This document shows, piece after piece, positions 1-64,000 of a stretch of DNA of 64,000 bases. This DNA is from Acarospora socialis (lineage: Eukaryota; Ascomycota; Lecanoromycetes; Acarosporales; Acarosporaceae). A program made the position numbers and the translations under genes. The notes under the pieces are model-generated. The model had not been told where the DNA came from. It searched no databases and saw only the letters and a program-made list of their open reading frames with translations. The DNA lies in NCBI GenBank assembly GCA_025617375.2, contig JAMYGW020000005.1, positions 1,550,001 through 1,614,000 on the forward strand, given 5' to 3'. Position 1 is the first letter of the stretch, and each line of letters opens with the position of its first letter.

Positions 1-244
1 TTACTACTACAATTCACCTAATGATGCATACAAATCAGTCACAAAATGCTCTCACTGTTGCTTTCATTTCAACATCTATGACAAGTTTATAGAGCATATG
101 CAAAGAGAAGAACACAAGACATAGAGATTTGCATACTAGTTAGCATGAGATTCTCTGATCACTGTGGTATTTGTTTTAGTGAATAGATATTGTGATGTGT
201 TTTGCAATGAGAACATTGCTTTTTTTGTTTTGTTGTGAGCATAT

Positions 245-540
245 TGTTATGATTAAACCCTAGGTCTTTGCTTACCTGACTGCTTACTCAGTCATGTCTA
301 TTCACTTAAATCTTATATAACTTTCACACATAGCTTAAAGTAGAAGAACAAGAGACTTACACTTATACACTTGATCTAAATAGTCACAGCTTCAGTTCAC
401 ATACTATTTACTATATAGCATTGAGCTCAATAGAACACTACTGAGAACTTAACTTCTCATTGTGAGTATTGCACTCTTAACACTTATGCTGTTCTGTTTA
501 TATCTGAGATATAATCAGTAAATATTAAACAACAATAACA
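245..540. repeat. Possible LTR (TGTTAT...ATAACA ends)
   Basis: A 296-bp segment begins TGTTAT and ends ATAACA, a 6-bp terminal inverted repeat of the same kind as the other LTRs in this window. It is richer in retained CCC/GGT triplets than its surroundings. No partner copy and no matching 5-bp flank were found, so it could be the 5' LTR of an element whose remainder (541-2096, then 7561 onward) was split by the Copia insertion, or it could be chance. Confidence 0.3.
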
Positions 541-2096
541 GTTCATTCATCTCATCACTCATTTCTTCTCTCTCAACTTTTTTCACATATTATTTTTTCA
601 CTTCTGCAATTTATATCAGTTCAAATCAACAGTGATAGCATCATAAATTCAGACATGCAAACAGTATGTAATTTAATGATCAATTCTAATAATGATTTTA
701 ATGCTAACAAGAATCAAAATACTTAATACATAACTGCACTCTAAGATTTTCATATCTGATCAGTTAAAACACAACAATTTTATTAATGAAGCAGACAATT
801 CAGAAATCAATGCAGTTGTATATTTTAACACTTTGTTTTAACACTTAAATGATAATATACTGATTATTGTTGCAGCTTAAGTTGTTTTTCAAGAATATTA
901 TAATGAGATTGAATATGAAGAGTGTTGTTGTCATTGATAACATTGTTGAGAATGATCTTAAGAAAAATGATGTTGAGAAAAATATTATTGAAAAAAACAG
1001 TGATAAGAACAATAATATTGAGAAGAACAGCAATACAAATATGTGTTTTAATACATCATTTTAAAGCTAAATTGATATTGATATACTGATAACTGTTAAA
1101 CTGAGTTATCTTCTTATAAAAGTGATGTGAATGATAACAATATGAGAGAAATTGACACAAAGATGTGTTTTAATGCAATAATTTAATGTCAGTTCAATTA
1201 CTATATTAATGAATAAAATATAAAGTTCTCATAACTCATCATCAAAGATTCATCAATTTAAGCAGACAAAATGAAAGTGCATCAGTTTCAAATTCTTAGC
1301 AAAGAAAAAGAAGTGATAAGTTAAGAGAGACTTCACATTATCATTATTTTTTGAAGTCAAAAATTTCTCATTAATTAAAGAATAACAGCAGAATTACTGT
1401 ATTACTGAAACAAAAGATCATTCATTGATGAATTTAAATTTTACTTCAAGTAAAACATCATCTAAGTATAGTATAAATTCTGCAATAACTCAGATCAGAG
1501 AGCAATGATAAATACTATTTAATAATTTCACAACAAATTAAATTAAACAAGTAAATATAGCAGATCAGAATACAAAACATGTTGTTTTAAAGAAACTGTA
1601 TGCATTTAATGATTAAAAATCAGCAACAAAGACTCAGCAAAAGATTCTGAAAGATGACACTGTTAATATATTAAAAGTTAAACATTATAATTTCAACATT
1701 TTCAGTAAATGTTTTCTGAATTCTAATAGTTAATTTTAATATTCATATTCTGATCTGCTTATAAAGAAATTTCTTATTAATCAAATTAAAATTGAAATGC
1801 ATTAATTACAGAGATAAATCAAAGTTCAGAAGAAAAAAGATTGTGTGATTCTGTTTAAAAAAGTTTATGTTAAATGAATAATTGAAGAATTCAGCAAAGT
1901 TGTTTCAATATTGATTTTTACTTCACTTAAACTAATATATTGTTGCAGATTGAATCTGAAAATGTTATGAGTAAGTTTGAAAAGATGTAAATTAATAATT
2001 TCACAATAATTATTAAGCATCAAGAACACATAATCAATTTGTGCAGAGAAAAGTTCTTGAAGACAGTCAGAAATAAGAACTTAAAGAAAACAATAA
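541..2096. other. AT-rich stretch without a recognisable gene
   Basis: This stretch has very low GC, with almost no CG, CC or GG dinucleotides. Short Asn/Lys-rich reading frames (for example around 867-1064) are low-complexity and have no recognisable motif. The DNA just before 2097 and just after 7560 was continuous before the Copia element inserted, so 541-2096 and 7561 onward belong to one older sequence. I cannot assign it to a family. Confidence 0.5.
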
Positions 2097-2306
2097 TGTT
2101 AAAAAGTATGATGTTCTAACTGCTTCTATAGTCTTAGTTGAGACTAGTGTCAGAAATTACTCATTATTCATATAGTCTGTGTGACAGAGTATGTAAATAG
2201 ATAATCTTTACAACTTACATTGATCATAATCAAGTCAACAGTGTATATTTCATTAAATAGACAGTTAGTCAGCAGTATAGCACAGATATTCTTTTATTTC
2301 TCAATA
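2097..2306 (+). repeat. 5' LTR of the Copia-type element
   Basis: This is the 210-bp left LTR. It is alignable over its full length with 7351-7560 and, in reverse complement, with the solo LTR at 24551-24760. It starts TGTTAAAAAG. The AATAA target duplication lies immediately upstream. Confidence 0.85.
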
Positions 2307-2359
2307 AATTATGAGTTCAGATTAGCAAGAAGCTTTTTAAAGAAAGTGCATACTATTTT

Positions 2360-2622
2360 AATATCTCAGCAGCTTGATACAGAAACTCAAAGATTGAGTA
2401 AAACAAGCATTACTGATCATTGATATAGAGTTTTAAAATTGAATAAAACAAAACTCTTAACAGCTTGATACAGAATTAAAACAAACACTCTTAATTATCA
2501 ATACAGAACTCAAAAATTGAGCAAAACAATATTCTTGACACTTAATACAGAGCTTTAAAATTGAGTAAAATGAAACTTACTGACAACTTAATACAGTGCT
2601 CAATGATTGAGCAAATAAGCAC
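2360..2622 (+). repeat. Degenerate tandem repeat, about 45-bp period, in the Copia leader
   Basis: About six imperfect copies of a unit built around TTGATACAGAACTCAAA and ATTGAGTAAAACAA run head to tail just after the 5' LTR. Units start near 2367, 2412, 2464, 2500, 2543 and 2587. The array lies in the untranslated leader of the element, so it may have been part of its promoter or packaging leader; that role is inference. Confidence 0.6.
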
Positions 2623-5600
2623 ACACACTTCTTTTTTCTCTTATTTACATTATCTTCTTTTATACATCTTATTACTTCACATTATTCATTTCTTATACTA
2701 CATACTGACTACTGTCAAAAGCTACATTATGAATTTTGATGACTCTTTCACAAAGTAACAAACAACTCATCTCAATTCTCAGTTGCAAGAACTGCAATCA
2801 ATGATTTACTCTCATAAGAAAATGATTGATAAATGAAAATCTGTGATATATTATTAAGATCTTAATAATTAATACTTTTATCAATGACTTCTTCTTCTTA
2901 CTCAGCAATTTTAATTTTAAAAGTTAAAAGTCTGACACAAAAATTCTGTACTAACTCATTATTTATATCAGTGCAGATGATCAGAAATATATTGCAGACA
3001 AAATTAATGTAAAGAATACTTAAAATGTCTTGAAGTTCAAATACAAAAAGAAGCTGCAGATCACTGAAAAACAATATTTAATGAAATTTATTGAATACAA
3101 AATATCAACAAATGTATTTATCAATAAGATATAAACACATCTCAGTAAGCTGAGCAGAAAAATTACTGTAACTCAGTCTGATATAACTGATTTATTTAAG
3201 TCTGAGCAACAATTTCAGACATTTCTTTAAACATTATCTGAAAATTACACAGTGATTTGTAACACAATCAACATTTAAAACATCTCAAACATTAAGAAAA
3301 GTCTGTAGAAGCTTTAAGAGAAAAAATACAATTAAAGACTGTTGAGACTGTTTTATAAACAGATCAATGCAAAGAGAAAGATTTGACACACTTATATCAG
3401 CATGATGTGAGATATCATTATTGAAGATTGTTAAGTTTTGACAATGATCACTCTTCTCAGCATAAATCAATTAAATATCTTCTTTACTGTGACTCTCATC
3501 ACATTTAAGACTGTAAATATTTTTCTGCTGTTCACAAGAATATTAAGTTAAAAAAGTTATCTGTTTCAATTGTAATCAAGTTAGTTAAAAAGTTAAATAA
3601 GTTGTCTGCAGACAATTTACATCATAAAAACAAAATAAAATTCAAGTACAGAAACAGAAAGCATAAAGTTTTTAATACTGAGACTGAAAAAAACAATAAC
3701 TCATTTTTATTTAAGTCTGATGCAGAGAAAAACAATGAGATTGTTACTCTGTTTAAAAAAGTTATTGGTAAGATATTTAGCTTTGAATAAGTTGTAAATT
3801 TTGAATACTTCACATATATAACTAATCAACATTAACTCTTCAGTGACTCTTTGATATGCATATGATGTCAAAGAATTAAAGTTGAAAAAAAACACTTATA
3901 CTCTCACTACTATAAAGTAACTATGATGCAGAACAGATTCAGAAACTTTGTGAATTTAAATTTAACATTTTATGTGTCTGAATTAAAAGTTAATCTTTTA
4001 TTAAGAAAGCAAATATGCAAAATGAAATTGCAGAAAAACTTTGATCAGCATAGTCTTTATATATGAAATAAACATAACAATATTATAATAGAAGTGTTTG
4101 AGCAGAATAGTGTCTATATAGTTAAATATATTGTGAAAAAACTGAATAAATTTACTCTGTTATCTGTCATACATATATTATTCAATTTCAAGATGACTCT
4201 TTCAGTTACAATATCAAATGTAAACTTTCAGATGCAGACTAACTCATTAAGCTCTGCTGACACTTTATTTTCTGTTGACATTTCATTTTTGAGTGAAAAG
4301 ATTAAGATTTACAAACTATGACATCAATAATTCATTTATCTTGACTCTGCAAAGCTTCACAATCTTTATAAAGTTATAATTCTTGAAAAGTCAATTTTCA
4401 TTGCTGAAGACAAGAAGAATGTATGTGAAGTTTATGCTATTATTAAGTTTGTTAATCAGTAAAAATACACTGTAAATAAGCAGAAGATCAACATTCTTAT
4501 TTTGATTTTCATTAATCTATATGATTTCTTATTTCTGTCATTTACTGAACATCAGTATTTTCTGAAGATTGTGAATAATTATTTTTGAAAAACATGAATA
4601 ATATCACTGAAGTGATGCAATAATGTTTTATAGAAACTGCAAGAGTAACAACTAAAGATTGAGTTTCAGACTGATGCAAGAATGTTTACTGTATAAAGTG
4701 ATAATATTAAAGAATTAAAATCAATTTTGAATGACTGATGCAAATTCTTTAACATTATACTGCAGTACACTGTGTTTTATATGTTTATTCAGAATAATAT
4801 TGTCAAAAAAGTCATCTGTATCACTGAGAATTCAATGTATATTATGATTAAAAAAACAAAACTTTCAATAAAATTCTAAATGAAAACAGCATAAACAGAT
4901 GTTTATCTTTACAATTGAACAGCAACTGATTTCTTGATTAACAGCAGATAAATAACTTTGAAAAAGATCTTCACTGATGTGCAGCTGTTCATTGATCACA
5001 TTTATGTTTAAAATTGCAAATACTACTTCTATATTGATCTTAAATTGTTGTTAAAAAGTAGACAGAATAAATTTATGAATTGAGAATAAATAAAAATTTT
5101 TATAAATTATACAGATTAAATCACAAAGCAGTATCTGTTTTGAGTCTCAGATCTTAAGTGAATCATTAAAAATTATGTTGTAAAGTTTGCTGAGAATGAG
5201 AAGAGAGATAGTGTTGATCTTAAACTGCAAAGATAAACATTAAATATTCTGTCTGAACAAAAGTCAGTTGAGTAATTATGAAAAAATGCAGTTATCACAG
5301 ATTTTACAGCATTTACAACTCTGTTTACTGTCTCTGAACAAACTCACAAATTTAGATTCATGAGTTTAGATAAAAAAGAAAAGTTTAAATTGATTATAGA
5401 CAATTTTGACACATTGTCATCAGACATTCATATGATAAATAAATTAATCATAATCAACTCAAACAGATCACAGACAAGTGAACAGAGTGAAATTAAATAA
5501 TTTTTATATATTGAAGTTTTTGTCAGCAAAGCACTGAATATTTTAACTGAGAAAGTCAAGACATTCTTGTGTGTTGAGATTTCAAAGAGAAAATGAAACA

Positions 5601-7350
5601 GCAACAATGAAGACTTCAATAAACTTATGATTAAGATATCATAAATTATGTAAATGCTCACAGTATTCATCACAAATAATGAGAAAGACACTGAGAATAT
5701 CAGATTTGACATTTTCACATTTGTTATTTAAATCAAAGCAATGAGAGACTCAGTCTGAAAAAAAATGTAAAAGAATGTTATTTATGCAGAGTTGACAACT
5801 TTGACAATCAATAAAACATAAAAAGAGATTGTGTCATCAAAAAACACAAACATAGTGATCAGTAAGTAAATGTTTAAATTTAAACTGAACACTGATGAAT
5901 TTCTGAACAAATTTAAGACAAAAGTTATGACAAGAGATTTTTCACAGATGTATAACATTGATTATAAGAATATCTTTGCATCTACAGTTAAGTTCAACAC
6001 TTTTTGAGTCTTTCTTGTTATTGTTGTTCTTGAAAATCTTAAATATCATCAAGTAAACATCAACAATGTCTTCACAAAGTTCTTTCTTAAAAAGATCATC
6101 TACATGATAATTTTTTCTAAAGTTTAAATTGCATTTAACTGTGCACTGCTTATACTGTGTAGTCTTTATGATCTGAAGTAAACTGCACAAAATTGACATA
6201 AATAATGTATCACTGATCTGTGTAAATTAAATTTTCATTAAAACAATGTTAATTCATGTTTTCTCATTAACAGCATCAAAAGAATTATGCTGTTTCTTTA
6301 TATAAATAATATAATTGTAGTCTCAGTAAGTCTAATATATGTTTTCTGATTCAAGAAAGTTCTTGTGAAAATGTTTAAAAGTTAAGAATTTGAGAAAGAT
6401 ACAGAAAATTCTTGACATATAAATCACATATAATTACAAGAAAAGAACTCTACATCTAGATCAGACTTATTATGTAAACAAGATGTTGAGAGATTTTCAT
6501 ATGTAATTTAATAAACACAAGATCACAACAATCTTACTCAATAAATATGATGCTCTTCATCTCATTAACTCAGCTGATCAAAGAATAAATTAAAGACAGT
6601 ATTAACATGCAATTGAAAATCTGATGTATGCAGCAATTCATATTTGATTAAATATTGTCTTTACTTTAAATTAATTAAATCAGTATCTTAATGATTTCAC
6701 AGAACATCATGAACATGTGCTTAAGAAACTGCTGCAATATGTGAGATCAATCATTAATTTTAATATTGTGTACAGATTTAGTGAGAATTAAGTCATACTT
6801 AAATACTCTGACTTCAACTATGCATCAGATAAATAAGATTGAAAGTTAATTCTGAAACATATATACATGCTTAAAGACAAATTAATGTTATAAATAAATT
6901 AAAAACAAAAATCTGTTGTTATCTTAATTACAGAGACTGAATACATAATTATGTCAATATATGCAAAGACTGAGATCTGACTTACACAGATGCTGCAAAA
7001 CATAAATATAAACAAGTATCTTGAAGATAATTAATACTGTGTAAACATCAAGAAAAATAAAGCTCATCAAGTAATTTCATTTCTTCAGCTCAAGAAAGAC
7101 AATCAGACTGTTTTAACTTTAATTAAAAATGCACATGTATATGAGTGATCAAAATATATTAACATTGTTTATCATTATATTCATGATCTGCACAAGCAAA
7201 ATCAGATTTATGTAAACTTTGTGCTCAGTTAAGACATAATGACTGATGAACTAATTAAGTTTTTATTTAAATGAATCTTTAAGTGTTTTGTTGAACAACT
7301 GAAACTTACTGTTAATAAAAGTTAATAGATGCAGTGTCATCAAGTGAAAG

Positions 7351-7560
7351 TGTTAAGAAGTATAATATTCTAGTTACTTCTATAGTTTTAGTTAAAATTA
7401 GTGTCAAAGATTACTCATTATTCATATAGTCTGTGTGATAAAGTATGTAAATAAATAATCTTTACAATTCATGTTGATCATAATCAAGTCAACAGTGTAC
7501 ATTTCACTAGATAGACAGTTAGTCAGCAGTATAGCATGAGTATTCTTTTATTTCTTAATA
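7351..7560 (+). repeat. 3' LTR of the Copia-type element
   Basis: This is the 210-bp right LTR, the partner of 2097-2306, beginning TGTTAAGAAG and ending TTTCTTAATA. It is followed directly by AATAA, the second half of the target duplication. Confidence 0.85.
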
Positions 7561-8150
7561 AATAAGAAGATTTCAATTGCAGATTGAAAATCTGAAATAT
7601 ATTGAGCATAAAGAGCATGAGTAAGAATTAAACACATATCATATCATTTTAATACATTTTTTTAACACATCAGATCTCAGTATTCACAAAACTGACATGT
7701 TTATAGTTATATTTTGTCATTTGTCATGAAACAAACAGATAAAAAGAAAAAGAGTATTGTTGTAGAATTACAAATTTATGTAAAGCTAAGTAATGATGAG
7801 CAATTCAATAAAATAATCTCAGTAAACAATCTTCTTATCAATTCTTCAACAGATACTTCAGAGATTGAAGTATTGTACTTTTCAATTTTAAGTTTCAGTA
7901 GTGAACATAAATATTATTATTATTATTATTCTTACACTAAACTAACTATATTAAGCAGAACTTCTCTTCAGTTCATATCTTAGAAAATTTTAAAAGAATG
8001 AAAATCTAAGCTCATAATGTTCTTTGTATGAAAGTAGATTAAATACAAAAGTTGAGTGAATAAGACATAAAATGAGTGATTTCACTTTTAATCATAAAGA
8101 ACACTGATCATAAATCAGAACTAACTTAGATGACTGTCATACACAATTCA
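7561..8150. other. AT-rich stretch, no identifiable gene
   Basis: This is the continuation of the sequence that received the Copia element. An 89-codon plus-strand frame (7714-7983) contains a short (ATT)n microsatellite (about 7909-7931) that encodes a run of tyrosines. It shows no family motif and is probably chance. Nothing else is recognisable. Confidence 0.5.
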
Positions 8151-8159
8151 TTTAACAGT

Positions 8160-11100
8160 TTTATAAATCAGCTCTTTGATGAACAGAAGTCATATAAAGT
8201 TTTTTTTTTCTTTTTAAATAATAAACAACTGAGAGTTCTTTCTGATCTCATATGTCAGCAATATATGTTGTGAAGTTTTTACTTTCTTATTATACAGACA
8301 GTTAACAGAGAAAATTTCAGAAATTTTAATCTTGTAAAAAAAGTAATTATAATCAATACATTTCATACAAAACTGAATCAATTCTGAACTTTTCATCTTT
8401 CTCAGTCTCTGATGAAGCTGAAGAACTTTTTTAAAAAATAAATCAATAATTTAATTTCATCTTCTGATCTTCTTTTCTTGATTAATATTATATTATTTTT
8501 GAGTTCATACATTTTGTACAGTCTTCTTCAAGCTAATTTTTTCTGTCAGTTTCATTGAGAAGTGAGTGACTGTCACAGTCATCATGAATTAATAAACTTT
8601 TTGTTTAATTTTTTTTTTAATGAGACAGCAGATTTTGTTTTTCATTTCTGCAAAGACTGTGCTCTTTGTATAAACAGTATAAATTTGCACTTTATCATCT
8701 AAATATAAATTAAGAAAATAAATGTAGATCTCAGTTTTCAGAATACTAATTGAAGTAATTTAATAGATGTTAACAATTATACAAAAATATTTGAACTGAG
8801 TGATTTTAATTGCACTGATAACTTTCTTTATGTGATGATTTTTAACAGATGTGTGTTAAATATATACTTCATAAATCATTGTTGATCAAATGACTGTAAA
8901 TCTGTTGAAATTGTATAAAAAAAGTCTTTTAAATAAATGCTGCTATTTTAATTAGTGCTTCTGTCTGTTTGATCATTTTGTTTTGAAGAATTTTAATATG
9001 AGTGATTTATTTGAGTTTAGAGTCAAATTAAATTTCTAAGATTTTCACACTTAAGAAAAATCAATTCATTGTTCTGAATTCATACAACTTTCTATATATT
9101 GAATTTGATTTTGATTCTGAAAAAATAAATCATTTTATATTTATGAAAAACAAATTTAGCTTTATGTTGTGTGATTCAGTTTTTACATTCTCTATGAATT
9201 CTTTTCAGTTTGATGCAGTTAATCTCAGTAAATAATTTATACAAAAGAATGTTGACATCATCAGAAAAATTAATTGTTAAAATTTTCTCTTTTAATCAAT
9301 TACATCACTTCAGCAGATCTGCATTGTAGAATAAAAAGAAAATAAATGATAAAAAAAAAGTTTTATAAAACTTCAGTCTTCACAGAGAAACAATTTATCT
9401 TCTGTTTTTGTATAATCAGTAAAATAGTTTGATTGTGAAAAAAGCTCTGAATTCATCATATAATTTAATAAAATATTTATTTTTTCTGCAAGTTGTTTAG
9501 AAGTCAAGTTAAATTCATTGTATCAAAGACTTTCACTATATTCATTGATAAAAGAATGACAACATGCTTTTTACTTTTTCAGATCATACAAATTTAATTT
9601 ATTAATAAATTTAATGTAGTTTTTGTGAATCATTCTGTTTTGCATCTTATCTAACTTTTAAAAAAAAAATTATTGTTTTTTATAATCTACTTAATTTATA
9701 CAGTAAACAGAATCTTCATAATCTTTTTTATTATGTTCAGCAGAACAATTAATCTTTATAATTTAATTTCTTTGTAGAATTGCTTTTCTAACTTGTGTAA
9801 CATTATTATACAAGCTTTCTTGTATTTTTCAAAAAGAAAGTTTAGCTTTTAGCTTATATTGATGAGATTAATTATGACTTGAATAAATTTGAATTTCATT
9901 GTTTTAAAAAAGCAATATGAGATGCTGTTTAACTCTGAAACATTGTGAAATACTTTTGTATGAAGAATTACAGAAATCTTTTTGACATTAATTGAATTAA
10001 AGATGAATATAAATTGAATAAAGACTTTTAAATTAATAAATCTGTTTATCTGTGAAAATCAGAGCACTTTGACATTCAAAATATTTTGAAAATTGATCAT
10101 CATTTTAAGATAAAATTTTTTCTTGAAGATCTCAGCTTTTTTATTCAGAGTATAAATTTCTTTATGTGTTGTACAAATTAAAAGAACTGTTGCTGCAAAA
10201 TTTAAATCTTTATTTTTTATTTTAATCAAAATTTAAAACTCATTTCTCTCTGCTGTCTCACTGATCACATTGTAAAAGTGTATAATTTTTGTTTTTGTGA
10301 TCAGATTTTTCTTAATTTTGTCTTTCATCTTAATTAACTTTCATACTTCTTTCATATGAATTATTTTTACTTATTATTTTGTTTTTCTTTTTTATCTGAC
10401 TATCTCATCAATTGTGTTTGTTCATCAGACTTCTTTTTGATTCAAGAACTTATATATAGAAACTGAGTTACTGATTAATATCTCAATGATGTTGACAAGA
10501 TACTCTGTGTATTGTACAATTTCAGTTTTTGTTAATAAATTTTAATTTGTCTAAAGATGTTGAGTTTCAATCAGTATGATTTTTTAATTCATTTTTTTTC
10601 AGCATCTCATCTTGCTTTGAGTGATTTGTATAATCTTAAAATTAAAAATCACTGAGATTGAAAGATGATCTGAATTATAATTCATGTTCTTTTTAATAAA
10701 GTATTTTTTCAGCTGATTTGTAAGAGTTTAACTGACAAAGATTAGATTTATTGTACTGAAAATTTCTTAAATATGTTAAGTAAAGATTTTTAATGTAATC
10801 AATAAAGAAAGATTGTACAATGTAACAGTTTCAGCAAAAACTTCTCTTATGTTGTAAATGCTTAAGTTAAAGAGTTCACTTCACAGTGAATAATGTAGAT
10901 TGAAGTTTTCTAAAACTATGTGTTCATTTTTTTTTTGTATAAGTGTTAACAGAAGAAAAATAAAGAAAAAGTAATCAGTGTTTGTGTGACTTTCTGAAAA
11001 CTGCAAATAAATATTGTATATTTAAAGAGTTCTGTCATTCATATGAAGACAGAGTATACATAAGTTGAGAATGAGAAAGTTTACTAATTAAATGTTAAAA

Positions 11101-12720
11101 TTAAATCTTTTGTTAATTAGAAAACAACTTTATCATAAAATCAGATCATGTTGTAAGATGAAAGAAGTGATCTTAAAGTTGTAAAATATTAATGTAAAAG
11201 AATTTTGTCAGAATTTCTGAATTATCAAAATATTGTACAATTAGATTGTCTTGTCAGTCAGAAGAAAACTCATTATTTTGTTTTTACTTTTCTACACATT
11301 ATATTGCAGAATGAATAGCTTATTCATTAATTTGTAATTGAGAAAGTATTTTTGTGATTATAAAATCTGTACAATCAACTATCAATATCTTAAATATTTT
11401 TTTCTTTTTTTTTTCAGAATTAAAAGAAAGTCATTATCACTGACTATTGTAACTGAACTTAAGAACTGAAAAGTGAAACTGATATTTTTATGAGAGAATG
11501 TTCTGAATAAAATATTTAGTGAAGTTTTAAGAAAAGAATCTTTGATTGAAATCTGAAAATGTGTAAATTATACAAGATAAATTTGTTTTACTTTTTTCAC
11601 TTTTTTTACTCTTTTTAAACAATGTTTAACTCATACAGAATAATCTTTGTTTTTCTTTTTGCATAATGCACATTAGATTTTCAGAGAATTTTTTTTTAAT
11701 ATAATTCTCAATTATGTGATTTGATGCTGCACAAAAATCATATTGTACAATTTTCTTGCAGTGCTTAACTGTGTAATTCTTGTACTACTGATATTTAAAG
11801 CATCAATTGACAATGCAGTTTTCAGAGAAAATTTTACAATCATGAAACTTAAAGTTAAAAAGAAGATCATTTTGCAGAAGATAATTTGTTTGTTTAGCTT
11901 TTGTTATTTTAATGTGAAGTAATTTAAAAAAATATTCTTGTACAATTGTCTTCTTAAATCATTTTATTTGTAGAATTTTCACTTGTTTCTTAAATTGTGA
12001 ATTTTGCATGTAAAGAATCTCTATTGTTTTAGCTTGATTCTTGTTGTTTATGAAGATAATTTGAATTTCATAAATCATAATAATGTGTTTCTGCTGCTTA
12101 ATTCTGATATTGAATTTAAAGATTTATATAATTTTCTCTTTCTTTTTTCACATCATTTTGTTCTTTTTCTTCTCAAAAATGAAAATTACATCATCACTAA
12201 ACAGACATCTTGCAGTCATTATTATTTCTGAGATTTTTATCTTTTTTTATATCTTTCATATAATGTTCTGTTCTGTTCTTGTTCTTTGTATTTTTGTTTT
12301 CATTTTTAATTTAATCATTATTTTCTGAAATCTTCTCTGAGATATTGATAAAATTTTTATTTTAAAACTCTTGAACTGACTGCTGCTGCTGAGTATGTTT
12401 GTAAGAATGTGAAGACTTTAACAAAATCTTATATAATATTTATAAAATTCTTAATTTACTTTTTAATCTTCTGAAAATCAATATTCAAAATATCACTTTT
12501 TTTTTCTGCATCACAGTTTTAATCATTTTTCAAATCTCTTTTATCTTAATCAAATAGTTATTGATTTATACAAAACAATTTAGAGTGCTGATTGTCTCTG
12601 AGAGACTTTGAGAGTGATGAGAGAAATGAACTTTTTACTTAAGTAAGATTTCACTGCAATACATTTTTTCTGATTCTTCATCATCTTTCATCATTGTATA
12701 ATTTCTTTTATAAGTTATAC
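8160..12720 (-). mobile_element. Old Tad1-type LINE (family D, copy 1), heavily mutated
   Basis: The minus strand reads as a decayed fungal Tad1-clade non-LTR retrotransposon. Around 9480-9680 it matches the reverse-transcriptase core (FTKTTLNLL, then HVVILLSMNIVKVFDTMN, which corresponds to the usual 'TETALELL...LSLDVAGAFDNV' block). Near 8640-8720 it matches the region after the RT (LNLYLDDKVQIYTVYTK). Around 12130-12320 it resembles the ORF1 stretch 'ATQKLPSGD...F' (TARCLFSDDVIFIFEKKK). Stops occur throughout all frames, so no protein can be made. Related pieces of the same family lie at 23895-25312, 37850-39095 and 52276-52890. The 3' end lies on the left; both outer limits are estimates from where similarity between copies stops. 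Confidence 0.7.
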
Positions 12721-12769
12721 AAAATATCAGTCAGATATATTGAACAGAAGTTATGAATAAAGTTTTTTC

Positions 12770-14045
12770 ATAAAAATATTAATTATGCTTAACTTCAAAA
12801 GCAAAAACAACTGCTTATATTAAAGCAGATGTTTAACTCATTAATTTTCTTGATAAACATAAAATTGAAAGTCAAAAACACTTCATCAACAAGAACAAAA
12901 CTCAGCAAAACAATGTGTGAGCTGAGAACTAGAAATGAATCAAAGATGATTTTAGAAAGTAAAAACATGTTTTTACTTTTCTTGTCAGTAATTACTTCTC
13001 TGCAGAAAAATGAATTGAAATGAGAAACTTAAAGAAAGACAAGAGTGACACAAGTAAACTTACTTATCTTTTATGTCAAAATACTACTTTATGAACTCAC
13101 AAGTGAATTCAATCAGAATCTGATGAGATTTACTTTTCAAATTTCAAAGTAAAATGATAATGATATAACAGTAACAGAAATTGAAAAGTACTGAAGATCA
13201 TTTTTCAGAGAAGACAGTCAGATGATAAAAGAATACAATTTGTATTTAATGTTGATCATGAAAATATCTCTTCTTTATTATTCTTAAATTAGTCTGCAAA
13301 ACTTCAGCAAGATTCTTAATGTATATTATTGTTTTTTCTCACTTGTTCTTCATCAATTTGTGATTCTTAACTAATTTGTGTAGAATCTAGAAGAAGAACA
13401 AGCATTTATCAGTATTTGCTTTGTAATCATGAGACAAAGTTAGAGAAAAAAGAAAAGTATTAACTCATTTGATGTATCTTTTGATTAAGCTTCTCATCAA
13501 TCTTTGAATCAGTTATTCTCTCATGTACAAGTTAAAAAATCTTTCAGTATGTTTTTAGACTATTATATGACTTAATGTTTTTAAGTTTTTATCATTTTTT
13601 TTCTGATATTAATTCAGCAGTCAGTCAAAAAAGATCTTCAAAGTATAATAAAAGATGATTTGCATCATCTGAATAGAGTTCTTTTCAGTGTATTAGCAGT
13701 ATTTGTAAATTAATAAGATTTATGATTTATTTGCAAGACATGATAAATAAAAAAACACAGTAAATAAGAAGATAAAAATCTTATCAATATCATTGTGTCT
13801 CAATTTCATAAAAAAAAAGAAAACTGTTGTCTGCATAATTCTTGTTCTTATTATTCAGCTCATCAAGATTTTCTTTTTAATTGAGATAGTATTTAAACAA
13901 ATGATTCTTGTTCTTTTCAGTAATTCAAGTTATATCTGTCTCATCTCTTTCTTCAACATTGATGTTAAAATCTGTCAAATTTGTATCAAAGTTAGTCTCA
14001 TCAATTTCATTCTCTGCATCAAAGCAGCTCTTATTTCTTGACTCA
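12770..14045 (-). pseudogene. Decayed DUF3435-type gene (tyrosine-recombinase-like family)
   Basis: On the minus strand the order of conserved blocks matches fungal DUF3435 proteins. An acidic N-terminal stretch comes first (about 14030-13840, with NEIDETNFDTNLTDFNI and KNHLFKYYLN). The block SLKTYWKIFKLVHERITDSK follows at about 13575-13500, resembling the family's 'LGTFWKVFRLVYERATGEKI'. Further down is SKIIFDSFLVLSSHIVLLSF at about 12960-12890, resembling 'PEIIFDPSLVLSPHVFLLGL'. The reading frame is interrupted many times and has the same CpG/CpC-depleted composition as its surroundings, so it is a pseudogene. DUF3435 includes the captain recombinases of fungal Starship elements but also many other repeat-associated genes. 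I cannot tell which this was, and no Starship boundaries are visible. The left limit abuts the LINE. Confidence 0.55.
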
Positions 14046-14168
14046 TTGTTATTATTTAAAAAATTTAACATTCAACAGTATTACATAATCAATGAGATCT
14101 GCTGAAGAAAATAATGATAATAATAATAATAAAATTCACACAAGAAAGTAAGAAAGATGTCAAATACA

Positions 14169-14529
14169 TGTTATGATTATATCTGAAGAGAAAGAAACTC
14201 ATGAGTCTATAATTAAAAATTTGTCTGAAGTGTGTACAGAGAGAACTGCAGAGTGACAGTCACATAATGACACAACAGCTCAATAACAAGTAAACAAGCT
14301 GAAAGCTCAATTTCTCAACATCAAGACATCAAAACATCAAGAGTGCTCAATACAGAGATATTGAGCTTGTTCTATATAGTAAAATCAATTTTTTTATGAA
14401 ATTAATCATGTTCAACTTAAGTAACAATTTAAGAATTAAAGATCAGAACTGTTTCAGATCAGTTATTATATTAATAAGCATAAACTCTTAGTTCTACATA
14501 CTTGAGAAAGCTTAGATTAGAATGTTACA
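14169..14529 (+). repeat. 5' LTR of chromovirus A
   Basis: This 361-bp LTR matches 20006-20366 over its full length with the same ends (TGTTAT...GTTACA). It contains the block TTCTATATAGTA followed by a TTTATGAAATT segment that is shared with the LTRs of copy B. Confidence 0.85.
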
Positions 14530-17500
14530 CTTTGAACATTCTTACAATATAACAAGTATGATGTCTGATACATAGAAGAATATCTCAATCTTATTTTTAA
14601 AACAAGTTCAGATGAACTCATCTTTATTATTTACTTTAAATAGAATGATGACATGATCAGTGATGATGTCAGTTCAAATACAACTATCTTTGAGTGCATC
14701 TAAGATACAGATATCATATATCTTTGATGAAGAATGAGAAAAACTGTGAGTCTTTGTGGTGAAGCTTGATCTATATATTGAATTCAATCAGTTGAAGTTT
14801 CAAATCAATTAAGAAAAAACATTGTTTGCAATGATCTATCTTGTGAATACAGTCTTCAATTGAATTAATCTTAAGCTGCACAAGTTTCTGAGAAAAAAAT
14901 ATGAAGAATACAACACAGATGTGAAGTCTATATTCAATAACTATGCACAGTTTAAGAAAGAATTAAGAAAAGTTTTTGAGATAATTGATGAAGAGAAAGC
15001 AGCAGAAAAACAAGTTCATATTTTGTAACAAAATAAATCAGCAGCAATATACATTACAGAGTTTCAGTGATTAGCAGCACTTATTAGATAAAATAATGAA
15101 GCACTTATTTATCAGTATTATTGTGAATTAAAAAAGTTCATCAAAGACAAAATAGTCTGAGCAGAACAATCAGACAATCTTTAGAAAATGATTGATTTGA
15201 ATATCAATATCAATAGTTGTCAGTGAGAACAACAGATAAAACAAAAAAAATATTAAATATCATTTATGATAAAAGATCAAGAAGAAAGCTTCTGACTGTA
15301 AATTAAACAATATATTTTATTGATAAGATATAGAGAGATAAATTCTATGAATCTTAATATGATTGAGAAGTGTCATCAAAAGCTATAAAAGACTAGATGA
15401 ATAAAGCATGAATGTCAGTCAGAGTGATTCACTAAATCTCAGACAACATCACAAAACAAAATATAAATGTATTACAACTGCAGAAAACTCAGACACCTTG
15501 TTTAAGAGTGTAACAGATCTTGAATAAAAAGAAAAAATGTTGTAGTGACAGTCAAGAAGAATACACACATAGTGCACAACACTCTCAGCTGAACAGTCTG
15601 CTACAATGACATGTGCAGAGTACACATGAGTACAAAAAATAAAGTCAGATAATATCTTCAGAAATTATACAACAAAGACATTAGAGATAGACACAACACA
15701 ATGAGTTGATTAAACTATGAGAAAAAATTAACTACTTTTGCAAAAAAACATATCAAGAAAGATGTTCTTGATGTTAAGATTAAAGAGACTGATACTCAAG
15801 AAATTCAGATAAAAAAAGACTACAGTAATAACATCTGACAAACACTGAATTTGAATGCAGATCAGAAAGAAATCAATGAATGAAAAGTCAATATAAAATT
15901 GAAGACAGTATATCAGCATTCTGAGAATCAACATTGAGCATTAAAAGAAGAAAAGCTTCAATTTAAGAAGCAAGAGCTTGAGCAAGAAGTGCAAACTTAA
16001 AAACAAAAAGCACAACACAAGAGTACAGAAAAACAAAAGACATATGATCAGCTAGAAGAGCTGATAATAGCTGTTAAAGATGAATGTTTTAACAGTGATG
16101 ATGCAATATTGCTGAAATCTCTTGTTTGAAAAATGAAAAGTCACAAGATTGAGATATACTTACTCAAAGAGAACATCATGCAAAATAAAGACAGATGAAT
16201 CTTCAGCAAAGAGTATATATCATTTGAATTTCTGCAAAGAGTAAAAGTTTTTAAGAGTTAATTATAGATAAAGTATAATCAATATGAATTCTGACTACAT
16301 TTAGAAAGATATATTGAGCAGTATAGTTTAGAGTATGCAAATCTTATGATTGAAAGAGAATCAAAGTGATTTCAAGAACTTTGAAGATGAGTTGAACAAT
16401 TAAATGAGTCAAAAAATGAAAAGCTTTCTCAACAAAACTAAAGAATAAGAAGCTAGCAGTGTTTCAAAGACAAGACAATGATTATTAAATATAAATCAAG
16501 ATCACAATCAGTGAATATCATATCAACACACTGATGAATTTCAGAGCAAACAGTAATATTATGAATTAGAAAATAGTCAATATGTTAAAATTAGAGATAT
16601 GATGAGCACACTGTTTATTCAACATATGAATGATAAATGAAGTCATCAAAAGAATTGATGAAAAAATCTGTGTAAAAGTCTCAATTCTTGAAAACTCACA
16701 AGAGATAACATTTGATGTTATGAAATCAATTGAATACAATACAGTGTTAAAGATGTTCTGATTGTGCAGAAGAAATCTGAAAATTAACTGAGTTATAAAA
16801 AAAATATGTGTAATCAAAAACACATATAAGATTTCTGAACAATCAGAAATGAGTTTATTAGAGTATAAGTTATAAAATCATAAAATACTGCTATTGAACA
16901 GAAAACAATCTAAATGAATGTCATTGTACTCAATGAGTGAAAATCAACTCAAGAAAGTTAGAACTTACCTTGATGAGAATTTAAAGAAAGAATTCATAAA
17001 ATCATCAAAGTCATCAGCAGAATACTTAATTCTGTTTATATCAAAAAAAAATGACAAAAAATAACTATGTGTCAACTACAGACAACTCAATGAGATAACT
17101 CATTAAGATAATTATTTTCTATCTTTGATAAAAGAGTTGCAAAATTAACTAAACAAAACTAAGTGATTCACAAGTTTAGATCTTAAGAACATTTATTATC
17201 AAGTTAAAATGAAAGAAGATAAAGAATGAAAGATGACATTCTGAATAAGATATGAACATTATGAATATACTGTTATGTTATTTAAATTGAAAAATGCATC
17301 AGTCATCTTTCAGAGATTAATCAATGATATATTGAGAGAATATCTCAATGATTTTATAATCACATATCTTAATGATATTCTGATATACTCAGAAGATCTT
17401 GAGAAGTACTGCAGATATATGTGTAAAATATTAGTAAAGCTTAATGAGAAAGCTCTGTACATAAAAAAGTCAAAAAGCAGATTTGAAATCAAGAAAGTTG

Positions 17501-19744
17501 AGTTTCTAAACTATGTAATTTGATTTGAACAAATCAAGAAGAATTCAAAAAAGATAAAAGCAGTCAAAAACTAATCAACATTAAAATAAATTAAGAAAGT
17601 ACAGATCTTTCTAAAGTTAATAAACTATGTAAGAATTGTAGAATCACTAATGTGTTTGACATGCAAAAGCAAAGAATAACACTGAGATCAAGAACAGAAA
17701 AATGCATTTCACATATTAAAAAGAAGTTTTAGTGAAACAGCACATCTGAGAATACTCAACTCAGTATGTGAAAAAACACTGAAAACTGATGCTTCAGATT
17801 TCACAGTAAAAGCATGTTTATATTAGATTGAGAATGAACAACAAAAATTCATAATATATCAATTTAGAAAACTATCAGAACTCAAGAAAAGATATAAGAT
17901 TCATAATAAGAAACTTCTCACAATAATGAAAGCACTACAAAACTAAAAATCTTATCTTGCAAAAACAAACAAATCAATTCAGATCTATACAAATCACAAG
18001 AATCTGAGAAACTTTGCAACAACAAAGCAACTTAATCAATGACAGATTCATTGAATGAAGCAGTTGACAGATTATGAATTTCAGATTCATTACAAGAAAA
18101 ATAATGAAAATAATGAAGCAAATATCTTGAGTAAACAATCTGATCATGAAGATGTACAGATGATATATGTTGAAATTCTGAGTAAAGACAACAAAGAAGT
18201 TCTCACAAAGAACTTAGCAGCAATATATAAGATGAAGTAAGTTCTCTTAATAAACAAAAAACTCATTAAAATGTGTCATTACAGCAGAACTGATGAACAT
18301 TTAAAAATTAAGTGCACTGAGAATCTAGTGTGAAGAAGATGCAATGTTAGCAATTTTAGAAATTAAATCATCAAAATAATTACTGTGTGCAACTCATGCT
18401 GAAGAAATAAGATCAGTTAAGATAAATAATATGATGAAGTAATGCAACTAAACATACTGAATGCATCATGAAAATCAATTATCATGAACTTTATTATGAA
18501 GCTATCACTGTCAAAGAATTCAGCATGAAAAGTGAAATTTAATAACATATTGATCATAGTAAACAGATTAATCAAGTACACAATGTTCATTTCATTCAAA
18601 GAAACTGTAACAGCATCAGTATTAACATACATTATACTGCAAGAATTAATTAACAATTACAGAATATCAAAAGAGTTTATTACTGACAGAAACAAGCTGT
18701 TTATAAGTAAGTTTTGAAAAATGCTTACAGCAGAACTTGAGATAAAACATAAGATGTTGATGACATATCACTCACAAATGAATGAGCAAAGCAAATGAAT
18801 GAATCAGACAGTAAAGATGTACTTGAGATACTATGTCAACAAAAGTCAAAACAACTGAATACAACTGTTATCAACAGCACAGTTTGTGTACAACAACATA
18901 AGAAACAAAATCATGAAAGAAATATCTTTCTATATGAATTATGACTACAATTCAGAGATATGACAAGATCTCAAAGAACATGAATTACAAAGTCAAAAAG
19001 TGATTTTAAATATCACTCAGATAAAGAAACTGCATCAAGATCTAACAAAACAGATTGAACAGCAGATGAAATGAATGATAGAGACAAGATCATTTAAAAA
19101 AAAGAAAAGAATATATTTAAAAACAAACAACATACAAACTAAAAAAAGAAGCAAGAAGCTGAAGAATGAAAGCATTGAATCATTCAAGATCATATGAAAC
19201 ATTAAAAAGTTAAGCTATAAACTAAACTTACTTAAGAAAATGAGAATACATCTGATATTTCATGTGTTTATGTTACAGCATTACAATCAGTTTATATCAC
19301 TTCAAATCATTAAAACATCTGTCAAACTCAAAGAAGAATATGAAGTTGAGAATATTTTAGAAAAAAGAATGATTAGTGAGAAAGCTCACTATCTCATCAA
19401 ATAAAAAGATTATGACATCTCAGAAAATATTTAAGAACTCAAAGAGAATCTCAAGAACTGTGTGAGAACACTTCAATATTTTGAGAAAGAAAGTCAATAT
19501 TAGTTCAGAAGAATGACAACATTAAATTAACAAGTTATAACATTGTTTGAGAATCTTCATTCTCAGTCTCATCATTATTACTATCAAGTTCAGCAACAAA
19601 ACAGTCAGTTTTTTGTGTGACACAACAATCTGTTTGATTCAAAGTCTTTTGAAAATACATTATCTTGACAGCAAAAGCATCAAGAACTGCATTTGCATCA
19701 TTTATTTTCTTTTGAAAAGAAAAACAAGTTCTATTAAGAGACTT

Positions 19745-19939
19745 TCATGAAACTGCAACACACAGATAACTGTGACAAGTATACTTATTGTATTTCAGTT
19801 TTTCATCAATCATGACAAAGCAATTGAGACTGTGAACAGTACAGAATTCACAAGAAAATGTGATGAGACTACCACTGAGTTGAATTTTCTTTGCAATTCT
19901 TAGACAATTGAAATTTTTAGAAAGCATCATTGCTGACAA
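19745..19939 (-). other. Antisense cysteine-rich frame inside chromovirus A
   Basis: This is a minus-strand frame between the chromodomain end of pol and the 3' LTR. It encodes a short peptide with a CEFC pair followed by spaced cysteines and the string YNKYTC. Equivalent frames occur at the same relative place in copy B (31609-31950) and next to the minus-oriented LTR at 37184 (37595-37792). Recurrence in the same position and orientation argues for a real accessory antisense gene of this element family. I do not know its function. It is a fossil here. Confidence 0.5.
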
Positions 19940-20005
19940 TGAAAGTTGTTATATACTTTTGCTTAAATAGACTCTAGAGAACTAGCATCTAAAAAAGAAA
20001 AATAA

Positions 20006-20366
20006 TGTTATGATCATATCTGAAGAGAAAGAAACTCATAAGTTTGTGATTAAGAATTTGTCTGAAGTATGTACAGAGAAAACTGCAGAATAACAGTTAT
20101 GTAATGACACAACAGCTCAATGATGAGCAGACAAGCTGAGAACTTAATTTCTTAATACTAAGACATTAAAACATCAAGAGTGCTCAATACAGAGACATCA
20201 AGCTTATTCTATATAGTAGAATTGATTTTTTTATGAAATTGATCATGTTCAACTTAAGTAACAATCTAAAAGTTAAAGATCAAAATCATTTCAGATCAGC
20301 TGTTATATCAATAAGCACAAACTCTTAGTTCTACATACTCAAGAAAGCTCAGATTAGAATGTTACA
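20006..20366 (+). repeat. 3' LTR of chromovirus A
   Basis: This is the 361-bp partner of 14169-14529. It is somewhat less mutated than the left LTR in several stretches. Directly downstream is GTGCA, the likely second half of the target duplication. Confidence 0.85.
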
Positions 20367-20735
20367 GTGCAGTTAACTGCACTTAGATAATATATTGCAG
20401 AAAAGTTGAATAAAGTCAAAAAAAATAAATTGTTAAGTGTCAGAGATTTAAAGAAAGAAGAAAGAAGAAGAATGATTGAATAATAAGAACATTTTATCAT
20501 GATAAATCATCACAAAATAAAAAACATTCATTTTGAAAACAAGAATCAGAGAAGCAGTTATTGACTTAAATAACTTATCTGCTTTTATTTTGATGTTTTT
20601 GCAAGTCATGTTACTTTGATTACTAAGACAGTGAGTGTAAGAGCAGCACAAGAATTTGATAACTCAGCTAATGAAAGCAGCATTGAAACTACTCAAAAAT
20701 AGCAGTCACTTTGCTGTTTGCTCATTTAATGTAGT
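20367..20735. other. AT-rich spacer between two chromovirus copies
   Basis: This spacer contains purine-rich tracts (about 20450-20480) and short random frames. Nothing recognisable is seen. Confidence 0.5.
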
Positions 20736-23700
20736 TATTTTTTTTTAGAGATTAATCAACAATATATTACAACAATTTCTTGATAAATTTATAATCACAT
20801 ATGTTAATAACATTCTGATATATTCAGAAGATCTTAATAAATATTGTGAGTATGTGTACAAAATATTGATGAAGTTCAATAAAAAAGTTCTGTACATAAA
20901 AAAGTTAAAGAACAGATTTAAAATTAAGTAAGTTGAGTTTTTAAACTATATAATTCAATCTAAACAAATTGAAAAGAACTTAAAGAAAATAAAAGTAGTC
21001 AGAAACTAACTGACATTAAAATAAGTCAAGAAAGTACAAATCTTTCTAGAATTAACAAACTAGTATTGAAAATTCATACTTCAATATGCAAAGATTGCAG
21101 AATTACTAATGTGTTTAATATGCAAGAGTGAAGAATAATATTGAAAAAGAAATTTGAAAAATACATTTCATACATTAAAAAAAGTTTTAATGAAACAGCA
21201 CATTTGAGAATACTCAATTCAGCATACAAAATGATATTGAAAACTGATGCTTTAAATTGTGCAATAAAAAAGTATATTTATATTAGATTGAGAATAAACA
21301 ACAAAAATTCATAACATATCAATTTAAAAAGTTATCAGAACTCAAGAAAAGATATAAGATTCATAATAAAAAACTTTTTACAATAGTAAAAGTATTACAA
21401 AACTGAAGATCTTATTTTGCAAAAACAAACAAACTGATTCAGAGTTATACAGATCACAAGAATTTGAGAAATTTTACAATCATAAAACAATTCAATTAAT
21501 AACAAATTCATTGAACAGAACACTTAACAGACTATTTTATGAGAACTATATGGCAGCTCAATTGCATGTTGATATATGTGTTAAGATTAGTTTGAAAATC
21601 TAACTATGTTCATCTTAAAACAGTTCTAAAACACAGTTCTTTTTAAAATGACTTCAGACTGAAAATACAATTAAAAACTCAATTTAAAATCATAATTTCA
21701 AAATAGTGTCAACACATATGTCAATATATAATTCATATAAAAACTAAATTCAAATAAACACATATTATATACAATATAATGTTAACATATAGTCAACATA
21801 CAATTGAAAATCTCAAAACAGTATTAACATTATATTCAAGAAAATCTATGTTAAGTGCAATTTTATATTGATTTGAATTGTATGTTGAAAGACTTTTTCA
21901 AAAAATAAAAATTTATAAGTCTAAAGACACATATGTGTGTATTATATGATGATTTCTATATGAATTTTGTCTAAAAATCTCATTTTTAAAATTATTTTTT
22001 GTATGATGTTGATACTCATTAAGTGAGATCTCTAGTGAGATTTTAGACACATGAAGTTTTTGCTTAGTAAGAAATTTTGAAAATGATTTCACTATTAAAA
22101 CTGTGTTAATTATAATATGTAATTGATATATTATATAGTTTTATATATAAAATCATGTTGAATCATAATTGCATGTTGAAAACAACATATTTTGATAATT
22201 TGAACAGTTTTGTTTTCAATTATTAGTTAACACTGTTTTGAATTTTCAAAACTGTGTTGAAATGCAATTATCTTGAAAAATATGTTAACATCATGTTCTG
22301 CTATCATATAGACCTCATAAGATATGAATTTCAGATTTATTATAAGTAAAATAATGAAAATAATAAAATTAATGTTTTGAGCAGACAATTTAATCACAAA
22401 AATATACAAATAATACATGCTGAAATTTAAACAAAGACAACAAAGAAATTCTCACAAGAACTTAACAGCAATATGTAAAATAGAGTAAGTTTTTTTGACA
22501 AATAAAAAACTCATTGAAATATATTATCAAAACAAAATCAAAAAACATCTAAAAGTTAAATGTAAAGAAGATTTAGTGTAAAGAAAACACAATATTGACA
22601 ATTTTAAAAATTAAGTCATCAAGATGATCACTGTGTGTGATTTATGTTAAAGAAATAAAATTAATTAAGATAAACAATATAACAAAATAACACAACTAAA
22701 TGCATTAAATGCATCATAAAAATCAGTTATCATAAATTTCATAATAAAGCTATTATCATCAAAGAATTTAACATAAAGAATAAAATTCAACAATATATTA
22801 ATTATAGTGAATAAATTGATTAAATACACAATATTCATTTTATTTAAAGAAATCACAACAGCATCAGTATTGACATACACAATATTACAAAAATTAATTA
22901 ATAATCATGAACTATTAAGAGAGTTTATCACTGATAAAAACAAACTGTTTATAAATAAATTTTAAGAAATGTTTACAGCAGAACTCAAAATAAAGCATAA
23001 AATATTAATAATATATTATTTACAGACAGATGAACAGAATAAAAAAATGAATTAAACAGTGAAAATATATTTAAAACACTATATCAACAAAATCAGAATA
23101 ACTGAGTACAGCTGTTATTAACAGTACAATTTGTATATAACAACACAAGAAACAAAATCATGAAAGAAACATCTTTCTATATAAACTATAATTACAATTC
23201 AGAGATATGATAAAATTCATAAATACATGAATCACAAAGTCAGAAAATAATATTGAACATTGCACAGTTAAAAGAATTGCACTGAGATTTAACAAAATGA
23301 ATTGAACAGCAAATAAAACAAATGATAAAGATAAAACTGTTTTAAAAAAAATATACTTGAAAACAAACAACATACAGATTAAGACAAAAAGTAAAAAGCT
23401 GAAAAATAAAAGTATTGAATAATTTAAGATTAAGAGAAACATCAAAAATTAAGTTATGAGTTAAATTTATTCAGAAAAATGAAAATACATTCAATATTTT
23501 ATACATTTATGCTACAGTACTGCAATTAATTCATATTACTTCAAATTATTGAAATAACTGTCAAACTCAACAAAGAATATAAAGTTAAGAATATTTTAGA
23601 GAAGAAAATGATTAGTGAGAAAGTTTATTATTTTATAAAATGAAAAATTTACAATATTTCAGAAAATATCTGAAAATTCAAGAAAAATCTCAAAAACTGT

Positions 23701-23880
23701 GTAAAAACACTTCAATATTTTGAGAAAAAACAATAATAAATTCTCAGAAGAATAACAACATTAAGTTAATCAGTTATTGTATGTATTGTTTAACTAAGAG
23801 ATTTTCTTCATTATTAATTTCATCATTATTGCTATTAAACTCAGCAGCAAAACAATTAATCTTTATTAATATACAATAAT
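20736..23880 (+). mobile_element. Ty3/gypsy chromovirus, fragment of a third copy (fossil, interrupted)
   Basis: This piece is collinear with copies A and B from the middle of reverse transcriptase (starting at the block around RLINNI) through RNase H, integrase, the chromodomain-like tail and part of the antisense-frame region. It lacks both LTRs. It is split by a 788-bp TA-flanked MITE (21535-22322); the sequences either side are contiguous in copies A and B. It is heavily broken and at least as old as copy A. Confidence 0.8.
21535..22322. mobile_element. Tc1/mariner-like MITE inserted in a chromovirus
   Basis: This 788-bp insertion is absent from the homologous positions of copies A (near 18066) and B (near 30056). 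Its ends form an imperfect terminal inverted repeat: TTTTATGAG then CTATATG on the left, and the reverse complement of TCTTATGAG then CTATATG on the right. It is flanked by TA on both sides (21533-21534 and 22323-22324), the hallmark target duplication of the Tc1/mariner superfamily. The interior is full of smaller inverted repeats, such as CAATTGCATGTTGA and its complement, and it has no coding frame. It must be younger than the chromovirus fragment it splits. Confidence 0.75.
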
Positions 23881-23894
23881 TTATCTGATTTAAA

Positions 23895-25312
23895 GTTCTG
23901 TAAAATAAAAAAAGATTAAATAATAAAGAAAAATCTTATGAAACTTTAATTTTCACAAAGAAACAGCTTGTCTTCTGTTCTTATATAATTAGTAAGATAG
24001 TTTGATTGTGAAAAAAGCTTTAAATTCATTATACAACTCAATAAAATATTTATCTCTTTTGCAAGTTATTTAAAAATCAAATTGAATTCATTATATCAAA
24101 AACTTCTGCTATGTTCATTGACAGAAAAATAACAATATGTTTTTTACTATTTCAAATTATATAAATCTGACTTATCAACAGATTTAGTATAGTTTTTGTG
24201 AATCATTCTGTTCTGTATTTCATCTGACTTTTAAAAAGAAAATTGTTGTTTTCTGTAATCTGTTTAATTTATACAGTTAATAAAGTTTTCATAATTTTTC
24301 TCATTATATTCAGTAAAGTAATTAATCTTTATAATTTAGTTTCTTTGTAGAATTGCTTTTCTGACTTGTATAACACTATTGTACAAGTTTTCTTGTATTT
24401 TTTAGAAAGAAAGTTTAATTTTTAATTTGTATTGATGAGATTGACTATTGTTTAAATAAGTTTAAATCTCATTGCTTTGAAAAAGCAGTATGAAATGCTG
24501 TCTGACTTTAAAATGTTGTGAAACACTTTTGTATAAAGAATTGCAGAAATTATAAAAAGATAAAAGAATACTTGTGCTATACTGTTGACTAACTGTCTAT
24601 CTAGTGAAACATACATCATTGACTTGATTATGATTAATGTAAGTTGTAAAGATTGTTTATTCACATGCTTTGTTACACAGACTATATGAATAATGAGTAA
24701 CTTCTGATGTTAGTTTCAACTAAAACTATAAAAGCAGTTAGAACATTACACTTCTCAACAGAAATCTTCTTCACATTAATTGAGTTAAAGATGAATATAA
24801 ATTGAATAAAGATTTTTAAATCAATAAATTTGTTCTTCTGTGAAAATTAAAGCACTTTGACATTCAAAATATTTTGAAGATTGACTGTCATTTTAAAATA
24901 AAATTTTTTCTTAAAGATCTCAGCTTTTTCATTCAGAATGTGAACTTCTTTATGTATTATACAAATTAAAGAAACTGTTGCTGCAAAATTTAAATTTTTT
25001 TTTTTTCATTTTAATTAAAATTCAAAGTTCATTTCTCTCTGCTGTCTCACTGATCATATTGTAAAAATATATAACTTTTGTTTTTGTGATCAGATTTCTC
25101 TTAATTTTGTCTTTTATCTTAATTAACTTTCATACTTCTTTCATACAAATTATTCTTGCTTATCATTTTATTCTTCTTTCTTGTCTGACTATCTCATTAA
25201 TTGTGTCTGTTCATTAAACTTCTTCTTGATTCAAGAACTTGTGCATAGAAACTGAGTTGCTGATTAGTGTCTCAATAAAGTTAATAAGATACTCTGTGTA
25301 TTGTATGATTCA
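23895..25312 (-). mobile_element. Tad1-type LINE fragment (family D, copy 2)
   Basis: This fragment is collinear with about 9325-10520 of LINE D copy 1 on the same strand and covers part of ORF2 around the reverse transcriptase. It is interrupted by a 210-bp Copia solo LTR (24551-24760). It carries many stops and both ends are truncated. Its divergence from copy 1 is mostly transitions. Confidence 0.7.
24551..24760 (-). repeat. Copia solo LTR (210 bp)
   Basis: This is the reverse complement of the 210-bp LTRs of the Copia element at 2097-7560 and has exactly the same length. It is flanked by perfect GAAAT duplications (24546-24550 and 24761-24765). The matching empty site is present in LINE D copy 1 near 9966-9975. 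It was left behind by LTR-LTR recombination or is a lone fossil LTR. Confidence 0.85.
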
Positions 25313-25988
25313 ATGTATACTTGAATAATATATAACTAACAATTCACTGAATCTTCAACAAGATTAAGAAGATAATTGATAAAATATTTTTAAAAAATTG
25401 TTTTGAGAAAAATTATTTTCTAATGCTGATATCATGCATTCTGTGATTCATTCATTAAGAATTGCATTATATATAAAATTTTTGTCTCATTGTTAATAAA
25501 GTTCTTGAATATTAAGTGAAACACTGTCTCAATGCTGCATATAAAGTTAAGATATTTCTGTACAGATTTTTCAGCATAAATATTTAAATATTTAAAATAA
25601 ATATTTCTTTTAATCATCACTACACTGAGATGATTCTCTGCAGATTATTTATTGAAAACTTTGAATGAGATTTGCTCTGATATCAAAGAACTATTGTTTG
25701 TTTTCACTTTAAGTGAATCATTAACAAACATTTTATTAACATTTTAACATCACAGCACTTCAACTTTTCTCTGAATAAATACAAAACAATATTTTTTCAA
25801 AAATAAGAATTTTTTCTTTTCTGTTTGCTTTAACTTGACATTTAAATTTTTAAATATCAATGTGAAACAATCAGTTTCATATTACACTGTTTGCAGTGAG
25901 TTTATTAAAGATGAATTTATTATGAGTGAATCATTTAAATTTATATGATTTCAAGATTGATTTAATAAATTTGATGTACTGTCATTGC
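25313..25988 (-). mobile_element. Gag-like retroelement scrap (fossil)
   Basis: A minus-strand frame at 25432-25620 resembles the start of fungal LTR-element gag proteins; the blocks YAEKSVQKYLNF and NETKILYIMQFLM sit where 'YHGKSLKEL...' and 'DRTKILFAMQYLKG' occur in such proteins. No LTRs are visible. It is broken, old and of uncertain subfamily. Confidence 0.4.
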
Positions 25989-26274
25989 TTTAATGTTGTT
26001 AACTTTATGTTTACATATTATTACACAATGAATTGTCAATTATAACAATAAAGAAATTAAAATTGTAAGTCTCAATATCTATTTATTACAGATAAATTAT
26101 CAAAATTGATTTATAACAGTATGAAAAATAATGATACACAAGCTATTTAATGATAGAACAACACAATATATCTTTATTGATATTAAAATTAATCTTTAAA
26201 GAGTTTTCTATGCAGAGAAATCTCATATATATAGATTTTCACTTAGCTACACTTACTAAGATATAGTGCTGTGA
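25989..26274 (+). repeat. Repeat X, copy 1 (left part)
   Basis: This is closely similar to 51966-52258, and about 120 bp of it recurs inverted at 53344-53470. The shared core includes TATCTATTTATTACAGATA and GATACACAAGCTATT. Copy 1 is split by chromovirus B: the sequence breaks at TGCTGTGA (26274) and resumes after the second TGTGA at 32350 with TGCACTTTATTATTTATTC. The unbroken version lies at about 52245-52285. The class of repeat is unknown; no coding frame is seen. Confidence 0.65.
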
Positions 26275-26591
26275 TGTTACAGCCATATCTCAAGAAAAAT
26301 AATGTAACAGAAGCTACACCTGAAGCAGGTGTAGTTCTGAGCATGAAATGATGAAACATCAGACATTTTCTTGTAAGCATGTGTCAAAGAGCACATCAGA
26401 ACACTGAAATGCTGAGTGTGTCAGTGTGTCTATTTCTATATAGTAGGGTTGATTTTCTTATGAAATTGATTGTGTTCAACTCATCTAGTTACACAATAAC
26501 AAGCTACTGTTTATCTAGAACCTTTGAATTCTTATATCAAGAAGCATAAATTCTAGTCCTATAACTGAGAAATCTCAGTTGAAATGTAACA
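26275..26591 (+). repeat. 5' LTR of chromovirus B
   Basis: This 317-bp LTR matches 32028-32344 throughout. It carries TTCTATATAGTAGGGTTGAT, a block also present in degraded form in the LTRs of copy A, so A and B are related subfamilies. Confidence 0.85.
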
Positions 26592-29500
26592 CTTTGAACA
26601 CTCTCATGATATAAGAATATCATTCAAAGAGTCAATCTCAGATGATGCATTGCAGAGTATCAAACTGATAAAGACAGTTAATGTCAATTCAGAAGTACTC
26701 AAAGTTAAGACATCAGAGAACTTTACAGACAATCAATGAAATTTGAGACAATTTCTTGTTCAACTAGACCTGTACATTGAATTCAATGTGAAGAAGTTTT
26801 CAAGTGATATTGACAGAGTCTTGTTCACAATATTCTACCTGAAGAACACAGCATTCAACTGAGTTAAATTCAAGCTCAGAGAGTTTCTGACCATGAGTTT
26901 GAGAAAGAAAAAAGCAAACACCTCATATATCAGTCACTGAGAATGGTTCAAGAAAGAGCTTAAAATAATCTTTGAGATAATGAATGAGAAACATGCAGCA
27001 GAATGAAAGATTCACACATTATGACAAGAAGAATTTGCAGTCAAGTATGCAGCAGAGTTTCAACAACTTGCAGCACTCACACAATGAAACACAGATCAGT
27101 TAACATCAACATACTATTGAGACTTGAAGAAGTCTATCAAGAATGAAATTGCATAAGACAAGAGACTTGACAACTTATAAGAACTCATCAACCAAACAAT
27201 TATGATAGACAGTTGCCAATGAGAACACCAGATGAAAAGAAAGAACTATTGACAACAGAGATGAACAAGTAAGTCTCAGAAGAAAAATCAAAGATGATTA
27301 TATCTGAACTTTATGAATCTCAATGTGATTGAGAAGTGTCATCAAAAGTCATAAAAAGCTAGACAAGCAGAGTCTGAATGCCAGACAGAGTGATTCAATA
27401 AGTCTCAAATAACACTGTGAAATGAGACACAAACATGTTATAACTGTGAAAAACCCAGACACCTCACTCAAGAATGCAACAGACCTTGAATGAAGAGAAA
27501 GAATATTGCAGTGATAATGATCAAAATGAAAACAAAGAAACTCAGCATAGTGCATGATGTTCTGAGTTGAACAGCCTGTTATGACAATATGTGCTGAGCA
27601 CATATGAGTGCAAAGAACAGAGCTGAATGGTATTCACAGAGATTGCACAAAGATGTGAGAAGTAAATACAACATGACAAGTCAATCAACCTACAAGAAAG
27701 AATTAGCTATTCTTACCAAGAAAAATGTTCTTGATGACAAGATTGAAGAAATCAATACTCAAGAAACTCAGATGAAAGAGAACTACAGTGATAGCATCTG
27801 ACAAGCACTGAATTTGAACACAGATCAGAAAGAAATTGACAAATGAAAAGTCAATATGAGACTGAAGACAGCATACCAGCACTCTAAGAATCAATATCAA
27901 GCACTGAAGAAAGAAAAACTTCAATTTGAGAAACAAGAGCTTGAGCAAAAGATACAAGCTCAGAAACAGAAAGCACAACACAAAAATGTGAAAGAGCAAG
28001 AGATATATGATCAGCTAGAGAAGCTGATGACAGCTGTTAAAGATGAATGTCTCAGCAGTGATCATGCAGTATTATCTAAATTTCTTGTTTGAAAAACAAA
28101 GAGTCACAAGATTGAGATATGCTTATCTGAAGAATATATCATGCAGAATGAAGATAGATGAATCTTCAGTGAAGAGTATATATCACTTGAATTTCTGCAA
28201 AGAGTAAGAGTCTTTGAGAATCAGTTGCAGATGAAATACAATCAGTATGAACTCTGACTACATTCAGAAAGACACATTGAACAACACAGTCTAGAGTATG
28301 CAAATCTTATGGTTGAAAGAAAACCCAGATGGTTTCAAGAACTTTGAAGATGAGCTGAATGATCAAGTGAGTCAAAAAATGAGAAGCTTTCTTGACAAGA
28401 CTAGAGAAAAAGAAGCTAGCAGCATCTCAAAGACAAAACAATAATCATAGAATATGAATCAAGATCATGATCAACAGACATCAGATTAACACATTGGTGA
28501 ATTCTGAAGCAGATGATAACATTATAAGTCAATGAATAGTCAACATGTTAGAACTAGTGACATGGCAAGTGTGCTGTTCATTCAACATATGAATGATGAA
28601 TGAAGTCATAGAAAGAATCAATGAGAAAATCTGTGTGAAGATCTCAATTCTTGAAAACTCACAAGAGATAATGTTTGACATTATGAACTCAATCAGATAC
28701 AATGCAATACTAAAGATGTCTTGGTTGTGTGAAAGAAATCTGAGAATTGATTGAGTTACAAAAGAAATATGCACAGTTAAGAACACATATGAGATTTCTG
28801 AACAATCAAAAATGAGCTTATTGAAGCATAAGTCATGAGATCACAAAATACCACTATTGGACAGAAAGCAACCTAAGTGAATGTCATTATACTCAATGAG
28901 CAAAGAACAACTCAAGAAAGTTAAAACTTACCTTGATGAGAATCTAAAGAGAGAATTCATAAAATCATCAAAGTCATCAGCAGAATACCTGATCCTGTTT
29001 GTACTCAAGAAAGATGGCAAAAAGCAACTATGTGTCAATTACAGACAACTCAATGAGATAACTCATCAAGATAGTTATTTTCTACCACTGATAGAAGAGT
29101 TGCAGAATCAATTAGACAAGACTAAGTGATTTATGAGCTTAGACCTTAAGAATGTCTACTACCAGATTAGAATGAAGAAAGACAAAGAATGAAAAATGAC
29201 ATTCTGAATGAGATACAAACATTATGAGTATATTGTTATGTCATTCAGACTAAAGAATGCATCAGTCACCTTTCAGAGATTGATCAATGACATGTTGAGA
29301 GAATACCTCAATGATTTTGTGATCACATATCTCAATAACATTCTGATATACTCAGAAAATCTTGAAGAGCACTGAGAGCATGTGTGAAAGATCTTGATGA
29401 AACTCAATGAGAGAGTCTTGTACATGAAAAAGTCAAAAAGCAGATTCAAGACCAAGAAAGTTGAGTTTCTAAACTATGTGATTTGACCTGAACAGATCAA

Positions 29501-31608
29501 GAAGAATTCAAAAAAGATGAAAGCAGTCAGAAACTGACTGACACTGAGAAGAATCAAGAAAGTACAAGTCTTTCTAGAATTGATGAACTATTATTGAAAG
29601 TTTGTATCAAACTATGCAAGAATTGCAGAACCATTAATGCATTTGACATGCAAAAGCAAAAAATGACATTGAAATAAAGAACAGAAAGATGCATTTCACA
29701 TATTAAAGAAAAGTCTTAGTGAGATGACACATCTAAGAATACTCAATTCAGCATGTGAGAAGACACTGAAAACTGATGCTTCAGATTTTGCAGTAGAAGC
29801 ATGTCTATATCAGATTGAGAACAGACAACAAAGATTCATAGCATATCAATCTAGAAAGTTATCAGAACTCAAGAAAAGATATGAGGTTCATGACAAGAAA
29901 CTTCTTGTGATAGTGAAAGCACTGCAAGATTGAAGATCTTATCTTGTGAAAACAGACAAGTCAATTCAGATCTACACAGATCACAAGAATCTGAGAAACT
30001 TTGTAACAACAAAGCAACTCAATCAATGACAGATTTGTTGAACAGAGCAGTTGGCAGACTATGAATTTCAGATTTATTACAAGAAGAATAATGAGAATGA
30101 TGAAGCAGATGTCTTGAGCAGACAATCTGATTATGAGAGTGTACAGACAGTATACATTGAAATTCTGAGCAAAGACAATGATGAAATTCTCATGAAGAAC
30201 TTGACAGCAATGTACAAGATGAAGCAAGCTCTCTTGACAGATAAAGAACTCATCAAGATGTGTCACTACAGCAGGGTTGAAGAACACCTGAAAGTTAAAT
30301 GCACAAAAGATCTAGTGTGAAGAAGATGCAATGTTAGTGATCTTAGAAATTGAATCATCAAGATGATCACTGTGTGCAATTCATGTCAAAGAAATAAAAT
30401 CAATCAAGATAGACAATACAACAGAGTAACACAACTGAACACATCAGACACATCATGAGAGTCAGTTACCATGAACTTCATTATGAAGCTATCACTGTTG
30501 AAGAATCTGACATGAAAGATAAGATTTGATAGCATATTGATCATAGTGAATAGATTGACCAAGTACATGATGTTTATTTCATTCAAAGAGACTGTGACAG
30601 CACCAATATTGACATATATGATACTAAGAGAATTGATTAGCAACTATGAGCTATCAAAGAAGTTTATCATCAACAAAGACAAGCTGTTTACAAGCAAGTT
30701 CTGAAAAACACTCACAGCAGAACTCAGAATAAAACACAAGATGTTAACAGCATATCACTCACAGATGAATGAACAAAGCAAATGAATGAATCAAACAGTG
30801 AAGACATACTTGAAACACTATGTCAACAAGAATCAGAACAACTGAGTATGACTGTTGTCAATGGCACAGTTTGTGTACAACAACACAAAAAACAAAACTA
30901 TGGGAGAAACACCTTTCTATGTGAACTATGACTACAACTCAAAGATATGATGAGATTTCAAAGAACACAGATCACAAAGTCAAAAAGTGATTTTGAACAT
31001 CACACAAATAAAGAAACTGCATCAAGATCTGATGAAACAGATCAGACAGCAGACAGAATGAATGACAGAGGCAAAATCATTCAAAGAAGAAGAAAAGATA
31101 TATCTAAGAACAAACAACATATGAACAAAGAGAAAAAGCAAGAAGCTGAAGAATAAAAGCATTGAATCATTCAAGATCACACAAAACATCAAGAAATTAA
31201 GCTATGAGCTAGACTTACTCAAAGAGATGAGAATACATTCAGTATTTCATGCATTCATGCTACAGCATTGCAACCAGTTCATACCACTTCAAATCACTGA
31301 AACACTCATTGAACTCAATAAAGAATACAAAGTTGAGAACATTCTAGAAAAGAGAATGATTAGTGAGAAAGCTCACTACCTCATCAAGTGAAAAGATTAC
31401 AATACCTCAGAGAATACCTGAAAACCAGAAGAAAACCTCAAGAACTGTGTGAGAACACTTCAACATTTTGAGAAAAGAGGTCAAGGTTAGACCAGAAGAA
31501 TGAAGACATTGTGTTCATAAGTTGTGACATTGATTGAGAATTTTCATTCTCTGTTTCATCATTATCATCTGCAAGCTCTTCAGTGAGACACTTTGCTTTT
31601 GTGTTGAT

Positions 31609-31950
31609 TCAAGCTTCAGACTGTTTCAAGATTTTCTGCAATCTAGTGATTTTGACTAAAAGTATGAGAAGTTGCTCATCAAGAGCCAGAGAGAGCTCAT
31701 TCTCAGTCTTTAAATGAACAGACTCTAAGAAGTTAAGAGAGAGACTGATGCAGAGATGATCTTGATGCACACACTCAGCACACTTTGCAGACTTCAAGAA
31801 GTCAAACAACATCAAAGAATCAGAAGACATCACAATACAAGAGAGATCAATGCTAAGACAGTGATCACAAGAAACAAGTGCAGGATTTTCTTTACAAAAG
31901 ATGATATTGACAAGGCAAAGACAATTTTTGAATTTCAGATGCATCATCAA
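31609..31950 (-). other. Antisense cysteine-rich/coiled-coil frame inside chromovirus B
   Basis: This is a 113-codon minus-strand frame located between the chromodomain tail and the 3' LTR. It contains CDHC, then further cysteines ending KCAECVHQDHLC, then a Leu/Glu-rich helical tail. The pattern (two CxxC-type pairs about 30 residues apart followed by a coiled coil) resembles small cysteine-pair proteins scattered through ascomycete genomes. The same frame position recurs in copy A and beside the LTR at 37184. Function is unknown. It is a fossil part of the element. Confidence 0.5.
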
Positions 31951-32027
31951 AGATTGACAAACAAATGCAGATAAATACTCTCACTTAAATAGACTCTAGA
32001 GAACTAGTGCCTGAAGAGAAGAGATGA

Positions 32028-32344
32028 TGTTATGATCATACTTCAAGAAAAGTAACATAACAGAAGCTACACCTGAAGCAGACATAGTTCTGAGCATGAA
32101 ATGATGAAACATCAGATGTTTTCTCATGAGCATGTGTCAAAGAGCACACCAGAACACTGAAATGCTGGGCATGCCAGTGTGTCTATTTCTATATAGTAGG
32201 GTTGATTTTCTTATGAAATTGATTGTGTTCAACTCATCTAGTTATGCAATAACAAGCTACTGTTTACCTAGAACCTTTGAACCCTTATATCAAGAAGCAT
32301 AAACCCTAGCCCTATAATCAAGGAATCTCAGTTGAGACATAACA
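32028..32344 (+). repeat. 3' LTR of chromovirus B
   Basis: This is the 317-bp partner of 26275-26591. It starts TGTTATGATC, ends ACATAACA and is followed by the TGTGA target duplication. It keeps more CCC/GGG runs than the left LTR. Confidence 0.85.
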
Positions 32345-32375
32345 TGTGACTGCACTTTATTATTTATTCTGACAA

Positions 32376-33285
32376 AAATACTTGATATACTGAAGAGAAT
32401 ATAAGTCAGAATTTAATAGCTGAGTCAATGTTAAAGATCTCAAAAATATAAAACAGTTAGTAAAAAACTTCAAATATAACAATAAAACAAGTATGAAGAC
32501 AGTACTGCTATAGAATAACAAGATAATTTATATCAGTATAAATATAACAGTGAGATATTATCTTATTTTTCTTGTTGACAGACTGTTATGAGTTTGTTTA
32601 TAAGTTTATTAGCATGTCTTTTTTATCTTGCTGTTTTGAAATTACAATGTGACTCATCTTGCTACAAAGTTTATCTCTTATCTATATATTTAACTGATTT
32701 AATAGCTTAGAAAATTCATTCTTCTTTCACTTGACACTTTGTGCATATAGTATTTATCTAAACTCTTTCTTATCTTTTTGTTAGAGTGACTGCACAGATC
32801 AGTATTTTTGACTTGTTTGATTTGAAACTAAATCATTTTGAAACAATAAATTACACACTTTGATAATTTAAGTTTAGAGCCATCAGAAAATAGTAAATTA
32901 CATATAATCTATGTAATTTATTTTTTATTACAGAAGATGCACAGATTAATACTGACTTATGTGGTCATTTTACTTTCTGTCTAGTTTTATGCTCAAAGTT
33001 GTGTTTAAAGTTATATCTGTTTAGAGAGATTTCATGTTATGAAGCAAGATCTTTACATGATGTCATGCATACTAGACATGATTACTAAGCATTTGTATCA
33101 CATATATAGTGGTCACAGCTCTTTACTCACTTACTTTCTTAACTATTACTTATATATTATAATAAAATTACATAGCTTAGATTTACACTCTAACATTTCA
33201 CACAGATTTAAACATGAGTTTGAGCATGAAATTAGACAGAAAGATAAGAAAGAGTTTAGATAAAGTAGATATGAATTTAGAAGAA
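32376..33285. other. AT-rich flank up to the gene island, nothing identified
   Basis: No family motif was found on either strand. A 74-codon plus frame (33039-33263) is His/Lys-rich and looks accidental. The composition changes sharply at about 33285-33300, where CG, CC and GG reappear; this is the block boundary. Confidence 0.5.
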
Positions 33286-33475
33286 AGATGGGTAAGGGAG
33301 AATTGAGAAAACAACATGATTAGAGGTGAAATGAGTGGTAAATTGTTGAAGCCAGGGTGATTCTAGTAATTTGCCGTTACTGGTGGGTACTTTCCGCCTG
33401 GGTTAAAAGGGCTATTGATGGATAAGGCTTGCGTTGTTGGTAGTCGTACCTTACCGTAAGGGTCCCATCTTCCGA

Positions 33476-35550
33476 ATGCCATCTCGTACAATTTCCATCG
33501 AAAAGCGAGCAGGGACCACACTTACGTTGAACTTAGTATTTATGGATGTAGGGCTAGCAGAGTCGACGCAGGGTCACGCGTCTAAGGGCCACGGTATGTA
33601 AACGCCTCTCTGACGGGGATGATTCTTACAGATTTCGGTAGATGTGGAATGGAAAAGAAAACAGCAGGCTCGAGAGTATCGTGTGGCTGCAAGGAGAGAG
33701 AAGAGAGGTAGAAAAGCGGACGAGAAGAAACAGCGCAAGCTCAATGCAACGATCCTTCGTCGCATGGTAAGGCTTGAGAGACGAGATTCGCTTCACCATG
33801 CATCGCTAATCAGCATCTTCTCGCATATCTATAGACGAGGAACCCGGACAAATACAACAAGAATGCCGAGCGGAATCGACTCCGTGATATTGAAGGTGAA
33901 AGACGTAGGATATGGTCCGAAGCAGTCAAACAAGCGCAACGTTTAGCGGCAGTGTATGATCCTTCGGGTGTCACGTTCAACGTTGGACCGGTTACGACTC
34001 AGGGTGATGGCACTGTCATATCCTTGGAGGCACTTAAGAAGCGAGAGGAAAGAGCTACTGCTAAACAGTCCGGTGCCAGCGCTGAAGGAGATCGAGCGGC
34101 CGACAGTGGGAAAGCTACCGAGCCGCCATCTGATCGTGATGTGTTGCTGTCTACGCCTTCTGGCACGGCAGCAACACTTCACAACGCCATCAATCCTGAA
34201 CGTTTGGCGCAGATAGACATGAGCAACTCTCTGCACCCAGCAAAGAAGATAAGCAAGACGCAGCAAAGGAAACTGGAAGCCCTAGCCCCACGTCCAGCGC
34301 CGCCAAAACCAACGATACCAGCTAATATCCAGTTGCCGGATGGTGAGGAGGACTGGTTAGCTCTCTGGGATCTCTCGGATGAACAGCTGGAGAAACGAGT
34401 CGTGAAGGGAAAAAAGCGGAAGGCTGCCGAGAGAAAGGCACTCAGGGTCCGGCAGCAGGAAGGGAAGGCGGAGCGCCGTGCAGCCCGGGACGAAAAGAGA
34501 AAAGTTTATCGCGAAATCAAGTTGACGTGGAAAGCAATCAAAGGTAGGCCCGTCGACTTCGAAGGCATCCTGGATATTACTGATTTGTCGTGTGCAGAGG
34601 AGGAAAAACAATACAAACGTAAGTTACTAACCGTAGAGCAAGAGGAGATAAAAAGAATAGCAATAGAAATCAACGTCGCGGAGCGGAGAGCGGCACTGGA
34701 GCGTTGCGCAGAGCTTGGCTTCGATCTCGAAAACACCCCCGGTGTGGATGAGATTAAGCCTAGACCAATGGGTATGAAGGGTATGGAGGTGGATTTCGAT
34801 AAAATTCAGACAGGAGATAGTACGCTGAAAAGCAGAAATATGTCAAAAACGAAGAGGATAGACCTTGGCGAAGTTGCGGACGAATTGAACACGCAATTAG
34901 TACCTACAGGACACCATGGGCGTGGGGAGGACGCTGCCGACTTCATCGAATTCGATGCTGGTGATGATCAAGATTTCGAAGCTGGCGGCTACAATCACAA
35001 AGTTCGCCGCAAACTTCGTCGAGCGGTTGAGGCCGCCGAAATCAAGAAGGAGATGCTCGTGCGCCAGAAAGCACTAGAACACTGCCTTGCAAACGGCCTT
35101 GAGCCTCCATCTGAGCTTCAGACGTCCTCCAAGCCGATCAATATCAGAGGACAAAGGGTTTTGGAAGACGGTACTCTCGAGTCGGCCAAGCAGGAGAGGG
35201 TTCGCATGAGGATGGAGCTTGTAGAGTACAACAAAGCTGCTCGTGTCCTCCGAAAGCAGGCTAAGCAGGCAGCAATTGAGGCAGGCCTTCGCAAATTCGC
35301 AGAACTGACAGGAGCCATCTCCAAGAATTCCAGCGGAGCATCACACCCAGATCAAACGGCTTCAATACTCGGAGAAGATTCCACCGGTTCGTCTTCGGAC
35401 GAGCTCCTAGATACCAACCCGGGGAGCAGTAGCAAACATCCTCGTAACTCCGACAGCGATGACACTGAGCGATCGGAAACCTCTACGAAGAGGTCCAGAA
35501 AGGAAGATCCTAATTTGAGGGAAGTGCAGGAGTGTCTCCGGCTGCGATGA
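33476..35550 (+). CDS. Conserved charged coiled-coil protein, function unknown (4 exons)
   Basis: The spliced model is 33476-33593, 33642-33766, 33835-34543 and 34598-35550, giving 634 residues. Evidence: GTATGT/TAG, GTAAGG/TAG and GTAGGC/CAG introns of 48, 68 and 54 nt keep one frame. Exon 3 opens with the natural stretch NPDKYNKNAERNRLRDIEGE. The third intron is a multiple of three with no stop, so read-through would add 18 residues; the branch-like TTACTGAT and a better helix after removal (KLTWKAIK joined to EEEKQYKRK) support splicing. The protein is rich in Lys, Arg, Glu and Ala with long helical stretches, a YDPSGVTFNVGP motif after the basic N-terminal region, a conserved-looking MGMKGMEVDFDK segment and a Ser-rich acidic tail. 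I recall similar uncharacterised proteins in other ascomycetes but no function. The first exon and start codon are the least certain part. It lies 190 bp inside the gene island. Confidence 0.8.
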
Positions 35551-35887
35551 ACGAGCACAGGGCACAAGACAAGCAATTACAGAGTCAACCCTGATGTGCT
35601 CATACTCACTACGAGTGTGCAGCGAGCGAGACGCCTTATGATAACGCCAGCAGCGCTTACGCTTTACACTGGGACTGGGCAAGTATAAGGGTTCTAGTTG
35701 CTCAATGCCCGAGTGTACTCCAAGGCAACATCTCGATGTTCGAGTCCAGATCTCCGTCTGACTGGTTCCGCCCCCGCAGTTTGAACCCTTTCACGCGGTT
35801 TCTCCGACGAGAAGCGACTTTCAATTGACGTGATTGCCACCGTTCCTTCGGCGTGCTCGTTCTAGCCATCTCTTTAAAATTTTCGTA
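35551..35887. other. Spacer between convergent genes
   Basis: This holds the shared 3' flanks of the coiled-coil gene (plus) and the YSY6 homologue (minus). Short frames here are shadows. I looked for a tRNA around 35730-35750 (TTCGAGT) but found no folding arms. Confidence 0.6.
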
Positions 35888-36202
35888 TCAAAAGAACAAC
35901 CTGACTAGCTCGAACACCAGACCACCGCAGACAACAAAAGCGAGTAGAGCTACAACAAAAAGTGCGCGTTAGCGTAATGACTCCAGTAGCTCGCCCCAGA
36001 TAGTCCAGTTACCTATCCACGCCCTAGAGATCGGTGGTTTGAATTTCTGTTTCTGTTTGAGAGCGCTTTCAGGTTTCCCCCGCTTGGAGGCTTCTTGCCG
36101 TGCATATCTCTCATTTGCTCTCCGCTGCTGTGGGGTTTGCGCCTAGTATATGAGACAGGTGAGCTTCAATAGCCCAGAAGGAGATGTACCAAGCCGCACC
36201 AT
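35888..36202 (-). CDS. YSY6: YSY6/RAMP4 (SERP1)-type ER tail-anchored protein, 3 exons
   Basis: The spliced product has 64 residues. Exon 1 is only the ATG (36200-36202); exon 2 is 36013-36142; exon 3 is 35888-35949. The introns are 57 nt (GT...CTAG) and 63 nt (GTAACT...TTGTAG). The product begins MAQTPQQRRANERYARQ, has a basic KRGKP...KQKQKFKPPIS segment and ends in one hydrophobic helix from W43 (WIALLAFVVCGGLVFELV), as in yeast Ysy6 and mammalian RAMP4/SERP1. The family binds the Sec61/ribosome complex and stabilises nascent membrane proteins at the ER; this role is family knowledge. The length is typical (yeast 65). The GTGCGG donor right after the start codon is weak, so the first exon could lie elsewhere, but exons 2 and 3 are secure. 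It is divergent from the small plus-strand gene at 36520. Confidence 0.88.
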
Positions 36203-36519
36203 TGTCCGAGGAGATAAGTTGGCCTGCCGTGCGCGAAGTGGTCAGGGCCGCGATGCCGGTATCAACAAGACGTGATATGATCCCGAAATGAGCTCTAGTT
36301 GAGCGATTTCTGGAGAGAAGTGTAGAGATATGCTGAGCGGAATTGCAGATGCTTCGGTGTTAGGAGGTGACGGTCGCTCCATCAGGTGGAGACTTTGGGC
36401 AGAATGACACCGCCTAATTTTTGCGGTACGTGAGGCCACGTCGACACTTTAGTATTGCGCCCGGAATTTGGGAAATAATAGCTCAGCAATGTGGACATCC
36501 AACACCAGGCACTATTACA
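36203..36519. promoter_or_regulatory. Shared promoter region of two divergent small genes
   Basis: This 317-bp GC-balanced interval separates the start codons of the YSY6 homologue (minus) and the 102-aa gene (plus). It must hold both promoters and 5' leaders. No TATA box or known operator stands out. Reading frames here on either strand are shadows. Confidence 0.5.
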
Positions 36520-36937
36520 ATGTTCCAGTCCCATCATGGTCTTCAGTGCTTCTTGCGCCGCCAAGCTAGCGAATACGTTACTCTCCGCCACCGTTCAGCC
36601 TACCTGTTCTCAGTCGCAGCGGCGCAACGGTCCAAGTCCACATCTGGTCATGTAGGGCTACCTCCATCTCACCATCATAATCAATACTGACCACTGATTC
36701 CCACACAGGTCGGATTCTACAGAAGCTTCTCACGACCAATTGCCAAAGTGTTCTTAACGGCAGTTTTCACCTACCAAGCAGCTTACTGGTCTTGGCTGAA
36801 GCTGGAAATGTCTGATGCACAAACAATGAAAGATAGTATGTGTCATCAGTAAACACTGCTTGAATCAAACTCATCATTTGACATTAGATGAAATTCAATC
36901 TCTCAAGAAGTCTTTAACCTCAATATTAAACAACTAG
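36520..36937 (+). CDS. Small probable mitochondrial membrane protein, 3 exons
   Basis: The spliced model is 36520-36651, 36709-36835 and 36888-36937, giving 102 residues. Intron 1 (57 nt, GTAGGG...AATACTGAC...CACAG) and intron 2 (52 nt, GTATGT...TTAG) both preserve the frame. Without intron 2 the frame would end after CHQ. The N-terminus (MFQSHHGLQCFLRRQASEYV) is Arg/Ser/Phe-rich and free of acidic residues over its first 17 positions, like a mitochondrial presequence. A hydrophobic segment at residues 55-74 contains AKVFLTAVFTYQAAYWSW and is followed by a short charged helix (KDNEIQSLKKSL). I recall similar small conserved proteins in other ascomycetes, all uncharacterised; location and function are inference. 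The stop codon is only 22 bp from an LTR at 36960, and the last exon already has island-like composition. Confidence 0.75.
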
Positions 36938-36959
36938 ATAAGCAATTAACTTTGATTGA

Positions 36960-37183
36960 TGTTATGTCCTAACCTGAGATTCCTCGGGTATTAGGGCTAA
37001 GAGTTTGTGCTTGTTGATATAACAATTTGTATGATACAATAGACTCTGAATTTAACTCTTAAATGATAACTGAAGTTGAACATGATTGTTTTCATAGAGA
37101 AAACAATTCTACTATATACTATGAAATCATCACACTCATTAAATTCACATAGAGTTCAATAAGCTAATATTATAGAATCTGAA
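36960..37183 (-). repeat. Truncated LTR, chromovirus A-related (minus orientation)
   Basis: It begins TGTTATGTCC and contains CTAAGAGTTTGTGCTTGTTG, the reverse complement of the end of the LTRs of copy A. It is cut off where the next LTR starts (37184). It sits 22 bp after the stop codon of the preceding host gene and marks the start of the second AT-rich block. Confidence 0.65.
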
Positions 37184-37534
37184 TGTTACATTCTGACCTA
37201 AGATTCCTCAGATATTAGAACTAAGAGTTTTGACTTGTTGATATAAAGATTCTTCTGTTGCACAATTGTCTGATAATTTTTAAATGATAATTAGAAGTTA
37301 AATATGATTCTTTTCATAAAAAAAATGACTGTAACTATATACTGAACTTACTTGCTGATCTCATTGCTGAGTCTGTTAAGTTGACTCATTTATGTAGTTC
37401 ATTGAGTTTACTCATTAAGCTCATCACTGAATATAACAAGATATTATATAATTTTTCTTGATAGCTCATCTGTCAAACATCTCTCAAATATATATATCAA
37501 TTTTATTCATACTCATTTCAGTATGATTATAACA
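37184..37534 (-). repeat. 351-bp LTR, family C (minus orientation)
   Basis: It begins TGTTACATTC and ends TATAACA. It aligns over its full 351 bp with 52993-53343 in the same orientation. Its flanking pentamers do not match each other. On its inner side (37595-37792) is a frame like the antisense accessory frame of chromoviruses A and B, as expected for the 3' LTR of a minus-strand element of this clade. Confidence 0.75.
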
Positions 37535-37594
37535 TTATCTTTTCTCTCTTAAATATTAATTTCTTAGAATTTATATAAACAAGAGTATATATTT

Positions 37595-37792
37595 GTGTCA
37601 TTATCAGCAATGATGCTTTTTAAAAATTTTGATTATCTTCAAATCACAAAGAAAATTCAACTTATAAATGTATCAATTTCTTTTTCTTGTGATTATTGTG
37701 TCAGTTGTGATCTCAATTGCTTTATAATGAAATCTCAATTCAAATACAATAAATGTACTTGCTGTGATCATTTCTGTGTTGAAATTTTGTGA
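37595..37792 (+). other. Accessory cysteine-rich frame of a minus-strand chromovirus (fossil)
   Basis: This plus-strand frame is similar to the antisense frame of chromovirus A (shared SAMML, NF, KKIQL, FSC, LNCF, YNKCTC/YNKYTC). Being antisense to the neighbouring minus-oriented LTR, it keeps the same relative place and direction as in copies A and B. The remainder of the element is missing beyond about 37850. Confidence 0.5.
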
Positions 37793-37849
37793 GAATATCT
37801 CAATGAAATTTGTCTTTCACTTTAAAAACAAAAAAGTAAAGTAAATGAT

Positions 37850-39095
37850 GAACTGACAGTTAACATATCAAACTTATTATACTCTTTTTAAAAATTATAC
37901 ATCTTCAGATAATCACATAACATGAAGTTAGATTTGCTTTTCATAAGTACAAGATAATTCATTTCTTCAGAATTAAAATCAAATTCAATATACAGACAGT
38001 TGTATGAATTCAGAACAATGAATTGATTTTTTTTTTGTGTAAAAATCTTAAAATTTTAATTTAATTCTAAACTCAAATGAATCATTCATATTAAAATTCT
38101 TCAAAACTAAATAATCAAACAGACAGAAGTACTAATCAGAATAGCAGCATTTATTTAAGAAACTTTTTTTATATGATTTTAACAGATTTACATAACAGTT
38201 ATTTGATCAACAATGACTTATGAAGCACATATTTAACACATATCTGTCAAGAATCATCACATAAGAAGAATTGTCAGTGCAATTAAAATTACTCAGTTTA
38301 AATATCTTTGTACAATTGCTGATGCTTATCAAACTACTTTAATCAGCACTTTGAAAATTAAGATTTACATTTTTTCTCTTAATCTATATTTTAATGATAA
38401 AGTGCAAATCTATACTGCTTATACAAAGAACACAGTCTTTACAGAAATGAAAAACAAAATCTGCAATTTTATTAGAAAAAGAATTAAACAGAAAGTCTAT
38501 CAATTCATAATGACTGTGATAATTATTTACTTTTTAATGAAACTGATAAAGAAGATCAGCTTGAATTATATTTATTTATTTATTCTTCATTCTATGCATG
38601 CAGCTTGATATAACTATGGTAGTTGATGACATTTGTTGAATATGCAGATTTATTCTGACAATTCATATGTATAATATATGAATTACAGATTTATTCTAAT
38701 AATTCTAATTGCTTATTGATCACTTCTGATCAGTCAATCTGCTTGTGAGTCTCAGTGATCAATAGTTAAGAAAATTTGAGATTTGATGTCTAAATAATAA
38801 GTAAATGATTGTGTGTATAGTGTCTTTTATAGACAACTATGATCTGTAGAATTTTCATCACTTGTTTTTCTTATATAACTGAATGACTCAGTGATTGATT
38901 TTTGCTGAGTGGTGCAGGATTTCAACTCATGATCTTTGAAATTAAGTGATATATTAGTGAGATCACTACTTTTCTAGATTTTCACTTAATTTCTTAGATC
39001 ACTCAAGCAGTATACATTCACTATACCACTTAACCACTCAAGATCAGCTTGAAGAAAACTGTATAAAATGCATAAACTTAAAAATAATATGTGTT
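37850..39095 (+). mobile_element. Tad1-type LINE fragment (family D, copy 4), split by a SINE
   Basis: This is collinear with the reverse complement of about 8440-9160 of LINE D copy 1. It covers the ORF2 region after the RT domain (LNLYFNDKVQIYTAYTKN at about 38380-38430). The match is interrupted at AGATCAGCTTGAA (38553-38565) by a SINE and resumes at 39041-39095 before ending near a TGTTATG. It is degenerate throughout. Confidence 0.65.
38566..39040 (-). mobile_element. tRNA-headed SINE with LINE E-type tail
   Basis: This 475-bp insertion on the minus strand is flanked by perfect 13-bp duplications AGATCAGCTTGAA (38553-38565 and 39041-39053). The empty site is visible in LINE D copy 1 around 8521-8543. 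Its 5' end (39040 downward) reads TGAGTGGTTAAGTGG with an A-box-like TGGTATAGTGAATG. A B-box-like AGTTGAAATCC follows at about 38920-38930, then CCACTCA, which is complementary to the opening TGAGTGG. Its 3' end carries GCTGCATGCATAGAATGAAG and (TAAA)n, the same tail as LINE E, plus TTGACTGATCAGAAGTGATC, which matches the LINE E 3' UTR with few differences. This head/tail combination is how SINEs borrow a partner LINE's machinery. The tRNA of origin cannot be named because of mutation. Confidence 0.72.
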
Positions 39096-40048
39096 ATGAA
39101 TAGATCATAATCTCACTGTTTTGATCTTAGCTTTTGAACATGACTCATTGAGTCACTTAGCAATCTTGCTGTCATCATGAACTTATAAGCTAAAGTGCTA
39201 GATCTGAAAGAAATCTCTATAGATATATAGTCAGAATTTTTCATAGATAGATTCTTAGCAATTACATCTTTCATTCACTCATATAATGATTCTGATAATT
39301 TGATAGCATCAACATGTATAAATTATTGAGTCTTTGATCATTGATTCAAAGCTCTTGAAATCAGTCATTCTCATACAACATCATTGACAGTTAGATTTCT
39401 ATCTAGCAGTTATCATCAGTTTCTTTGATGTACAGCTTGCTGATCTCATCAAAACTGTTTTCACTGTTTATTAGATATTTACTTGACAGTATTTATCAGA
39501 CAACAATCTTATTGAACAATGTCATCTAGTCTCACTTGTTCAGTTCATCATTGTTCTATCTCACTTTGATTCATATTTACTCTGTTTCTCTCACACAACA
39601 TTACTGTCTTGTTACAGTCTTCTCACAGTTATGCTGTGAGTCATCAATCTGACAAAGTCTTCAGCAAACTCATCAGCAAACTCTAACATCATTGCTTCAA
39701 GTCAAAATCTACTTTATCTATCAGACTGTTGTGTACTAGCTGTTTATCAGCTTAAACAGTTCAAATTGATGAATCATGTCTATGTTTTTCTTATCTCAAA
39801 CAACATTGTCAGTCTTGCTCACAACATCATCACATTATATTCTACTTTCTCAGAATATCAGTCTTCTATCTTTACTATTGAATTACAGCAAATCTGTGCT
39901 GATATCAGTTAGTCAGATCTAGATTATTTTATCAGTTAATCACTCACTAAGAGCTTTCTCATCAGAGCTATTTGTTGTTTCAAAAATAACTCAATACTCA
40001 TATTAAATCACTTGACATTCTTAATGTGAGTCTCATTTCAGTCTACTG
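39096..40048. other. AT-rich stretch before a gag-like relic
   Basis: It starts TGTTATGAAT directly where the LINE D match stops, so it could contain the 5' LTR of the gag-bearing element that follows. No second LTR copy was found in the window. It is rich in TCATCA/TCTCAC-type sequence and contains no recognisable gene. Confidence 0.4.
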
Positions 40049-41040
40049 ATGATATCAATCAGTCTGACTCTTTCTGAACTGAGCAAAAACTTCATTAATC
40101 ACTATCTGCATCAAATCAGTCAGATAAATCAAACTCATTCACAGCATCATCATCACTCAAAACTGATCAGCTACACATATCAATGTTTTCTGAAACTTGT
40201 TCTAATATGTTTATCTTTGCTGATGAAAGTATTTCTTGTGATTCATTGTTATCACAAGAAATGATCAACAACAATGAAAATGATAGTCAGCATAGTAACT
40301 GCAAAATCTCAATGACTGATTCAGTCTTTTTGAAGACTCAAATGCAAATGCTACAAGACATGATGACTCAAGCTAAAAACAAAAGTTATGCTGCAGATCT
40401 TGCTGAAATTATTAATTTAACATCTCATTGTGCAGTAAATCTATCTCATTGTTCAGAAGTAGATCTATCTCATTGTTCTGAACAATCTTACTCAGATTGA
40501 CAGAACTCATCTTAACATCATCAATATAAGTCAGATTCTGATGATTCTGATGATTTTAATAATTTTATTGATGATTCTGATGATTTTAACAATTTTATTG
40601 ATGAATCAGTCTCTGACATCTTAAATGTGTCTCAATGACAGCAGAACAAAGATAATTGATTCTGCTCTGAAGAAGTAGACTTTTTCAACTCATATCTTAA
40701 CACTAAGAACTACAGCTCTGACAATATTGTTGATGTCAGTGAAAAGATCTACTTTCAAGACATTCATCTATTCATTGATTTCTTCAAGAATGTCACTCAT
40801 ATCAAGTCTGATGAAGTTGTTCACCAAAATCTGAATAAATATCTTTGTGACATCACTCAGAACTGATATATTGATCAATTGTCAGCAATTGAATGTGAAT
40901 ACATTTGAGAAGATCATGAAATAGAGTGATGAAAGAAGATGTTGTTTCATCATTTTAAACAAACTCAGTCAAATGCAATGAAGATGCTTGAAACAGAGCA
41001 TTATACTATTCAGAATGAATCTTGTACATTGTGATGAAGC
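40049..41040 (+). mobile_element. Gag-like retroelement relic (fossil)
   Basis: Plus-strand frames resemble the gag-like proteins common in ascomycete retroelements. A Gln/Met-rich lead (40183-40500) is followed by an acidic duplicated stretch (two copies of a DDSDDFNNFID-like unit, about 40537-40605). Then comes a region with IYFQDIHLFIDFFKNVTHI and YIDQLSAIE, matching the 'YRDVFLFIERIKDVA...WYTSELSDLE' pattern. It is broken by several lesions, and no pol is present. It ends where the inverted-repeat arm at 41051 begins. Confidence 0.5.
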
Positions 41041-41050
41041 AAGTTTTTTG

Positions 41051-41922
41051 AAAACCACAGAACCACAACCAAACCAGCTATCAAAATTCTGAATAGAGCA
41101 AATTCTTCATCTCATTCACTTTCATAAACTCTCAAAACAGCTTATCTTCATCATCAATACTGGTGGTGAGAGACCTCAATTATCATTCTTCCAAAATTTT
41201 TCACATATCTCCTCCCAAAAAACCAAAACAACATTTTAGACATCAACATCACCACAATCAACACATCTTCAAAAATTCTGAATCAACAGTTTTCTTCATC
41301 TTGATCTCTTCTAAAATTCATACTGTTACTGCTTTTTGATATCTTTATTGCTCACAAAGTTGTTGAACTGTTTAGTTGTACCCCTTAGTATCTAGTTTTT
41401 GAAGTTCACAAATTTTCACTTAATTTTTCTAGCTTGCTTGACAGAATTTCTGCACACCAAGCATCACCAGATACCTCAACTAAGTCTCACTCACATCAAA
41501 ACACCAAAAACACCAAAACAACCAAGAAAACACCAAAAACACCACTTTTATGCCAACTACGCAGCAATTCCAGCCTATACACATCAAGCCACATCAATTC
41601 ACGCATCATACAACATACCTACATAGCTCTACCATCAAAACAAGCTAGTTTATCAACAAAATCAACTACTTTTCAGCTATTTTCACTCAAAAACCAGCGT
41701 TTCAGGTCAAATTTCTAAGCGTTACAGGCTGAATTACATCAAATCGCTCAATTCCAGCAACTGCACGCAGTTTCCACAAAAACTAGCCGCAAAATAGCCA
41801 TTTCTTGACGGATTTAGCTGAAATTTGAGCATTTCTTCTGTCAATTGATTAGCATTTTGCATGCAGAAAGAACCTACCAGTGAAGACATACTCTACACTA
41901 GAAGCATCTCACAAAGATCTAG
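41051..41922 (+). repeat. Left arm of a 0.87-kb inverted repeat around LINE E1
   Basis: This 872-bp arm is the inverted copy of 48144-49014. Landmarks shared in opposite orientation include ACCCCTTAGTATCTAG, the CACCAAAAACACCAAAAC tract, and AGAAGCATCTCACAAAG at the inner end. Its inner edge (CTAG at 41919-41922) abuts the (TTTA)n tail of LINE E1. It may be a piece of LINE 5' leader in plus orientation. Short Thr/Pro/Lys-rich frames in it are not convincing genes. Confidence 0.75.
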
Positions 41923-42000
41923 TTTATTTATTTATTTATTCTTCATTCTATGCATGCAGCTATAAAAGCTATGGCAGTTAATAGACATATAGTGAAAGAT
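41923..42000 (-). repeat. Duplicated 3' end of LINE E
   Basis: This 78-bp unit ((TAAA)n tail plus the last 60 bp of the 3' UTR, read on the minus strand) is repeated almost exactly at 42001-42083. Such tail duplications can arise when the LINE reverse transcriptase re-primes on a second RNA end. Confidence 0.75.
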
Positions 42001-42200
42001 TTTTATTTATTTATTTATTTATTCTTCATTCTATGCATGCAGCTATAAAAGCTATGACAGTTAATAGACATATAGTGAAAGATGTAGACACAAAACAAAA
42101 CTCAAAATCTTGTACATGTGAATAATCAATCTGAATGCTTTTTGATCACTTCTGTTCAGTCAACCTGATGCTGATTGTCAATCAATATCTTTTTTCTTTT

Positions 42201-45200
42201 CTAAATCTCATCTTCACCCTCAACTTCTTCTAATAACCATTTTCTAGTAGCTACTTTGGTTTTCTTCAAAAACAGCAAAGTAGCTTTGATTCCTTCCTTG
42301 GTAGTAAACAGCACCTTTGCTGTATATGGCAAATTGATGTTTCTGAGCTGATTTTTCAGCTCAGTTTGCTCCTTTTTGTTATATTGACAGGCTGTCAACA
42401 AATGCTCTGGAGTTTGATCTTTGTTGCATGCACCATTGCATTTCTTGCTGTTATAGTCTGGTAATCTATGCAGATGTGCTTTGAAATAGTCATGACCTAG
42501 TTTCATTTGTGTGAAAGTAGCAAATGAAAGTCTGTCTGCACTTTTCAGATCTTCTTTGATGTGAAAACTAGGTGTTTGATCAAACTGAGCATAGTATCTT
42601 TCTTGGGTTGTCTTTTTCCAGTGGGTAGTCCAGTTTTCCAGTGCTTTGACCTTGATTTTGTGTTTGATATAGCTAATAGATGTAAATCTATCAATATCTG
42701 GTGAAATTGACTGCTTTGCACCTGATTTTGCAGCTTTATCTGCTATTTCATTGCCTTTAATGTTCTCATGTCCAGGGACCCAATGAATATGAGGTGTAAC
42801 TTCATAATCTATGAGTTTTTGAAGAGTTTCTTGACATTTAATAGCTAGATGCTGTCCAGATCCTTGATTTGTGGTTTGAATTCTTTGTATAGCTGCTTGA
42901 TTGTCTGAAAAGATCCATATGTCTTTGATTCTTTGATATTTCATGATTTCTTTGAGACTTAACTTCAAAGACTGTGAAATTCCAAACAATTCAGCATCAT
43001 AGACTTCCATGGTGGTTCCTAGATTCCAAGATTGTTGATGTATAATATCTTTATACATGTAGCAAAGACCTGCACCTAGATTTTCATCTAGTTTTGACCC
43101 ATCTGTGTACAAAACAGCATTTTTAAACTTGGTTTCCTTAGAGAAAAGTGTTTCTAGTCTCTTTAGATGTTCCAAAGTAGCTAGTTTCTTGTCAGATTTG
43201 CTGATTTGAATGTCTATGTTTGGTGAAACACTCCAAGGTGCACAGCATAACTCATTTTGAGTTGAAACCTCCAAATTTAGTGTTTCTGGTAGATATTTGC
43301 AAATGTTATATAGCACTTTAATCAACTGAGTTGGGTGTTTCTTCTTAATGAGAGAGTTTGAATGTTGATTCCAGTCAAGATACTGATTTTCATCAATATC
43401 ACATCCAGTTCCAAGTCCTGGTGGGTAGGTGTATGGAGTTCTTTGTCTAATTGGATGATTTTCTGACAAAGTAGCTATTCTTAAAGCATATAGCTCTGTT
43501 TTTTGATCAAGTCTAAATCTGAGTGGTAATATAGCTGATTCTAGCTCCATAGCAGCTGATGGTGAAGACCTAAATGCACCTAGAATTTTTCTAGTTGCTG
43601 AATTTTGAAGTTTTTGAAACAGCTTTTCAAAATTCTTTTGTTGTTTCCACCATACTGGGCTTCCATAGTCACTTATAGATGTGATGCAGGCTGTGTACAG
43701 CTGTTTTCCAGCTGATGTTGATAAACCCCATTCAGAATTCATCAGTCTATGTAGTAAATGCAATGTTCTAGTTGCAGAAGCTATTTTCTTTTGCACATGT
43801 GTCTTAAAAGACATTTTAGTGTCAAATCAAACACCTAGCCAGCGTACAACTTTAGAAGGATGTATAACAGTGTTATTTGGTAGTTTTACTGTTGATATAG
43901 CTTGATTTCCTTTCTGAAAATGGATGAGTTCTGACTTGCTGTCATCAAATATAACTGCATTTTCTTCAGCTCATTGAAATGCAGTTTTTGTGACTGATTC
44001 TAGTGTTTTGCTGTTGTCTGCAGCTGTTTTTTCTTCCACAATAATAGTCACATCATCAATATAGCTTGGTAGCTTTAGTTGAGTGTGTTTATTGTTGATT
44101 TTTGTGAATAGAAATCGCATATAGATCAAAAATAGCATTGGTGATATAGGTGATCCTTGTGGAATTCCAGAATTGACACTTTGTGGGTGATTTTTTTCAC
44201 CATCAAAAGCTAGAGCAATTGTTCTATTTGTAAGAAAGCATTGCACCCATTTTAGTACAGTTTGTGGTAAATGTAGTCTTTTCATGACTTTTAGCAGTTG
44301 ATTTAAAGACACATAGTTAAATGCACCCTTAACATCCAAGAATAAAGCTGTCAAGACTTTGTTGTTATTGATTGCTTGTTGAATGTCATGTGTTAAACAC
44401 ATAGCTGCATCCACAGCTGATCTTTGCTTTCTACCACCCATTTGCTCATGATATAGCAAGTCTGTGGTTTCAGCCCAATAGGAAAGTCTTGTTGCCATTA
44501 TCTTTTCAGATATTTTGCCCAAGCAATTTAGTAGAGTGATTGGTCTATATGCTTTGGGTATTGAGTAGTCTGCTTTGTCTTCTTTTCTCAGAATTGCATC
44601 AGTTTCTTGACACCAGCATACTGGATGATAGTCTTGATTTATTAAAACTGAATAAACAGTGTGAAATAACTCAGATATAGCTTGATATGCATGTTGAATT
44701 ATCAAAAAGGACAATCCATCTGGCCCAGGTGCTTTCTTTGTTGATGAAGTCATAATAGCTTGTTTTATTTCCTTAGAAATGACTGAAAACCATGGTTTTG
44801 TGAGACTATTATCACATTCTAGCTCAACTGGACTTGTTTGAGGTGGTTTTGGAAACATAGCTTCAAGAAACAAGTCACATTTGTCTTTAAATATGAGTCC
44901 CACTTTGTTTTCATGCTTTATAGGAGGTGTTTTCTCTATTTTTCGTGGTTTAGTGTAATGATATGCTGTAAAAACATCTTTTCCAGCTGCACCTTGCAGA
45001 AAAGTAGTCCATGAGGTATGTTTGGCTTTCTGAATTGCGTGAAAGTATCTATTTCTTGCATTTCTGAATTGATTTCAGTTTTCTTGTGATTTGTGATGTT
45101 TTCAGTATCTTCTAAAACCACTCATTTCAGTTCTAAGTACTGATAATGATTCAGACCATCATACTTTGACTTTTGAACAAGGTTTTCTCTTTGGTATATG

Positions 45201-46118
45201 CTGATCTGCTGCATTTGCTATCAGATTTCTGAGAGAAATAGTCATTTCTTCTAGATTTTGATCTGATAGATGTTGCATTAAGCTTTGAATTTGAACACTG
45301 GTTTGTACTGAGTTTATTTGCAGAGTTTCTGCAAATTTAACCCAGTCTGCTTTGTCTATATTGTATGATGCACTCAGTGGACTTTCAACCCATTCAGACT
45401 CATTTGCAGTTATTTGAAACTGAATAACTTCATGGTCTGATCCAGACTCCATGTCTTGATTTACTTGCCAATTTCTGATGAAATTGCAAAGTAAGGGTGT
45501 TGCAAAAGTCAAATCAATCACTGATGTGGCATTTCCTGAGTGATGTGTATAGGTGTTTATGTCTGGTGTATTTAATAGCTCACAGTTGTGAATTTTCAAC
45601 CACTTTATTAAAGAAGTAGCTCTTATAGAGTTTTCTATTGATGAATTTCACCATGCATGATGTGCATTAAAATCCCCACAGATAATAGCTCTTTGTGGTA
45701 ATTGAATTGCTGTTAAACATCTGTCTATGGTCCATTGATCATTGTTGATTTGCTGTGACTTTTCATTGTATATGTTAAGTAACAGTATACTAGAAATTCC
45801 ATTTGCTGAAATACTGAGTATTTGCAAATCTGAGTCTTTTGACAAGTCAGGTCTTGGTATACACACTAAATCTTGTTTAGTTTTAGACACAAATGCCATA
45901 GTTCTAGGTCTAATATCTAGATTAGATGTGGGTATCAAACTAGTAAAAGATGGATGTGAAATAGTGGTTTTGTTGTCTCTTGCAACCCATGGTTCTTGAA
46001 GAAGAACTATGTCTGCAGTTTTTGTAGCTGAATTCAGACATGAGTACATGACATTCATAGATCTTGCGCAGTTGTGTTGTAGAATGGTGATTTGTGATGA
46101 ATTTGTTGTGTTATTCAT
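42201..46118 (-). pseudogene. LINE E1 ORF2: endonuclease / reverse transcriptase / RNase H
   Basis: A single frame of 1306 codons starts at an ATG (46118) that overlaps the ORF1 stop as ATGA. The first about 250 residues form the APE-like endonuclease (LLQEPWVA, ICGDFNAHHAW). RT follows, with YRPITLLNCLGKI, GGRKQRSAVDAA, FLDVKGAFNYVS, GIPQGSPISP and the catalytic SYIDDV (about 44070). RNase H follows, with YTDGSKLDE, SDNQAAIQ and WVPGHENIKGNEIAD (about 42750). A C-terminal Cys/His patch is CNGACNKDQTPEHLLTAC. Six TGA codons fall at positions where Trp is expected (45648-45650, 45159-45161, two between 45060 and 45120, 43971-43973, and one near 43830). The copy at 49041-51964 still has TGG at the first two sites. 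The last 538 codons are uninterrupted. Its job would be target-primed reverse transcription. Confidence 0.88.
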
Positions 46119-47704
46119 GACATTTTCATAGATAGTGGATCTGCTGTTGAAGAAATAGGCTGTAGTGCTTTGAAAACACTGCATTCTGCACTATTTGCTT
46201 GATGTTTCTCACCACAATTGCTGCATTTATAGACTATATGTGCGCAAGTGGTTCCTTTTGACTGTGTGGGACAAAGAAAACAGCCATGTTCTCTAGTATT
46301 GTGGTTTCCTGTACAGAATTGACATGTGTCTTGATTTTTACATACTTTTTGAGTATGTCCAAACTTTTGACACTTTCTGCATTGATCTGTTGGTTTGCAA
46401 GTGTTGTAGACTGCAGTTCTAACTGATGTTCCAGCAATTATCAGTCTGTTTCTGAGTGCTTTTTGAGCTTCTTGTTCTGATTTGACTGTCAAGACAATAG
46501 ATGCATGCTGTTTTTCCTGTCTGGCTTCTTCTGAAGTAAGTCAGCGTGGTAAAATAGCTAGTTTGATATCTTTGTTGAAGGTTTCTACTTCATCTTTGAC
46601 TAGTTGCATGTCTTCTTTGCCGTTGAAAATAGCTGTGGGAATTCCATGTGCTACTATTTTGTACCACTTTTCATCCTTTTTGATTTCTATGAATTCAGAT
46701 GATGAATTCCAGATTTGTTGATGTTTTAGCAAGTCTTCTGCTGTGCCTTCACTGGTTGTGAGCACTATACTAGCTTTGGATTGTGAAATAGCAACTGTGG
46801 AAACCAGCAAATTGTCTATTTTTGCTGTTTTAAGTGCGTTGTTGATTTTGTTGCGCATGTCTATGGCATTGATAGTAGTTGTGGGTGTTTTTGACTTTAT
46901 AACTAGACGTCTTTCTCTGAAAGTAATGGGTTTATCCACTACTTTTGACTTTGGTGCTTTTTTTTGAACAGTTGTCCATGAGTTTTGAGCATTTTGATCT
47001 TTGCTGCTTGCAATTGATGCATATGTTGCTGATTTCACTGTTTTTGTTGATGTTGGCTGTCCAAAGCTGATTTTGTTTGTCTGTACAAAGTTGATAGGGT
47101 TTGTTTTGTTTGTCTGAAAGACAAATGCTGGTTTCTCTGTGGTTTCTGACTTTGTCTTAGACATTGTGTGAAGAATTTTGTCTAGTTTGATGTTGACTTC
47201 ATCTTTGAAGCTGTCTAGTTGTTGTTGAACATCTAGTTTCTGATGAAATGTCTCATCTAACTGTTTGAGTGAGTCTAGATTTGCATTTTGTCTTGCTTGA
47301 TCCAGTGTCTTGATGCTAGTTTCTAGTTCTTGTTGAACTATGGGGTTTGTGAATTGCTGAATAGCTTGCTTGAGGTAGTTTCTGGCTTGTTGAAGTAGTT
47401 TGTCACCATTTTGACTTTTTGGGTGTAGGTTTGTGCAGTTTGCATGATGAGTTTCATGCTGATTTGGTTCTTCATCAGAAGAAATAGCTTCTAGCACTGG
47501 ACTGACAATGGCTCTTCTCTTTTTAGACTTTAGAATAGTCTTTTGAGAAGGTTTCATGGTGATTTGTGATCCCAACAGGTCTGGTGAACTCATAAAGAGT
47601 TGTGGAAGTGCTGTTTTTGGTGATTTTTGTTGTTTTGTAGGTGTTTTTGGGTTTTCTAGGTTGAAATCTTGCATGAAGTTGCTGGAATCCAGTGCAAAAG
47701 TCAT
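46115..47704 (-). pseudogene. LINE E1 ORF1: gag-like RNA-binding protein with zinc knuckles
   Basis: The frame spans 530 codons including the stop. The N-terminal half is Gln/Thr/Lys-rich with a predicted coiled coil (KQLDETFHQKLDVQQQLD). The middle (about residues 270-390) is the RNA-recognition-like block found in Tad1-clade ORF1 proteins (RRLVIKSKTPTT, VLTTSEGTAEDLLKH). The C-terminus carries three knuckles: CRKCQKFGHTQKVC (CX2CX4HX4C), CQFCTGNHNTREHGC and CSNCGEKHQANSAEC. One in-frame TGA (46541-46543, after LAILPR) replaces a tryptophan and is the only lesion. Its stop codon overlaps the ORF2 start in the string ATGA. Confidence 0.85.
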
Positions 47705-48143
47705 GATATGAGGTGTTTTTGGGGTCCATCCTGTCCAAATCCAAAATCCTATTCAAATCCAGGTCCAGAAGGTCTATGTCTAGCAGTAATTATCTAGTTT
47801 TTGAAGGTAAAAACTAGATTTTCCTGAGGTTCTAGATTATAGAAGCTTTGAATCCTTATTTCATCTAGAATAGGCTGTACCCAATTGCCTAATCCAGATG
47901 TTGCTTAATATCCCAATTCACCTAGAGTAGATAAACTCTACAATAGGCTTTTACCAGCTCTACTATAAGCAAGACTATACTATAAGTCACTCAACCACTA
48001 GGTCTTGGGGCAGATGCGTCTAGGGCAAGATTTCCATGTGGAGCCTCGTATTTATATCTCAACTACTCAGACAACGTTGTTTGCCAGTCTGAGCTTTTAC
48101 CAGCAGGTAGGGCTAGAAAATAGCTACCTGCTTATACCCTTCA

Positions 48144-49014
48144 CTAGGTCTTTGTGAGATGCTTCTAGTGTAGGGTATGTCTTCACTGGTAGGTTCTTTC
48201 TGCACGCAAAACGCTAATCAATTGACAGAAGAAATGCTCAAATTCCAGCTAAATCCGTCAAGAAATGGCTATTTTGCGGCTAGTTTTTGCGGAAACTGCG
48301 TGCAGTTGCTGGAATTGAGCGATTTGGTGTAATTCAGCCTGTAACGCTTAGAAATTCGACCTGAAACGCTGGTTTTTGGGCGAAAATAGCTGAAAAGTAG
48401 TCGATTTTGTTGATAAAATAGCTTGTTTTGATGGTGGAGCTATGTAGGTATGTTGTATGATGTGTGAATTGATGTGGCTTGGTGTGTATAGGCTGGAATT
48501 GCTGCGTAGTTGGCGTAAAAGTGGTGTTTTTGGTGTTTTCTTGGTTGTTTTGGTGTTTTTGGTGTTTTGGTGTGAGTGAGGCTTAGTTGAGGTATCTGGT
48601 GATGCTTGGTGCGCAGAAATTCTGTCAAGCAAGCTAGGAAAATTAAGCGAAAATTTGCGAACTTCAAAAGCTAGATACTAAGGGGTACAACTAAACAGTC
48701 CAACAACTTTGTGAGCAATAAAGATATCAAAAAGCAGTAATAGTATGAATTTTAGAAGAGGTCAAGGTCAAGAAAACTGTTGATTCAGAATTTTCAAAGA
48801 TGCATTGGTTGTGGCGATGTTGATGTCTGAGATGTTGTTTTGAGTTTTGGCTGGAGGTATGCAAAAAATTTTCACTGAATGATAATTGAGGTACCCCACC
48901 ACCAGTATTAATGATGAAGATAAGCTGTTTTGAGGGTTTATAGAAGTGAATGAGGCAAAGAATTTGCACTATTCAGAATTTTGATAGCTGCTTTAGTTGT
49001 GGTTCTGTGGTTTT
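48144..49014 (-). repeat. Right arm of the 0.87-kb inverted repeat
   Basis: This 871-bp arm is the reverse complement of 41051-41922. It lies immediately upstream (minus sense) of the LINE E1 leader. It keeps clearly more CG dinucleotides than the left arm (for example GCACGCAAAACGC and GTAACGC), so the left arm has been mutated further. Confidence 0.75.
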
Positions 49015-49040
49015 GATTTATAACTGTGAAGTGGTGTCCC

Positions 49041-51964
49041 TGGTTTAGTGTAATGATATGCTGTAAAAACATCTTTTTCAGCTGCACCTTGCAGAAAAGT
49101 AGTTCATGAGGTATGTTTGACTTTCTGAATTGCGTGAAAGTATCTATTTCTTGCATTTCTGAATTGATTTCAGTTTTCTTGTGATTTGTGATGTTTTCAG
49201 TATCTTCTAAAACCACTCATTTCAGTTCTAAGTACTGATAATGATTCAGACCACCATACTTTGACTTTTGAACAAGGTTTTCTCTTTGGTATATGCTGAT
49301 CTGCTGCATTTGCTATCAGATTTCTGAGAGAAATAGTCATTTCTTCTAGATTTTTATCTGATAGATGTTGCATTAAGCTTTGAATTTGAACACTGGTTTG
49401 TACTGAGTTTATTTGCAGAGTTTCTGCAAATTTAACCCAGTCTGCTTTGTCTATATTGTATGATGCACTCAGTGGACTTTCAACCCATTCAGACTCATTT
49501 GCAGTTATTTGAAACTGAATAACTTCATGGTCTGATTCAGACTTCATGTCTTGATTTACTTGCCAATTTCTGATGAAATTGCAAAGTAAGGGTGTTGCAA
49601 AAGTCAAATCAATCACTGATGTGGCATTTCCTGAGTGATGTGTATAGGTGTTTATGTCTGGTGTATTTAATAGCTCATAGTTGTGAATTTTCAACCACTT
49701 TATTAAAGAAGTAGCTCTTATAGAGTTTTCTATTGATGAATTCCACCATGCATGATGTGCATTAAAATCCCCACAGATAATAGCTCTTTGTGGTAGTTGA
49801 ATTGCTGTTAAACATCTGTCTATGGTTCATTGATCATTGTTGATTTGCTGTGACTTTTCATTGTATATGTTAAGTAACAGTATACTAGAAATTCCATTTG
49901 CTGAAATACTGAGTATTTGCAAATCTGAGTCTTTTGACAAGTCAGGTCTTGGTATACACACTAAATCTTGTTTAGTTTTAGACACAAATGCCATAGTTCT
50001 AGGTCTAATATCTAGATTAGATGTGGGTATCAAACTAGTAAAAGATGGATGTGAAATAGTGGTTTTGTTGTCTCTTGCAACCCATGGTTCTTGAAGAAGA
50101 ACTATGTCTGCAGTTTTTGTAGCTGAATTCAGACATGAGTACATGACATTCATAGATCTTGTGCAGTTGTGTTGTAGAATGGTGATTTGTGATGAATTTG
50201 TTGTGTTATTCATGACATTTTCATAGATAGTGGATCTGCTGTTGAAGAAATAGGCTGTAGTGCTTTGAAAACACTGCATTCTGCACTATTTGCTTGATGT
50301 TTCTCACCACAATTGCTGCATTTATAGACTATATGTGCGCAAGTGGTTCCTTTTGACTGTGTGGGACAAAGAAAACAGCCATGTTCTCTAGTATTGTGGT
50401 TTCCCGCACAGAATTGACATGTGTCTTGATTTTTACATACTTTTTGAGTATGTCCAAACTTTTGACACTTTCTGCATTGATCTGTTGGTTTGCAAGTGTT
50501 GTAGACTGCAGTTCTAACTGATGTTCCAGCAATTATCAGTCTGTTTCTGAGTTGAAACTGAATGTGATATTGATGAAGATCATTATCTTGACTGGAATCA
50601 ACATCCAAACTCTCTCATTAAGAAGAAACACCCAACTCAGTTGATTAAAGTGCTATATAGCATTTGCAAATATCTACCAGAAACACTAAATTTGGAGGTT
50701 TCAACTCAAAATGAGTTATGCTGTGCACCTTGGAGTGTTTCACCAAACATAGACATTCAAATCAGCAAATCTGACAAGAAACTAGCTACTTTGAATCATC
50801 TAAAGAAATTAGAAACACTTGTTTCTAAAGAAACTAGAGCAAGAAATGCTATTCTATACACAGATGGGTCAAAACTAGATGAAAATCTAGGTGCAGGTCT
50901 TTGCTACATGTATAAAGATATTATACATCAACAATCTTGAAATCTAGGAACCACCATGAAAGTCTATGATGCTGAATTGTTTGGAATTTCACAGTCTTTG
51001 AAGTTAAGTCTCAAAGAAATCATGAAATATCAAAGAATCAAAGACATATGGATCTTTTCAGACAATCAAGCAGCTATACAAAGAATTCAAACCACAAATC
51101 AAGGATCTGAACAGCATCTAGCTATTAAATGTCAAGAAACTCTTCAAAAACTCATAGATTATGAAGTTACACCTCATATTCATTGGGTCCCTGGACATGA
51201 GAACATTAAAGGCAATGAAATAGCAGATAAAGCTGCAAAATCAGGTGCAAAGCAGTCAATTTCACCAGATATTGATAGATTTACATCTATTAGCTATATC
51301 AAACACAAAATCAAGGCCAAAGCACTGGAAAACTGAACCACCCACTGGAAAAAGACAACCCAAGAAAGATACTATGCTCAGTTTGATCAAACACCTAGTT
51401 TTCACATCAAAGAAGATCTGAAAAGTGCAGACAGACTTTCATTTGCTACTTTTACACAAATGAAACTAGATCATGACTATTTCAAAGCATATCTGCATAG
51501 ATTATCAGATTATAACAGCAAGAAATGCAATGGTGCATGCAACAAAGATCAAACCCCAGAGCATTTGTTGACAGTCTGTCAATATAACAAAAAGGAGCAA
51601 ACTGAGCTGAAAAATCAGCTCAGAAACATCAATTTGCCATATACAGCAAAGGTGCTATTTACTATCAAGAAAGAAATCAAAGCTACTTTGCTGTTTTTGA
51701 AGAAAACCAAAGTAGCTACTAGAAAATGGTTATTAGGAGAAGTTGAGGGTGAAGATGAGATTTAGAAAAGAAAAAAGATATTGATTGACAATCAGCATCA
51801 GATTGACTGAACAGAAGTGATCAAAAAGCATTCAGATTGATTATTCACATGTACAAGATTTTGAGTTTTGTTTTGTGTCTACATCTTTCACTATATGTCT
51901 ATTAACTACCATAGCTTTTATAGCTGCATGCATAGAATGAAGAATAAATAAATAAATAAATAAA
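49041..51964. mobile_element. LINE E2: 5'-inverted (twin-primed) copy
   Basis: There are two opposed segments of LINE E. 49041-50551 is on the minus strand and covers the zinc-knuckle end of ORF1 and the ORF2 endonuclease up to the start of RT. 50552-51964 is on the plus strand and covers the region after RT (TECDIDED...), RNase H, 3' UTR and (TAAA)n tail. The middle of ORF2 (RT core) is missing. The switch occurs at GAG/TTGAAACTG with 1-2 bp of shared sequence. Inverted 5' part followed by sense 3' part with tail is the signature of twin priming. RNase H frames on the plus strand are interrupted by TGA at two Trp sites (near 50938 and 51334). No clear target duplication was found. Confidence 0.8.
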
Positions 51965-51965
51965 T

Positions 51966-52275
51966 CACTTCAATGTTGTTGACTTTACATTTGCATATCA
52001 TCACACAACAAACTGTCAATCATAACAGTAAAGAAATTAGAATTGTAAGTTTCAATATCTATTTATTACAGATAGATTACTAGAGTAGATTTATGACAGT
52101 GTGAAATATAATGATACACAAGCTATTTGATGATAGAGCAACACAATATATCTTTATTGATGTCAAAACTAATTTCTGAAGAGTCTTATATGTAAAGAAG
52201 TCTTATACTTATAGACTCTTACTTAGCTACACTTACTAAGATGTAATGCTGTGACTGTGCTTCATTATTTATTCT
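51966..52275 (+). repeat. Repeat X, copy 2 (unoccupied target of chromovirus B)
   Basis: It is similar to 25989-26274 and continues without interruption through GCTGTGACTGTGCTTCATTA (about 52250), where copy 1 is split by chromovirus B. Less mutated than copy 1. It starts directly after the LINE E2 tail. The element class is unknown. Confidence 0.65.
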
Positions 52276-52890
52276 GACAGATATTGAGTTCAAAGATTTA
52301 TATGACTTTTTTTCTCTTTTTTCACATCATTTTGTTCTTTTTCTTCTCAAAGATGAAAATCACATCATCACTGAACAGACATCTTGCAGTCATTATTATT
52401 TTTGAAGTTTCTATCTTTTTTTGTATCTTTTGTATAATGTTTTGTTCTGTTTTTATTTTTTATATTTCTGTCTTTGTTTCTGATTTGATCATTATTTTTT
52501 GATATTTTCTTTGAGACACTGATAAAACTCTTATTTCAAGACTCTTGAAACTGATTGCTGCTGCTGAGTATATTTGTAAAAATATGAAAATTTTGATGAA
52601 ATCTTATACAATATTTGTAAAATTCTTAGTTTACTTCTTGATCTTCTGAAGATCAGTGTTCAAAGTATTACTTTTTTTTTTTGCATCACAGTTCTGATCA
52701 CTTTTCAAATCTTTTTTATCTTAATTGAACAGTTATTGATTTATACAAAACAATTTAGAGTGCTGATTATCTCTGAGAGACTTTGAGAGTGATGAGAAAA
52801 GTGAATTTTTTATTTAAGTAAAATTTTACTGCAATGTGTTTCTTCTGATTCTTCATCATCTTTTATTATTGTATGATTTTTCTTATGAGT
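52276..52890 (-). mobile_element. Tad1-type LINE fragment (family D, copy 3)
   Basis: This is collinear, on the same strand, with about 12100-12712 of LINE D copy 1, the ORF1 region including the TARCLF/SDDVIF block. Similarity stops at both ends, so it is a truncated piece. It has no open frame of significance. Confidence 0.65.
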
Positions 52891-52992
52891 CTTATTAAAG
52901 TAATTAACTTGTTGTTTGTACAGCTGCTTCAATGTTACTGATATATTTTAAGTAGAACATATTAGTTCATAATCAATATTTTGTATTCAAAG

Positions 52993-53343
52993 TGTTATAT
53001 TTTGATCTGAGATTTCTTAGATATTAAGATTAAAAATTTTAATTTATTGATATAAAAATTCTTCTGTTACACAGTTGTCTGATAATTTTTAAATGATAAT
53101 TAGAAATTGAACATGATTTTTTTCATAAGAGAAACAATTGTGACTATATACTGAATTCATTTGTTGATCTCACTATTGAGCTTATTGAGCTGATTCATTC
53201 ATGCAGTTTATTGAGTTTGCTCATTAAACTTATTATTAAACATGATAAGATATCACATGACTTTTCTTGACAATTCATCTGTCAAATGCTTCTTAAACAT
53301 ATATGTCAGTTCTGTTCATACTTGTTCTGATATGATTGTAACA
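52993..53343 (-). repeat. 351-bp LTR, family C, second copy
   Basis: It aligns end to end with 37184-37534 in the same orientation (TGTTATATTT...TGTAACA). It is inserted in an inverted piece of repeat X (which follows from 53344). No matching target pentamers were seen. It could be a solo LTR or the 5' LTR of a minus-strand element whose 3' LTR is 37184-37534 and whose interior has been overrun by later insertions. Confidence 0.7.
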
Positions 53344-53470
53344 CTTTATCATTAAATAGCTTGTGTATTGTTATATTTCACACTGTTATAAATCTACTCT
53401 AGTAATCTATCTGTGATAGATAGGTATTGGGACTTACATAATTATAACATTGATGACAATAATAATATGA
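53344..53470 (-). repeat. Repeat X, inverted piece at the block edge
   Basis: This is the reverse complement of the core of repeat X: ATAGCTTGTGTATTGTTAT, then AATCTACTCTAGTAATCTATC. It has the least mutated version (retains TTGGGACTT). Together with copy 2 (51966) it forms an inverted pair around 53290 bp of other insertions' edges, so X may be the terminal inverted repeat of a DNA transposon; this is inference. Confidence 0.5.
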
Positions 53471-53777
53471 CTATGTATGGCTCTTGACCCATGAAGCTTA
53501 GTATGTGTAATGTATTATTTCAGTAAATTACATGAATCATTAGGTAGTCACCAATCAAGATCATTAGATACTCACAATATCGTGGTGTGGTGACTGTTTT
53601 CATACGGTTGGAAGTTGATTTTTAGATTTAGTGCGTTTTCAATTGAACATTGTTTTTAGACCATGATAACACGATTAATTGGGACCTGCTTTGTCCGCTA
53701 AGGTAGTTAGCTTGACTTTTGTCTCATGGAGTCACCTCAACACAGAACTGTCAATATAGCCACCGCCAGAGGTTCCA

Positions 53778-54960
53778 ATGTCTGGCTCCTTTGCTAACTT
53801 CTCTGATACACCATCACTATTCAACACTCTTCATCTGTCACAACTAGCGCCTCTACTTCTTCAGAAGCCACCATTCATGCTTGATGCACTATCTTTCTTC
53901 TCTTGCACTGCGATCGAGAAGCCAGAGACATGGACACTTTATGAGAAGTTGTTTCTGTCATGCCTACAAACGGGTGATGACAAGTCTGCCCGCTTGTGTC
54001 TAGAAAGACTCACAGACCGGTTTGAGTCCTCCAATGACCGTCTCATGAGCCTTAGGGGTCTCTACCGCGAAGCTGTAGCGGAGAATGATGCTGCCTTGAC
54101 ACACATCTTAAAGAATTATGAGGACGTGCTCGCTGAAGACCCTGCCAATTCAGTTAGCTCCCTGCCCATAATAGAACCATTGAAGCTGATCATGGCCGCA
54201 GCCGATTGCGAAAAGACGAATTACATTGCTTCGAAGCTTATCTAGACCGCTTGATGCGGTTTCTGCGATCATCACACTCCTGGACATTTCTCCTACTGAT
54301 GCGGAAGCCTGGTTTGAGCTCTCAGACATATATGCTTCTCTTGGGCTCTACCCTCAAGCGATTTATAGTCTCGAAGAGGTTTCACTAATTGCGCCGAATG
54401 CATGGAATGTAGGTCATTTGGTACATGAGCTAGAGCTGATATCTCTTGTGCTGAGTTTTTCTGGTAGCTGATGGTCTATAATGTTAGGTCCAAGCTCGGA
54501 TGGGGGAGCTTCTATATCTATCGGCTTGCTCTGGCAGTGCAGAGGTAGCCGAGGTAACGCTGATAGATGCTATGCGACGATTTTGTAGGAGCATCGAGTT
54601 ATGCGATGGCTACCTTCGCGGGTATTACGGACTGAAAGTTGTGAGTTAGCCATCATCTGCTGTCCGGCTTTGGTTCCTTGACAAGAACGCTAATGTTCAG
54701 TTCAGGTCACAAGCAGACTGCTGCAATCAGTTATTAAGGCCTCAAGGACAGCATCGGTGTCGGGGAGGGACACCGGCGCGCCGATCTCGTCATCGCCCCG
54801 GGCTAGATTTCAAAAGCTCAATATGCTGGCAACATCTAAATTGGCAAAAATCGTTACTCATGTTTCAGCAGGGGATGCGGGTTGGCAAGGATACAAGGAA
54901 TCGGAGGTCATAGCAGCACGGCAGCTGCTTGATAGTGAAAATCAGTTGAGCAAGCCTTGA
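53778..54960 (+). CDS. EMC2: ER membrane protein complex subunit 2 (EMC2/TTC35)
   Basis: The spliced model is 53778-54152, 54202-54408, 54488-54640 and 54706-54960, giving 329 residues. Introns of 49, 79 and 65 nt all fall at phase 0 (donors GTTAGC, GTAGGT, GTGAGT). Family landmarks include ARLCLERLTDRFESSNDR and LRGLYREAVAENDAAL, then PIAKRRITLLRSLSRPLDAV spanning the first splice, then TDAEAWFELSDIYASLGLY and RFCRSIELCDGYLRGYYGLK. These are the TPR-type helices of EMC2, the soluble cytosolic scaffold of the EMC insertase, which places transmembrane helices into the ER membrane. The length is normal for fungi (about 300-330). The ATG is only about 190 bp from the edge of the AT-rich block, so the promoter must be short. 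Codon use and GC are normal. Confidence 0.95.
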
Positions 54961-57097
54961 GGCTTGCATTGGATTAGAGCGCCTCGGACGTGTGCGGTAC
55001 AACCTACTCAGGTCGCTAGCTCATCTCAACTCCCAAGGCTCTGGAAGACTATGACCGACATCTGTTGGTCTACCAATCTGGCCGGGTTCGCATCGTTGCT
55101 AGGAAGGTCTTAAATTTGGCTGCGCCTAGTTTAGGTTATAAACGCTGCATTATGAAGCACTACCGGCCAAAGCTGGGTTGTTCAGGAACAGAGAACGGGA
55201 AGAGAACCATTGAGTGAGGTCGCCTTTCCAAGCGCAGACCAATATAGCTTGGAAGATGAATTTAGGTCTCGGATGCCACTAGCGCGACATGCTCAGGTTG
55301 GGCAGCTGTAAGTTGATCGTGGCACCTGTCAGGCCGCTTGCCTCAATCAACCAGATATAAGCGTCTGAAGAAAGCGGATGCTTGAATGCTGCGACCCTGG
55401 CATTCCAGGTGTTGCTACCTATGCCCAGCGGCAACTCGCATCCATCGGGCATCTACTTCAACCGTCGGGCCAGACCCCTACCTACCAACTGCGACTCTTC
55501 CCTCCCACAAGTTGGCGTCATATACTTAAGAGGTCGAGTTAGACGATTCGAATTATTGTAGGACCTTAACTTAGATACTGCAAATCAATAACTTCCTTGC
55601 ATACCAGCGGAGTCACGGTACTCGCATAACCATTCTCGACATTTGACCATTTGCAGCGACGGGATCATATTTAAGGATCGGGTGACGGCCGCGCCCATGT
55701 ATTGAATGTTCAGGAATCGGCGGAAAAGACCTTAGAGCATAAAGTATCGGGTCTTACATGTAGAGTACTTCCTCCACTTTTGATATCCATCTCTCGACGG
55801 ACTCGACGCTGCTGCGCGACGATAACGACGACGCGATCTTGCATCAGCGCTCCTAAGACACCTGATATCATACATACTGGGCTTATGCATACACGAGCGT
55901 ACAAGTAATTCCACTTACTGCGAATCATCATCATCATCATCATCATTATCAATCATCACTATCATCTTCCTGTACTCGTCAAAGTCAATACACTTTCCAG
56001 AACAGCTTCCGTAAGTCCACCATCTGTGCTTCACTCTCCCATCTCATTCCCGAATAGCTGACAGTTTAAAGAATCAATTGAGCATACCGTGAGGATACTT
56101 CATCGGTCGGTGTCACGACGTCATACACGCAAGGGAGTGCGGCAAAAGGGAGATCGACGGGCTAGGATTTAGATAGTCGACCACCTACCCAGGAGTTACC
56201 CTACACTCATCCTTTCAGCAGCAAACAATACGAAATCCAAATCTTGTCGGAGGACGGCCACTACGACTGTCCCAGTACCGTCTTCATTAATTCTCAGGAT
56301 TGGAGTCTGTCATCGACAGAATGCTGAAAATGGTAGAGTATGAGGGTATGTAAGGTAGTCAATAATACGAGTTTCGGTCGTATGGTATCGCATCGCATCG
56401 CCTGATCGCCTATACCGTAAGATACGATTGCCTATGCCCGCAACGCAGTCCTTCTCCCCCCCACCCAGCTGACTTCGCATACCACGACAGCAAACTCTGA
56501 CGCCGGCGGCGACGACGGCGACGACGACGACAAGCACAACAACCAACTATCTCCTAGATTCGTTCGCCTTCCTCATCATCACGTCCCCGTTATCCACGCC
56601 ATCGTCTATACAGCGACTTGCGCTTAACTCAAGAACTTCGCATACAGTCCGGCCTTGGACGCTACTTGGAAAAGTGAGAAGGAGCCCTTGTGGGCGCTGA
56701 TTGCAAGATAGTGTTGTCCTTCAGGCATTCCTCCTGTTATATCTCTGCGATAGCTACCGCCCTCGCTCCCAAGGCAAATACTATCTTACTCATTCTTTCT
56801 ACGTTTGACGAGCACATACCGTTTTACCTCTTCAGCTCTCGAACTACGCAATCCAGATACGCAGCTATAAAGTCCCGTACGGATATTGCTCGCTTAGCTG
56901 TTTCCGAAGCGAGGTCTGCTGTAAGTCTGCCCTTCTCGTTCACCAGGGAAGAATCAGCAGTGCAGTGGAAGCTCACTCCTGCGCCAGGGGCGCAAGCCCG
57001 ACCATTGTGGGCCCCGTTCCGAGGCTATCTATGCTCGACCCTTTCTATGGTGGAAAGGTGTAGGGCAGGGTACTCCTTCGGCGAACGAATCGACCCC
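54961..57097. other. 2.1-kb GC-balanced intergenic stretch
   Basis: No coding frame on either strand shows a recognisable domain or plausible exon chain. A frame from 56690 (no ATG, starts GTG) runs open into the first exon of the next gene and is probably its 5' leader. A (CAT)n microsatellite lies at 55926-55946 and GACGACGGC-type repeats near 56505-56530. It probably holds the long promoter and 5' leader of the ubiquitin-like-domain gene. Confidence 0.5.
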
Positions 57098-59365
57098 ATG
57101 CCGTAAGTCATAGGCTGAAGATCCTGGATTGACTTGGTGCTCCCCTTGATCACAGTGCTGCCTGCTTCCATGATGTTATTTCCCACGTCGATATAGTCAC
57201 AATATGCTCTTTTAGCGATTTGTGTGCAATTGATCAAATGCTGACATTGTGGCGATTTGCAGATATCATATCACGATTGATCACGCTACCACGGCTCACG
57301 GTTCCGAGCATTCGTCGCTATCGGACGGGGAAGAATCTTCGGGCGTGCAGGTTTCGCCCTCCTCTGCCGCCGGTAGTCACGAATACCCGGACTCGCTGGT
57401 AGACAACGACTACTTAGTCCTATACCCCGACGAGATCGGACCCTCGGACTCGGCGTCGAGACCCCGAACGTCGAATCACAATCGCGAAGTACCTCTTCGG
57501 GATATTCGACGACCTCCAAACCGCCGGCATACCAGCCAGGACCGTGGAACCCATCACGCCCCACCCAGAGCGCCTCGGCATCACGCGCCGACCTCAACTG
57601 GAAGTGTGGACCCCTCCGAGGATTATCCGGGCTATGCCCGCGGCCCGCCGCCTCCGCATGCACGGCCTTATACACATTGGGGCCATGTAGCCGTTGCAAC
57701 ACCAGCGAACTTTCCTCCAAGCTTTTCGTCCGGTCCTTCGTATCCATCATTCCATCCCGGCAACAGCGTCGTACCGGCTGGGCAACAGCTGGTCCCTTAC
57801 GGGACTCAAGGTCAGCCTTACGGGTATCCTCATCCGTTCCCCCCGTTGCCAAGTACAGGCGCTCATGGCTACTTCCCACCTGTCCCGACGGGTCCCCAAC
57901 ACATGGGCAACCCGCTGTCTCCGCATGGTGGGACACCTTACAATGGTCAGGAGATTATGTCGTACAGTCCTGGACCTGGCTATTTCCCCAATTACCCGCA
58001 GCCAATACCCATTCATTCGGTCATGCCTCCTCCAGCACTCTACAACCCATATACAGCGGTTCATTCGCCTCCACCTGCAAAGACCCCGCCCCCACCCGCT
58101 CCAGCCGACACCTCCAAGGACGACGAAAAGTTTGCTCGCCTGGAGAAGATCTTGATGGAGCAAAAGGCTGAGCAGGAAGCGCGAGATGCTGCACTCAAGA
58201 AAGCTGCTGAGGAGAAAGCGGCTAAGGATGAAGCTGATAAGAAGGCTGCCGATGAAGCCGCGGCCCGAGCAGCGGCCGCGGCTAAGGAGGCAGCCGATCG
58301 GAAAGCTGCCGAGGATGCTGCCAAGGCCAAAGCCGATGCAGAAGTCGCCGCTGCAACCAAAGCCACGGCCGACGCCGAAGCATCCGCCGCTAAAGCGAAG
58401 GCCGAAGCCGAAGAAGCTACCACAAAGGCAAAGGCCGAAGCCGAAGAAGCTACCACAAAGGCAAAGGCCGAAGCCGAAGAGAGCGCGGCTAAGGCAAAAG
58501 CTGCCGCAGAAGAAGCGATCGCCAAGGCAAAGGCGGAAAGTGACGAAGCGCTTGCCAAAGCCAAAGCCGATGCGGAAGCTGCAGCTGCCGCCGCCGCCGC
58601 CGCCGCCGCAGCCGCCGCCAAACCCCCACCGGAGAAGAAGAAGCCGTTGAAATTCAAAGATGCAGTTGGGCGTAAATTCAGCTTTCCATTTCACCTTTGT
58701 AGCACATGGAATGTGAGTAACGGCCAAGTGTTTGCTCACATGCTCTACATGATTCATTGCTAACATTCGATGGCGGTCACTAGGGTATGGAAGAGCTCAT
58801 CAAGCAAGCATTCGTACATGTTGAGATCATTGGTCCGCATGTCGCAGAGGGGCACTACGATCTGGTTGGCCCGAATGGGGAGATCATCCTACCACAGGTA
58901 TGGGAGACAATGGTGGAGCCTGACTGGACCATTACGATGCACATGTGGCCCATGCCTGAACCTCCAAAGCCTCCCGACCCACCTCCAACAGCACCAGCAC
59001 CGGCAGCACCGGCAGCACCGGCAACACCGGCAGCACCTGCAGCACCGGCGGAAGCAGCAGCGGCCGATGGGGCCCCCCAGATCGTGATCGTCGAACCGAA
59101 AAAGGAGGGAGCACCAGGTGCGCCACCCCCTCCTCCTCCTCCACCCGTGCCTCCTGCGGGCGGTGGAGCGCCTCCCGCGCCTCCGGCAGCCGATGGCGCA
59201 ATTGTGGTCGTCCCTGACCTTCGCCCAGGGAAAAAACCCCCTACGGGCAAAGTTTCCCCGCTGCTAGCTTGGACAGCTGGACGATCTCGCCAATCGAAGT
59301 CGGGAAAAGTGCAAAAAAAACCTGAAGATGCTGTCAAACACGACGTTGTGTGTCGTGCAATGTGA
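57098..59365 (+). CDS. Proline-rich/alanine coiled-coil protein with fungal ubiquitin-like domain, 3 exons
   Basis: The spliced model is 57098-57102, 57263-58712 and 58784-59365, giving 678 residues. Intron 1 has a perfect GTAAGT donor, a TGCTGAC branch and a TTTGCAG acceptor; intron 2 (71 nt, GTGAGT...CACTAG) joins HLCSTWN to GMEELIKQ. Regions: Ser/His/Pro-rich disordered N-terminus (1-280); an Ala/Lys/Glu coiled coil (about 286-455) with a 33-bp unit (KAEAEEATTKA) repeated exactly and a 13-Ala run; a ubiquitin-like fold (about 462-540: KFKDAVGRKFSFPFHLC, HVEIIGPHVAEGHYDLVG, WTITMHMWPMPEPP); a Pro/Ala-rich tail. This domain is widespread in filamentous ascomycetes and its function is unknown. 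An alternative in-frame start lies at 57047. It is convergent with the phosphatase gene at 60650. Confidence 0.85.
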
Positions 59366-60649
59366 GACTTCATCGCGTGGCCGTTGATGAACATATGGAA
59401 GACTCGGAAAGATACAGTTGGGCGAGGTGCACAGCGAGTTCGATATGGTTTGCCGCCAGACACTGGGCGAGGCAGATTTCCATCGTTGTGCACCACAGCT
59501 TTTATCACCACACTACAGATTGTCTCTGAAGCCTGCTACTTTGGCCTCATAGCTGAATCCGGGTCTTTCTCATGTATGCTTCTTCGTCGATCAGTGTTGT
59601 TGGTTTCTCACTACAAGCTACTTCCGGAGGGGCATGGTTTTTTCACCCGGCACCATCGGGTCGTTTTTCATGCCTCAACAGGGTGCCGTGGGGAGTTGGT
59701 GGTCGTTTCTCCTGTATGTCTCCTTTCCTTGGTCCTAGGATTGTCTCAGACGATTCTGATGGACCAGTTCTCCACCTTTTGACATGAAGCCACAGCTTTG
59801 TTCTGTCGTTTATCGGGAACCGTGGTTTCGTAAGCTTATCTGTTGGCATTGCATGAGCGAGGGGCGTGCGTGGTGATAGCTTGAACTTTGCTCAAGATAG
59901 TTGATTGCTTTGGCGTGTGTCCAAATACCCTCAACCGCAAGAGCTATAGAAATTGAGCACAACGGCAGCTTTCTACCGTCTTGGGCTGCATACGTGCAAA
60001 CGTTGGACTCTCACATTGACCACCGAAGATATGATAATGATATAAGGATATTCTGTGCCAAGGGTCGCGCCTGCTTTAAGTGGAGGAAGCGACTTGCTTA
60101 CCGACCTGGAAGTGCCAGGAGGAGGGAATTTCCAAGAATGCTATCATACACTTGACTACCCGCCAACGGAGTGACTTAGGTGCTAGCCATGCTGTTGTTC
60201 ATCCAGATAGAATCCTGTAATAGAATCCGCAGATGTGCTATGATCGATGCTCCCCATTCGATAGCCCAGCAGCCTCCAAGCTTGAACTCGTTGCGGGGAG
60301 GTTGATACCGGTCGTCACTTACGTCTTTTGTAAGCCCCAAGTCTGAGGCAGATTGACTGTGGTTTTTCGTTCCACATCAATAGGGGGCAATCGGACACTT
60401 CTCACAGTGTGCGGAGTTTCAACCGTGGTTTGTGTCGGATATCATATACGACAATCAGGCGATGCGGCCTTTTCACCTCGGATGCAGCTGCTCAGCCACA
60501 GCAGTTGGCATTCCTCCAGTGTCGTCATTCCACATGTGGCTAGACCTCATAGCCTTGAGGATCCTGCACTGGACCTGCCTCGCACAAGCGCTTGACTGCA
60601 GCCGTATTAGGATAATCTGAAGTGAGATGACTTAGGTATGTCTATTCAT
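59366..60649. other. Intergenic region between convergent genes
   Basis: These are the 3' flanks of the ubiquitin-like-domain gene and the synaptojanin-like gene. A 132-codon plus frame (59384-59782) has no domain or splice support and is likely 3' UTR. Nothing else is identifiable. Confidence 0.55.
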
Positions 60650-63600
60650 TTAGTGTGGTCGGAGTGGCTGCCAAGCATCCATTTCACCAACCTGACTGTC
60701 AATCTCATCCATCAGATTGTCCATCGGTCCAGTGCTCCCTTGTCTTCTCGGAGGCAGTGCCGGAGCATCGTTAACGTGGCCCTCGAAAGGTTCCTTGACG
60801 TTCATTCCTTGCATCGAAGACGCAACCAGTAGGCTCAACGACTGAATACCACGCTGATCCCCAGTCTGCTGTAGTGTAGGCGGATTGGGGACGATACCGA
60901 GACTACCAGTAGAAGTATTGCGGGCGAATGTGGGCGAGACTGGAGACCGCACAAGTTCTCGCTTCTGTAAGAAAATGTCTTCAACTGTCCTAGTATCAGA
61001 AGGGGCACCGCTCTTGGAGCTCAGTGGCGCTGGTTTCCGAGGAATGGATGGAGCTCTGCTGCGCGCTTTACTACAAGCTGTCTGGGGCGGCAGTTTCGTC
61101 TTCGAGGACGGCACCATCGGGGGCGTATAACCTCTTGTTTTATCTTCACCGACATCGCTTGCACCCACGTCTCTCCTAGACTGGTGTGCAGTGACCACAT
61201 ATGAGATACTTGGTGGGAAGCCGTCTTTAGCACTTGTGCCAAGTTCTGATGGCACCAGGGTGCGTTTCGGGTCTTGCGAAACCTGATCTGTAGACCTTTC
61301 CAGCCAGACGGGCTTAGTGGTAGGAGTAAATGGATTGGATTTACGATGTGGGTTTAACATGTACTCGTGTCCGGGTATTTTAACCGTTGCTCGGGCTGGG
61401 AGCCCTGCTGCAAGTTAGCTATATCGATATCAAATAGGTAGAAACAACCACACCCTTGTGTAACCACCACTTTCTACGGTCTGAACTCGCTGGAGGAAGG
61501 CCTGGTGCGATGGACTCATAACCATTGATATCCTCATCATCAGAACCACCCCCCCGAGTGCTGGTTGTAGCGTTGCCCACCTCTGAGCGACGCCTCTCGT
61601 ATAATTCACAGCTTATCTGCTCTTTCGAGGCCTCGTCCAATACACGGACTTGACACAGAAACACAGCATATACCGGTCGGTGATCTGAGAAGCGGAGAGG
61701 AGCAGTGTTATAGCGGATTTGACGCAAGTTCTCTCCTTTATAGAGAACCCGATCGCACCAAGCTGGGATCCTGGCTTTCTCACTGTGTAACCGTCAACAT
61801 AGAAAATCTGTTGAATGGAAGGCCCACGGTTACTAACGAAGTATCATAATTATCGGTTCCATTGTCGTATTTGTAAGTTGGCTTGAACGTGATTCTAGCT
61901 TCGAAGTAGAATGGAAAGACTAACCCGAATCGCATTTGCAGGTTGAGCTGAAGCTGTTAGCTCTACCTGCATCTACGTCACTAAACATCAAGGTCCTTAC
62001 TTGATCATTTTCGTATAATGTATCGAGGTCACTTGATCGTACCAACTGTCTTACTCTGTCATTCCCAAGGCCTATTCTATAGTTAAAGTCCCCTAGCCAA
62101 ATCACAGTGTCGTGATCGTCGATGGATCTGTTCCGTTGGAATCGAAGACCATGGCTGATTGTTCGGTAATCCCTGTTCCTCTCCTCGTAGTTGGCGAATC
62201 CAGCCGCAAGATGGGCGGTTATAAAACATATGCTGGTGTTGGCAAACTCCATACGAATTGCCACCGCGCCTTTGTTTCCCGCCATCCCTGACATTCCTGT
62301 CTGCGTTTGGGAGTTAGTATAAGGGATGAATGCAGTTCAACCAACATGTCAACGCTCCTACCTTTTTGACACTACCTTCAACATTTTTGATGTCTCCAAG
62401 AACTCCTGTCTTCACAAAAATCATGAGGGCAGCCCCGACGAGCTGCCCACCACGTAGAAGCACGTATTCTTCTGATCTCAACCTCCTCGCGTTTGCATTC
62501 AGAGTTTTCTTCACCGCGTTCTCCCATGTCTGGCGCCTTGCCGGGTCTGTCGACATTATTTGCTGGGGACTCAACTCGACTATTTCCTGAAAGCCAACCG
62601 CAACTATGTCAGGCTGCCCTTGTGATGGAAAAGTTTCAGGGCACAACCAAGCGGACAGTTCCTCCATGTTACCATGTCCTCTTCCGTTGAGGTTGAATGT
62701 GCCAACCCACATCTGGATTGACTTCAATGATGAGAACTCAGAGCTTCTGCAGAACAATAAGTACGAATGCAGAACAACAATGCCCAGTACTTACCGTTTG
62801 GTCAGCTCACTCGCCACATAGTCATTGATTGGATCAAACAAGTGAACGGGTGTCTGGCCCATCAATCGACCCTTCATGAACGGAGTCAGGGTCGAGCTCG
62901 AACCTTAGCAGTGGGGAAGACCTACTAGTAAAATATCGATGGTGTTCTGTCTGCCTTTGTCCGCGAAATTATTGATGTACATCCTTGCTGCACTCTTTCG
63001 GGCGTCTGCAAAGGCTCCGGCGAGAGACATCTTCCCATGTCTGGTGAAAGATGATTTAAGTGCGCCAGTGCCTGCGTATATCTTGGATAGATACTGACAA
63101 TTAAGGTCAGTTCATTCTCACTTGTCTATGCGGGGATTTACCCTCATACATCACCGTTGTCGGCCCAAAGACTAGAATGTCTCATCCAGAAGTCTGTTGA
63201 AGCACGCTCGCCGCGATGCGCCAAGAAAGACTCGAGTGCCATCTGGCTTATAATGGTTTGTATAAGATTTGTTCTGTCCAGGCAGTCTAAACAGTTGGTA
63301 CGAAAGACACCTTACGAACGGTCAGTTCAGCTGAATTGTGTTTGCCGGCACCGGGACACACCATTTTGCTGCAAGATGACAACAGATTCTCGACTGTTTT
63401 GACCTTCACCTGAGTCCTGATGATCGATTTCGTCCTCGACGAATTCGGATAAATAGTATGCAAACCCTTCCGCGAATGGCTCAATCAGAACCCTGATCAT
63501 ACCTGCGGCCTCATAGCCACCTGGACCTTTCGTTTCGGCATGGAAATCAAATTCGGTCTCTCGTAGAAGATGAAAGTCTGACGAACCCGTTCTCTCTGTA

Positions 63601-64000
63601 TCTCGGTTGAGCGGACTGTGGCGGACGTGGTACCGATACCGGTTGGTCAATTCAGCTTCTCCGGGTTTTGATTCGCTCAGTAGGTTCAAAACATGGACGG
63701 TGCCATAACTCAATTCCAACCGCTCAAAGTGTCTGTCGAACGCCGGCTGCGTTGCCTCAGCGGATCTTGTAATCTCTATCTTCTGCTGACCCGGGAGGAG
63801 GCCGGGTGTCTGTTCCCAAAAAACTGGGACTGACCCTCGGATCTGTGCGTAAGAGAAGCATACACCAGAAGGACTCCAGAAGACCACCTCAGTCTCCACA
63901 AAATTTGCTACGTTTCCTTCATCATCCAAGCCGCGGGCATTGAATCTGGTCCCCGCCCTCCGGCACGATAGACGGGACATTATGGTCAACGAGGACGGGA
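60650..64000 (-). CDS. Synaptojanin-like polyphosphoinositide phosphatase (INP51/52/53 family), 5' end outside the window
   Basis: Nine visible exons on the minus strand: 63362 to beyond 64000, 63150-63310, 62926-63093, 62795-62871, 62362-62746, 62001-62300, 61838-61947, 61454-61782, 60650-61407. They form one frame of about 974 residues. The introns are 46-61 nt. The SAC domain comes first (RRAGTRFNARG, YAQIRGSVPVFWEQ, catalytic RTNCLDCLDRTN near visible residue 220, then FDPINDYV). The inositol-5-phosphatase domain follows (WVGTFNLNG, GMAGNKGAVAIR, WLGDFNYRI near 540, IPAWCDRVLYKGENLRQIRY, SDHRPVYAVF). The Pro/Ser-rich tail (about 725-974) is the part used for endocytic partners in this family. 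The enzyme removes phosphates from PI(4)P and PI(4,5)P2 at endocytic and Golgi membranes (family knowledge). Both catalytic motifs are complete, so both activities are expected. Two acceptors are AAG rather than YAG (63311 and 62872). Confidence 0.95.

Follow-up and report, generated by a model that had tools for sequence, protein, structure and literature searches.

RIP-like C-to-T mutation with a graded preference for CpG and CpC in transposon blocks of Acarospora socialis

Results

Features of the window

We analysed a 64,000-nucleotide stretch of the A. socialis genome (contig JAMYGW020000005.1, positions 1,550,001 to 1,614,000; hereafter the window), which holds AT-rich transposon blocks and two gene islands. 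Its features are as follows (strand given where assigned).

1-26000: block of old transposon copies with CpG and CpC exhausted, from composition counts
14169-20366, plus strand: element O, old and presumably Gypsy-type; LTRs at 14169-14529 and 20006-20366, RVT_1 in 17245-17520
26275-32344, plus strand: element M, presumably Gypsy-type; LTRs at 26275-26591 and 32028-32344
33290-33374: edge zone of 85 bases, CC/GG kept, no CG
33375-36758: gene island 1, unmutated composition
36759-36984: edge zone of 226 bases, CC/GG kept, no CG
37001-41000: old block, from composition counts
42002-47752, minus strand: LINE copy 1, CpG-poor with CpC mostly retained; stop-free pieces matching endonuclease, reverse transcriptase and RNase H
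49041-51964: LINE copy 2; 49041-50552 oriented like copy 1, 50549-51964 inverted relative to it
52001-53422: old block, from composition counts
53423-53580: similar edge zone, CG gone and CC/GG remaining
53581-64000: gene island 2, unmutated composition (54000-64000 counted)

Domains matched by stop-free pieces of elements O and M are reverse transcriptase, the RNase H associated with it, and a Tf2-1-type domain. In element M, RT_RNaseH_2 lies in 29673-29930 and SH3_Tf2-1 in 31125-31388, and a target duplication of five bases (TGTGA; 26270-26274 and 32345-32349) flanks the element. Copies at 1-14 kb and 37-41 kb recur inside the window; five stop-free pieces tried from these parts gave no Pfam match above the curated cut-off. 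Searches of viral contigs for the LINE reverse transcriptase and of prokaryote genomes for the ubiquitin-like protein (57234-59362) found no relatives, Rfam and tRNA scans returned nothing, and the 5-phosphatase piece (61.9-62.8 kb, minus strand) best matched, among solved structures, 1i9y, a phosphatidylinositol phosphate phosphatase.

Dinucleotide composition of blocks and gene islands

The initial annotation had described CG, CC and GG as almost absent from the AT-rich blocks, with CA/TG and TC/GA still abundant. In the core of the first block (2001-26000; 24.8% GC) we found no CG (370 expected), four CC (355 expected) and three GG (385 expected). Base shuffles of this sequence averaged 372 CG and 740 CC+GG, with minima of 313 and 681 among 200 shuffles, as against 0 and 7 in the real sequence, so that a plain AT bias was rejected. 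CA, TG, TC and GA are in surplus (1.49, 1.46, 1.32 and 1.29 times expectation, respectively), as described, whereas TA reaches 0.67 times expectation and TA/AT is 0.77, the reverse of the CpA depletion and TpA enrichment that would have contradicted the annotation. ACC accounts for six of the seven CC/GG surviving in these 24 kb, whatever its starting share was; it is a slow context in the young LINE copies, with 6 of 60 sites changed.

The depletion extends to 37001-41000 (CG 0, CC and GG nearly gone) and to 52001-53422 (no CpG, CpC nearly gone). It does not extend in full to the LINE region at 42-52 kb, where CG is at 0.11, CC at 0.85 and GG at 0.66 times expectation; near-absence thus holds for 1-26 kb, 37.0-41.0 kb and 52.0-53.4 kb, but not for the LINE copies. 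Values for the Gypsy-type element at 26.3-32.3 kb fall in between (CC 0.25-0.41, GG 0.09-0.18 and CG 0 in 2-kb windows). In the comparison of blocks with gene islands that the annotation had proposed, the three dinucleotides lost from the old blocks stand at 0.85-0.96 times expectation in both island stretches counted, 32500-37600 (which takes in AT-rich edges) and 54000-64000. The range of 1-53590 originally assigned to the mutation is accordingly right for the blocks and wrong for gene island 1 (about 33.4-36.8 kb), which is untouched. Within the window, C-to-T mutation is confined to transposon blocks. The edge zones would fit a spread of a CpG-first process into the flanks but are too short for a verdict; unique neighbouring genes escape mutation, with the possible exception of these short edges.

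The standard RIP criteria were passed by none of the 114 region windows. This tally covers the 114 of 127 windows that lie inside named regions, the other 13 being left out, and applies a product cut-off of 1.1, laxer than the published 1.15 (thresholds from passages of PMC7882544). The mean composite RIP index in the old blocks was -0.73. With these values and the TA/AT ratio of 0.77, the prediction that standard indices would look normal despite extreme mutation was borne out.

LTR pairs give the order of targets

The two LTRs of one element are identical at insertion, so differences between them show post-insertion change; LTR pairs thereby carry their own starting point, and the target ranking becomes readable from one window. 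The LTR pair of element M has 37 transitions and no transversions over 316 columns. Eighteen of these transitions form nine CA/TG couples, each a CpG mutated on opposite strands of the two copies, and the others comprise 12 at CC, six at CT and one at CA. In the older pair of element O (362 columns; 48 transitions, 0 transversions), all CC and CG are gone, six CA/TG couples are present, and the single changes are 21 at CA and 15 at CT. RIP in general produces C-to-T transitions on either strand, and these are what both pairs hold (37:0 and 48:0).

Per-copy hazards calculated from the differing fractions in LTR M were ~0.74 for CC, ~0.07 for CT and ~0.01 for CA; no CG sites remained. The transversion hazard of this pair has a 95% upper bound near 0.005, which by our own arithmetic gives a CpC-to-transversion ratio of ~150 or more. 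The pooled count of 85 transitions and 0 transversions has a probability of 3e-4 at a transition:transversion ratio of 10:1 and of 0.05 at 28:1. The ordinary substitutions expected alongside slow decay are absent from both LTR pairs; other pairs hold some transversions.

The context ranking is CpG at least equal to CpC, and both far above CpA and CpT. The exclusion of CpA as a target in the initial annotation could not be upheld: CpA and CpT are slow targets, given the 36 such single changes of LTR O with zero transversions, and their changes look like the work of the same process as the CpG and CpC changes.

LINE copies and older copy pairs

The young LINE pair (segments a and b) differs at 2/7 CG, 26/128 CC, 7/503 CA and 4/368 CT sites, with three transversions, when a divergent patch of 66 bases in segment b (alignment positions 243-308) is excluded. 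Comparison of CC with CA+CT gave an odds ratio of 20 (Fisher p 1.5e-16), in support of the proposed RIP-like hypermutation with a CpG and CpC preference. A 5' T is favoured, TCC being changed at 16/40 sites and other NCC at 10/87 (p 6e-4, patch again excluded). With the patch included, the fractions were CG 2/7, CC 27/130, CA 11/511, CT 12/384 and TCC 17/41, with seven transversions (p 4.6e-13). Segment b has 39 transitions and six transversions. Stop codons differ between the LINE copies in 17 places, 14 of which are TGG/TGA, the change that CpC mutation on the opposite strand would give; these were counted over three frames of one strand, and not all lie in the coding frame. The example pair of the initial annotation, CTTGCGCAG / CTTGTGCAG, lies at 46063 and 50158, and the distance of 4095 equals the repeat spacing of LINE segment a. 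The CpG loss is common to both LINE copies and is therefore older than the LINE duplication.

In seven old pairs all C/T differences counted fall at CpA (232/526) and CpT (222/482), because no CpC or CpG remains in the oldest copies. This tally was drawn from 14 of 17 pairs (2097/24544, 22323/30060 and 20743/29271 were omitted for reusing copies), and the retained pairs are not independent since they overlap, parts of 15346-19578 being used repeatedly. The claim that copies differ mainly by C-to-T before C or G thus describes LINE segment a (10/13 transitions) and half of segment b (19/39), but not the oldest copies. Across 11 pairs of old and middle age, two adjacent transitions form CA/TG in 154 cases and AC/GT in 28, and the CA/TG double differences are fossil CpG. 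In those 11 pairs, pooled, 1707 transitions are accompanied by 132 transversions, which indicates that the copies do carry ordinary divergence; part of it perhaps predates insertion.

Forward simulation

Mutation was simulated on a coarse grid from gene-island-like sequence, with the island odds as a stand-in for the ancestor. The best fits had CpG and CpC both at rate 1 and CpA/CpT at 0.03-0.15 (scores 2.54-2.70), and CpG at three times the CpC rate fitted nearly as well (2.96). The next classes were CpG-only with weak CpH (4.79) and CpG+CpC with CpA but without CpT (5.31). Exclusive CpG+CpC targeting was rejected at 6.98 against 2.54, and also by the 36 CpA/CpT changes of LTR O described above. 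Other rejected models were uniform C-to-T drift (8.79), CpC-only (8.85), CpG-only (10.0) and Neurospora-like CpA targeting (10.65, with CpA in excess and TpA depleted in the real sequence); a model with no mutation scored 11.78. In the best fits the ancestral GC lies at the limit of the range tried (0.56), every model missed the AT odds (target 0.87; 0.96-0.99 in the five best fits), and the model with CpA/CpT at 0.15 leaves CC at 0.22, as against 0.01 seen.

Discussion

These results are best read as RIP, or as a RIP-like C-to-T mutator that targets repeats, whose context preference is graded and atypical; we assign this reading a probability of about 0.78. Weighing against it are the 132 transversions of the 11 pooled pairs, the six of LINE segment b, the shortness of the edge zones and a LINE CpG loss that predates the duplication of these copies. 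Mutated repeats beside spared unique genes, the general picture of RIP, were found here within the window. The mutator may recognise duplication as such and would act before meiosis, using a cytosine methyltransferase of the RID and/or DIM-2 type; an enzyme of the RID/DIM-2 class is probably responsible. It would take CpG first and CpC second (TpCpC best), with CpA and CpT ~10-70x slower per site. Over repeated rounds both strands of the transposon copies would run out of CpG and CpC (CG to TG or CA, CC to TC, GG to GA) and be left with ~25% GC, a surplus of CA, TG, TC and GA, and Trp codons turned into TGA. Once CpG and CpC are spent, CpA and CpT would supply the C/T differences.

The absence of transversions in the LTR pairs bears on the strongest alternative, in which a silencing methyltransferase methylates CpG and CpC of transposons and 5-methylcytosine deaminates over evolutionary time, with no active mutator involved. 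Such long-term decay would agree with the early loss of CpG, seen in LINE copies that lack CpG and retain CpC, and passages of PMC4352252 explain the CpG signatures of certain fungi by methylation and subsequent deamination. It is disfavoured by the 85:0 count in the two LTR pairs, by the CpC-to-transversion ratio in LTR M and by the heavy change of CpA/CpT in LTR O at zero transversions. Because 85:0 still has a chance of 0.05 at 28:1, there is room for very clean decay, and we regard this explanation as unlikely.

A division of labour, with methylation decay (e.g. via DNMT1 or DNMT5) removing CpG and a separate RID-type mutator preferring CpC, appears more doubtful still. The uncoupling of CpG from CpC loss in the LINE region is what it would predict, and Uncinocarpus reesii (Onygenales) is listed with one each of DIM-2, RID and DNMT5 in passages of PMC7862722. 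A single ranked process accounts for the uncoupling too, however, and the CpG sites of LTR M are all mutated, as fully as one fast step predicts. The absence of any context preference, as in DNA that is simply AT-rich or drifts uniformly from C to T, which the AT-richness of the blocks might suggest, and classical CpA-preferring Neurospora-type RIP, which would share the low GC and the transposon targets, are both refuted, the former by the shuffles and the simulation and the latter by the CpA excess, the TpA depletion, the failure of all 114 windows and its model score.

For the preferred reading, a graded mutator of repeats, the target ranking from the LTR pairs gives clear predictions about which methyltransferase sets the context. 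Genome-wide RIP surveys such as that in the passages of PMC7882544 rely on indices built from TpA/ApT and CpA. By those measures the 24 kb that have lost every CpG and nearly every CpC count as not RIP, so index-based surveys would overlook such mutation. As a tentative extension that we hold to be possible rather than likely, a single RID-family (T)CpS enzyme (S = C/G, with a 5' T preferred) might, outside Coccidioides, drive ordered CpG, CpC and CpA/CpT stages; the leftover dinucleotides would then record the rounds, and surveys with CpA indices would score such fungi as RIP-free.

Comparison with known systems

A literature search pairing RIP with the phrase 'CpG and CpC' matched no paper. 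CpC as a preferred RIP target is absent from the passages of PMC11540331, PMC5555474, PMC6141143 and PMC3248453, and likewise from those of PMC5602860, where the letters CPC denote a strain number. The comparative study PMC4352252 lists CpA, CpT and CpG signatures in a ten-row table, and 'CpC' occurs zero times in its available text. Passages of PMC4014442 (Rhizoctonia) tabulate CpC changes and argue for a CpG bias.

RID-dependent Neurospora-type RIP resembles the mutation in the window in being C-to-T only, in its transposon targets, in saturation and in the sparing of adjacent genes. Its preferred target is CpA (passages of PMC2621366), with TpA/ApT raised, whereas in the window CpA and CpT are slowest, with CA at 1.49 and TA at 0.67 times expectation. 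Hypermutation in Microbotryum targets TpCpG, and Tuber has a CpG signature (passages of PMC2621366 and PMC4352252); the CpG target is thus shared with both and the 5' T preference with Microbotryum, but these passages name no CpC target, whereas the old blocks of the window have lost CpC almost fully. For Uncinocarpus reesii, passages of PMC7862722 connect a rise in CA and TG with RID and RIP. CA and TG are raised in the window as well, and the Uncinocarpus passages make no statement on CpC.

The primary paper on repeat-induced mutation in Coccidioides is reportedly Neafsey et al. 2010. According to passages of a 2022 review, this mutation is "especially affecting CpG and CpC" (PMC9409882), so that the CpG and CpC kind of repeat-induced mutation is already in print. 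LINE elements of Coccidioides have 28-31% GC in a genome of 46% (passages of PMC5872316). The Coccidioides passages do not rank the targets, and they offer neither a 5' context nor an extent of exhaustion for comparison with the window. As in Coccidioides, CpG and CpC are the most affected dinucleotides in the window and the main targets, and the transposons are GC-poor.

Other features of the transposon blocks and gene island 2

The 33/66-base tandem repeats at 58275-58613, inside the ubiquitin-like protein region (57234-59362), encode an Ala/Lys/Glu-rich stretch that precedes the ubiquitin-like domain (ULD_2). They sit within a gene island of ordinary composition, and because of this location the short tandem repeat looks spared from the RIP-like C-to-T mutation.

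Element O, an old Gypsy-type element (14169-20366, + strand), is flanked by the 5-mers ATACA (14164-14168) and GTGCA (20367-20371). Their sole differences are two A/G transitions, and the pair may represent a target duplication which, like the element, has undergone mutation.

At its 3' end, LINE copy 1 (42002-47752, - strand) carries an 83-base unit in tandem (41923-42083; 1.9 copies, 98% alike). Beside the LINE copies lies an 870-base segment, present at 41051-41923 and, in inverted orientation, at 48143-49014 (93% alike), in which CpG is partly retained; it is probably a LINE 5' region. When LINE copy 2 (49041-51964) was compared with 42002-46457, its upstream and 3' parts were found to be oppositely oriented, with the junction at 50549-50552 (a 4-base overlap). 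This arrangement looks like a 5' inversion that arose at LINE insertion, an event termed twin priming.
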